Origin: Flavobacteriales bacterium
Lineage (GTDB): Bacteria; Bacteroidota; Bacteroidia; Flavobacteriales; Flavobacteriaceae
Direction: 5' to 3'
DNA length: 45,650 bases
Assembly (NCBI GenBank): GCA_016777325.1
Contig: JADHRQ010000009.1
Location: 1 to 45,650 of the forward strand
Position 1 is the stretch's first letter; each line of letters starts with the position of its first letter. A program made the translations under genes and the position numbers. Below, piece after piece: positions 1 to 45,650 of this stretch. The notes under the pieces were generated by a model that worked only from the letters and a program-made list of their open reading frames with translations, did not search any database and was not told the DNA's origin.

Positions 1-1740
1 TGGTTTGGAAGTAACCCATCAATAGCTCATCCAGAAATTAAAACAAAATCTAGTTTTAATAGAAATATACCCAGAAGACTTCATGGGATTTACTCTTCAA
101 CAGAAAAGCTTGTAAATGAAGGGGTAACTCAAAAATATTTTGTTAAAATAATTTATAATTTATTAAATAGTTTACAGAATCAAATAAAAGAAAATCTATC
201 TTCCTCAATTCTAAGTGAATATAATCTTATTGATAGATATAAGGCTATTATCAATATCCACCTACCTGAGTCTCAAGAGTTGCTTTCGCAGTCAAGTAAA
301 AGATTAAAATTTGAAGAATTATTTTTTAATCAACTTGGTTTCCAATTAACTAAAAATGAAAGAATTCAAAAATTAAATGGTTTTAAATTTGAAAAGGTTG
401 GAGATAATTTAAATCAATTTTACAAAAACAACCTTCCTTTTGAGCTCACAGGAGATCAAAAAAAGGTTATTAAAGAAATAAGAAATGATTTTAGAGATGG
501 TAAACAAATGAATAGACTTCTTCAAGGAGATGTAGGATCTGGAAAAACTATAGTTTCAATAATGATTATGTTAATTGCAATAGATAATAATTTTCAAGCT
601 TGTATTCTTGCTCCAACTGAAATACTTGCAAACCAACACTTTAAATCAATTAAAGAGCTCTTAGCAGGTTTAGATATCAAAATTGATATATTAACTGGTT
701 CAGTTAAAACAAAAGATAGAAAAGTAATTCATGAAGATTTATTATCTGGCAAAACAAACATCTTAGTTGGAACACATGCAATACTAGAAGATATAGTTAA
801 ATTCAAAAGTCTTGGCTTAAGTATTGTTGATGAACAACATAGATTTGGAGTAGCTCAGAGAGCTAAACTATGGGAAAAAAATTCCCCTCCCCCACATGTT
901 CTTGTAATGACTGCAACTCCAATACCAAGAACATTAGCTATGAGTCTTTACGGAGATCTAGATATATCTTCAATAAAAGAATTACCTCCAGGGAGAATTA
1001 CTACAAAAACTGTTCATAAATATGATAAAAACAGATTAAGTGTTTTTAAATTTTTAAGGGAACAGATTGAAAAAGGAAGGCAAATATATTTAGTTTACCC
1101 ATTAATCAATGAATCAGAAAAACTAGATTATAAAGATCTAATGGATGGGTATGAAAGTATTGTAAGAGAATTTCCAAGGCCAGATTTTCAGGTAAGCATA
1201 GTTCATGGAAAAATGAGCTCAAAAGATAAAGATTATGAGATGGGAAGATTCATAAATAAAGAAACTCAAATTTTGGTATCTACAACTGTAATAGAGGTTG
1301 GTGTAAATGTTCCTAATGCATCAGTTATGGTTATTGAAAGTGCTGAAAGATTTGGGCTATCTCAATTACACCAGTTAAGAGGAAGAGTCGGAAGAGGAAA
1401 TGAAGAGAGCTACTGTATTTTAATGACAAAAGATAATCTATCTGAAGATTCTAAAACAAGAGTAGATACAATGGTTAAAGTTAGTGATGGTTTTAAATTA
1501 GCTGAAGTAGATTTAAAATTAAGAGGGCCAGGTGATATGATGGGGACTAAGCAAAGTGGAGCACTTAAGTTTAAGCTAGCTGATATTATTTATGATTCAG
1601 AAATATTAAATAATGCGCGTAAGTGTGCCTATAAATTATTAGAATCTGATCCAAGACTCACAAAAAAAGAAAATTATCCTATTAGATTTGAAATTTCATC
1701 TTCTTCAAATTCAAAAAATTTATGGAGATATATTAGCTGA
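1..1740 (+). CDS. recG: ATP-dependent DNA helicase RecG (5' end outside window)
   Basis: The reading frame is open from base 1, so the gene enters the window already started; 579 codons are visible of a family that is usually about 700. Visible are the end of the N-terminal wedge region and then the superfamily 2 helicase core: Walker A GDVGSGKT (about 526-549), the APTEILA motif, the DEQH box (Walker B), MTATPIPRT, and in the second RecA fold STTVIEVGVNVP and QLRGRVGRG. RecG is known to remodel stalled replication forks and Holliday junctions. A TTG at 280 is only an internal codon and not a start. pheT follows 30 bases later on the same strand. Confidence 0.97.
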   Translation, partial: WFGSNPSIAHPEIKTKSSFNRNIPRRLHGIYSSTEKLVNEGVTQKYFVKIIYNLLNSLQNQIKENLSSSILSEYNLIDRYKAIINIHLPESQELLSQSSKRLKFEELFFNQLGFQLTKNERIQKLNGFKFEKVGDNLNQFYKNNLPFELTGDQKKVIKEIRNDFRDGKQMNRLLQGDVGSGKTIVSIMIMLIAIDNNFQACILAPTEILANQHFKSIKELLAGLDIKIDILTGSVKTKDRKVIHEDLLSGKTNILVGTHAILEDIVKFKSLGLSIVDEQHRFGVAQRAKLWEKNSPPPHVLVMTATPIPRTLAMSLYGDLDISSIKELPPGRITTKTVHKYDKNRLSVFKFLREQIEKGRQIYLVYPLINESEKLDYKDLMDGYESIVREFPRPDFQVSIVHGKMSSKDKDYEMGRFINKETQILVSTTVIEVGVNVPNASVMVIESAERFGLSQLHQLRGRVGRGNEESYCILMTKDNLSEDSKTRVDTMVKVSDGFKLAEVDLKLRGPGDMMGTKQSGALKFKLADIIYDSEILNNARKCAYKLLESDPRLTKKENYPIRFEISSSSNSKNLWRYIS

Positions 1741-1745
1741 TTAAG

Positions 1746-1753
1746 TATATTTG
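1746..1753 (+). promoter_or_regulatory. Possible -7 box (TATATTTG) before pheT
   Basis: A perfect Bacteroidota-type -7 box lies in the recG-pheT gap, 17 bases before the GTG start. No TTTG is seen 19-21 bases upstream, so this is only a candidate for a pheT promoter. Confidence 0.35.
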
Positions 1754-1770
1754 TTAATTAAAGAAATCTT

Positions 1771-4179
1771 GTGAAAATATCTATTAATTGGCTTAAAGAA
1801 TATGTGGAGACCAATTCTCAACCTGAAGAAATATCTGAGATATTAACTAATCTTGGACTTGAAGTTGAAAAACTTTCACTTTTTGAGTCTGTGAAGGGTG
1901 GTCTTAATGGAGTTGTTGCTGGTAAAGTTTTGGAATGTGGAAAACATCCTGATGCAGATAGATTAAAAGTTACATCTATTGATTTAGGTAATAATGAAAT
2001 TTCTGAAATTGTTTGTGGTGCTCCTAATATTGAAAAAGGACAAATTGTTCCTGTTGCAAAGGTAGGTACTAAAATATATACATCTGACGGTACTGAAATT
2101 AAAATTAAAAAATCAAAAATAAGAGGTGTAGTTAGTAATGGAATGGTATGTGCTGAAGATGAAATTGGTTTAGGTCAATCTCATGATGGAATTATGATCC
2201 TTGATAGTAATATAAAACCAGGAACTCCTATTAGCGAAGTTTTTAATCTTGAAAATGATAATATTCTAGAAATTGGTCTAACTCCTAATAGATCTGATGC
2301 GATGTCACATTATGGAGTAGCTAGGGATTTAAAAGCATTTTATGATTTTAAATCAATAAAAAGCAAACTTATTTTACCTAGCGTTAATAATTTTGAATCC
2401 GTAAAACTAGAAGATAACTTTAAAATCACAATTGAAGACACTGAAAAATGTCCTTTCTATTCAGGATTGATAATTAAGAATATTAAAGTTGGTTCGTCTT
2501 CAAAAGAGTTACAAAATAAATTAAAATCTATTGGCTTAAAACCAATTAATAATATTGTAGATATCACAAATTTTATAATGCATGAAATTGGACAACCACT
2601 CCATGCCTTTGATTTAGATAAACTTGAAAGCATAAATGTAAAATCCCTAAAATCAGATGCTAAATTCAAAACTTTAGATGAAAGTATAATTGAATTAGAT
2701 AATGAAGATTTGATGATTTGCTCATCTAACAAACCACTTTGTCTGGCAGGAATATATGGTGGTTATGAATCAGGGGTCTCAGATTCAACAACTAACTTGT
2801 TTCTAGAATCTGCAATTTTTGATCCTGTAACTATTAGAAAATCCTCTAAAAGACATCAGCTTTTTACTGACGCTTCTTATAGGTATGAAAGAGGAATAGA
2901 TCCTGAAAAAGTAATATATGCTTTAAAAAGAGCAGCAATTTTAATAAAAGAAGATAATCCTAACTCTTCAGTCTCAGATATTTTAGTTGAGGATAATCTA
3001 AAACTTAAAACTAAGGACATATATTTAAGATATAATAAAATAGACAGTGTTACTGGGCAAAATATAGACAAAGACGTAATAACTCAGATTCTTAGCTCTT
3101 TAGACTTTGAAATTAAAAATCATAATGAAGAAGGACTTAATATAGTTGCACCTAAGTATAGAAACGATGTATATAGAGAAATTGATGTAATTGAAGAAAT
3201 CCTTCGTGTTTATGGATTCAACAATATACCTGTTAATTCAAAAATATCCATGATTATTCCAGAGATTGGTAAAAACAAGATCAACAAGATTGAATCTCTT
3301 ATAAGTAGTAACCTTATTGGAATTGGTTTTAACGAGATTATAAATAATTCTATTTGCTCTCCTGAGACTAACGAGAAGTTTAAAAAACAGGTAGTAAAAT
3401 TACTTAATCCTCAGGGAATTGAACTTTCTAATTTAAGAGTATCATTAATCCCTAACGCTCTAGAGACTATTAAACATAATTATAATAGACAAAATAAAAA
3501 TCTTAAGTTATTTGAAATTGGAAATACTTACTCACTAGATAATGAAACGTACATTGAAAATAAAAGATTAAATATTGCAATTACAGGTAAAATATTTGAT
3601 GAAAACTGGATTTCTAAATATTCAAAAAATAGTTTTTATTATCTAAAGGGAGTTACTGAAAATCTCTTAACTCAATTAAATGTCTCAAATGTTAGATACG
3701 AGATTACTAATGATAAATTATTTGAATATAAACTAGATATTTATAGTAATAAAAGAAATATTGGTTTTATTGGTGAAATAATTTCTGATTATACTCAAGA
3801 ATTTTCACTGGAACAGAAAATTCACATACTTAACCTTGATCTTAATAAAATAAAGTTAAAACCTTTAAATATCAAGTATCAAGAACTATCCAAATTCCCT
3901 TCTTCAAGAAGGGATTTATCAATGATACTTAATGATGATATAAGCTTTGAGTCTATTAAAGACTTAGCCTTTAAACTCGAAAACAAAATATTATTAGATG
4001 TTAATCTTTTTGATGAGTATAAAGGAAAAAATATAGAAGACAATAAAAAATCTTTTGCTGTTAGTTTTACATTTAATGATTCGAAAAAGACCTTAACTGA
4101 TAAGGTGATCGATAAAATAATGGAGAAATTGACAGAAAAATATAAAACAGAACTTGGGGCTGTGATCAGAGATAAATAG
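1771..4179 (+). CDS. pheT: Phenylalanine--tRNA ligase beta subunit
   Basis: Forms the alpha2-beta2 phenylalanyl-tRNA synthetase and carries the editing and tRNA-binding parts. The 802-residue length is normal for the family. Order seen: N-terminal Myf/EMAP tRNA-binding OB fold (residues about 40-150, with VVAGKVLECGKHPDADRL), B3/B4 editing domain (about 215-390, with GLKPINNIVDITNF and the ESAIFDP segment), B5, a catalytic-like core and the C-terminal anticodon-binding FDX-ACB domain (KFPSSRRDLSMI, about 705 onward). It starts with GTG at 1771, after an in-frame stop and right before the conserved MKISINWLKEYV. The alpha subunit gene pheS is not in the window. The gene ends one base before the convergent ABC-F gene. 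Confidence 0.97.
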   Translation: MKISINWLKEYVETNSQPEEISEILTNLGLEVEKLSLFESVKGGLNGVVAGKVLECGKHPDADRLKVTSIDLGNNEISEIVCGAPNIEKGQIVPVAKVGTKIYTSDGTEIKIKKSKIRGVVSNGMVCAEDEIGLGQSHDGIMILDSNIKPGTPISEVFNLENDNILEIGLTPNRSDAMSHYGVARDLKAFYDFKSIKSKLILPSVNNFESVKLEDNFKITIEDTEKCPFYSGLIIKNIKVGSSSKELQNKLKSIGLKPINNIVDITNFIMHEIGQPLHAFDLDKLESINVKSLKSDAKFKTLDESIIELDNEDLMICSSNKPLCLAGIYGGYESGVSDSTTNLFLESAIFDPVTIRKSSKRHQLFTDASYRYERGIDPEKVIYALKRAAILIKEDNPNSSVSDILVEDNLKLKTKDIYLRYNKIDSVTGQNIDKDVITQILSSLDFEIKNHNEEGLNIVAPKYRNDVYREIDVIEEILRVYGFNNIPVNSKISMIIPEIGKNKINKIESLISSNLIGIGFNEIINNSICSPETNEKFKKQVVKLLNPQGIELSNLRVSLIPNALETIKHNYNRQNKNLKLFEIGNTYSLDNETYIENKRLNIAITGKIFDENWISKYSKNSFYYLKGVTENLLTQLNVSNVRYEITNDKLFEYKLDIYSNKRNIGFIGEIISDYTQEFSLEQKIHILNLDLNKIKLKPLNIKYQELSKFPSSRRDLSMILNDDISFESIKDLAFKLENKILLDVNLFDEYKGKNIEDNKKSFAVSFTFNDSKKTLTDKVIDKIMEKLTEKYKTELGAVIRDK

Positions 4180-4180
4180 A

Positions 4181-5803
4181 CTACTTGTAAAGCTTTTCCC
4201 TTAAGGATAAAACTTTTTCATCTGTAATATATTCATTAAAAGGCAAATAACTATCAATGATACCATTAGGTGTAATTTCAATGATTCTATTTGCAACTGA
4301 TTGAGCAAAAGCTCTATCATTTGTACTTAAAAGTACAGTCCCTTTAAAATTTATTAGTGAATTATTAAAGGCTGTTATAGATTCTAGATCAAGATGATTG
4401 GTAGGTTCATCAATAAGTAATACATTAGGTTTACCCATCATAATTTTTGACAGCATACATCTAACCTTTTCTCCACCAGATAAAACAGTACAGGATTTAA
4501 GCGCTTCATCACCTCCAAAAAGCATTCTACCAAGAAAACTTCTTATAAATAATTCTTCTCTTTCTTCATCATTATTTGACCACTGCCTTAACCAATCAAC
4601 TAATGAAATATTTTTATCAAAGTGAGAGTGGTTATCCATTGGTAAATAACCAGATGAGGTAGTAACTCCCCAATTATATGAACCAGATGACTGATTTAGA
4701 CTTCCAGATATACAATCATAAAATAAGTTAATTGACCTAGAGTTCTTTGAAACAATCAGAACCTTTTCTCCTTTATTTAAGTTGAAACTTATGTCTTTGA
4801 AATATATTTCTCCATCTTTTTCATAGGATAAAGACTTAAGCTCTAAAATTTGGTCACCTGCTTCTCTTTCTTGGTCAAATATAATTGCAGGATATCGTCT
4901 ACTTGAAGGTTTTATTTCTTCAATATTTAATTTTTGAATCATCTTTTTTCTTGCAGTAGCTTGTTTTGATTTAGCAACATTAGCTGAAAATCTGGAAATA
5001 AATTCTTGTAATTCTTTTTTCTTATCCTCTGATTTTTTATTCTGCTGTAACTTTTGTCTAGCAGCAAGTTCACTAGATTGTTGCCAGAAAGAATAATTAC
5101 CTGAAAAGTGATTTATTTTACTAAAATCAATATCAGAAGTATGAGTACATACAGAATCTAAAAAAAATCTATCATGAGAAACTACAATTACAGTATTTTC
5201 AAAATCATTAATAAAATTTGTAAGCCATTCAACTGTACTATAGTCTAGATCATTAGTAGGTTCATCCATAATTAAGACATCAGGATTTCCAAAAAGACAT
5301 TGAGCTAAAAGAACTTTAACTTTAATTTTTTGATCAATATCACTCATTTTATTTTGATGGATATCTTCGCTAATTCCAAGACTAGATAATAAATATGCAG
5401 CATCAGCATCTGCATTCCAACCGTTCATTTCTTCAAAAGAAGCCTGAAGCTCTCCAACTCTATCTGCATCTTTATCAGAAAAGTCTTCTTTTGCATAAAT
5501 TGAGTCAATCTCACTCTTTAAATCAAATAGTTTTTGATTTCCAAGTATTATAGTCTCGATTACAGTATTATCATCATAACTATTATGATTTTGTTCAAGA
5601 ACTGAAATTCTCTTTCCTGGTTCAAGGAAAACAGATCCAGTATTTGGTTCTAAGTCTTTAGATAAAATTTTAAGAAATGTTGATTTTCCCGCCCCATTAG
5701 CACCTATAATCCCATAACAATTTCCAGGAGAAAAAGTTATATTTACCTCATCAAAGAGAATTCTCTTACCAAATTGCAACGATAAATTAGAAACAGATAA
5801 CAT
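4181..5803 (-). CDS. ABC-F family ATPase (YbiT-like)
   Basis: Soluble duplicated ATPase of the ABC-F group, which act on ribosomes; no membrane segments. NBD1 has Walker A GANGAGKS and Walker B with DEPTNDLD; a charged linker rich in Lys/Gln separates it from NBD2, with LSGGEKVR and DEPTNHLD. NBD2 lacks a normal P-loop: where GxxGxGKS is expected it reads VSKNSRSIN. A degenerate NBD1 signature (MSDIDQKIKVKVL) replaces LSGGE. Both features seem typical of a Bacteroidota subfamily (recalled, not checked). The frame is open up to 5884, but the ATG at 5803 matches the conserved family start and gives 540 residues. It is divergent from the lipoprotein gene at 5808 with only four bases between starts. 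Confidence 0.93.
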   Translation of the reverse strand: MLSVSNLSLQFGKRILFDEVNITFSPGNCYGIIGANGAGKSTFLKILSKDLEPNTGSVFLEPGKRISVLEQNHNSYDDNTVIETIILGNQKLFDLKSEIDSIYAKEDFSDKDADRVGELQASFEEMNGWNADADAAYLLSSLGISEDIHQNKMSDIDQKIKVKVLLAQCLFGNPDVLIMDEPTNDLDYSTVEWLTNFINDFENTVIVVSHDRFFLDSVCTHTSDIDFSKINHFSGNYSFWQQSSELAARQKLQQNKKSEDKKKELQEFISRFSANVAKSKQATARKKMIQKLNIEEIKPSSRRYPAIIFDQEREAGDQILELKSLSYEKDGEIYFKDISFNLNKGEKVLIVSKNSRSINLFYDCISGSLNQSSGSYNWGVTTSSGYLPMDNHSHFDKNISLVDWLRQWSNNDEEREELFIRSFLGRMLFGGDEALKSCTVLSGGEKVRCMLSKIMMGKPNVLLIDEPTNHLDLESITAFNNSLINFKGTVLLSTNDRAFAQSVANRIIEITPNGIIDSYLPFNEYITDEKVLSLREKLYK

Positions 5804-5807
5804 AAAT

Positions 5808-7211
5808 ATGCGCAAAAATAACAAGTTGAAATTTCTAAAACTAATTATAGTTGGGATAATTTTATTTTTTTCAAACTCGTGCAATAATGATACTTCTAGA
5901 GATGATTTCTTCTTAGGTGGTGAGATAATTAATCCTTCTTCTAACTATGTTAATTTCTATTATAATAATATTAAAATTGATTCCATTGAACTTGACTCTA
6001 AAAATAAATTCTTTAAAAAACTTGAAAATATTCAACCTGGAATTTACAGAATTGAACATATTCCAGAGAATCAATATATAATCATTGAAAAAGGAGATAG
6101 TTTATGGATAAGAGTTAATGTAGAAGACTTCAAAGAATCATTAACCTTTAGCGGGAAAGGATCATCAAAAAACAACTTTTTGGTTGATATATCTAATTTA
6201 AATGATTACGAGAATGATTTTCTTTCAAGTATCTATAGCAAAGAAAGTAAAATCTATAAAAAAGCTATTGATTCTCTTATTGAAGAAAAAAATAATATAT
6301 GGAATCAATTTAATAAAAGTGTAAATCAAAAACGTCTCTCTAAGAATATTACAAAAGCTTCCATAAAGTATAATTATTATAATAAACTAGAAAGATATGC
6401 TCTTCTTAGAGGTAAAGATTGGACTAATGATGAGAGGGAAGAATATTTTAGCTATAGAGATGATGTTAACTTAAATAATTCAGAGCTTTCTCTTTTTGAG
6501 CCATACATAACGTATTTAATGAATTATTTTAATGAAAAAACATTAGATAGTGGACAAGTATATTTTTTTGAAAAAAATAATACCGATTTTAACATAAAAA
6601 AATTATTGATAATTGACTCTAAAATAAATGAACCTTATTTGAAAAATAATCTAGCCAGAGCAACAGCGATTGAGGAAATTCTAAATTTTAAAAATAATGA
6701 TTATCATAAAGAATTTATTGACTACTACACATATGTTAACACTTCTGAGATATATTTAAAGGAAATCTTACAATTGTATACTGATATAGAAAAAATGAAA
6801 AAGGGAAATACACTGCCAGAGATAGAAATTCTTGATTTTAATGGAAAGAAAATTTCGAGTAAAACCGAGTTTATAGGAAGTAAAACATTTATCTATTTTT
6901 GGTCACAAACTCAGATGAATCATTACAGGAGAACAATAAGAAGAATTGAGGAACTAAAAGAAGAGTTTCCAAAATATAGATTTGTTGGTATTTGTATTCA
7001 GCCCTACACTGACATGGTTAGTCAAGCACAAAATATATTAAACCTAGATTTATCTAATCAATTTTCTTTTAATGATTTTGAGAGCTCAAGTAAAGATTGG
7101 GTACTAACTTTCCTAAATAAAACCATTATAGTAGATGAAAAAGTTAAAATAATAGATGGTTTTAGCAACCTATTTACTAATGATATTGAGGAGATTTTAA
7201 GCTCTAATTAA
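5808..7211 (+). CDS. Lipoprotein with DUF4369-like and thioredoxin-like domains, no CxxC
   Basis: The N-terminus is a lipoprotein signal (hydrophobic stretch then SNSC, Cys25). Residues about 35-120 look like the beta-rich DUF4369 region that precedes thioredoxin folds in Bacteroidota, then a helical middle, then a TlpA/AhpC-like fold from about residue 335 ([15 protein letters not shown]). Where the redox CxxC should stand after YFW, the sequence is SQTQ (residues 366-369), so it cannot work as an ordinary thiol oxidoreductase. The exact function is unknown; an envelope role is inferred. Its start is four bases from the divergent ABC-F start, and its stop overlaps the stop of the transaldolase gene (TTAA). 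Confidence 0.85.
5813..5820 (-). promoter_or_regulatory. -7-like box (TATTTTTG) before the ABC-F gene
   Basis: On the minus strand the box lies nine bases before the ATG at 5803. It sits inside the first codons of the divergent lipoprotein gene, so the ABC-F promoter would lie within that coding region. Confidence 0.35.
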
Positions 7212-7861
7212 TTTCCTTTTTTATAATCACTTAGAAATTTTTCAAGACCTGAATCAGTTAATGGATGTTTTAATAATCCTTTGATTGATGATAAAGGACT
7301 CGTTATAACATCAGCACCAATCTTAGCACAATCAATTATATGCATTGTATGTCTAATTGACGCAGCCAAAATTTCAGTATTATATGCGTAATTATCATAA
7401 ATATCTCTTATATCAGATATTAAGTCCAAGCCATCAGTTGAAATATCATCCAATCTGCCTATAAAAGGAGAAACATATGTAGCACCGGCCTTTGCAGCTA
7501 ATAGTGCTTGACCTGATGAAAAAACTAAAGTACAATTAGTTTTAAATCCTTTATCACTAAAATATCGAATTGCTTTCACACCATCTTCAATCATTGGAAC
7601 TTTTATAACAATTTGGTCATGAAGTGATGCAAGTGCTTCACCTTCTCTTATAATTCCATCATAATCAACAGAAATTACTTCAGCAGAAACATCACCATCA
7701 ACAATTTCACAAATCTTCAGGTAATGATCAATTATATTTTTTTCTCCAGTTATCCCCTCTTTAGCCATAAGAGATGGGTTAGTTGTTACTCCATCTAGAA
7801 TACCAAGGTCTTGAGCCTCTTTAATTTGATCTAAATTTGCAGTGTCTATAAAAAATTTCAT
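7208..7861 (-). CDS. tal: Transaldolase, small (TalC/FSA-like) type
   Basis: Moves a dihydroxyacetone unit between sugar phosphates in the non-oxidative pentose phosphate pathway; a fructose-6-phosphate aldolase activity is possible in this subfamily. At 217 residues it is the short form. The start [10 protein letters not shown], the VTTNPSL motif (25-31) and the Schiff-base lysine in VIKVP (Lys87) are all present. It lies six bases downstream of the SDR gene on the same strand, so the two are likely co-transcribed. The split transketolase at 32658-34440 supplies the partner step. Confidence 0.93.
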
Positions 7862-7867
7862 ATTTTA

Positions 7868-8662
7868 TTATTTATAAAGTTTCATTATTATTTTTTGAAA
7901 TAACTTATCAGGAAATAAATTTTTCAAAGTTATTTTTTTCTCAAGAAATCCGCCCACAAGGTAATTAATTTTAGGATTCTTTTGATTGATAATTTTTAAT
8001 ACTAATTCTGCTACTTCCTCAGGATCTCTTCCATGTTCCATTTTAGTATTTACACTCTTTATAACCCTACTATATTCTTTATAATATGGTGAATTTGGAT
8101 TATTATTTGAATCAACCCTGTTGCTCAAAATCTCTGTATTATAATCACCAGGAGCAACATTAACAACGTTAATATTAAAATTCTTAAGCTCAATATTTAA
8201 GCTTTCAGCTATAATTTTGAATGATGCCTTCGAAGCACAATAAGCTCCCCAAAATGGTAAGCCAAGATAACCAGCTATAGAAGTTACGTTTATAATTAAC
8301 CCGGATTTATTTGACCTCATATGAGGTAATATATTTTGAATCATATTTAAATGACTGAAGAAATTTGTATCAAAAACGTTTTTTATATCAGACATTTTAG
8401 CTGATTCTAATGGACCAGTAATATTGATTCCAGCATTATTAATTAGTATATCTATTTTTCCATGAGTTTCAACAATCTTAGAAATTAGGTTTTTAGACAT
8501 TTCATAATTGTTAATATCGAGTTTCATTGTCTTGAAATCTGATTTAACAGAGTCTGCATTTCTTGAAGTACCAATAACAATATGACCTGTGGAGTGAAGT
8601 TTTTCAGCAATTGATTTACCAAATCCAGAAGATGTTCCTGTAATTAAAATTACCATACTCAT
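7868..8662 (-). CDS. SDR family NAD(P)-dependent oxidoreductase
   Basis: Classical short-chain dehydrogenase of 264 residues. Seen: the cofactor glycine motif TGTSSGFG (8-15), NNAG (75-78), catalytic Ser128, Tyr141 and Lys145 (YCASK), and the PG segment after the active site. The N-terminal TGTSSGFGKSIAEKL pattern is of the kind found in SDRs acting on lipid, sterol or retinoid-like substrates, but the substrate cannot be read from sequence. First gene of a likely pair with tal. The start codon is 34 bases from the divergent glutaminyl cyclase gene; a TATATTTA box lies seven bases upstream of the start. Confidence 0.9.
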   Translation of the reverse strand: MSMVILITGTSSGFGKSIAEKLHSTGHIVIGTSRNADSVKSDFKTMKLDINNYEMSKNLISKIVETHGKIDILINNAGINITGPLESAKMSDIKNVFDTNFFSHLNMIQNILPHMRSNKSGLIINVTSIAGYLGLPFWGAYCASKASFKIIAESLNIELKNFNINVVNVAPGDYNTEILSNRVDSNNNPNSPYYKEYSRVIKSVNTKMEHGRDPEEVAELVLKIINQKNPKINYLVGGFLEKKITLKNLFPDKLFQKIIMKLYK

Positions 8663-8684
8663 TATTTATTAAATATATTAGTAA

Positions 8685-8692
8685 TAAATTTA
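8685..8692 (+). promoter_or_regulatory. TAnnTTTA box four bases before ATG at 8697
   Basis: TAAATTTA, then ATTC, then ATG. It matches the Bacteroidota -7 element (last G replaced by A). No TTTG is seen at -33. If this is the -7 box, transcription would begin within a base or so of the start codon. Confidence 0.45.
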
Positions 8693-8696
8693 ATTC

Positions 8697-9713
8697 ATGA
8701 AACATACTATTGTTTTTTTAAGTTTTTTATCAGTATTAAACTGTAATTCTGATGATACCAGTGGATTTAAAATCCAGATTAACTCAACTAGTAATTCAAT
8801 CTCATTGGAGAGTGAAATTAGCATAGATGTTAAATCAACAAATAGTAAGGTAATTGATTCTATAAATTACTTCTTAAATGATACTAAGATTAGTAATAAA
8901 ATTTTACTCAGTAATAATAAAGCAGGAGAGAACATAGCTAAGGTTGATATTTATTCAAAAGGAAAGAAATATTCGATAAATAAAAGATTTGATATTTACT
9001 CAAATACAAAGCCAGAGTTAATGACATACAAAATTATTAAAGAGTTCAATCATGACAAACAAGCCTATACTCAAGGACTTGAATTTTACAATAATTTTTT
9101 ATTTGAAAGTACTGGGTTAAATGGAAAGTCATCAATCAGAAAGACAAATTTAAGCAATGGTGAAGTTCTAGATATATCAAATCTTGATTATGAATATTTT
9201 GGAGAAGGTCTAACCGTTTTAAATGATAAGATATATCAATTGACCTGGAAAAATAGAATTGGATTCATTTATGATTTAAACTTAAATAAAACTGGAACCT
9301 TTAATTATGGTAATAGTAAAGAAGGTTGGGGACTCTGCAATGATGGAAAGTTCATTTATAAATCTGATGGAACAAGTAAAATATGGAAATTAAATCCAGA
9401 AACATTAGAAGAGATTGATTTTATTGATGTTATGACTGATAAATCAAGAATTAAAAATATTAATGAGTTAGAGTTTATTGATGGTAGAATCTACGCAAAC
9501 ACATATCAATTTAATCGTGATGTTGTAATAGTTATAAATCCATTAAATGGAATAGTTGAAAAAGTAATTGATTTCACTGGAATAAGAGATGAAGTTCTGC
9601 AAACACCTGATATAGATGTGATGAATGGAATAGCATATAATAATGGAAAGTTATTTGTTACTGGTAAAAATTGGGATAAAATTTTTGAAGTAGAAGTCTA
9701 TTCTAAGAAATAG
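8697..9713 (+). CDS. Glutaminyl-peptide cyclotransferase-like lipoprotein (Glu_cyclase_2)
   Basis: Bacterial glutamine cyclotransferases of this family are five-bladed beta-propellers that turn N-terminal Gln into pyroglutamate. The family hallmarks are visible: [25 protein letters not shown] and WGLCNDG, and later [15 protein letters not shown]. It begins with a lipoprotein signal (Cys16 in SVLNCNSD) followed by a short extra beta-rich N-terminal region (to about residue 105), so it is likely anchored in the envelope. The last 11 bases overlap the 3' end of the convergent glyA. Confidence 0.9.
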
Positions 9714-10977
9714 AAAATAAAGGTCTATCTATCATGTATTTTTCTACTTTATCACCAATTTCATTTAACATACTTTCATTGTCATGATATTTAATAGATG
9801 AATCTATTGATTCAGCAACAAAATCCATATCGTCTTCAACTAAACCTCTAGTTGTAATAGCTGGTGTTCCGATTCTAATTCCACTTGTGACAAAAGGAGA
9901 TTGATCATCAAAGGGAATCATATTTTTATTAACAGTGATATTAGATAATCCTAAAACTCTTTCAGCATCTTTACCAGTTATATTTTTATTTCTTAAGTCA
10001 ATCAATAATAAATGATTGTCAGTACCACCTGAAACAATGTTATAACCAAGATTAGAAAGGGTGTTAGATAATCTTTTTGCGTTAACTATTACTTGATTGA
10101 TATATTTCTCAAAAAGTGGATCTAAAGCTTCTCCAAAAGCAATTGCTTTGGCTGCAATAACATGTTCTAAAGGGCCACCCTGATTACCAGGAAAAATTGC
10201 TGAGTCAAGAAGAGAAGACATCTTTTTTAAATTTCCATTTTTAAGTTTTAATCCAAAAGGATTGTCAAAATCTTTACCCATCATCATTATACCTCCTCTT
10301 GGACCTCTTAATGTCTTATGAGTAGTTGATGTTATGACATGACAATATAGAACTGGATCACTTAAAAAACCTTTAGCTATAAGGCCTGAAGGATGAGCAA
10401 TATCAGCATGAAGGAAAGCTCCAACTTCATCAGCAATTTCTCTAAATTTTTTAAAATCAATATCTCTAGAATATGCAGAAGCCCCAACAATTATTAGTTT
10501 TGGTTTAACTTCTTTAGCTCTAATTAAAATATCTTTATAATCAAATATTCCTTCTTGAGTAACACCATAAAAACTAGAATTATAAATTTTACCAGAAAAA
10601 TTTACCTTAGATCCATGTGTTAAATGACCCCCATGAGATAGATCTAAACCTAAAATTTTGTCACCTGGCTTTAAAAAGGCATCAAATACTGCAGTGTTAG
10701 CCTGAGATCCAGAATGAGGTTGAACATTAGCATATTCAACATTAAATAACTTTTTAAGCCTATCAATGGCAATGTTTTCTATTTTATCTACAACCTCACA
10801 TCCTCCATAATATCTTTTACCTGGATAGCCCTCTGCATATTTATTTGTCAATATTGAGCCAGTAGCCTTCATGACATTTTCACTAGTAAAGTTTTCTGAA
10901 GCAATTAATTCTAGACCACCTAACTGTCTGTCTTTTTCTTCTTTAATTAGTTTAAATATTTGTTCCTGATTATTCAT
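9703..10977 (-). CDS. glyA: Serine hydroxymethyltransferase
   Basis: PLP enzyme that interconverts serine and glycine and feeds one-carbon units to tetrahydrofolate. The 424 residues are of normal length. Seen: LIASENFTS near the N-terminus, [33 protein letters not shown], and the PLP lysine motif [13 protein letters not shown]. The 106 bases between its start and the acetyltransferase gene hold only AT-rich DNA with a TATAAT-like stretch; no riboswitch structure was recognised. Confidence 0.97.
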
Positions 10978-11083
10978 TTTAGAGTGTTAAAGTGCTAAAT
11001 TAATAAAATAGGTATTCTAGTTTATTTGTTTTGTATTATATAAATCAACTAGTTATAAACAATTTCTATTGATGAGTTTAGAG

Positions 11084-11530
11084 CTAAATTAAATATATAT
11101 TCATAAAATATAAATCGGCATTGTTTGGCCAATATTCTTTCTTTATATACTGAATTTTAAAATTTAATTTTTCATAAAACTTATAAGTAAGATTTGAAGT
11201 TTCAAGTTCAATTACTTTTAATTGCTTATTTCTTTTTAAAATATCTATACAATGATTAACTAGTTTTTTTCCTAATCCAATACTGTGATGATTGGGATCA
11301 ACAAAAACCCAGCATATTCTTGCAGTTTTTTTATTTTCATAAGCATAGCCTGCTGCTCCTAATATTTTACCTTCAGATTCGATAATAAAATAGGTTTCAA
11401 TATTATTTGAATTAAAATATTTTTTAAAATCAACCAATTCTTTTTTATGAAAATATTTGGGAATATTTAGAGTAAATATTTTAATTAAAAAGTCTAAATC
11501 TTTAAGGTCAGCGTGTCTTATTATTAGCAT
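11084..11530 (-). CDS. GNAT family N-acetyltransferase
   Basis: 148 residues of the Gcn5-related fold: IIRHADLKDLDFL at the start, a central beta strand with GAAGYAYE, the acetyl-CoA pyrophosphate loop HSIGLGKKL (motif A with GxG), and the C-terminal FYEKLNFK strand typical of the family. The acceptor is unknown. It lies 106 bases upstream of glyA on the same strand, so it could be co-transcribed, and is divergent from smpB. Confidence 0.88.
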   Translation of the reverse strand: MLIIRHADLKDLDFLIKIFTLNIPKYFHKKELVDFKKYFNSNNIETYFIIESEGKILGAAGYAYENKKTARICWVFVDPNHHSIGLGKKLVNHCIDILKRNKQLKVIELETSNLTYKFYEKLNFKIQYIKKEYWPNNADLYFMNIYLI

Positions 11531-11534
11531 TCAT

Positions 11535-11542
11535 TAAAAATA
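11535..11542 (-). promoter_or_regulatory. TAnnTTTA box four bases before ATG at 11530
   Basis: On the minus strand: TATTTTTA, ATGA, ATG. It shows the same geometry as the smpB box facing the other way 21 bases downstream on the plus strand. Confidence 0.45.
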
Positions 11543-11563
11543 AGTTATTCATTTTCAAATTTG

Positions 11564-11571
11564 TAATTTTG
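11564..11571 (+). promoter_or_regulatory. TAnnTTTG box four bases before smpB
   Basis: TAATTTTG, AGGA, ATG. This is a perfect -7 consensus. The AGGA spacer lies too close to the ATG to act as a normal Shine-Dalgarno site. Confidence 0.45.
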
Positions 11572-11575
11572 AGGA

Positions 11576-12034
11576 ATGAATAGTTTAGTTAATATTAATA
11601 ATAAGAAAGTAAAGTATGATTATTCCTTATTAGATAATTATACTTGTGGAATAGTTTTAACTGGAAACGAAATTAAATCTATCAGGAATTCCAATGCTTC
11701 TCTAAATAATTCATATTGTCAATTTGAGGGTGATGAACTTTATATTGTTAATATGCATGTTGATCAATATAAGAATTCAAGCGAGCTAAATTATGAGCCT
11801 AAAAGAAAACGAAAATTACTTCTGAACAAACTAGAACTAAGAAAAATTCAAAAACAAGTTATTGATGTTGGTATTACAGTTGTAGCTACCTCACTATTTA
11901 TAAGCAAGAAAGGTATAGCTAAATTAAATATCTCAGTTGCAAAAGGTAAAAGAGAATTTGATAAGAGAAATGTTATTAAGGATAGAGAGAGTAAAATTAG
12001 TTTGAAAAGAATCAAGAAAAATTTTAATAGCTAA
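11576..12034 (+). CDS. smpB: SsrA-binding protein SmpB
   Basis: Partner of tmRNA in rescue of stalled ribosomes. The 152 residues contain the family blocks: GIVLTGNEIKSIR (about 27-39), the NMHVDQY segment, EPKRKRKLLL, and the basic KGKREFDKRNVIKDRE tail that ends in a Lys/Arg-rich helix. The tmRNA gene itself is not in the window. The ATG at 11576 sits four bases after a TAATTTTG box. The stop overlaps the stop of pcm (CTAA). Confidence 0.97.
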   Translation: MNSLVNINNKKVKYDYSLLDNYTCGIVLTGNEIKSIRNSNASLNNSYCQFEGDELYIVNMHVDQYKNSSELNYEPKRKRKLLLNKLELRKIQKQVIDVGITVVATSLFISKKGIAKLNISVAKGKREFDKRNVIKDRESKISLKRIKKNFNS

Positions 12035-12672
12035 TCCTTGTTTTTAAGCATCGGAACAAACTTAAAATTACCAAAAGTCTCTTTTTTAAACTCAGTTTTA
12101 CCAAATCTTGTAATCTTAGTCATAATTTGAGATTCTTTACCTACAGGTATTATCATCTTACCTCCTATTTTAAGTTGCGATAGAAGTTTTTTTGGAATCA
12201 CAGGGCATCCTGCAGTTACAATTATCCCATCAAAAGGTGAGTTATCACTTAATCCATTATAACCATCACCATAGACAAACTTTTTTGGCCTAATATTTAA
12301 CTTGCTAAAAAGTTTAGATGTTATTCTAAATAAATTGTGATTTCTTTCAATTGTAAATATATTAAGCTTTAAATAATATAAAACTGCAGTCTGATATCCA
12401 GATCCTGTTCCTACTTCAAGAATTTTCTCACCAAGCTTAGGCTCTAATAATTGAGTTTGAAAAGCAACTGTAAAAGGTTGTGAAATAGTTTGATTATTTT
12501 CTATCGGTAAAGCTTTATCTAAATAAGCCTGTTCTGCAAGACCTGGATCTATAAATAAATGTCTTGGGACATTCTTGATAGAATCTATAATCAAAGGATT
12601 AAGTATACCTTTTTTCTGGAGCTCTTCAGCGAGAATTTTTCTTCGACCTTGAAACTTAAAGTTATCTTCCAC
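12031..12672 (-). CDS. pcm: Protein-L-isoaspartate O-methyltransferase
   Basis: Uses S-adenosylmethionine to methylate isoaspartyl residues so that damaged proteins can be repaired. Seen: VPRHLFIDP, the TISQPFTVAFQTQLL block, the SAM motif ILEVGTGSGYQTAVL, and the post-motif II segment PFDGIIVTAGCPVIP. Start: the frame is open to a TTG at 12708, but related proteins begin just before the equivalent of EDNFKFQG, so the GTG at 12672 (213 residues) is preferred; a GTG at 12678 is also possible. Convergent with smpB, divergent from the oxidoreductase at 12731. Confidence 0.9.
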   Translation of the reverse strand: MEDNFKFQGRRKILAEELQKKGILNPLIIDSIKNVPRHLFIDPGLAEQAYLDKALPIENNQTISQPFTVAFQTQLLEPKLGEKILEVGTGSGYQTAVLYYLKLNIFTIERNHNLFRITSKLFSKLNIRPKKFVYGDGYNGLSDNSPFDGIIVTAGCPVIPKKLLSQLKIGGKMIIPVGKESQIMTKITRFGKTEFKKETFGNFKFVPMLKNKD

Positions 12673-12718
12673 TAACACTAATATTAAATTATTACTCGAT
12701 AATTCCAAAAGAAGATTG

Positions 12719-12726
12719 TATTTTTA
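12719..12726 (+). promoter_or_regulatory. TAnnTTTA box four bases before ATG at 12731
   Basis: TATTTTTA, TCAA, ATG. This is the likely promoter element for the whole six-gene overlapping operon (12731-18696). Confidence 0.45.
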
Positions 12727-12730
12727 TCAA

Positions 12731-13687
12731 ATGATAAAGGTTGGTGTAATTGGTGCTGGTCATCTAGGTAAGATACATCTTAACATTCTAAGTAACTCAG
12801 ATTTTGATCTTATTGGCTTTCATGATACTGATGTAGTAAATTCTGAGAAATTAGCTTCAGAAAAAGGTTATGTTTTTTTTAAAGAAATAGACTCACTAAT
12901 AAACTTAATAGATGCAGCTGTAATTGTTTCTCCTACTACAACTCATTTTGAAATTGCAAAAAAATGTATTAATAATGGTAATCATATTTTTGTTGAGAAA
13001 CCATTAACTACAAATTCTAAAGAAGCGAGGATTATCAACAAACTAGCAAATGAAAAAAATATAATTGGGCAAGTTGGATTTGTTGAAAGGTATAATCAAG
13101 CTTTCATTTCTTGTAGAGAGTTTATTGATCAGCCTAAATTCATTGAGTCTCACAGATTATCAGACTTTAACCCAAGAGGTACTGATGTTTCAGTTATTAT
13201 GGACTTAATGATTCATGATATAGATATTATTTTAAATATTAATCAATCAAAAGTTAAAAAAATAGATGCTTCAGGTGTCTCAATAATTAGCTCAACTCCA
13301 GATATTGCAAATGCAAGAATAGAATTTGAAAATGGATGTATAGCTAATCTAACCTCAAGTAGAATATCACTTAAAAAAATGAGAAAGACTAGAATTTTTC
13401 AAGAAAATGCATATATATCTATAAATTTTTTAGAAAAAGACTTTCAAGTAGTTAAAATAAGAGATAAAGACACTAACGATAATGAAAATTCATTAATTAT
13501 AAAAAATAATCTAGGGCAAGAAAAAGTTATATTCTTTGAGAATCCTGATATAAATGAGATTAACTCAATAGAAGCAGAATTAAATGATTTCTTTCATTCA
13601 ATTAAAAATAAATCAGAATCTAAAGTAAGTTTAAATGATGGTCTTATGGCTCTAGAAGTTGCAGAAGAGATAATGAGTCAATTATGA
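12731..13687 (+). CDS. Gfo/Idh/MocA family oxidoreductase
   Basis: 318 residues with an N-terminal Rossmann motif GVIGAGHLGKIH, the family EKPLTTN block (catalytic region, about residues 90-97), VGFVERYNQA, and a C-terminal alpha/beta sugar-dehydrogenase-type domain with MDLMIHDIDI, which supplies the conserved acidic/His residues. The substrate is unknown. A TTG at 12716 is in frame, but the ATG at 12731 gives the family-like MIKVGVIGAGH start and is preceded by a TATTTTTA box. First gene of the overlapping operon; its stop overlaps the next start (ATGA). Confidence 0.9.
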   Translation: MIKVGVIGAGHLGKIHLNILSNSDFDLIGFHDTDVVNSEKLASEKGYVFFKEIDSLINLIDAAVIVSPTTTHFEIAKKCINNGNHIFVEKPLTTNSKEARIINKLANEKNIIGQVGFVERYNQAFISCREFIDQPKFIESHRLSDFNPRGTDVSVIMDLMIHDIDIILNINQSKVKKIDASGVSIISSTPDIANARIEFENGCIANLTSSRISLKKMRKTRIFQENAYISINFLEKDFQVVKIRDKDTNDNENSLIIKNNLGQEKVIFFENPDINEINSIEAELNDFFHSIKNKSESKVSLNDGLMALEVAEEIMSQL

Positions 13688-14334
13688 GTGTAAAAAATCA
13701 AATTTCAATAATTAATGATGAAATAAAAGATAAAGCTGAACTTATAGCTGTATCTAAGACTAGAAGTATTGAAGAAATTATTGAAGCTTATGATCAAGGT
13801 CAAAAAAAATTTGGAGAAAACAGAGTTAATGAATTAGCCGAAAAGTATCATAATTTACCAAAGGATATAGAATGGCATATGATTGGTCATCTTCAAAAAA
13901 ATAAAGTAAAATATATTTCAGAATTTATTTCTTTAATTCATTCATTAGATAGATTGTCTTTAGCAAAAGAGATTGATAAAAATGCGAAAAAGGAGAATAG
14001 GTCAATTGATTGTTTAATACAAATTAAGATTTCCAATGATGAAAGTAAATATGGATTGAATCCAAAACTACTTGATTCATTTTATATAGATTTGAAACAA
14101 TTTGAAAACATAAACATAGTTGGACTAATGGCTATGGCTACATTTACAAAAGATCAAAATTTAATAGATCAAGAGTTTAGAGAAATGGAGAGTTTATTCA
14201 AAAAAATGAAAACTATTTATCCAAACTTTAAAATTCTTTCGATTGGAATGAGTGATGATTATTTATTAGCTATTAGTAATGGATCTAACATGATTAGAGT
14301 TGGAAGTAAAATTTTTGGAAAAAGAAATTATTAA
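13684..14334 (+). CDS. YggS/PLPBP family pyridoxal phosphate homeostasis protein
   Basis: Alanine-racemase-like single TIM barrel that binds PLP and keeps its level and amino-acid pools balanced. 216 residues. Seen: LIAVSKTRS with the PLP lysine at Lys25, GENRVNE, EWHMIGHLQKNK, the QIKISND.KYGL strand, GLMAMATF and the SIGMSDDYLLAI and RVGSKIFG phosphate-binding elements. Start ATG overlaps the upstream stop by four bases, and its TAA overlaps the next ATG by one base, so translation is likely coupled on both sides. Confidence 0.95.
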   Translation: MSVKNQISIINDEIKDKAELIAVSKTRSIEEIIEAYDQGQKKFGENRVNELAEKYHNLPKDIEWHMIGHLQKNKVKYISEFISLIHSLDRLSLAKEIDKNAKKENRSIDCLIQIKISNDESKYGLNPKLLDSFYIDLKQFENINIVGLMAMATFTKDQNLIDQEFREMESLFKKMKTIYPNFKILSIGMSDDYLLAISNGSNMIRVGSKIFGKRNY

Positions 14335-15461
14335 TGTATACTATTGTTGACCTAGAAACTACTGGAGGAAAATTTAATGAAGAATCAATAATTGAAGTTG
14401 CAGCTTACAAATTTAATGGCACTGAAATTACAGACCAATTTATTAGCTTAGTTAATCCTGTGAGAGATATACATCCATATGTAGAAAAACTTACTGGTAT
14501 TACATCTAAAATGGTTAAAACAGCTCCTAAATTCCACGAAATAGCTAAAAGAGTGATTGAGATAACCTCAGACTCAATATTAGTAGCTCATAATGCTCAA
14601 TTTGATTATAGAATTCTTCAATTAGAATTTAAAAGACTTGGGTACGAATTTTCAATGAAATCTTTATGTACTGTAATACTATCTCAAGAATTGCTTACAG
14701 AACAAGAATCCTTTAAACTAGGAAAACTTTCAAGAAGTCTAGGGATTCCATTAAAAGATAGACATAGAGCAAGTGGAGATGCACTAGCGACACTAGAATT
14801 ATTTAAAATTTTAATGGAAAAAGATGTTAAGCAAGAAATAATTAAGAAAAGCATAGTTGAGTTTCCTGGTGAGAGCATGAATTCACTTTTTAAAGACACT
14901 ATTGAAAATTTAAATAATGAAGTTGGTGTTTTTTATATATACAATAAACATAAAAAGTTGATCTATATTGATTACAGTAAGGATATAAAAAACAAAGTTG
15001 TAAAACTATTTACGAGTAAAAAGTTTATTCCAAAATATGTTCAAAATAATTTTAAATCTATAAAAGTTCACAAGACAGGGAATATTAGCATCAGTGTTAT
15101 CAAGGCGTTAAATGAGATAAGATCTTTAAAACCAAAAATCAATAATAATATAGATCCTAAAATATTTCAAAAAACAGATAAACCCATTATTGTTGCTGAA
15201 TTAAAAGATTTTATCATCACTTTTAATGGCAAAAAAGAAAGTGATAAAAGTTTTATTTTTTTTAAAAATGAAGAACTTGTTGGATATGGATACTTTAACC
15301 TATTTAATAATATAAATAATCAAGAAAAATTGTACTCAAGAGTGGTGAAAGTTGAAAATTCTGCAAAGGTTAATAATTATGTCTACAGAATAATTTCTCA
15401 AAAGAAATATAAAAAACTACTAACTTTGAGTGAAATTTATAAATTTTCAGATATTGAATAA
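14334..15461 (+). CDS. DnaQ-like 3'-5' exonuclease with a degenerate GIY-YIG-like region
   Basis: Residues 1-165 form an RNase T/DnaQ exonuclease domain: Exo I VDLETTGG (Asp5, Glu7), Exo II AHNAQFDYRIL, and Exo III HRASGDALAT. From about residue 195 there is a segment laid out like the GIY-YIG domain found after this exonuclease in other bacteria (UvrC/Cho-like): GVFYIYNKHKKLIYID. The hallmarks read GVF and YID, and the catalytic Arg is not evident, so this half is probably not a nuclease. The rest (about 290-375) is unrecognised. The ATG overlaps the YggS stop by one base. Confidence 0.88.
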   Translation: MYTIVDLETTGGKFNEESIIEVAAYKFNGTEITDQFISLVNPVRDIHPYVEKLTGITSKMVKTAPKFHEIAKRVIEITSDSILVAHNAQFDYRILQLEFKRLGYEFSMKSLCTVILSQELLTEQESFKLGKLSRSLGIPLKDRHRASGDALATLELFKILMEKDVKQEIIKKSIVEFPGESMNSLFKDTIENLNNEVGVFYIYNKHKKLIYIDYSKDIKNKVVKLFTSKKFIPKYVQNNFKSIKVHKTGNISISVIKALNEIRSLKPKINNNIDPKIFQKTDKPIIVAELKDFIITFNGKKESDKSFIFFKNEELVGYGYFNLFNNINNQEKLYSRVVKVENSAKVNNYVYRIISQKKYKKLLTLSEIYKFSDIE

Positions 15462-16275
15462 GACTCGTCAGAAAATACATGACATAATCTACGAAGCTGA
15501 AACACCAGCAGGTAAAGTCTTTGATATAACACTAATAATAGTAATTATCATTAGTGTTATTCTTGTAGCATTAGAGACTGTAGGATGGATAAATAATAAA
15601 TATTCTAATATTTTTAACATAGCTGAATGGATCATTACCATATTATTCACAATTGAGTATATTTTAAGAGTTATCTCAATTCATCATCCTAAAGATTATA
15701 TTTTTAGTTTTTACGGAATTATTGATTTTCTTGCAACTATTCCAAAATACATATCATTAATTTTTATTGGAGCACCCGTTGAAGCATTAATGGCAATTAG
15801 AGCTCTTAGAATTCTAAGAATATTTCGTGTTCTTCATATTTCAAGATATATTGGTGAATCTACTTTTCTAGTAAGATCATTACTTGTTAGTAGAGCAAAA
15901 ATTATAATTTTTCTCCTTTTTGTATTAATAATGTGTATTGTTTTTGGAACTCTTATGTATATTATTGAGGGACCTGAGGCTGGCTTTGATAGTATCCCAG
16001 AGAGTATTTATTGGTGTATTAGCACAATATCAACTGTTGGTTATGGTGACATAGTTCCTTTGACAGGAATGGGTAAATTTGTAGCTTCTATACTCATGAT
16101 TCTTGGGTATGGAGTCATAGCTGTCCCAACTGGAATAATCTCTGCAGAGATGGCTCAAAGAAAGAAAAATGTAGATATTAATACTAGAGTATGTGCAGAG
16201 TGCATGAATAGTAAACATAAAGATGCTGCAATATATTGTCATGAATGTGGTTCACATCTAGATGAGGAAAAATAA
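15454..16275 (+). CDS. Voltage-gated-type potassium channel with C-terminal zinc ribbon
   Basis: Six-transmembrane K+ channel of about 273 residues. S1-S3 are hydrophobic segments to about residue 105; the S4-like segment RALRILRIFRVLHISR has regularly spaced arginines; the pore carries the K+ filter TVGYGD (about 193-198); S6 follows. After S6 the protein ends in a small zinc-ribbon-like domain with CAEC and CHEC pairs. Start: the frame is open to a GTG at 15430, but the TTG at 15454 fits the usual short N-terminus before KIHDIIYEAETPAGK. It overlaps the exonuclease gene by 8 bases and miaA by 14. Confidence 0.9.
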   Translation: MNKTRQKIHDIIYEAETPAGKVFDITLIIVIIISVILVALETVGWINNKYSNIFNIAEWIITILFTIEYILRVISIHHPKDYIFSFYGIIDFLATIPKYISLIFIGAPVEALMAIRALRILRIFRVLHISRYIGESTFLVRSLLVSRAKIIIFLLFVLIMCIVFGTLMYIIEGPEAGFDSIPESIYWCISTISTVGYGDIVPLTGMGKFVASILMILGYGVIAVPTGIISAEMAQRKKNVDINTRVCAECMNSKHKDAAIYCHECGSHLDEEK

Positions 16276-17173
16276 AAACTTAATTTATATTGCTGGTCCT
16301 ACAGGAATTGGCAAGACTAATCTAAGTATAGAAATTGCCAAAAAACTTAAAACAGAAATAATATCTTGTGATTCTAGACAGTTTTACAAAGAGCTTAAAA
16401 TAGGAACTTCTCCTCCTTCCCTTTCTCAGCTTGATCAAGTAAAACATCATTTTATTCATAATAAAAGTATTCATGAGGTTTATAATGTAGGTTTATATGA
16501 AAAAGAAGCTGTTGAATTAGTAAACAAATTATTTGAAGAGAGAGAAATATTAATATTAGTTGGAGGATCAGGACTATATGCTGACTCTATTATGAATGGT
16601 ATTGATGATTTCCCTGAAATACCTAATAGTATCAGAGAAAGTCTAATAAATGAATATAATTCTAAGGGATTAGAAGTAATTCAAAATAAGCTTAAAAAGC
16701 TAGATATTGAATACTACAACGAAGTTGATTTAAATAATTCGAATCGAATCATCAGAGCATTAGAAATAATTAAGTTTACAGGAAAGAAATTTTCTTTATT
16801 TAGAACTAATAAGAAAAAAGATCGGATATTTCAAAGTCACGTAATAGTTATGGAATGTGATAGAGACAAACTTTATCATAGAATTAATCATAGAGTTGAT
16901 GATATGATTGAAAAAGGACTTGAAAAAGAGGCCTTAGGATTAAAAGATTATAAACACCTAAACACATTGAACACTGTAGGTTATAAAGAATTTTTTAAGT
17001 ATTTTGAAGGTAAAATTTCTTACACTGATGCAATTGATAAAGTAAAGCAGAATACAAGAAATTATGCTAAAAGACAGATAACTTGGTTAAAAAAATACAA
17101 TAAATCAATTAAAGTATATTTTAATCAAGATGTCAATAAAATTATTAACGAATTATATAAATCTTTAAAATGA
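16262..17173 (+). CDS. miaA: tRNA dimethylallyltransferase
   Basis: Adds the dimethylallyl group to N6 of A37 in tRNAs that read UNN codons. The 303 residues are of normal size. Seen: P-loop GPTGIGKT (12-19), the SCDSRQFYKELKIGT substrate motif, HHFI, LVGGSGLYADSI, the MIEKGLEKEA helix and NTVGYKEFF, KQNTRNYAKRQITW near the end. Its start lies inside the end of the channel gene (14-base overlap), and its TGA overlaps the ATG of the M20 peptidase gene (ATGA). Confidence 0.96.
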   Translation: MRKNKNLIYIAGPTGIGKTNLSIEIAKKLKTEIISCDSRQFYKELKIGTSPPSLSQLDQVKHHFIHNKSIHEVYNVGLYEKEAVELVNKLFEEREILILVGGSGLYADSIMNGIDDFPEIPNSIRESLINEYNSKGLEVIQNKLKKLDIEYYNEVDLNNSNRIIRALEIIKFTGKKFSLFRTNKKKDRIFQSHVIVMECDRDKLYHRINHRVDDMIEKGLEKEALGLKDYKHLNTLNTVGYKEFFKYFEGKISYTDAIDKVKQNTRNYAKRQITWLKKYNKSIKVYFNQDVNKIINELYKSLK

Positions 17174-18696
17174 AAAAATTAATTATTATATCAATTTTAA
17201 GTTTAATTTTTAGTTTAAACACTTATTCTCAAAGACTTTATGAAGAAGAAGCTTTAGAAGTTGGAATTGAGAGTATTGATAACTTTAGAGAATTTCTATC
17301 ATTAAAGAATGATGCAAACAATATAGATGACATTGATAAATTAATTAAATGGACCTCTGTTAAATTTAATAAATTAGGTTTTAAACTAAAAAGACTAGAG
17401 ACTGAATCAATTCCTCTTTTACTTGCTGAATCAAATTTTAATAAAAATTATAAAACTATATTAATTTATATGCATCTAGATGGACAGCCAGTAGATAGAA
17501 ATAAATGGTTTCAGGATGATCCATACCTACCTGTTTTAAAGAAGCCTAATCCTAAAGGAGAATACGAAATTATTGATTGGAATAATATAAAAAACAAGAC
17601 ACTAGAAGAAATTCAAAATGAGGATTTAAGAATATTTGCAAGATCAGCTTCAGATGCCAAAGGACCTGTAATGATGCTAATCAATGCTCTAGAAATATTA
17701 AAGTCTAATAATTTAAAACCTAAGTTCAATATTAAATTAATTATGGATTTTGAAGAAGAAAAAAGTTCTCCTAATCTTCCATCTGCTGTACTTAAATACT
17801 CAAATGATCTTGAAAGTGATGGTTTATTGATATTTGACGGTCCACAACATTCAAGTGGTCTACCTACATTAAATTTCGGGAATAGAGGAATATCGAAAAT
17901 TACTCTAACTACATACGGACCAATTGTACCTCAACACAGTGGACACTTTGGAAACTATGCCCCTAACCCTGTATTTAGAATGTCTAAAATTCTATCGTCT
18001 ATGAAAGATGAGAATGGAATAGTTTTAATTGATGGATATTATGATGGTATTGAAATAACTAATAAGGTAAGAGAAGATCTAAATAGGGTTCCCGATAATG
18101 AAGTTAAAATGTTATCAGAAATGCAATTTAAATCCCCCGAAAAAGTAGGAAAAAGCTATCAAGAAGCTCTTCAATATCCCTCTTTAAATGTTAGAGGAAT
18201 TCAATCTGGTTGGGTAAAAGATGAAGTAAGAACAATAGTTCCTGCTGAATGTATTGCTGAGATTGATATAAGACTAGTTATTGAGTCTGATGGTTACAGA
18301 TTACATAATCTTGTTAAAAAACATATTGAGAATTTAGGATATAAAGTTCTTGATAGAAAGCCTACAAAAGAAGAGAGGATGAATTATGACAAGATAATAA
18401 CATTTGACTCTAGCGTTTCTTATCCTGCATTCAGAACTGATATTGATAGTGATATGGGTAAATGGTTAAGTCAATCACTTTTTAAAACATTTGGACAAAG
18501 TCCTGTAAAGAAAAGAACAAGTGGAGGGTCAGTTCCTATTTCACCATTTGTCAACATACTGAATGTTCCTGCTGTTGGAGTCCCTACAGTCAATAAGGAT
18601 AATAATCAACATAGTCCAAATGAAAATATTAAACTTTCAAACTATTTTAAAGGAATTGAAACATTTATAGGAATACTTTCTAGTGAGTTTGACTAG
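17170..18696 (+). CDS. Secreted M20 family metallopeptidase
   Basis: 508 residues with an N-terminal signal peptide (hydrophobic run to about residue 19, likely cut before QRLYEE). The M20 zinc sites can be followed: MHLDGQPV (His and the catalytic Asp), SASDAKGP (bridging Asp), DFEEEKSS (catalytic Glu pair), and the dimerisation domain with the HSGHFGN segment. A carboxypeptidase or dipeptidase acting in the periplasm is inferred; the exact peptide is unknown. Last gene of the six-gene overlapping operon; its stop overlaps that of purC (CTAG). Confidence 0.92.
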   Translation: MKKLIIISILSLIFSLNTYSQRLYEEEALEVGIESIDNFREFLSLKNDANNIDDIDKLIKWTSVKFNKLGFKLKRLETESIPLLLAESNFNKNYKTILIYMHLDGQPVDRNKWFQDDPYLPVLKKPNPKGEYEIIDWNNIKNKTLEEIQNEDLRIFARSASDAKGPVMMLINALEILKSNNLKPKFNIKLIMDFEEEKSSPNLPSAVLKYSNDLESDGLLIFDGPQHSSGLPTLNFGNRGISKITLTTYGPIVPQHSGHFGNYAPNPVFRMSKILSSMKDENGIVLIDGYYDGIEITNKVREDLNRVPDNEVKMLSEMQFKSPEKVGKSYQEALQYPSLNVRGIQSGWVKDEVRTIVPAECIAEIDIRLVIESDGYRLHNLVKKHIENLGYKVLDRKPTKEERMNYDKIITFDSSVSYPAFRTDIDSDMGKWLSQSLFKTFGQSPVKKRTSGGSVPISPFVNILNVPAVGVPTVNKDNNQHSPNENIKLSNYFKGIETFIGILSSEFD

Positions 18697-19634
18697 GATA
18701 TAGCTGAAATTATATTGTTTTCAAGCTCAGAAATTATATCGTTAGTATTTCTTGGCTTAAAATTAGTGCCAATTATTTTATCAAAGAGCTCAATATATCT
18801 ATTAGAAACATTCATTACAACATCATTTGAAATTTCAGGGAGATCTTGACCTTCCTTTCCTTGAAAATCATTCTGAATTAACCATTGTCGAAAAAACTCT
18901 TTAGATAGTTGTTTAGGCGTTTCTCCCCTATTCATATAATCTTTATATGTATCTAAATAAAAATATCTAGAGGAATCAGGAGTGTGAATCTCATCAATTA
19001 AACAAAGATTGTTTTTAGAATCATATCCAAATTCATACTTTGTGTCTACTAAAATCAATCCTCTTTTTTCAGCTATCTCTGTACCTCTTTTAAATAATTT
19101 AAATGTTATTTCTTCTATTTCCTCATATTGATCTAATGTCAAAATACCTTTATTTATAATATCAGATTTGGATATATCCTCATCATGGCCAACATCAGCT
19201 TTTGTGCTTGGGGTAATTATAGGATTATCAAATTTTTGATTTGATACTAATCCATTTGGTAATTTCACTCCACAAATACTTCTATTACCAGAACTATATA
19301 GTCTATCAGAGTGTCCACTTAAATAACCTCTAATAACCATTTCCACTTTAATAGGTTTAAGTTTTCTTCCAATTGAAACATTTGGATCTGGAGATGATAT
19401 TAGCCAATTTTGAATTATATCCTCGGTAGATTTGAGCATATCTAATGAAATTTGATTTAGAACCTGTCCTTTAAAAGGAATTGGCTTTGGCATAACAATG
19501 TCAAAAGCAGAAATTCTATCTGAAGCTATTACAACTAGTATATCATCATCTATTGTATAAACATCTCTAACTTTACCTTCATATTTAGAGGTTTGACCTG
19601 GAAAATTAAAATTTGTTTTATAAATAGTATTCAC
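18693..19634 (-). CDS. purC: Phosphoribosylaminoimidazole-succinocarboxamide synthase (SAICAR synthase)
   Basis: Joins aspartate to CAIR in purine synthesis, using ATP. The 313-residue long form has YEGKVRDVY at the N-terminus, the ASDRISAFD block, MVIRGYLSGH, LVDTKYEFG and the DEIHTPDSSRY motif. It starts with GTG at 19634, whose G is also the last base of the phoH stop (TAGTG), so phoH and purC are likely translationally coupled. Confidence 0.97.
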   Translation of the reverse strand: MNTIYKTNFNFPGQTSKYEGKVRDVYTIDDDILVVIASDRISAFDIVMPKPIPFKGQVLNQISLDMLKSTEDIIQNWLISSPDPNVSIGRKLKPIKVEMVIRGYLSGHSDRLYSSGNRSICGVKLPNGLVSNQKFDNPIITPSTKADVGHDEDISKSDIINKGILTLDQYEEIEEITFKLFKRGTEIAEKRGLILVDTKYEFGYDSKNNLCLIDEIHTPDSSRYFYLDTYKDYMNRGETPKQLSKEFFRQWLIQNDFQGKEGQDLPEISNDVVMNVSNRYIELFDKIIGTNFKPRNTNDIISELENNIISAIS

Positions 19635-20569
19635 TAATTATCTTTTTCAACTTTATTGTAAGCTTCTATAACTTTTTTAACAATTGGATGTCTAATAACA
19701 TCTTTGTCATCAAGATATATTATTTTAATTCCTCTTTTATTTGAAAGTATTTTTATTGCTTCTTTGAGTCCAGAGTTTTCTTTTCTCGGAAGATCAACTT
19801 GACCAGGATCTCCAGTTACCATAAATTTTGCACTCATACCCATTCTTGTAAGAAACATTTTCATTTGAGCAGGAGTTGTATTCTGAGCTTCATCAAGGAT
19901 GACGAATGCATTGTCAAGAGTTCTACCTCTCATGAATGCTAGAGGAGCAATTTCTATAGTTCTATCTTCTAAAAATTTTTCAAGTTTACCGAATGGAATC
20001 ATATCGGTTAAGGCATCATATAGAGGCTGCATGTATGGGTCTAATTTCTCTTTTAGATCACCAGGTAGGTATCCTAAATTTTCTCCAGCCTCCACAGCTG
20101 GTCTAGTTAAAATGATTTTCTTTATTTCTTTTTCTTTAAGTGCTTTTACTGCCATTGCAACACCTGTGTATGTTTTACCTGTACCTGCTGGTCCAATAGC
20201 AAAAACCAAATCATTGGATTCAATAGAGTTGTGTAGTTTCTTTTGGTTTACAGTTTTGGCAAGAATAGGTTTACCTGAAATACCATGAAGAATTAGTGAG
20301 GGTTTATCACCATTAAACTTGATATCCTTTATAACTATATCATTTATAACGTTTGGATCTATTGAATTATACTCTGAATAATAATTTAATAAACTTCTAA
20401 ATTTTTTGTCAAAAATCTTTAATTCATTCTTTTCTCCAAGTGCTTTCAATGTTTGACCTCTTTGAACTAGCTTTAATTTTGGAAAGCTTGATTTTAAAGA
20501 ATCTAAATTATCTCTTGAAAAAAAAAATTGTGGGTCAACATCGGTTAATTCAAATTGAAGATCACTCAA
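19634..20569 (-). CDS. phoH: PhoH family ATPase
   Basis: 311-residue PhoH-like protein (PhoL type): short N-terminal RNA-binding-like region with LKLVQRG, then the ATPase domain with Walker A GPAGTGKT (about 126-133), RPAVEAGE, YDALTDMI, Walker B ILDEAQN and the TRMG..KFMVTGD segment. The family is linked to RNA metabolism and ribosome maturation, but its exact reaction is unclear. The first possible start in frame that fits the family is TTG at 20569. It is followed without a gap by purC. The 77-base divergent spacer to 20647 is almost pure A/T. Confidence 0.94.
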   Translation of the reverse strand: MSDLQFELTDVDPQFFFSRDNLDSLKSSFPKLKLVQRGQTLKALGEKNELKIFDKKFRSLLNYYSEYNSIDPNVINDIVIKDIKFNGDKPSLILHGISGKPILAKTVNQKKLHNSIESNDLVFAIGPAGTGKTYTGVAMAVKALKEKEIKKIILTRPAVEAGENLGYLPGDLKEKLDPYMQPLYDALTDMIPFGKLEKFLEDRTIEIAPLAFMRGRTLDNAFVILDEAQNTTPAQMKMFLTRMGMSAKFMVTGDPGQVDLPRKENSGLKEAIKILSNKRGIKIIYLDDKDVIRHPIVKKVIEAYNKVEKDN

Positions 20570-20646
20570 TAGATTATATTTAAAAATTTGTTATAGTAGA
20601 TTATTTGATTCAAATTTACATAAATTTTATAAAATTTATTTATATA

Positions 20647-21474
20647 ATGTCTATCATAACATTAACAACTGATTATGGAAATAAAGACTATTTTGTTAGT
20701 TCATTAAAAGCAAAGTTAATAAGTGATATAGACCCAGTAAATATTATTGATATATCACATAACATAAGTCCTTTTGACTTAACAGAGGCCGGTTATATTC
20801 TTGAAGGAGCATTTAATAATTTTCCTAGAGGAACTATTCATATATTAAGTGTTGATTCAGAATTAACACCTGAGAATAGACATATTGCAATAATGTATGA
20901 TGGATGTTATTTTATAGGTGCTGATAATGGTGTTTTTTCATTAATATTTAGAGATAAAAAACCAGATCAAATTGTTAAAATAAATTTACATAGCAATTAT
21001 AATCATGAGATTTCAGCAGATGATTTATTTGTTAAAGTAGCTGCACATATTCATAGATCAGGACCACTAAATGTTGTTGGAACAGAAATTAAAAGTATTA
21101 AAGAGATCACTAATTTAAGACCTGTAGTTAATAATGAAGAAAATCAAATAATTGGCAGTGTGATCTATATAGATAATTACGGTAATGTTATTACTAATAT
21201 TACTAAGAAGTTATTTTATGAAGTTTCTAAAACCCGAGCATTTACTATAAATGCAAGGAATATTAAATTCTCTAAAATTCATAAAAGCTACTCAGATTCA
21301 ATTGATTTTAATCTTGACAAAAAAGATAGAGAGGAAGATGGAAAAAAAATTGCTTTATTTAATAGTCTTGGCTATTTACAGCTAAGTGTATATAAAAGCA
21401 ATCCTAATACAGTTGGGAGTGCCAATTCACTTTTTGGTCTAAATTATCGAGATGTGGTAAGTGTTTATTTTTAG
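20647..21474 (+). CDS. SAM hydroxide adenosyltransferase (DUF62 family)
   Basis: Family related to fluorinase and chlorinase, whose common members instead hydrolyse S-adenosylmethionine to adenosine and methionine. 275 residues from the ATG at 20647. Seen: LTTDYGNKDYFV at the start (conserved Asp), DISHNISPFD, GTIHILSVDSE, IGADNGVFS and the C-terminal SVIYIDNYGNVITNI barrel. An in-frame ATT/ATA stretch further upstream has no family match. A TTTATTTA sequence (one mismatch to TAnnTTTA) stands four bases before this ATG. Confidence 0.93.
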   Translation: MSIITLTTDYGNKDYFVSSLKAKLISDIDPVNIIDISHNISPFDLTEAGYILEGAFNNFPRGTIHILSVDSELTPENRHIAIMYDGCYFIGADNGVFSLIFRDKKPDQIVKINLHSNYNHEISADDLFVKVAAHIHRSGPLNVVGTEIKSIKEITNLRPVVNNEENQIIGSVIYIDNYGNVITNITKKLFYEVSKTRAFTINARNIKFSKIHKSYSDSIDFNLDKKDREEDGKKIALFNSLGYLQLSVYKSNPNTVGSANSLFGLNYRDVVSVYF

Positions 21475-21533
21475 TGTTTGTATCTGGTAGATAACTTTTA
21501 GTGGATATAGTAAGAAATATTGTTTCAATTAAA

Positions 21534-21541
21534 TATATTTG
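21534..21541 (+). promoter_or_regulatory. -7 box (TATATTTG) before dnaN
   Basis: Perfect -7 consensus, 11 bases before the dnaN ATG at 21553; a predicted leader of about 6-8 bases. No clear -33 TTTG. Confidence 0.4.
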
Positions 21542-21552
21542 AAAAAAAACAC

Positions 21553-22680
21553 ATGAAATTCATTGTTTCTTCATCATTACTTTATAAAGAAATTCAAGTT
21601 TTAGGTGGTATTATAAATTCATCCAATACTCTTCCAATTCTTGACAACTTTTTATTTGAAATCAATAATAACATACTTGTTTTAAGCTCCTCTGACCTTG
21701 AATCAACAATGACTTCTCAAATTGAGATTGAATCTACTTCAACTGATAAAATTGCAATATCAGCTAAATTACTTACAGATATTCTTAAGACATTTTCCGA
21801 ACAACCTCTGACCTTTATTAAAACTGACAATAATACTATTGAAATTTCTGCTAGTAATGGTAAATATTCTTTAGCATATTTAAACGGAGACGAATTTCCA
21901 AAGCAAGTTGAGATTCTAGATGCACATGAAACTGTAATAAAAGGATCTGATCTTGGAAATGCTATAAATTCAACCATTTTTGCTTCTGGAACAGATGATC
22001 TTAGACCAGTAATGAGTGGTGTTTTCTTTCAATTTAACAGCGAGTCTCTTAAGTTTGTTGCTACCGATGCTCATAAGCTTGTTAAGTTTGAGACTTCAGA
22101 GTATACAGCTAATGAAGTTTCAGAATTTATTATGCCTAAAAAACCTCTTCAAATTTTAAAAGGTATCCTACAAACTGAAAGTTCTGAATTAACGATTCAA
22201 CACAATGACTCAAATGCTAAATTTATTTTTGATAAATTATCAATTACATGTAGATTAATTGATGGTAAGTTTCCTAATTATGAAGCAGTTATTCCAAAAG
22301 ATAATCCAAATGTTTTAACAATCGACAGGGAACTATTCCTTAACTCTACAAGAAGAGTAAGTTTGTTTTCCAATAAAACCACGAATCAGATAAGACTTAA
22401 ACTTGCAGGAACACTTCTAAACATAAGTGCAGAAGATTTTGATTTTAGTAATAAAGCTGATGAAAACCTAGAATGTCAATACTCAGGAGATGATATTCAA
22501 ATTGGTTTTAACTCAAAGTTTTTGATTGAAATGTTAAATAATTTAGATTCCGATATGATTACTCTTTCAATGTCTCATCCTAATAGAGCTGGAATTATTA
22601 GACCTTTAATTGATAGTGGGGAATCTAAGGAGTCAATCACAATGTTAGTAATGCCTGTAATGTTAAATGATAATGACTAG
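21553..22680 (+). CDS. dnaN: DNA polymerase III beta subunit (sliding clamp)
   Basis: Ring-shaped processivity clamp of the replisome. From the ATG at 21553 the product is 375 residues, the usual length, starting MKFIVSSSLLYKEIQ. The three clamp domains can be followed, with NTLPILDNFLFEI in the first, GTDDLRPVMSGVFF and ATDAHKLV in the second, and the C-terminal MPVML segment of the peptide-binding pocket. An upstream in-frame TTG at 21520 would add 11 residues without family match. dnaA and recF are not adjacent. Its stop overlaps that of the acyltransferase gene (CTAG). Confidence 0.97.
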   Translation: MKFIVSSSLLYKEIQVLGGIINSSNTLPILDNFLFEINNNILVLSSSDLESTMTSQIEIESTSTDKIAISAKLLTDILKTFSEQPLTFIKTDNNTIEISASNGKYSLAYLNGDEFPKQVEILDAHETVIKGSDLGNAINSTIFASGTDDLRPVMSGVFFQFNSESLKFVATDAHKLVKFETSEYTANEVSEFIMPKKPLQILKGILQTESSELTIQHNDSNAKFIFDKLSITCRLIDGKFPNYEAVIPKDNPNVLTIDRELFLNSTRRVSLFSNKTTNQIRLKLAGTLLNISAEDFDFSNKADENLECQYSGDDIQIGFNSKFLIEMLNNLDSDMITLSMSHPNRAGIIRPLIDSGESKESITMLVMPVMLNDND

Positions 22681-23933
22681 TCAGCAGATTCTTTAACTCC
22701 TTCAGGTGATTTTTTGTAAACTCCGTCTTTTAACTTTTCTCTAATAGAAGCAAAAGCATCAAGTGTCTCATTAATATCATTTTCATTATGGGAAGAGGTT
22801 GGAATAAGCCTAAGTAAAATAATTCCTTTAGGAACAACGGGATATACTACTATTGAACAAAAGATTTGATAATTTTCACGCAAATCCCTAACTAGAGCAA
22901 ACGCCTCTGGTATACTTCCTTCAAGATATACTGGTGTTACGCAACTTTGAGTTGAACCAATATCAAAACCTCTTTCTTTTAAACCAGATTGAAGTTTATT
23001 GACATTTTCCCATAATTTATTTTTTAACTCAGGTTTAGTTTTAAGCAACTCTAATCTTTTAAGAGCACCAATAACAAGTTGAACCTGAAGAGATTTAGCA
23101 AATACCTGTGAACGCATATTGTATCTTAGATAACCAATTATTTCATTATCACCAGAAATAAAAGCACCAGTAGAAGCCATTGATTTAGCAAAAGTTGCAA
23201 AGTAGACATCAATCTGATCCTGAACACCTTGTTCTTCTCCAGTTCCAGCACCAGTCTTTCCAAGAGTACCAAAACCATGAGCATCATCTACTAGTAGTCT
23301 AAAATTAAATTTTTTCTTCATTTGAACAATTTCCTTAAGCTTACCTTGTTCTCCTCTCATACCAAAAACACCTTCTGAAATAACCAATATACCACCTCCT
23401 GTTTGTTCAGCCATTTTAGTTGCTCTTTCAAGGTTTTTTTCAAGACTTTTCATGTCATTATGTTGATATGTAAACCTTTTACCCATGTGAAGTCTTACAC
23501 CGTCTATAACGCATGCATGAGCATCAATATCATAAACAATTATATCATTCTTTGAAACCAGAGAATCTATTGTTGAAAGAATACCTTGATAACCAAAATT
23601 TAAAAGATAAGCTGACTCCTTTGAAGTGAAAGCTGCTAATTCAGCTTCTAGTTTCTCATGAAATTCAGTATGACCTGACATTAAACGTGCTCCCATAGGA
23701 TATGCACTTCCATGATCCCTAGCAGCCTCAGCGTCAATTTTTCTAACCTCAGGATGATTAGCAAGACCTAAGTAATCATTTACACTCCATGTAATAACTT
23801 CTTTACCATTAAATTTCATTCTATTAGATATTGGTCCTTGCAGTTTTGGGAAAGCAAAATAGCCTTCAGCTAATGAAGCCCACTTTCCTAAGGGACCTTT
23901 ATTTTTATATATTTTTTCAAATAAATCTTGCAT
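22677..23933 (-). CDS. Alpha-oxoamine synthase: probable cysteate (or serine) fatty-acyltransferase
   Basis: 418-residue PLP enzyme of the serine palmitoyltransferase/KBL family. Seen: WSVNDYLGLANHP, ARLMSGHTEFHEKLE, the LLNFGYQG stretch, DDAHGFGTLG (216-225) and the PLP lysine in FAKSMAS (Lys250). In gliding flavobacteria an enzyme of this type condenses a fatty acyl-CoA with cysteate to begin capnine and other sulfonolipids; a serine substrate (sphingolipid) is the alternative. The neighbour only five bases upstream is a cysteine-synthase-like PLP enzyme, which favours the cysteate route. No cytosolic signal peptide or membrane segment is seen. Confidence 0.9.
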   Translation of the reverse strand: MQDLFEKIYKNKGPLGKWASLAEGYFAFPKLQGPISNRMKFNGKEVITWSVNDYLGLANHPEVRKIDAEAARDHGSAYPMGARLMSGHTEFHEKLEAELAAFTSKESAYLLNFGYQGILSTIDSLVSKNDIIVYDIDAHACVIDGVRLHMGKRFTYQHNDMKSLEKNLERATKMAEQTGGGILVISEGVFGMRGEQGKLKEIVQMKKKFNFRLLVDDAHGFGTLGKTGAGTGEEQGVQDQIDVYFATFAKSMASTGAFISGDNEIIGYLRYNMRSQVFAKSLQVQLVIGALKRLELLKTKPELKNKLWENVNKLQSGLKERGFDIGSTQSCVTPVYLEGSIPEAFALVRDLRENYQIFCSIVVYPVVPKGIILLRLIPTSSHNENDINETLDAFASIREKLKDGVYKKSPEGVKESAD

Positions 23934-23938
23934 AATTT

Positions 23939-24979
23939 TTAAATGTAATTAATAGAGTTTTTCTTAGGTTGATAGAAAGTACTATCGTAAAATCCTTGAT
24001 TGTTCATCCATTCATCTGAATAAATCTTACTTAGGTATCTTGAGCCATGATCAGGAAATACAATCACAACAACACTATCTTCATTAAATTCATTTTCTTC
24101 ATTAAGGATATGCGTAGCTTGAAATGCTGCCCCTGAGGTATAACCAACAAATAATCCTTCATTTAAAGTAATTTCTCTAGCCATATGAGCACTATCTGAA
24201 TCCTTCACTTTAACAAACTTATCAATAATTTTGAAATCAGTTGTTGAAGGAACTATATTTTTACCTAAGCCCTCAATTCTATATGAATAAATTTCATTAG
24301 GGTCTATTTCACCTGTTTCATGATATTTTTTTAGTATTGATCCATATGCATCAACTCCAATTATTTTGACATTACTGTTTTTCTCTTTCAAAAAGCGGCC
24401 TATTCCTGATATAGTTCCTCCAGTTCCACTACAGGCAATTAGATGAGTAATTTTTCCATTAGTTTGATTCCATATTTCGGGCCCTGTACTTTGATAGTGA
24501 GCCTCAACGTTTAACTCATTAAAATATTGATTAATATATACCGAATCTTTAATCTCATTATTCAGTCTCTTAGCAACTTCATAATATGATCTAGGGTCAT
24601 CAGAAGGTACATTTGAAGGACAAACATATATTTCTGCACCTAAACATTTCATCATATTAATTTTATCCTTAGAAGCTTTTGAGCTAACTGCTAGAATACA
24701 TTTATACCCTTTCAAAAGAGAAACCATTGCGACGCTAAAACCAGTATTACCAGATGTGGTTTCAATTATTGTACTTCCATTTTTTAATAAACCTTTCTTC
24801 TCGGCTTCATTTAAAATATGAAGGGCAATCCTATCCTTATTTGAATGTCCTGGATTAAAGGCTTCATATTTTGTAAAATAAGAGCCAGGAAAATTTTTAG
24901 TTACTTTGTTTAATTTAATTAAAGGTGTATTACCAATAAGTTCCAGTATGTTATTGAAAGATCTATTGTCTTTTAACAT
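23939..24979 (-). CDS. Cysteine-synthase-like PLP enzyme, candidate cysteate synthase
   Basis: 346 residues of the beta-substituting PLP family (fold type II). Seen: [11 protein letters not shown], the PLP lysine in GHSNKDR (Lys48), the substrate loop TSGNTG (75-80), [10 protein letters not shown] for the phosphate, and GYTSGAA. The PLP-lysine context GHSNKDR differs from the NPxxSxKDR of ordinary cysteine synthase. With the acyltransferase five bases downstream, a role in making L-cysteate from phosphoserine and sulfite is inferred, as in the capnine pathway; plain cysteine synthesis or cystathionine synthesis is the alternative. Confidence 0.88.
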
Positions 24980-25017
24980 TTTTTCATTTTGATAAGCAAC
25001 AAATTTAAGTAAAAAAA

Positions 25018-27384
25018 CTAGTAATCACATGAAAAGTTTCCAATTGGGGAACCATCTGGAATCTTTGTTTTTTCAATTGGTTTATATTTATCTGGATTAA
25101 TTAAGAATCCATCAATTTTATTTATCAAAAAACGATTGTAATTATTAGATTTAGTAGATAAATTATTCATGATATCCATAATACTTGCAAGGATTATGGA
25201 CTTTGATAAATCATTTGTTCTTGAGTTGTTAAAAGCCATAAAAAGATGATCTATATAAAGTGAGGTAGTGTTTTTATTAACTGATTCCTCGTAAGTACTC
25301 AATTTTTTATTATCAAAAATTGATTTACTTATTTCAGCTAAATAATCTTCAAGAGTTAAAATGTCATCTCCAAATATATTTTGTTGATTGATTCTATTAA
25401 TTCTCTCGGCGTTTAACAGAAAAGTTAGAGTATGATTAATTAAAGAACTTGAAGTATTTATATAGTCAAAAGTAACACCAGTATTAGACACAAAGTTTTC
25501 TCTTGTTCTAGGATTTCTAAATGATCTGGGAGATAAAATATCAATTAAATTATTAGGTAAAACAAGGTTCTTTGGTTTTAAAACATTTAATAAAGATTCA
25601 AGGGATTTCCTTTGAAGTTTACTATCAACAAACTTTACTTTATCATTATTTTTGTTTTTGACAAAATAAAGATAATCTACTCCTCCAATAGCTTTTGCAG
25701 AAGCTTCAATTTGATACCTATGTAACATATAAATCGGCACTAAAATATCTTCTATTCTATCATAAGGTTCTCCATCAACAAGATTATCTAAATCAATATT
25801 TTTTAGAGCTAAATCACGAACTTTCAAAAGTTTATTTAATTCTTTATATGGAAGTTCTCCATTATCCCATAAGTGTGAAAATGGATTAGCGCTTCCAACA
25901 GGTCTTGAATCTGAGTCACTTAAAAAATATAAGCCATTTTTTTCAGCTTCATTAATAATTTTATCTAGCTCATAATTTTCATTTTTTGTATTTGGAAAAT
26001 CCCTGTAAGCATATTCTACACTTACTTTATCCCAGTCACCTATATTTTCTGAATATGCATCAGCTATACTAATTTTACCATCTACTAAATCTATTTTTGG
26101 ATGAGGATAATCCATAACTGATGATCTATTGTTAGCACTAGATATGTAATTATGAGCAAATCCTAGAGTGTGTCCAATTTCATGTGCTGATAGCTGCCTA
26201 ATTCTATCAAGAGAAGTCTTTTTAATCAGAGACTTGTTTTGAATATCATTAGGATTATCAACTAGGCCACTTAATATCATATAATCTTGTCTAACCCTAA
26301 GACTTCCTAGACTAACTTGACCTTTAATAATTTCACCAGTTCTAGGATCAACTATACTTGCACCATAACTCCAGCCTCTTGTTGATCTATGTATCCACTG
26401 AATTAAATTATATCTAACATCCATTGGATCAGCATCTTCAGGTAAAACTTCAATTCTAAAAGCATTTTTATAACCTGCACTTTCAAATGCTTGATTCCAC
26501 CAATTACCCCCCTCAATTAATGCTGTTTTAACTGGTTCTGGAGTTCCATTATCAATGTAGTAAATTATTGGCTCTACAGGTTCACTCATTTCATCATTAG
26601 GATTCTTTTTATTTAACCTGTGCCTAACTATAAATCTTTGTTCTAGTTTTTCATCTATAGGAGTAGAATAATCGAAAACTATAAAGGGATTACTCCCGCT
26701 TCTTGGATCAAATTTTCTTTTATTATAATTATCATCCGGTAGTTTAACGAAAGAATGATGTTGATTAACCGTAAGGTTAGAAGCTGTTGGGGTTACACTT
26801 CTAACTAGATTTCCTGAAGGATTGCCTGTGAATGTAAGTAAAACATCAAACTCAATATTTTTCGGAAAAGCCTTTGTCCTGTCAAGATCAATAGCTGACA
26901 TAGATTTATTAAGACTATATGAACCAGAATTTGAGTATCTTAATCTTTGAGATACTCCATGAGCATCATTTAATAAAAAAGGTGTTAAATCAATTTTATA
27001 AGAGTCAGTCAATTTTTCAACTATCTCAAATCCAAATAAAACAGATCTAGCAAATGCTTCCTCTACAGCTTTATTTTCAAGCTCATTAGATGAATTAGAC
27101 ACATATCTTAAGTTAGGCTGAATTAATAAAATTTTATTACCTCTTTTAGTAAAATAAACAATTCTAGAATTCCCAAGTTGCCCCCTATCTAGTCCCAAAT
27201 CATTATTACCAACTCCTCTACTTAAGGAATTTATATAAAGAAATTCATTGTCAAGATTATCAATTTCAAGAATTATTTTACCAGAATCATCATTATAAGA
27301 AAAGTCCATAAAACCCTGATAATCTGTTTCTTGTGAAAAAGAAAAGTACGAAACTAAAATAAATGACAAAAGAAATTTTTTCAT
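25018..27384 (-). CDS. Secreted zinc-dependent metalloprotease (DUF5117/DUF4953 type)
   Basis: 788 residues from the ATG at 27384, which begins a clear signal peptide ([18 protein letters not shown]). The middle carries an extended zinc-binding motif [11 protein letters not shown] (about 400-410), the HExxHxxGxxH of metzincin-like proteases, followed by SVMDYPHP, which may act as the Met-turn. Large N- and C-terminal parts match the general layout of the DUF5117/DUF4953 proteins common in Bacteroidota (recalled). Export to the envelope and peptide breakdown are inferred. The frame is open to 27519, but that part is the complement of prfB. A TATATTTC sequence lies 14 bases upstream of the ATG. 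Confidence 0.9.
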
Positions 27385-27442
27385 GGCTAATTTTTTTAGA
27401 AATATAATTTTTTTTTTCGAATTCATATAACTAATTTCAGAC

Positions 27443-28523
27443 ATGTTTTCAAAGGAAAATATTAAAGTAGTGAAAAAACGTATTGATACGTTGAGGGGGT
27501 ATCTTTGACGTAGATTCAAAAAAAGAGATTCTTAATAGTCTTGAAATAGAATCTTCCTCTCCTAACTTTTGGACAAAACCAAAAAAAGCTGAACAAACTT
27601 TAAAAAAAATTCAAAGTTTAAAAAAACAGTTATCTGAATTATTAAATCTTAATAATTTATATGATGATGTAATAGTTCTAAGTGAATTCCTGTTAAATAA
27701 GGAAGTTACTGAAGCAGAAGTAAACGAGTCTTTTGATAAGTTACTTCAAGCAGTTGAAGACATGGAATTCAAGATGATGTTGAATAAGAAAGAGGATAAA
27801 ATGAGTGCAATACTTCAAATAACTGCAGGTGCAGGTGGAACAGAATCCTGTGATTGGGCTGAAATGCTAATGAGAATGTATTTAATGTGGGGTGAAAAAA
27901 ATAATTTCAAGATCAAAGAACTAAATAATCAATCTGGAGATGTTGCTGGAATTAAGACCGCAACTATTCAAATTGATGGTGAATATGCATTTGGTTGGCT
28001 AAAAGGTGAAAACGGAGTACATAGACTTGTAAGAATATCTCCTTTCGATAGTAATGCTAAAAGACATACATCATTTGCTTCAATTTATGTATACCCTCTA
28101 GTTGACGATACTATTGAAGTTGTTATTAATGGGTCAGACTTGACATGGGATACAATGAGATCTGGTGGTGCCGGTGGTCAAAGTGTAAATAAGATTGAGA
28201 CAGCTGTAAGATTAAAGCATAAGCCAACCGGAATTACTATAGAAAATTCTGAAACAAGATCTCAACTAGATAATAAAGAAAAAGCTTTAATGCTATTAAA
28301 ATCTCAGCTATACGAAATTGAAATACAAAAAAATAATGAAGAAAAAAAGAAGATTGAAGATTCAAAAAAGAAAATTGAGTGGGGCTCACAAATAAGGAAC
28401 TATGTTCTCCATCCTTATAAAATTGTAAAGGACGTTAGAACAGGATTTGAATCAGGAAATACTGAGAATATTTTGAACGGAGAGATAAATGATTTCCTTA
28501 AATCTTTTTTATTAAATCGTTAA
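27443..28523 (+). CDS. prfB: Peptide chain release factor 2 (programmed +1 frameshift)
   Basis: Reads UGA and UAA stop codons and triggers peptide release. The gene is in two frames: ATG at 27443 opens 21 codons up to CTT and an in-frame TGA (27506-27508); a +1 shift at CTT-T-GAC continues in the frame ending at 28523. The joined product has 359 residues, as expected for RF2. The SPF codon-recognition motif (199-201) and the GGQ release motif (244-246) are intact. It is divergent from the metalloprotease, with 58 bases between. Not a pseudogene: the shift site has the well-known autoregulatory layout. Confidence 0.96.
27494..27509 (+). promoter_or_regulatory. Programmed +1 frameshift site of prfB
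   Basis: Internal Shine-Dalgarno-like AGGGGG, then TAT, CTT TGA C. Low RF2 makes the ribosome pause at the TGA and slip forward by one base on CTT, so RF2 controls its own synthesis. The C after TGA makes it a weak stop, as in other prfB genes. Confidence 0.95.
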
Positions 28524-28538
28524 ATAATTAGAAATAAC

Positions 28539-28569
28539 ATTGATTTATTGAAATATTAGAGTAAATTCG
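28539..28569 (+). promoter_or_regulatory. Candidate promoter of the cold-shock gene
   Basis: ATTG at 28539-28542, 19 bases, then TAAATTCG (one mismatch to TAnnTTTG) at 28562-28569. The start codon is 24 bases further on, giving a leader of about 20 bases. Confidence 0.4.
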
Positions 28570-28593
28570 CTAAAATTATTAAAAAATTAAAAT

Positions 28594-28785
28594 ATGAGTA
28601 CAGGATTAGTAAAATTCTTCAACGAGGCCAAAGGATATGGTTTTATTAAAGAAGATGATAACGATACAGAACATTTCGTTCATGTTTCAGGTCTTATTGA
28701 CAGGATAGCAGAGGGAGATAAAGTAGAATTTGAATTAAAAGAAGGTAATAAAGGTTTAAATGCCATTAACGTAAAAGTTATTTAA
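28594..28785 (+). CDS. Cold-shock domain protein (CspA family)
   Basis: 63-residue single OB-fold RNA/DNA-binding protein. RNP1 reads KGYGFIKE (residues about 13-20) and RNP2 reads HFVHVS, where most family members have VFVHFS. Such proteins melt RNA structure; whether this one is cold-induced cannot be told. It has its own candidate promoter and is closed by a strong hairpin terminator at 28805-28831. Confidence 0.95.
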   Translation: MSTGLVKFFNEAKGYGFIKEDDNDTEHFVHVSGLIDRIAEGDKVEFELKEGNKGLNAINVKVI

Positions 28786-28804
28786 TTTCCCCCTATTACA
28801 AAAT

Positions 28805-28831
28805 AAAAAAGCCCTATAAGGGCTTTTTTTT
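28805..28831. terminator. Bidirectional intrinsic terminator between csp and dnaB
   Basis: An 11-base perfect stem, AAAAAAGCCCT / AGGGCTTTTTT, with an ATA loop and A- and T-runs on both sides, so it can stop transcription of csp (plus) and dnaB (minus). It is the only clear hairpin terminator I see in the window. Confidence 0.85.
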
Positions 28832-28857
28832 TGCTTTAAAACTAGTTATTAAATTAA

Positions 28858-30363
28858 CTAGAATGGTATATCATCATCTTCATCTTTATTTCTAGGTTCA
28901 CTAAAATCACTTAGTTTGTTTTCAGGATTAAGTTTTGACTGGAACTCAAATGGTGAGTCAAAACCACCAAGATCTTCAAATTTACCAAGATTAGGAATAA
29001 ACTTAAGCTTTATTGAATCCAATGCTCCATTTCTATGTTTAGCTACAATAAATTCTCCTTGTCCGTCAGAAGGAGTCTTCATATCATCATCCCATTCTGA
29101 AATACCATAGTATTCAGGCCTGTAGAGAAAAGAAACAATATCTGCATCTTGTTCAATTGCACCAGACTCTCTTAGATCGGATAAAATTGGTCTTTTTGTA
29201 CCACCTCTAGTTTCAACAGCTCTTGAAAGCTGAGATAAAGCAATAACAGGAATATCAAGTTCTTTAGCTAAAGCTTTTAGATTCCTTGAGATTGTTGAAA
29301 TTTCCTGTTCTCTGTTACCAGCCTTATTGGAAGAACCTATATTCATTAACTGCAAATAATCAATGATTATAAGCTTAATTCCATGAGATGAAGATAGTCT
29401 TCTTGCTTTAGCTCTTAATTCAAAAATTGTTAAAGACGGACTATCATCTATAAATAATGGTGATGATTCAAGATCAGAAACTTTAATATTTAATTGTTGC
29501 CATTCATGATCAGCTAGTTTACCTGTTCTAAGTTTATCTGATGTTAATCCTGTTTCTGATGAAATTAATCTTGTAATAAGCTGAACTGATGACATTTCAA
29601 GTGAAAAGAAGGCAACAGGTATTTTTTGTTGAACAGAAATATTTCTTGCCATTGAAAGTGCTAATGCAGTTTTTCCCATACCAGGTCTTGCTGCAATTAT
29701 AACAAGATCACTTGGTTGCCATCCAGATGTTAGTTTGTCAAGCTTTTCAAAACCTGTTGAAACTCCACTAAGACCCTCTTGTTTTGCAATTTCTTCAATC
29801 CTAGCTTTTGCTCTAATAACAAGATTTTGAGCAGATTCAGTTGATGTTTTAATATTTCCCTGTGCTACATCATATAATTTAGATTCAGCTTCGTCTAAAA
29901 GATCCATCACATCAGTACTTTCATTGTATGACTTCTGAATAATTTCATTAGAAATTGTAATTAATTTTCTTTGAATATATTTTTGAATTATAATTCTAGA
30001 ATGAAATTCAATATGAGCAGAAGATGAAACTTTTTGAGAAAGACTGATCAAATAAAAGTCCCCTCCTGCTGGTTCAAAATTTTTATTCTTTTTTAAATCT
30101 GCAGAAACAGTTAACAAGTCAATTGGCTCGGATTCTCTAAATAGTCTCTCTATTGATTCATAAATTAGCTGATGGGACCTTTTATAAAAAACTTCTGGTG
30201 ATAAAAGTTCAATTATTTCATTCACGCCCTTTTCATCAATAAGCATAGCTCCTAATACAGCTTCTTCTAGGTCAATTGCTTGAGGTGGAATTCTACCATC
30301 AGACAAATTTATGATAGCTTGATTTTCAGTTTCATAAATTTTAAGGGGGTTCCTTTTTTCCAT
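28858..30363 (-). CDS. dnaB: Replicative DNA helicase DnaB
   Basis: Hexameric helicase that opens the fork. 501 residues: the N-terminal domain starts at PPQAIDLEEAVLGAML, a linker helix follows, then the RecA-like ATPase with Walker A RPGMGKTA (about 224-231), SLEMSS, Walker B IIDYLQLM, SQLSRAVE and LRESGAIEQDAD. No intein is present. After the core an unstructured tail of about 35 residues ends in DEDDDIPF, which is strikingly like the C-terminal tip of SSB. A TACATTTA box lies four bases before the ATG. Confidence 0.97.
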   Translation of the reverse strand: MEKRNPLKIYETENQAIINLSDGRIPPQAIDLEEAVLGAMLIDEKGVNEIIELLSPEVFYKRSHQLIYESIERLFRESEPIDLLTVSADLKKNKNFEPAGGDFYLISLSQKVSSSAHIEFHSRIIIQKYIQRKLITISNEIIQKSYNESTDVMDLLDEAESKLYDVAQGNIKTSTESAQNLVIRAKARIEEIAKQEGLSGVSTGFEKLDKLTSGWQPSDLVIIAARPGMGKTALALSMARNISVQQKIPVAFFSLEMSSVQLITRLISSETGLTSDKLRTGKLADHEWQQLNIKVSDLESSPLFIDDSPSLTIFELRAKARRLSSSHGIKLIIIDYLQLMNIGSSNKAGNREQEISTISRNLKALAKELDIPVIALSQLSRAVETRGGTKRPILSDLRESGAIEQDADIVSFLYRPEYYGISEWDDDMKTPSDGQGEFIVAKHRNGALDSIKLKFIPNLGKFEDLGGFDSPFEFQSKLNPENKLSDFSEPRNKDEDDDIPF

Positions 30364-30367
30364 TTAG

Positions 30368-30375
30368 TAAATGTA
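30368..30375 (-). promoter_or_regulatory. TAnnTTTA box four bases before dnaB
   Basis: On the minus strand: TACATTTA, CTAA, ATG. The same eight bases serve as the -7 box before the transketolase gene at 32658. Confidence 0.45.
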
Positions 30376-30475
30376 TGGAAAAGGATTATTTTAAAATCAC
30401 ATTTGACATGCGATATTAATTTAAAGTTTAAACAAATTTTTTGTTAACAACTAAATAATTTTGTTAATACTGATA

Positions 30476-31429
30476 TTAAACTTTAAAGTTTCCAATTTTA
30501 GTAAACTTTTTTCTTCTAGATTTTATCATATTATCTTTTGATAATGATCTTATTTTTTTGGTAAAATATATTATGTTTTCTTTAACAGAATTATATGCTT
30601 CAGAAGGATTATAATGGGCACCACCAAGAGGTTCATTAATAATTTTATCAATTAATTTATTTTTAAGCATATCTTTTGCGGTAAGCTTTAAAGCTTCAGC
30701 AGCTTCCTCTTTATAATCCCAGCTTCTCCAAAGAATAGATGAACATGATTCAGGAGAAATAACAGAGTACCAAGTATTTTCAAGCATTAATATTTTATCT
30801 CCAACACCAATTCCTAATGCTCCTCCAGAGGCACCTTCTCCAATCACTATACATATTATTGGAACCTTAATATTCATCATTTCATAAATATTTCTTGCAA
30901 TCGCCTCACCTTGACCCCTTTCTTCTGCTTCTAGTCCAGGAAATGCACCAGGAGTATCAATTAACGTAACAATTGGAATATTAAATTTTTCAGCTTGTTT
31001 CATTAATCTGAGAGCCTTCCTGTATCCTTCTGGGTTAGACATACCAAAATTTCTATATTGCCTAGTCTTTGTATTGTATCCCTTTTGGGTTCCTATAAAC
31101 ATATATGATTGATCGTCTATTTTACCTAAACCACCTATCATAGCTTTATCATCACCAACATTTCTATCACCATGTAATTCAAGGAATGATTCTCCACAAA
31201 TATTGTTAATATAATCTAAAGTATATGGTCTGTTAGGATGGCGTGATAGTTGAACTTTTTGCCAAGCTGAAAGATTTCCGTAAACATCCTTTTTGGTATC
31301 AGCTAATTTTTTTTGAAGAAGATTGTAAGTCTTAGTTATATCAACGTCACTTTCATTTTCAATAGACTTGCACTTATCAATTTGATCTAAAATTTCTTTA
31401 ATAGGAACTTCAAATTCTAAAAACTCCAT
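30476..31429 (-). CDS. accA: Acetyl-CoA carboxylase carboxyltransferase subunit alpha
   Basis: Half of the carboxyltransferase that passes CO2 from biotin to acetyl-CoA, the first step of fatty-acid synthesis. 317 residues, normal length. Seen: [49 protein letters not shown], the oxyanion-hole glycines in [10 protein letters not shown], and the SPE(S/G)CSSILW block. The C-terminal end is Lys-rich. A TAAATTTT sequence (one mismatch) stands four bases before the ATG, although the permease gene 37 bases upstream on the same strand could also drive it. Confidence 0.97.
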
Positions 31430-31466
31430 AGCTAAAATTTATGTAAATATAGTTTAATTATATAAT

Positions 31467-32534
31467 CTATCTAATTGCTTTTTTTAATAAAATAAGAGCT
31501 ATTGTAAGAAAGACAATAAGTATTCCCCAAGAAGCTAAAGCTGGAGAAAAATAAGATTTTATAACTAGTACGCTGAAAATTTTATCCAAAAATATAAACA
31601 AGAAACCTAAGGAAACTCCAATTGCTAGATTAGCTCCAGTCCCTCCCCTTTTCTTAAATGATGAGACTGATATAGCTATCAAGGTTAATATAAAACAAGA
31701 TAATGGAATTGTATATCTTTTATGGCGAACGAGCAAGTGTGAATTAATTAATGGAGAGCCTGCCCTTCTTTCATATCTAATTAACTCATTTAACTCAAAA
31801 AAATTTAAAGTTTCTGCAACATAATTTAATGGTGCTAAATCATCAATATCAAAATCTAAAATAGTATCCTTTCTAGTGACTTTATTTAAAATTTCTTGAT
31901 CATTAATAATTGTTCTTTTAAGATAATTTGTTAATCTAAAAATAGAATCATCCCATCTAATAGTAGTTGCTGATATCTTATGTTTTAATTCATTTCCATC
32001 AAAATTTTCAAGTGTAAAATTTATCCCTCTTTTTCTGCTAGGGTCATAAGAGCTAACATATATATATTCATTTACATTAATTTGCTTGAACAGCCTAGAT
32101 GTGTTTCTTTTTTCCTCAGACTTAACATATTCCGAAATAAATTCATTAAAATTTAGATTAGATTTAGGCACAATAAACATACCTGAAAAAAGTGCAAATG
32201 AAACAATTATAGATGCTGAGATAAAAAATGGTTTGGTAAATCTTTGAAAAGAAAGACCAGAAGATAAGATGGCGGTAATTTCAGTATTATTAGCTAATCT
32301 AGATGTAAAGAATATAACCGCTAAAAAAAGAAATACAGGATAAAGTTGACTTCCAAAATACCATATAAAGTCAATATAATAACTTATTATCAAATCACCT
32401 GGAACTTCATTTTCTCTAAACTTATCGATCTTTTCTGCAAAATCTACCATTATTCCAATAGGAATAAATAAGCCAAACATTACAAAAAAGGTAGTTAGAT
32501 ATTGTTTGATTATATACTTATCTATAATCTTCAT
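31467..32534 (-). CDS. LptF/LptG family lipopolysaccharide export permease
   Basis: Membrane subunit of the LptBFG transporter that moves LPS out of the inner membrane. 355 residues: three N-terminal transmembrane segments (about 15-35, 55-75 and 100-120), a periplasmic beta-jellyroll (about 130-260), and three C-terminal segments, with the conserved KIIDKYIIKQYLTTF start. Whether it is LptF or LptG is not resolved by sequence reading. A TAATTTTG box lies four bases before the ATG. Divergent from the transketolase genes, with a 123-base spacer. Confidence 0.9.
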   Translation of the reverse strand: MKIIDKYIIKQYLTTFFVMFGLFIPIGIMVDFAEKIDKFRENEVPGDLIISYYIDFIWYFGSQLYPVFLFLAVIFFTSRLANNTEITAILSSGLSFQRFTKPFFISASIIVSFALFSGMFIVPKSNLNFNEFISEYVKSEEKRNTSRLFKQINVNEYIYVSSYDPSRKRGINFTLENFDGNELKHKISATTIRWDDSIFRLTNYLKRTIINDQEILNKVTRKDTILDFDIDDLAPLNYVAETLNFFELNELIRYERRAGSPLINSHLLVRHKRYTIPLSCFILTLIAISVSSFKKRGGTGANLAIGVSLGFLFIFLDKIFSVLVIKSYFSPALASWGILIVFLTIALILLKKAIR

Positions 32535-32538
32535 TAAT

Positions 32539-32546
32539 CAAAATTA
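32539..32546 (-). promoter_or_regulatory. TAnnTTTG box four bases before the LptF/G-type gene
   Basis: On the minus strand: TAATTTTG, ATTA, ATG; a perfect -7 match in the divergent spacer. Confidence 0.45.
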
Positions 32547-32619
32547 GTAAAGTAATTAACATCATAAATGAATTGTTAATTATTTCTATCAAATTAATGA
32601 TAAAAAGAAATTAAAGTGT

Positions 32620-32650
32620 TTTGTTTCTCATATGTTTAATCATACATTTA
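32620..32650 (+). promoter_or_regulatory. Promoter of the split transketolase operon
   Basis: TTTG at 32620-32623, exactly 19 bases, then TACATTTA at 32643-32650. Both Bacteroidota elements are present. The ATG is seven bases after the -7 box, so the mRNA leader would be about 0-4 bases. Confidence 0.55.
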
Positions 32651-32657
32651 CGAACTA

Positions 32658-33485
32658 ATGTATGAAGAGTTAAATAAGTTAGTTCCACAAGTACGAAGGG
32701 ATATTTTAAGAATGGTTCACGCAGTAAATTCAGGTCACCCAGGTGGTTCACTTGGTTGTGTTGAATATTTTGTTACACTTTACAAAACGATTCTTGAGGT
32801 TGAAAGCAATAGTAATCAAAATGATATGTTCATTCTATCTAATGGTCATATTTCACCAGTTTATTACAGCACTCTAGCTAGAAGTGGTTATTTTGATATA
32901 AAGGAATTGGATACCTTCAGAAAAATAAACTCTAGACTTCAAGGTCACCCTACTAACCATGATGGTTTACCTGGAATAAATATTTCTTCTGGTTCACTTG
33001 GTCAAGGTGTTTCTGTTGGATTGGGTATAGCTCTTTCTAAAAAATTAAATAATGACCCCTCCATTGTATATGTTTTAACTGGAGATGGTGAACTTCAAGA
33101 AGGTCAAAACTGGGAAGCATTTATGTATGCATCAGCAAATAAAGTCGATAATATAATAGTAACTGTTGACTGCAATGGACAACAAATAGATGGATCAACC
33201 GATGATGTACTAAATATTGGAGATCTAAAACAAAAATTTGAATCATTTGGCTGGAAAGTTCTTGAAGTTGAAGAAGGAAACTCTCTTGATAAAATTCATG
33301 AAGCATTAACTACTGCAAAAGAAAATTCTAAAAAAGGAAAACCTACAGTAATTTTAATGAAAACTATTATGGGTAATGGTGTTGACTTTATGATGCATAC
33401 GCATAAATGGCATGGAGTAGCACCAAATGATGATCAACTAAAGATTGCACTTAATCAAAATCCTGAAACTTTAGGTGACTATTAA
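32658..33485 (+). CDS. Transketolase, N-terminal (TPP-binding) subunit
   Basis: First half of a split transketolase, 275 residues. It carries the thiamine pyrophosphate and Mg binding part: SGHPGGSLGCVEY, SSGSLGQGVSVGLG, GDGELQEGQNWEA followed about 30 residues later by the closing D.NGQQIDG of the TPP motif. Transfers two-carbon units in the pentose phosphate pathway together with the C-terminal subunit, whose ATG follows after one base. An alternative would be a related enzyme with split subunits (for example DXP-synthase-like), but the motifs favour transketolase. Confidence 0.94.
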   Translation: MYEELNKLVPQVRRDILRMVHAVNSGHPGGSLGCVEYFVTLYKTILEVESNSNQNDMFILSNGHISPVYYSTLARSGYFDIKELDTFRKINSRLQGHPTNHDGLPGINISSGSLGQGVSVGLGIALSKKLNNDPSIVYVLTGDGELQEGQNWEAFMYASANKVDNIIVTVDCNGQQIDGSTDDVLNIGDLKQKFESFGWKVLEVEEGNSLDKIHEALTTAKENSKKGKPTVILMKTIMGNGVDFMMHTHKWHGVAPNDDQLKIALNQNPETLGDY

Positions 33486-33486
33486 T

Positions 33487-34440
33487 ATGGAAAATTATAT
33501 AAATCACGGAGATAAAGATACAAGGTCTGGTTTTGGAGAAGGTCTTACAGAACTTGGAAGATCTAATGAAAATATTGTAGCATTATGTGCTGATCTTACC
33601 GGTTCATTAAAAATGAATGAATTTGCAAAAGAAAACCCTGAAAGATTTTTTCAAACAGGAATTGCAGAAGCAAATATGATTGGACTTGCAGCTGGACTTG
33701 CAACTGGCGGAAAAATTCCTTACACAGGAACATTTGCAAACTTTTCAACAGGTAGAGTATATGATCAAATAAGACAATCAATTGCATATTCAAATAAAAA
33801 TGTCAAAATATGCGCTTCTCATGCAGGTATAACCTTAGGAGAAGATGGTGCTACTCATCAAATACTGGAAGACATTGGATTAATGAAAATGCTTCCTGGA
33901 ATGACTGTAATTAACACCTGTGATTTTAATCAAACTAAGTCTGCTACCATTGAAATTTCTAATTATGATGGTCCAGTTTATTTAAGATTTGGTAGGCCAA
34001 AAGTTGCAAACTTTACAGATGTATCTAAAAAGTTTGAAATAGGAAAAGGTTTAAAGTTGAAAGTAGGCTCCGATGTTACAATTGTAGCTACAGGTCATCT
34101 TGTTTGGGAAGCTTTAAAAGCATCAGAGAATTTATCGGAAAAAGGAATAAATTCTGAAATAATAAATATCCACACAATTAAACCTTTAGATGAAGAAATT
34201 ATTTTAGAATCAGTTTCTAAAACTGGTTGCCTTGTTTCTGCAGAGGAACATAATATTTATGGCGGATTAGGTGAAAGTATCTCTAGATTATTAGCTACAA
34301 AAATGCCAACTCCTCAAGAGTTTGTGGGTACTAAGGATACCTTTGGTGAATCAGGTACACCAAAGCAACTTATGGATAAATATGGGTTGAATAGTTCTTC
34401 AATTTGTGAGTCCGTAATTAATGTTCTTAAAAGGAAATAA
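33487..34440 (+). CDS. Transketolase, C-terminal subunit
   Basis: 317 residues from the ATG at 33487: the pyrimidine-binding domain (GFGEGLTELG, then RFFQTGIAEANMIGLAAGLA with the Glu that activates TPP) and the C-terminal transketolase domain (KTGCLVSAEEHNIYGGLGESI). A GTG at 33475 is in frame but lies within the partner gene, and homologues start close to the ATG. Together with the upstream gene it reconstitutes a full-length transketolase. Confidence 0.94.
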   Translation: MENYINHGDKDTRSGFGEGLTELGRSNENIVALCADLTGSLKMNEFAKENPERFFQTGIAEANMIGLAAGLATGGKIPYTGTFANFSTGRVYDQIRQSIAYSNKNVKICASHAGITLGEDGATHQILEDIGLMKMLPGMTVINTCDFNQTKSATIEISNYDGPVYLRFGRPKVANFTDVSKKFEIGKGLKLKVGSDVTIVATGHLVWEALKASENLSEKGINSEIINIHTIKPLDEEIILESVSKTGCLVSAEEHNIYGGLGESISRLLATKMPTPQEFVGTKDTFGESGTPKQLMDKYGLNSSSICESVINVLKRK

Positions 34441-34471
34441 TAGATGGCACACTAATTGCTCTTAAATTAGT

Positions 34472-35134
34472 ATGAGATATATAATTATTTTAATAATACT
34501 TTTTTCTACTAATTTAGTTGCCCAAGGTAATTTAGGGGTAAACTTTGGTCTAAATGATGACAACTTTGGAGCTATAGAGAATATCAAGAATAAAATTGAT
34601 AACTATGATCTTGATATCAAAAATTCTACAGGATTTCATTTTGGAGTATTTACTGAAATTGATTTAATTACTTTCTACATTAGACCTGAAGTAAATCTTA
34701 TTTTTTCTAAATCAAAAAATGCATCTGCTTTTGAAGGAAATTCTATATTAAATCAATCAATTAATATAGCAGAGCATTCTTATAAATCAACTGAGATTCA
34801 AGTGCCTATTATATTTGGATACAAAGTTTTAGGTCCAATAAGCGTTTTTGCAGGTCCTTCATTCAAATATAGCCTTTCAAACTCTAGCAACTTTGATTTA
34901 GAAGATATCAAAGACAAGTATACATTAAGTTTACTTATTGGATCTAGAGTTAAATTCAGATCTTTAAGTCTTGGATTGAGATATGAAAGAGGACTTAACA
35001 ACAGGGAAATTCTAATTATAAATGCTAATGGTGTTGAACTTGATGACGCAAATGTTGACTTAACAACCAATAAATTATCATTAAATCTTTCTTATGATAT
35101 ACCCTATGGTTTATTTAAGAAAAAAAATAACTAG
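34472..35134 (+). CDS. PorT-like outer membrane beta-barrel protein
   Basis: 220 residues with a signal peptide (MRYIIILIILFSTNLVAQ). The rest shows alternating hydrophobic and polar strands typical of small outer-membrane barrels: GVNFGLN, GFHFGVFTEIDL, FYIRPEVNLIFS, VPIIFGYKVLGPISVFAGPSFKYSL, GSRVKFRSLSLGLRYERGL, and an aromatic end. The PorT/OmpA-like barrel call is a general one; no substrate can be assigned. It lies 31 bases after the transketolase genes. Its stop overlaps that of the FKBP gene (CTAG). Confidence 0.8.
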   Translation: MRYIIILIILFSTNLVAQGNLGVNFGLNDDNFGAIENIKNKIDNYDLDIKNSTGFHFGVFTEIDLITFYIRPEVNLIFSKSKNASAFEGNSILNQSINIAEHSYKSTEIQVPIIFGYKVLGPISVFAGPSFKYSLSNSSNFDLEDIKDKYTLSLLIGSRVKFRSLSLGLRYERGLNNREILIINANGVELDDANVDLTTNKLSLNLSYDIPYGLFKKKNN

Positions 35135-36009
35135 TTATCTGGGTCTAAATAGTCAGGAATTCCATCATTATTAGAATCATCTATAATAGAATCATTGTTC
35201 TTATCAATTTCATTTTTTGTAAGTACACCATCACCATCATCGTCAACATCATACATATTCCATAAATTATCGCCATCGGTGTCATCTCCAAATGGATTAT
35301 TATCGCCATCAATGTCTTCAAAAATTGATAAAATACCATCATTATCATGGTCTGTATCAGTATAAGTCATTAGTTTAACAGCAAAAATTAAAGGTGAATA
35401 TTCAGGTATACTTCCTGAGCTTGAATTATCAAAATAGCCAATTCCTGAGGGGATAAAAAACAAACCAACACCAAAAGAACTATAATCAATTATTCCATTT
35501 GAGTTTTCAGAATATTTACCTGTTCGAAGTTCTGATACACCTTCTCTAAAACCTTGAAGTGTATTAGCTAAATCTATCCAAACAGGAAACTTACGATTAT
35601 CAAATGAACTTCCATCAATTAGTTTTCCATCATAAGCAACATAAACAGAGTCGACAACTGAAGGTTGTCTGTTAGAACCTTCTCTAGCAATAATATAATA
35701 TAAATTGTGAGATATTATTTGACCATCAGCATCTACAACGTCAACTGTCTTAATACTTACCTGTTCAAATAGAGATAGTCTTGATGAATCATCAGTAATT
35801 GTATCAAGTTTGATATCAACATCAGATTCATTATTGAAATCTTCATAATTGTATGTATGAGTTTTTAAGTATGTTTCAAGGAGATCTTGATCAACTAATA
35901 CTTGCTCACTGTAATCTCTAGCAGTATATGTGGGAGTAGAATCGTCATCTTTATTACACTGAATAAAGAATAATAAAACAGGAAATAGAAAAAATAATTT
36001 TTTCTTCAT
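35131..36009 (-). CDS. FKBP-type peptidyl-prolyl isomerase lipoprotein with calcium-repeat tail
   Basis: 292 residues: lipoprotein signal (Cys18 in FFIQCNKDD), an N-terminal region, an FKBP fold (about 120-230: SVYVAYDGKLIDGSSFDN, LQGFREGVSELRTG, FFIPSGIGYFD), and a tail of about 70 residues filled with D-x-D-x-D-G calcium-binding motifs (DTDHDNDG, DGDNNPFGDDTDGD, DVDDDGDG, NNDGIPD), like thrombospondin type 3 repeats. It is predicted to be an envelope folding helper whose tail needs Ca2+. The 51 bases upstream are shared with the divergent PRTase gene. Confidence 0.88.
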   Translation of the reverse strand: MKKKLFFLFPVLLFFIQCNKDDDSTPTYTARDYSEQVLVDQDLLETYLKTHTYNYEDFNNESDVDIKLDTITDDSSRLSLFEQVSIKTVDVVDADGQIISHNLYYIIAREGSNRQPSVVDSVYVAYDGKLIDGSSFDNRKFPVWIDLANTLQGFREGVSELRTGKYSENSNGIIDYSSFGVGLFFIPSGIGYFDNSSSGSIPEYSPLIFAVKLMTYTDTDHDNDGILSIFEDIDGDNNPFGDDTDGDNLWNMYDVDDDGDGVLTKNEIDKNNDSIIDDSNNDGIPDYLDPDN

Positions 36010-36060
36010 AATTTAGTGCGAAGATACAATAATACTTTATTTATTTAAAAGAGTATTCTT

Positions 36061-36558
36061 ATGAAAAAACTTAGTATTCAAAACTTAATTTTAGATAATA
36101 GTGATATTGAAAATAAAATTCAAAGAATTGGATTACAAATATTGGAAGACAACATAGAGAAATCTAAAATTATATTCTTTGGCATCTCAGATAATGGTAA
36201 ATTAATTGCAAAAAAACTAATAGTTCACTTAAATAAGATATCTAAGTTAGAAGTAGAATTGATTAAAGTTACTATTGAGAATAATTCTGTTTTATATGAC
36301 AAGAAGTTTTCAATTAAAAATGAATCCGTAATTATCGTTGGAGATGTTTCACATTCTGGAAAAACAATACAATTAGTCATTAGCAACCTTATTCAATATA
36401 ACCCATTAAAAATAAAAACTTCTGTCATTGTAAATAGAGATCATGCATTATTTCCTGTAAAGATTGATTATGCCGGACTAAGCTTATCGACATCAGTAAA
36501 TGAACATGTAGACATGATAATTGATAAAAAAAAGAATCTTAGGGTATACTTAAGCTAA
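36061..36558 (+). CDS. Phosphoribosyltransferase-fold protein (PyrR-like)
   Basis: 165 residues with a type I PRTase fold: FGISDNGKLIAKKL near residue 40, and the PRPP loop as IIVGDVSHSGKTIQ (about 96-109), where VDD is usually expected before V.x.TG, so one acidic residue is changed to Gly. The end with STSVNEHVDMIID resembles PyrR. It could be a uracil PRTase/pyrimidine regulator of PyrR type; activity is uncertain. The 3' end overlaps aroK by 9 bases. Confidence 0.75.
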   Translation: MKKLSIQNLILDNSDIENKIQRIGLQILEDNIEKSKIIFFGISDNGKLIAKKLIVHLNKISKLEVELIKVTIENNSVLYDKKFSIKNESVIIVGDVSHSGKTIQLVISNLIQYNPLKIKTSVIVNRDHALFPVKIDYAGLSLSTSVNEHVDMIIDKKKNLRVYLS

Positions 36559-37077
36559 TTTACTAGCTATTAATTTTACAATTTCAGTAGGTTCTAAATT
36601 ATCTGTTACAATCTTAATCTTTGACTTTTCATAGTAATAATTTCTCTCAAATAAATGTTTTGTAATAAACTCCTTCAATTTATACTCATCAGTTAAATGT
36701 GAAATTATAGGACGATTATCAATACTATCCTTCAACCTATTAACTAATACATCAATATTAGCTTTAAGATAAATCGAAGTTGAATTTGGAGATTCATTGA
36801 TTATTTCAAAATTATTTTGAAAGCAAGGAGTTCCTCCTCCAGTAGATATTATCTTATTGTCCTTAAGTAAAGAAATTTCCTTTAGATATTTATTCTCAAT
36901 TTTTCTAAAGTAAACTTCATTATTTTGATTAAAAATTTTAGACACCTTTTTACCTTCTTTTGCTTCAATATATTCATCTAGATCATAGAAATTAAAACCA
37001 TTGATTTGAGATAATAATTTACCAACAACAGATTTACCTGCACCCATATAACCAATTAAAAAAATAGTATTCAACAT
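36550..37077 (-). CDS. aroK: Shikimate kinase
   Basis: Phosphorylates shikimate at the 3-OH in the chorismate pathway. 175 residues, normal size. P-loop GYMGAGKS (9-16), FYDLDEYIE with the substrate Asp, EVYFRKIE with the Arg contact, the STGGGTPCF glycine motif, and the lid with DNRPI. The TAAATTTG box at 37092-37099 (minus strand) lies 14 bases before its ATG. Divergent from the tRNA operon. Confidence 0.96.
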   Translation of the reverse strand: MLNTIFLIGYMGAGKSVVGKLLSQINGFNFYDLDEYIEAKEGKKVSKIFNQNNEVYFRKIENKYLKEISLLKDNKIISTGGGTPCFQNNFEIINESPNSTSIYLKANIDVLVNRLKDSIDNRPIISHLTDEYKLKEFITKHLFERNYYYEKSKIKIVTDNLEPTEIVKLIASKLA

Positions 37078-37091
37078 TTTATTTTATCTAA

Positions 37092-37099
37092 CAAATTTA
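37092..37099 (-). promoter_or_regulatory. -7 box (TAAATTTG) before aroK
   Basis: Perfect TAnnTTTG on the minus strand, 14 bases before the aroK ATG. No clear -33 TTTG. Confidence 0.4.
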
Positions 37100-37113
37100 T
37101 AATAAAAAAGATC

Positions 37114-37144
37114 ATTGCATAATCAATATTTCAATGTATATTTG
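37114..37144 (+). promoter_or_regulatory. Promoter of the tRNA-Lys/tRNA-Leu operon
   Basis: ATTG at 37114-37117, exactly 19 bases, then a perfect TATATTTG at 37137-37144, 13 bases before the mature tRNA-Lys. Because the RNA start must lie between the box and the tRNA, this serves as an internal calibration of the -7 element used elsewhere in the window. Confidence 0.65.
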
Positions 37145-37156
37145 ACCTCTTTTTCA

Positions 37157-37229
37157 GACCTGGTAGCTCAGTTGGTAGAGCATCTCCCTTTTAAGGAGAG
37201 GGTCCTGGGTTCGAGCCCCAGCCAGGTCA
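37157..37229 (+). tRNA. tRNA-Lys (anticodon TTT)
   Basis: Cloverleaf: acceptor GACCTGG/CCAGGTC, D stem GCTC/GAGC, anticodon stem TCTCC/GGAGA with loop CTTTTAA, T stem CTGGG/CCCAG with loop TTCGAGC, discriminator A. CCA is not encoded. 73 bases. Confidence 0.97.
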
Positions 37230-37247
37230 CTACCCATTATATTTATT

Positions 37248-37331
37248 GCCTACGTGGTGAAATTGGTATACACGCTACCTTGAGGGGGTAGTCAGCTTAT
37301 GCTGGTGGAGGTTCGAGTCCTCTCGTAGGCA
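37248..37331 (+). tRNA. tRNA-Leu (anticodon GAG)
   Basis: Acceptor GCCTACG/CGTAGGC, anticodon stem CTACC/GGTAG with loop TTGAGGG (anticodon GAG), a long variable arm as expected for Leu, T loop TTCGAGT, discriminator A. CCA is not encoded. 84 bases, 18 bases after tRNA-Lys, so likely one transcript. Confidence 0.96.
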
Positions 37332-37357
37332 CTTTAACTTTTTTAATTAGTATAATT

Positions 37358-38152
37358 TTATTTTTTAGTAAATAAGCTTTTAATACCAGAAAATATTCCT
37401 TTTGATTTAGTTTCTTTTTCCTTAACAGGTTTTTTCTCTTCAATAACCTCTTTAACTGGTTTTTCCTCTATAACAACCTCTTTAACTGATTTTTCCTCTA
37501 CAACAACCTCTTTAACTGATTTTTCCTCTTTGATATTTTTATCAACTTTTGGAGTTGATTCAATATTCTCTGTTAAAGAATCTTGCTTAGGTTGATTAGC
37601 TTGATATTCTTTTAGCATTTTTTCTTCCATTTCTTTACCTTTCTTAAAAACAAAAGTTTTTTCCAAATTTCTATTAAATAAGTCAGAATCAAATTCCCCT
37701 CCCTCTTTCTTTAGATTATGCCATTCTCCATTCTCATAAATTTCAATATCAAGATTATTTATACTTAAAGGACTAAAAGTAGCATACCATTCAGAAGGAT
37801 CAGCTCCTTTAGATTTACCGATTTCTGCCATTTTATCCCATAACAAAGGATTAACTTTTGATTTGTGCTTATATTTTGCAAATGTCACAAATAGGGAGTT
37901 TAGATTTGTTATAAATCTTGCACATCCAATATACTTTTCAAATTCTTCAGGAGTATTTAGATCAAACTCTTTTTTTCCATCGTTAAATCTTTTAAAAGCA
38001 GAATGTTCCCATTTAGAATTTTTGGTGAACCAAAGACCTGGTTTTTTTACTTTCAGCATCTTCTCTGTTTGAGATGTATATAGCTTTCCTACTTTAAAAA
38101 TTTCAATTAAATGAGAAAGAGATGTATAGTGATAAATTAAAGTTTTTTCCAT
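37358..38152 (-). CDS. Unknown protein with HYTS-type N-terminal domain and Lys/Glu repeat tail
   Basis: 264 residues, not assigned to a family. Residues 1-190 look globular. The opening IYHYTSLSHLIEIFKVGKLYTS resembles the first strand/helix of ADP-ribosyltransferase-fold proteins (H-Y-T, then a GxL-S turn), followed by LWFTKNSKWEHSAFKRF, GCARFI and DPSEWYATFSPLSIN. This match is by pattern only. From residue 209 there are four copies of a ten-residue unit (EEKSVKEVVV-like), then KSKGIFSGIKSLFTKK, a basic amphipathic end. No signal peptide. No antitoxin-like partner lies next to it. A TATCTTTG box stands four bases before the ATG. Confidence 0.75.
   Translation of the reverse strand: MEKTLIYHYTSLSHLIEIFKVGKLYTSQTEKMLKVKKPGLWFTKNSKWEHSAFKRFNDGKKEFDLNTPEEFEKYIGCARFITNLNSLFVTFAKYKHKSKVNPLLWDKMAEIGKSKGADPSEWYATFSPLSINNLDIEIYENGEWHNLKKEGGEFDSDLFNRNLEKTFVFKKGKEMEEKMLKEYQANQPKQDSLTENIESTPKVDKNIKEEKSVKEVVVEEKSVKEVVIEEKPVKEVIEEKKPVKEKETKSKGIFSGIKSLFTKK
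37409..37528 (-). repeat. In-frame 30-base tandem repeat (four units)
   Basis: Codes for EEKSVKEVVV, EEKSVKEVVI, EEKPVKEVIE and EKKPVKEKET. The first three units are near-identical at DNA level (period 30), so copy number could vary by slippage without breaking the frame. Confidence 0.85.
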
Positions 38153-38156
38153 TTTT

Positions 38157-38164
38157 CAAAGATA
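38157..38164 (-). promoter_or_regulatory. TAnnTTTG box four bases before ATG at 38152
   Basis: On the minus strand: TATCTTTG, AAAA, ATG; a perfect -7 match. Confidence 0.45.
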
Positions 38165-38187
38165 TGAATTGATTTACTCTTTTTACT

Positions 38188-38195
38188 TATTTTTG
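38188..38195 (+). promoter_or_regulatory. TAnnTTTG box four bases before crtB
   Basis: TATTTTTG, TAAT, ATG; a perfect -7 match, likely driving crtB-crtZ. An ATTG at 38168-38171 lies only 16 bases upstream, which is shorter than the usual 19. Confidence 0.45.
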
Positions 38196-38199
38196 TAAT

Positions 38200-39048
38200 A
38201 TGAAATCAATCTTCGATAAAGTTTCAAATGATTGTAGCAAACTAGTAATAAAGAGATATAGTACATCTTTTTATTTTTCAAGCAGCCTACTTTCTAAGTC
38301 AATAAGACAAGATATATTTAATATATATGGTTTTGTTAGACTAGCCGATGAAATAGTAGACACATTTCATGAATATCCTAAAAAAGAATTATTAGAAGAT
38401 TTTGAAAGTGAGTTGTGGAGAAGTCTTGATAATAAAATTAGTTTAAATCCTATACTTAATTCATTTCAACATACAGTTAATAAATATTCAATTTCAAAAG
38501 ATCTGATAAGCTCTTTTTTAGATAGTATGAAAATGGATTTAGAAAAAAAAGAATACAATAGTGTTGAAGAATATAAAAAATATATATACGGGTCTGCTGA
38601 TGTAGTTGGTTTAATGTGTTTAAAAGTATTTGTGAGAGGTTCTGAAGACTCTTATGATGATCTTAGTCCATTTGCCATTTCATTAGGCTCTGCATTTCAA
38701 AAAGTTAATTTTTTAAGAGATTTAAAAGATGATTCTAATATTTTAAGCCGAGTTTACTTTCCAAATGTTGATATGGATAATTTTAATGAAAAAACAAAAA
38801 AAGAAATTATCTTAGAAATTGATAAAGACTTTGCAAATGCAGTTAAAGGCATAGACAAACTCCCAAAAAATTCAAAATTTGCAGTTTATATTGCTTACAG
38901 GTATTACAATAAACTACTAAAAAAATTAAAACGCACACCCTCTGAAAATATTGTTAAAAAAAGAATTAGAATCCATAATCTCACAAAGTTTATTGTAATT
39001 GCACGTTCTTATGTTAAATATCAATTAAATCTAATTCAATGGATATAA
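38200..39048 (+). CDS. crtB: Phytoene synthase
   Basis: Joins two geranylgeranyl diphosphates to phytoene, the first committed step of carotenoid synthesis. 282 residues of the squalene/phytoene synthase fold, with both Mg-binding Asp-rich motifs: ADEIVD (about 46-51) and NFLRDLKDD (about 168-176), plus the FYFSSSLLSKSIR start and YGSADVVGLMCL. It overlaps crtZ by 10 bases. Phytoene desaturase (crtI) is not next to it. Confidence 0.95.
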   Translation: MKSIFDKVSNDCSKLVIKRYSTSFYFSSSLLSKSIRQDIFNIYGFVRLADEIVDTFHEYPKKELLEDFESELWRSLDNKISLNPILNSFQHTVNKYSISKDLISSFLDSMKMDLEKKEYNSVEEYKKYIYGSADVVGLMCLKVFVRGSEDSYDDLSPFAISLGSAFQKVNFLRDLKDDSNILSRVYFPNVDMDNFNEKTKKEIILEIDKDFANAVKGIDKLPKNSKFAVYIAYRYYNKLLKKLKRTPSENIVKKRIRIHNLTKFIVIARSYVKYQLNLIQWI

Positions 39049-39482
39049 TTTTTTGGATAATTACAGTAATTGGAACTTTTATAGTTACTGAATTTACTGC
39101 TTGGTTTAATCACAAGTATTTAATGCATGGCCCTCTTTGGATTTTACATAGAGATCATCACAAAAAGGATCATAACTCGTGGTTTGAAAGAAATGATTTA
39201 TTCTTTTTTTTCTATGCCTTCTTAAGCTTCATTTTTGTCGTACTATGGGGTCAAGGTTTTTGGCTAGGACTTCCAATAGCTATTGGGATTGGACTATATG
39301 GGCTTGCATACTTTATAGTTCATGATATATTTATACACCAAAGATTCAAAATATTTAGAAATATCGATAATAAATATGCTAGAGGTCTTAGAAGAGCACA
39401 TAAAATTCATCACAAAAACATAGATAAAAATGGAGGAGAATGTTTTGGAATGTTAATTGTTCCAAAAAAATACTTCAAATAG
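39039..39482 (+). CDS. crtZ: Beta-carotene 3-hydroxylase
   Basis: Di-iron membrane hydroxylase that turns beta-carotene into zeaxanthin. 147 residues. All histidine clusters are present: HKYLMH (25-30), HRDHH (37-41), HDIFIH (about 94-99) and HKIHH (about 121-125), within hydrophobic segments. Start ATG lies in the last codons of crtB, so translation is likely coupled. Its stop is directly followed by the stop of the convergent parvulin gene (39482/39483). Confidence 0.95.
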   Translation: MDIIFWIITVIGTFIVTEFTAWFNHKYLMHGPLWILHRDHHKKDHNSWFERNDLFFFFYAFLSFIFVVLWGQGFWLGLPIAIGIGLYGLAYFIVHDIFIHQRFKIFRNIDNKYARGLRRAHKIHHKNIDKNGGECFGMLIVPKKYFK

Positions 39483-40829
39483 TTACTCTTTCATCCAATT
39501 ATAAGCAAAATCACAATAACTACTATCGGAATTAACATTTACATATGTCTCTTGGATTTTTTCTTCCATCCACTTTTTGATAGTTTTCAATTGTTTATCA
39601 GTTAAAGCTAGTTCTTTAATTTTTACATAATCTTTTGAAAAATCAGCCTTATGCTCATCAAATCTATTTGTAATTTTTAAAATTTTATACTTGGATACGC
39701 TATTATCAGAGTTTTCTAAAAGTGGCATACTCATCTGATTGTCATCTAAATCTTTAACCTGAGAGTATAATAGAGGATCCATCTTTGTAAGCTCAAATCT
39801 AGTATCGTTAGTACTTGGATTAATAAGAACACCTCCATTTAATCTAGTCTCCCTCTCATCAGAAAATCTAAGAGCAGCATCCGAAAATGTAATCTCACCA
39901 TCTGAAATTCTTTCTCTTAAATTATCAATTTTCTCTTTAGCAGATCTCAATTCATCATCTGAAATTTTTGGTATTAAAAGAATATGTCTAATATCAATTT
40001 CTTGACCTCTAATTTTATCTACCGCTAGAATGTGCCATCCAAAATCTGTTTTAAATGGTTGTGATATTTCACCTTCTCGAAGACTAAAGGCTACATCCCT
40101 AAATTCTTTTGTCATTCTAGGTTTTTTTCTATTTAAAGTATATTTACCGCCTTTACTTCTTGACCCTGGATCTTGAGAATACAAAAGTGCTTTTGAGGCG
40201 AAACTCATTCCACCCTCTAGAATATCTTCTCTAAAAAGCTTGAGTTGATCTACAATTCTTTGATTTTCTTCTTCAGAAACTTTTGGCTCAATAACTATTT
40301 GAGCTATTTCAAGTTCTGTTCCAAAAATAGGTAAATCAATTACAGGAATACTCTGGAAGAATTGTCTAACTTCTTCTGGAGTAATTTCAACTTTTTCGAC
40401 AATTGATTCTTGCATCATTTCCGAAAGTCTTTGAGTCTTATTAATCTCAAATAGTTCATCCCTGAAAGAAATTTCATCTCTTTTTTTGTAGAATTCTAAA
40501 ACTTTTTCAATTCCACCTAGTTGTTCAGTAAAATATTCAAGCTGTCTATCAACGTAGTCATATATTTCATTATCAGAAAGTTCAAGACTATCTTGAATAG
40601 CATGATGTGCATAAAGCTTGTCCTCCATTAATTTTCCAAGAAGTTGACATTTTGAAATACCTCTAGTAGTTATACCTTGAGATTCCATATCAATCAATAC
40701 CTTATCTATATCTGAATCGAGTATGATAAAATCTCCAACTACAGAAGATATTCCATCAATTTTAATTTTTTCTTGAGAAAATGATATCTGAAAAATTAAA
40801 ACTAAAAACAGACTATTTAAAAATCTCAT
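39483..40829 (-). CDS. SurA-like periplasmic peptidyl-prolyl isomerase (two parvulin domains)
   Basis: 448 residues from the ATG at 40829, which begins a signal peptide ending near FSQ. A SurA N-terminal helical region is followed by two PpiC parvulin domains (about 165-270 and 275-370), with ALLYSQDPGSRSKGG and FGWHILAVDKIRG in the first and IRHILLIPK, ALRFSDERETRLNGG in the second. Predicted to help fold outer-membrane proteins. It overlaps the lipoprotein gene upstream by 17 bases, pointing to joint expression. Confidence 0.92.
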   Translation of the reverse strand: MRFLNSLFLVLIFQISFSQEKIKIDGISSVVGDFIILDSDIDKVLIDMESQGITTRGISKCQLLGKLMEDKLYAHHAIQDSLELSDNEIYDYVDRQLEYFTEQLGGIEKVLEFYKKRDEISFRDELFEINKTQRLSEMMQESIVEKVEITPEEVRQFFQSIPVIDLPIFGTELEIAQIVIEPKVSEEENQRIVDQLKLFREDILEGGMSFASKALLYSQDPGSRSKGGKYTLNRKKPRMTKEFRDVAFSLREGEISQPFKTDFGWHILAVDKIRGQEIDIRHILLIPKISDDELRSAKEKIDNLRERISDGEITFSDAALRFSDERETRLNGGVLINPSTNDTRFELTKMDPLLYSQVKDLDDNQMSMPLLENSDNSVSKYKILKITNRFDEHKADFSKDYVKIKELALTDKQLKTIKKWMEEKIQETYVNVNSDSSYCDFAYNWMKE

Positions 40830-41652
40830 ATTTCCTTGATTTAAGTGCATCATTTAGAATTTCTTTATTTAAACTTTGTAGTAATTGTAATTTCCTTTGA
40901 TTTATAATTGTTGACTTTATTCTGTCGTAAAGATAAGATATTGGAGGAATATTTCCAGATTTAAGTATATCCTTAACAATAAAGAAATTGATATATTGTG
41001 AATCTTCAACTGTGAACAATCTGTTTTTGCTTAAATAAGTAGATTTATTCTGTTGATTAATAAATTGAATTGAAGAAATAACGTCTCTTTCTGTAAACCA
41101 AATTGAATCATTTAATTTTAAATCTGCAAATTGAAAATTTAGTGAATCTAAAAAAGATCTATCATCATCATTGATTCTTACTATAGACCTTCTAATTCTA
41201 GTAATATTTATATTATCACTAGGGACCTTTACATATCTATATTTAACTAGATTTTCATTTAATTTGAAATTAGTGTTATTTTGTTCATAAAAGGAATCTA
41301 TCTGAGAAGTTGATACTATAGAATCAATTCTTGTGTTTACCATTAAGTCTTTGTAAGAATTAATATATAAGTCTACTTTATAGTTATTAACTAACTCATC
41401 TATTTCATTCTTTTTTGATTGTGAAAGGTTTACCAGTGAAAGATCATAAAGAATTTTTTCTTTTGCCCAAGATTCAACAAAATTCATAAACTTTTTTATA
41501 CTATCTTCTTCGGAAGTAAAATTTGGTAAATCATTTACATATAAAAAGTCTTCACCTGCTCTAGCTATTAGATCATTTGTTCTTTTGTTTGATAAATTAC
41601 TACATCCTGTAGCTAGAAATATAAATAGTATTATAGAAAAAAACTTCTTCAA
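40813..41652 (-). CDS. Lipoprotein, possible SurA-related periplasmic partner
   Basis: 279 residues with a clear lipobox (ATGC, Cys17). No strong domain match by eye; the helical layout with KFMNFVESWAKEKILYDLSL and the end ILNDALKSRK is like the N-terminal region of SurA/PrsA-type chaperones without a parvulin domain. It sits between guaB (6 bases upstream) and the SurA-like gene (17-base overlap), so a role alongside that chaperone is inferred. Substrate unknown. Confidence 0.8.
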   Translation of the reverse strand: MKKFFSIILFIFLATGCSNLSNKRTNDLIARAGEDFLYVNDLPNFTSEEDSIKKFMNFVESWAKEKILYDLSLVNLSQSKKNEIDELVNNYKVDLYINSYKDLMVNTRIDSIVSTSQIDSFYEQNNTNFKLNENLVKYRYVKVPSDNINITRIRRSIVRINDDDRSFLDSLNFQFADLKLNDSIWFTERDVISSIQFINQQNKSTYLSKNRLFTVEDSQYINFFIVKDILKSGNIPPISYLYDRIKSTIINQRKLQLLQSLNKEILNDALKSRKYEIFK

Positions 41653-41658
41653 AGATTA

Positions 41659-43131
41659 TTATTTTGGAGGACTATAGTTAGGAGCTTCCTTAGTAATATA
41701 AACGTTATGAGGATGACTCTCTCTAATTCCGGAACCAGTGATTTTTACAAATTTTGATGATTTTTTTAATGTTTCAATGTTTTTAGAGCCACAATAACCC
41801 ATACCTGATCGAAGACCACCAACAAACTGATGAATACTCTCGTTAAGTTGACCTTTATATGGTACTCTTCCAACAATTCCCTCAGGAACTAGTTTTCTTT
41901 CATCTGCTTCATCGGACTGAAAATATCTATCCTTGCTTCCTTTTTGCATTGCTTCTACTGAACCCATACCCCTGTATGACTTAAACTTTCTACCATCAAA
42001 TATTATTGTATCACCAGGAGACTCCTCAGTTCCAGCTAAAAGAGAACCAAGCATTACAGAGTCAGCACCAGCTGCTATTGCTTTTGAAATATCACCCGTG
42101 TATCTAACACCACCATCAGCTATTAGAGGTATTTTAGAATTTTTTAAAGCTTTGGAAACCTCTAAGATTGCTGATAATTGAGGATAACCAACTCCAGCAA
42201 CTACTCTGGTAGTACATATAGAGCCCGGGCCAATTCCAACTTTAATTCCATCAGCACCATTATCTTTAAGATAATTCGCAGCTTCAGCAGTAGCAATATT
42301 ACCTACTACTACATCAACATCTGTAAAAGAATCCTTAAGATTTTTTAATACATCTCCTACTCTGCTTGAATGAGCATGAGCAGTATCTACAACTAGAGCA
42401 TCTACACCAGATTTTATTAGAATTTCAGCTCTTTTGAAATAGTCTTTATCTGTACCAATAGCTGCAGAAACCATAAGTCTTCCCAATTTATCTTTATTAG
42501 ATGTAGGTTTTTCTGAATGTTTAGTAATATCTCTAAATGTAATTAACCCAATAAGAATTCCTTTAGAATCAACAACAGGGAGTTTTTCAATTTTATGTGT
42601 CTGAAGAATATCTTCTGCCTGAGACATTGAAGTACCAGCTTTTGCAGTTATTAAATTTTTAGTTGTCATAACTTCAGATAATTTTTTTGAATTATCTTTC
42701 TCAAATCTCAAATCTCTGTTAGTAACTATTCCAATCAACTTTCCTGTATTTGATACAATTGGAATTCCTCCAATTTTATACTTTTTCATGCTATTCTTTG
42801 CATCAATAACTAATGAGTTAGCGTCGAGTGTAACGGGATCGATAATCATTCCAGATTCAGCTCTTTTTACTAGTCTAACCTCATTTGCCTGTTCTTCAAT
42901 TGACATGTTTTTATGAATAACGCCAATACCACCCTCACTTGCCATAGCAATGGCCATTTTACTTTCGGTTACAGTATCCATTGCAGCTGAAACAATTGGA
43001 AGGTTTAAAGTAACATTCTTACTAAATTTTGTTTTAAGAGAGACATCTGAAGGAAGAATTGCGGAGTATGAAGGAACTAAGAGTACGTCTTCGTATGTTA
43101 AAGCTTCTCCAACAAATTTAAAATTTATCAT
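41659..43131 (-). CDS. guaB: IMP dehydrogenase
   Basis: Oxidises IMP to XMP, the first step toward GMP. 490 residues with the TIM barrel interrupted by two CBS domains (about 95-205). Seen: [20 protein letters not shown], the catalytic loop GPGSICTTR with the reactive Cys near 306, ADGGVRY, and the [10 protein letters not shown] flap. It leads the guaB-lipoprotein-SurA-like run. The 53 bases upstream hold a -7 box and a 10-base palindrome. Confidence 0.97.
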
Positions 43132-43153
43132 ATTGCAATTAATTATAAACTAA

Positions 43154-43171
43154 TTGCATGCAAATATACAA
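43154..43171 (-). promoter_or_regulatory. guaB promoter region with palindrome TTGCATGCAA
   Basis: On the minus strand a TATATTTG box (+ strand CAAATATA, 43161-43168) overlaps the end of a perfect 10-base palindrome, TTGCATGCAA (43154-43163), which would cover the transcription start. This could be an operator; the regulator is unknown. Confidence 0.35.
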
Positions 43172-43184
43172 ATTTATATCTAGT

Positions 43185-43775
43185 CTAGTAAAATAAGATA
43201 GAAAGTCCAATAACACAAAAAACTAGAGCTTTAAAATAACTTAGTCTGTAATTAGCCGTGTTAATTTTTAAAAATAAAATTAATTTATTTGATGCTATGG
43301 AAACGGACGAGAACACAATTAGAGCTTGAGAAATAAATATTAACCCTAAAATTAAAAACTGAATACTAATAGAAAGGGTTTCAGAAAAAAGAAAATTTGG
43401 AAAATATGCAATGAAAAATAATAAAACTTTTGGATTAACTAGATTCATATATAAACCTCTTAGGAACAAATTAGTATTATTAGGTTTAGAAGACTGTTTG
43501 AATTTAGTGTTTAACTCATCGTATGCAAGATAAAAGAGATATACAGTTCCAAAATACTTTAAATAGTCAATCATATATTCGTTAGTCTCTATAAATACTG
43601 AAAGTCCAAATACCAGAATTAATGTATGAACTATAAGGCCACAGCATAGGCCAACTGAAATTAAAAGACCTGATTTTTTATTTTCTAAACTTTGATTTAA
43701 GACAAACAATATGTCTGGTCCTGGCATTAAGGTTAAAGCTAATGATGATATAAGAAACAATAATATTTGATCCAT
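43185..43775 (-). CDS. LysE/RhtB family amino-acid exporter
   Basis: 196-residue membrane protein with about six hydrophobic segments and the family signature LMPGPDILFVLNQSL at the start (GPD/G motif) and the LVNPKVLLFFIAYFP block after the third segment. The exported compound is unknown (amino acids or their analogues are usual). Same strand as guaB, 53 bases upstream. A TAAATTCA sequence stands four bases before the ATG (one mismatch to TAnnTTTA). Confidence 0.9.
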   Translation of the reverse strand: MDQILLFLISSLALTLMPGPDILFVLNQSLENKKSGLLISVGLCCGLIVHTLILVFGLSVFIETNEYMIDYLKYFGTVYLFYLAYDELNTKFKQSSKPNNTNLFLRGLYMNLVNPKVLLFFIAYFPNFLFSETLSISIQFLILGLIFISQALIVFSSVSIASNKLILFLKINTANYRLSYFKALVFCVIGLSILFY

Positions 43776-43796
43776 TTTATGAATTTAATTATTATT

Positions 43797-43804
43797 TATA
43801 TTTG
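43797..43804 (+). promoter_or_regulatory. -7 box (TATATTTG) before the DUF3050 gene
   Basis: Perfect consensus, 16 bases before the ATG at 43821. Confidence 0.4.
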
Positions 43805-43820
43805 AGTCCAATTTTTACCT

Positions 43821-44588
43821 ATGAATAATGTTTCCCAAAATCTTGAACCTCTAAAAAATAAGCTTAGGAACCACACTCTTTATAGTAATATAAAGACAAT
43901 AGAAGATTTAAAAATATTTTCTAATGCCCATGTATATGCAGTATGGGATTTTATGTCTTTACTTAAGTTCTTACAGATAAATTTAACTTCATTATCTATT
44001 CCTTGGTTTCCAAGTAAGAAAACATCAACTGCAAAGCTAATAAATGAGATTGTCGCAGGAGAGGAAACTGATGAAGATCAAAATGGAAATCCAGTTTCAC
44101 ATTTTGAAATGTATATTGAATCAATTGAGGCATTTGGATTAAATTCAACCAATATTTTAAAAAATTTAAATACACTTAAGGATTTAAAGACAATTGATGA
44201 TGACATTGATAAATTAGATATAAAAGATTATATAAAGGATTTTCTAAAATTTACTTTTTCAGTTATTAAACGTGGTAAAATTCATGAAGTAGCCTCAGTG
44301 TTTACCTTTGGAAGAGAAGATCTAATACCTGATATGTTTATTCCACTTATAGAAGGAATAAATTCGGATAATAATGATTTGAACAAATTAATTTATTACT
44401 TTAAACGTCATATTGAAGTTGATGGAGATATGCATGGCCCAATGTCTATGGAGATGTTATCATTTCTGTGTGATAATGATCCAGTTAAAATATCTGAGTC
44501 AACATCGATAGCAAAAAAAGCTCTTCTATCTAGAATTGCATTATGGGAGGGAATTGAAAATGAAATAAAAAAACTAAAACACGATTAA
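43821..44588 (+). CDS. DUF3050 family protein (heme-oxygenase-like fold)
   Basis: 255 residues, largely helical. The order LKNKLRNHTLYSNIKTIEDLKIFSNAHVYAVWDFMSLLKFLQ, then WFPS, GEETDED, SHFEMYI, FTFGREDLIPDMF and the C-terminal HIEVDGDMHGPM block match the DUF3050 layout as I recall it; histidines and acidic residues suggest a metal site like that of heme-oxygenase-like diiron proteins. The reaction is unknown. Its stop overlaps the ATG of the M28 gene by one base (TAATG). Confidence 0.85.
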   Translation: MNNVSQNLEPLKNKLRNHTLYSNIKTIEDLKIFSNAHVYAVWDFMSLLKFLQINLTSLSIPWFPSKKTSTAKLINEIVAGEETDEDQNGNPVSHFEMYIESIEAFGLNSTNILKNLNTLKDLKTIDDDIDKLDIKDYIKDFLKFTFSVIKRGKIHEVASVFTFGREDLIPDMFIPLIEGINSDNNDLNKLIYYFKRHIEVDGDMHGPMSMEMLSFLCDNDPVKISESTSIAKKALLSRIALWEGIENEIKKLKHD

Positions 44589-45640
44589 TGAAAAATTTTA
44601 AACTAATAATATTAATTGCATCAATATCATTTGGTTGCTCACAAGAGAATATCTCAAATAAATATGCAAAATCTATAACATCAAATGAATTAAGTGAATT
44701 GCTTTATGAATTTGCATCTGATAAGTTTGAAGGAAGAGAAACAGGTGAACCTGGTCAAAAACTAGCTGTTAATTTTATTAGGGATTTTTATAAATCAAAT
44801 GATATAAAAAAGGCAGATAATACTGAAGATTATTTTCAAGAACTCTTAATTGATATTCCAGGAAGAATGGTAACATACCCTTATAGTTTTCCTGATTCAG
44901 TTAGGGCATTTCAAATAAATAATAAAGAAACAAAATGGGTAGAAACTGAAAATGTTGCTGCTATAATTGAAGGATCTGAATTTCCTGAAGAATATATTGT
45001 TATATCTGCACACCTAGACCATGTTGGTAAAAGAGGTGAAGATATTTATAATGGTGCAGATGACGATGGGTCTGGGTCTGTAGCTTTGCTTGAACTTGCT
45101 CAAGCATTTAAATTAGCCAAAACTGAAGGAAATGGACCTAAAAGATCCATTATTTTCCTTCATGTAACTGGTGAAGAAAAAGGTTTATTAGGTTCCGAGT
45201 TCTACGCAATGGATCCACTTTACCCTCTTGAAAAAACTATAGCAAATTTAAATGTTGATATGATAGGTAGAACTGATCCTAATAGAGGCTATGATAATGA
45301 TAGATATATATATTTAATTGGTTCTGATAGATTAAGCTCAAAATTACATGAAACATCAGAAAAGGTAAATACTAAAACAGTTGATCTTCAATTAGATTAC
45401 ACCTTTAATGAATTAGATGATCCTAATAATTTTTATGAAAGAAGTGACCATTTCAACTTTGCAAAAAATAATATTCCTGTAATTTTCTACTTTAGTGGAA
45501 CTCATGAAGACTACCATGGAATTGGTGATACTCCTGATAAAATTCGTTATGATCTTTTAACAGAAAGAACTAAATTAATTTTCTATACTGCATGGGAAAT
45601 TGCTAATATGGATGAAAAAATTGAAGTTGATATAAATTAA
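44588..45640 (+). CDS. M28 family zinc aminopeptidase lipoprotein
   Basis: 350 residues with a lipoprotein signal (SFGC, Cys17). The two-zinc M28 site can be followed: SAHLDHVG (His, Asp), GADDDGSGS (bridging Asp), TGEEKGLLGS (catalytic Glu and zinc Glu), NVDMIGR (Asp) and the late His in DYHGIGDT. Predicted to release N-terminal amino acids from peptides at the cell surface or periplasm. Translationally coupled to the DUF3050 gene. The last ten bases of the window are non-coding. Confidence 0.93.
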   Translation: MKNFKLIILIASISFGCSQENISNKYAKSITSNELSELLYEFASDKFEGRETGEPGQKLAVNFIRDFYKSNDIKKADNTEDYFQELLIDIPGRMVTYPYSFPDSVRAFQINNKETKWVETENVAAIIEGSEFPEEYIVISAHLDHVGKRGEDIYNGADDDGSGSVALLELAQAFKLAKTEGNGPKRSIIFLHVTGEEKGLLGSEFYAMDPLYPLEKTIANLNVDMIGRTDPNRGYDNDRYIYLIGSDRLSSKLHETSEKVNTKTVDLQLDYTFNELDDPNNFYERSDHFNFAKNNIPVIFYFSGTHEDYHGIGDTPDKIRYDLLTERTKLIFYTAWEIANMDEKIEVDIN

Positions 45641-45650
45641 ATAAAAAAAG

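Follow-up and report, generated by a model that had tools for sequence, protein, structure and literature searches.

A predicted -7 box four bases before start codons in a marine Flavobacteriales bacterium, and its putative leaderless mRNAs

Boxes and start codons in the window

The window analyzed here is a whole stretch of 45,650 nucleotides from a Flavobacteriales bacterium (assembly GCA_016777325.1, contig JADHRQ010000009.1, positions 1 to 45,650). The organism is a small-genome marine bacterium, and its genome is 54.7% complete with a GC content of 0.29. Genes were called with a purpose-written open reading frame (ORF) script, which begins each gene at the first ATG downstream of a stop and misses GTG and TTG starts. 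The script called 40 genes in the window, 27 of them leading, that is, first in their transcription unit; together with 238 from outside the window, the genome contributes 265 leading genes.

Eight leading genes are preceded by a TAnnTTTR box separated from the ATG by exactly four bases (gap 4). An earlier note on this DNA had reported eight such sites, and a check of the sequence recovered every one of them with the same position, letters and gap. The product names below are presumptions from reading the sequences.

8685..8692, + strand: TAAATTTA, predicted -7 box, gap 4, before ATG 8697 (338 aa protein)
11535..11542, - strand: TATTTTTA, predicted -7 box, gap 4, before ATG 11530 (presumed acetyltransferase-like)
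11564..11571, + strand: TAATTTTG, predicted -7 box, gap 4, before ATG 11576 (presumed SmpB-like)
12719..12726, + strand: TATTTTTA, predicted -7 box, gap 4, before ATG 12731 (presumed oxidoreductase-like)
30368..30375, - strand: TACATTTA, predicted -7 box, gap 4, before ATG 30363 (presumed DnaB-like helicase)
32539..32546, - strand: TAATTTTG, predicted -7 box, gap 4, before ATG 32534 (presumed LptF/LptG-like permease)
38157..38164, - strand: TATCTTTG, predicted -7 box, gap 4, before ATG 38152 (uncharacterised protein)
38188..38195, + strand: TATTTTTG, predicted -7 box, gap 4, before ATG 38200 (presumed CrtB-like)

Four of the eight boxes end in TTTG and match the -7 consensus TAnnTTTG, and the other four end in TTTA, one letter off. 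The chance rate at this position, derived from shuffled upstream regions (0.25 TTTG and 0.90 TTTA expected in 265 leading genes), is ∼0.43% per gene, close to the ∼0.4% estimated in the note. With a box at gap 4 in 8/27 window leading genes, the probability of at least as many is ∼2e-13. On both strands of the window, TAnnTTTRNNNNATG matches 15 times, eight times at the named gene starts and seven times elsewhere.

Three further gap-4 sites with one mismatch (20647, 31429- and 43775-) are present as the note described them, but they carry little weight, since ∼0.8 would be expected among 27 genes (hand arithmetic). The near-match before accA (31429-) proved to be a false lead: it changes among relatives, and the site is explained by a conserved box further upstream. 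This box and two other examples at longer or variable distances are as follows.

31444..31451, - strand: TATATTTA, gap 14, conserved leadered box, before ATG 31429 (presumed AccA-like)
37092..37099, - strand: TAAATTTG, gap 14, leadered example, before ATG 37077 (presumed AroK-like)
32643..32650, + strand: TACATTTA, gap 7, intermediate/variable example, before ATG 32658 (presumed transketolase N half)

Among relatives having an ATG, the accA box lies at gaps 13–27, most commonly 14. The aroK box is at gap 14 in 3/5 relatives and at 7 and 16 in the remaining two. The gaps for the transketolase N half are mainly 5–10, with two at 16 and 17.

Conservation of the box and its distance among relatives

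The comparison with other flavobacteria that the note had proposed gave a uniform result within the genus. All 131 usable upstream regions of seven genes (7 from the genome itself and 124 from 23 same-genus relatives) keep the box at gap 3–7, and 106 have it at gap 4; this count omits loci with no tblastn match to the gene, and G027 contributed none. In the reading that gave the accA, aroK and transketolase gaps, rows lacking a nearby ATG were set aside, and the seven such rows of smpB have GTG at the same place. Gap 4 is invariant, counting our own sequence, for dnaB (23/23), smpB (18/18; ATG in 11 and GTG in 7) and the acetyltransferase-like gene (10/10), a gene present in 9/17 of the relatives' smpB loci. 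The final base of the smpB box alternates between G and A among orthologues. The gene at 8697 has an identical box and gap in 3/3 relatives examined.

The other genes show some variation (own sequence included throughout). The 38200 gene has gap 4 in 18/20 sequences, gap 5 in one and gap 6 in one, and the 12731 gene has gap 4 in 17/18 and gap 7 in one. Upstream of 12731 the sequence runs into the 5′ end of the divergent ORF 12708-, so conservation there cannot be credited to the box alone. For the permease-like gene (32534-), gap 4 occurs in 5/22 and gap 5 in 17/22 usable sequences, one further sequence being unusable. The 38152- gene has gap 4 in 15/20 and gap 3 in 5/20 sequences; the latter would require a box-to-RNA-start distance of 3 nt or another start codon, and count against the explanation that we prefer below.

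The box core has a pairwise identity of 1.0, compared with 0.46–0.66 for the first three spacer bases and 0.52–0.68 for third codon positions. The exception is dnaB, with a spacer identity (0.66) above that of its third codon positions (0.52), which also counts against our preferred explanation.

Genes can be assigned to a class (short, leadered or intermediate) from the distance of their box. Between our genome and G021, a same-genus genome in two contigs, 65 orthologue pairs were available, and the class agrees in 24/24 of those with a box in our genome. Class agreement is weak with distant families (18 pairs with G014, 28 with G019 and 17 with G016), where 1/4, 0/2 and 0/3, respectively, of our short-class genes are also short; this is another point against our preferred explanation. 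Across the order, no box at gap 4–7 was seen for the LptF-like gene in the 18 of 29 other loci where an ATG was found, a weak scan since the other 11 had no ATG in range and were unscanned, and the match was assumed to begin at base 1501.

We also considered a link between these boxes and short divergent spacers (20–60 bp; pooled 9/62 vs 48/1159, P 0.0016). It is not relied on, because five of the nine cases come from this window and the rest of the genome gives 1/22.

Distribution of gaps within and beyond the genome

The note had proposed a genome-wide count, and this gave a peak at four bases: TAnnTTTR is at gap 4 in 16/265 leading genes (8 TTTG and 8 TTTA), compared to 1.15 expected from shuffled upstream regions. 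The peak is modest genome-wide, with the box at gap 4 in only 8/238 leading genes outside the window. The window is locally enriched (8/27 vs 8/238, Fisher 3e-5), in a post hoc comparison, the window having already been picked for the feature. The rate in the window does not extend to the whole genome.

The gap-4 peak appears in our own genome and in 5/6 other Bacteroidota sets. G021 has almost no gap-4 excess in the 400 kb sampled, with the region matching the window outside the sample (gap 4, one TTTG and no TTTA; gap 5, three TTTG), which counts against the explanation preferred below. The seven pooled Bacteroidota sets comprise 2154 called genes, namely 1221 leading, 641 operon-internal and 292 in neither group, the last either standing without a neighbour in the stretch or lying 21–50 bp from a co-directional one. 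Loci L112 and L122 were excluded as short, and L082–L089 as belonging to the same genus.

Among the 1221 leading genes, TAHHTTTG occurs 5 times at gaps 0–3, 37 times at gap 4, 16 at gap 5, 13 at gap 6 and 7 at gap 7. The counts dip at gaps 8–13 and increase again from 14. On its left side the short hump begins abruptly, at gap 4. Neither box form occurs at gaps 3–7 in 221 Bacillota leading genes. Base frequencies anchored on the start codons of all leading genes show little signal, probably because leaderless genes are a minority.

The note had also observed that the -33 TTTG is mostly absent. We find none that is clear at gap-4 boxes (n=37) and, at leadered boxes (n=241), only a mild T enrichment from -35 to -33.

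A probable promoter element at leaderless distance

It is highly probable that these boxes are the known sigma-A -7 element placed at a leaderless distance, with the mRNA predicted to begin at or near the start codon. Each box would be the -7 element recognized by the Bacteroidota primary sigma factor (sigma-A, ABfr type). RNA polymerase would melt it and start RNA four to five bases past its last base, so that the mRNA would begin with the A of the start codon or at a position no more than one or two bases away. Ribosomes would then begin on the 5′-terminal AUG (GUG in seven smpB orthologues) with no leader. The -7 consensus and the distance of 4–5 nt from box to RNA start are taken from the literature, the distance from F. 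johnsoniae in the excerpted text of PMC6847099. The present counts show a box at a fixed distance from the start codon that is almost confined to first genes and is conserved next to a spacer that varies, and they show the abrupt onset of the gap distribution at 4. This onset fits an RNA start 4–5 nt after the box. The note's proposal that these mRNAs begin at or near the ATG is thus supported as a prediction from box position.

Compared with the Bacteroidota sigma-ABfr/sigma-A promoter (-33 TTTG, -7 TAnnTTTG), the boxes are alike in sequence and, at leadered genes, in position. They differ in that TTTA equals TTTG at gap 4 (8 and 8 of the 265 leading genes). In the pooled sets, TTTA is also relatively commoner at gap 4 (20 vs 37 TTTG) than at leadered distances, which counts against this explanation. 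A missing -33 TTTG does not argue against a promoter, as the element is also poorly seen at the F. johnsoniae promoters described in excerpts of PMC6847099.

An alternative that retains the promoter is that RNA starts slightly downstream, or that upstream promoters dominate, such that the main mRNAs are leadered or begin at a downstream codon. Gaps 5–7 are common (36/73 TAHHTTTG matches at gaps 4–7), which would give leaders of ∼1–3 nt, and the gap of 3 in 5/20 sequences of the 38152- gene points the same way. However, the short hump both begins and peaks at gap 4, and this gap does not vary among the genus sequences of dnaB, smpB and the acetyltransferase-like gene. We regard this alternative as improbable.

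The note named a translation-initiation element as its main alternative. Such an element would lie in a leader and be recognized by the ribosome, not by RNA polymerase, and the fixed position of the box relative to the start codon speaks for it. TAHHTTTG at gap 4 is found in 37/1221 leading genes, the first genes of transcription units, vs 0/641 operon-internal genes (Fisher 1.8e-7), and other first genes, among them accA and aroK, have the identical box at gaps of 14 or more. Next to the start codon, the spacer is about as variable as third codon positions are. TAHHTTTA gives a weaker contrast (20/1221 leading vs 5/641 operon-internal, 0.83 expected), and this operon-internal excess, which speaks for a translation element, is possibly due to TAA stop codons. 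A translation element is therefore disfavoured, and we consider it quite improbable. Chance matches, for which the AT-rich composition and the seven window matches away from named starts might speak, have a negligible likelihood given the probability computed for the window, the rarity of a gap-4 box at ATGs within called genes (11/13333 in our genome) and the retention of the box in all usable upstream regions.

Leaderless starts as a promoter placed at the start codon are already known in related bacteria. Leaderless mRNAs have been reported in Flavobacterium psychrophilum as a minority, making up 5.5% of those examined according to excerpts of PMC9723704, and 87% of F. johnsoniae leaders exceed 10 nt (PMC6847099, excerpted text). 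These leaderless and short-leader mRNAs share phylum and promoter with those predicted here, and the frequency is of similar order, ∼7% of our leading genes (TTTR at gaps 3–6, chance subtracted by hand); ours is a prediction from sequence, and the class of examined genes is conserved across the genus. The leaderless mRNAs of Actinobacteria, Deinococcus-Thermus and archaea likewise have a promoter a few bases before the start codon, as described in excerpts of PMC3160421. That survey differs in identifying only leaderless genes with Pribnow-like promoters, and its excerpted text gives such genes in 1/37 Bacteroidetes/Chlorobi genomes.

What is newer is that individual genes (dnaB, smpB) keep the arrangement across many species and that leaders of 4–9 nt are depleted, the latter suggesting two separate routes to start translation. 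Speculatively, and less likely than not, the first genes of Bacteroidota might form two discrete classes, leaderless (0–3 nt) and leadered (at least 10 nt), with 4–9 nt selected against. The class would last per gene within a genus, dnaB and smpB would have no leader or almost none in several families of the order, and regulation acting through the initiation machinery could then control the leaderless genes together. The promoter-to-start distance is readable from sequence alone in uncultured marine Bacteroidota, and dnaB, smpB and crtB are named conserved genes for studying leaderless translation in a phylum without Shine-Dalgarno signals. At the 16S end, the anti-Shine-Dalgarno CCTCC is present in 14/14 genomes having a match, out of 25 searched.

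Boxes four bases before start codons

The box TAnnTTTR (counted here as TAHHTTTG or TAHHTTTA), a putative Bacteroidota sigma-A -7 element, was described in the earlier note as lying exactly four bases (gap 4) before the start codon of eight genes, and the box, strand and gap were verified for all eight:

8697 (+), gene with a gap-4 box
11530 (-), acetyltransferase-like gene
11576 (+), smpB
12731 (+), gene with a gap-4 box
30363 (-), dnaB
32534 (-), LptF-like gene
38152 (-), gene with a gap-4 box
38200 (+), crtB

The observation of gap-4 boxes before starts is confirmed. Of the 40 genes that an ORF caller gave for the window, 27 are leading, that is, with a divergent upstream neighbour or a neighbour more than 50 bp off. 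TAHHTTTR lies at a gap of exactly 4 to ATG in 8 of these 27, compared to ~0.43% expected per gene from shuffled upstream regions (P ~2e-13), an expectation that bears out the chance rate of ~0.4% estimated earlier. Of three further near-matches, at 20647 (+), 31429 (-) and 43775 (-) (one mismatch at gap 4; ~0.8 expected by chance in 27 genes, by hand arithmetic), the one before accA (31429) did not hold, as TATATTTA at gap 14 accounts for it. Relatives with an ATG start have the accA box at gaps 13–27, most frequently 14, and their letters at gap 4 vary.

Three divergent pairs have start codons 45–47 bp apart (11531–11575, 38153–38199 and 43776–43820), and both genes carry a gap-4 box in two of the three. 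The 5' end of an ORF at 12031–12708 (-), whose start is uncertain (TTG in the ORF list), overlaps the region upstream of the 12731 gene. Adjacent tRNA-Lys (ttt) and tRNA-Leu (gag) lie at 37157–37332 (+).

The window is contig C11 of an 18-contig assembly that totals 809,199 bases, with a completeness of 54.7% and a GC of 0.29. Its nearest named relatives by AccA, in a listing from which the window's own record is possibly omitted, are marine Bacteroidota; they include the MAGs MED-G121 (97%) and AG-319-P17 (93%) as well as MED-G11 (90%), an isolate carrying the label Cryomorphaceae. The genome-wide count covered 716,525 bases, window included, with 571 genes called and 265 leading, and gave 8 TAHHTTTG (0.25 expected) and 8 TAHHTTTA (0.90 expected) at gap 4. 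Outside the window, 8 of 238 leading genes have a gap-4 box; the window is locally rich (8/27 versus 8/238, Fisher 3e-5), a comparison that is post hoc because the window had been reported for this very feature. At gaps 3–6, 23 boxes were observed compared to 4.6 expected, and by hand arithmetic ~7% of leading genes, with chance subtracted, look leaderless or nearly so as predicted from sequence. A share of similar magnitude, 5.5%, was reported as leaderless in F. psychrophilum (PMC9723704).

Box spacing and the nature of the signal

We pooled 1221 leading genes from the window's own genome, stretches of G021 (same genus) and of three genomes from other families of the order (G014, G019 and G016), plus 14 other Flavobacteriales loci and 19 other Bacteroidota loci. 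This comparison supports the reading of predicted leaderless mRNAs: TAHHTTTG occurs 5 times at gaps 0–3, then 37 times at gap 4 (33/1194 with the window removed), followed by 16, 13 and 7 at gaps 5, 6 and 7. Only 19 fall at gaps 8–13 versus 91 at gaps 14–19 (P ~2e-12), the latter being leadered distances. TAHHTTTA numbers 20 at gap 4 versus 37 for TAHHTTTG and is relatively commoner there than at leadered gaps. No box was found at gaps 3–7 in a Bacillota control of 221 leading genes; 13 Rhodothermales-like loci also have none at gaps 0–40, a zero made uninformative by their GC of 0.59. G021 is an exception in the genus, with one TTTG and no TTTA form at gap 4 and three TTTG at gap 5, in a sample that lacks the window-equivalent part.

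If the box were a translation signal, it would be expected at operon-inner genes too. However, TAHHTTTG at gap 4 precedes 0/641 inner genes versus 37/1221 leading genes (Fisher 1.8e-7), with a weaker contrast for TAHHTTTA (5/641 versus 20/1221). Within the window, accA and aroK have the box upstream at gap 14, and across the genus its gap to the transketolase gene varies. A fixed distance of 4–5 nt between box and RNA start, as reported for F. johnsoniae (PMC6847099), would produce such an abrupt rise at gap 4. The scarcity of -33 TTTG, which had made a translation element the main alternative, is no argument against a promoter, since this motif is only mildly visible at leadered boxes here and is described as much less evident in F. 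johnsoniae (PMC6847099). The interpretation of predicted leaderless mRNAs driven from a promoter is supported.

Conservation in the genus and the order

Upstream regions of orthologues of seven of the eight genes were taken from loci of 23 relatives, within a genus comparison set of 24 further genomes. All 131 usable sequences (7 being the window's own; one further sequence was unusable) have the box at gaps 3–7: 106 at gap 4, 18 at gap 5, 5 at gap 3 and one each at gaps 6 and 7. Pairwise identity of the TA and TTT letters is 1.0, in a count that demanded the box and excluded no sequence for its absence, compared to 0.46–0.66 for the first three spacer bases and 0.52–0.68 for third codon positions. 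The spacer is more alike (0.66) than third positions (0.52) in dnaB only. In smpB, the gap is 4 in 18/18, including the seven orthologues with a GTG start (L023, L024, L027, L029, L030, L034 and L036), so that the start codon retains its initial purine at constant gap. Box and gap of gene 8697 are kept in 3/3 relatives. As a nearby divergent gene or ORF shares the upstream region at 11530/11576, 38152/38200, 8697 and 12731, conservation outside the box has several causes there; the less ambiguous cases are dnaB, whose co-directional neighbour is 112 bp away, and the LptF-like gene, with a divergent neighbour at 123 bp.

Among 65 pairs of leading orthologues between the own genome and G021, the class is identical in 24/24 with an own-genome box: 7 short (5 in the window), 14 leadered and 3 intermediate. 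For the 41 pairs without one, G021 also lacks the box in 38 and has it in 3.

Across the order, 29 other dnaB loci (the best 30 including our own, of 55 genomes matched) have TAnnTTTR at gaps 4–7 in 11, or 15 if TTCG is admitted, in six families (f1, f2, f3, f7, f10 and f13); one of these loci starts with GTG. The box was not found at these gaps in the loci of f8, f14, f15 (one of which ends at a contig edge) or f16, nor in two of the four f7 loci. For smpB (best 30 including our own, of 57 genomes matched), 10/29 have the strict box and 15/29 with TTCG included. A gene often belongs to different classes in distant families. In G017, which represents another family in the order, 11 forward-strand copies and one reverse-strand copy of TANNTTTGNNNNATGAAAA are spread over contigs C2, C9, C12, C16 (five copies) and C20, as if it were a start region common to a gene family.

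Published leaders and the ribosome

The phenomenon is known in kind, with leaderless mRNAs or very short leaders already published for this phylum. Leaders not above 10 nt make up 13% in F. johnsoniae (subtracted from 87% over 10 nt; PMC6847099), and in B. thetaiotaomicron ~3.7% are shorter than 10 nt (PMC7366714). Of 37 Bacteroidetes/Chlorobi genomes in a survey that by its own account identified Pribnow-like promoters only, one had leaderless genes (PMC3160421), and AT-rich signals upstream of Bacteroidetes starts have been regarded as possible leaderless promoters or S1 sites (PMC5397173). Worth following are the conservation of class gene by gene and the two-humped spacing. Among the papers listed by literature searches that did not use the gene names, we saw none that describes dnaB or smpB as conserved leaderless genes, or a depletion of 4–9 nt leaders in Bacteroidota.

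All 14 genomes with a match (25 searched; the own genome gave none) have GGAATACCTCCTT at the 3' end of their 16S, and the anti-Shine-Dalgarno core is retained in these 14. In contrast, a survey of Flavobacteriia placed 55% in the group without the core (PMC10783764). At 27490–27520 (+), a prfB-like gene carries AGGGGGTATCTTTGAC at its 5' end, where TGA closes the frame and an open frame resumes one base on. The arrangement is that of the programmed frameshift known from release factor 2. Its Shine-Dalgarno-like AGGGGG would depend on the anti-Shine-Dalgarno core, which the relatives have kept.
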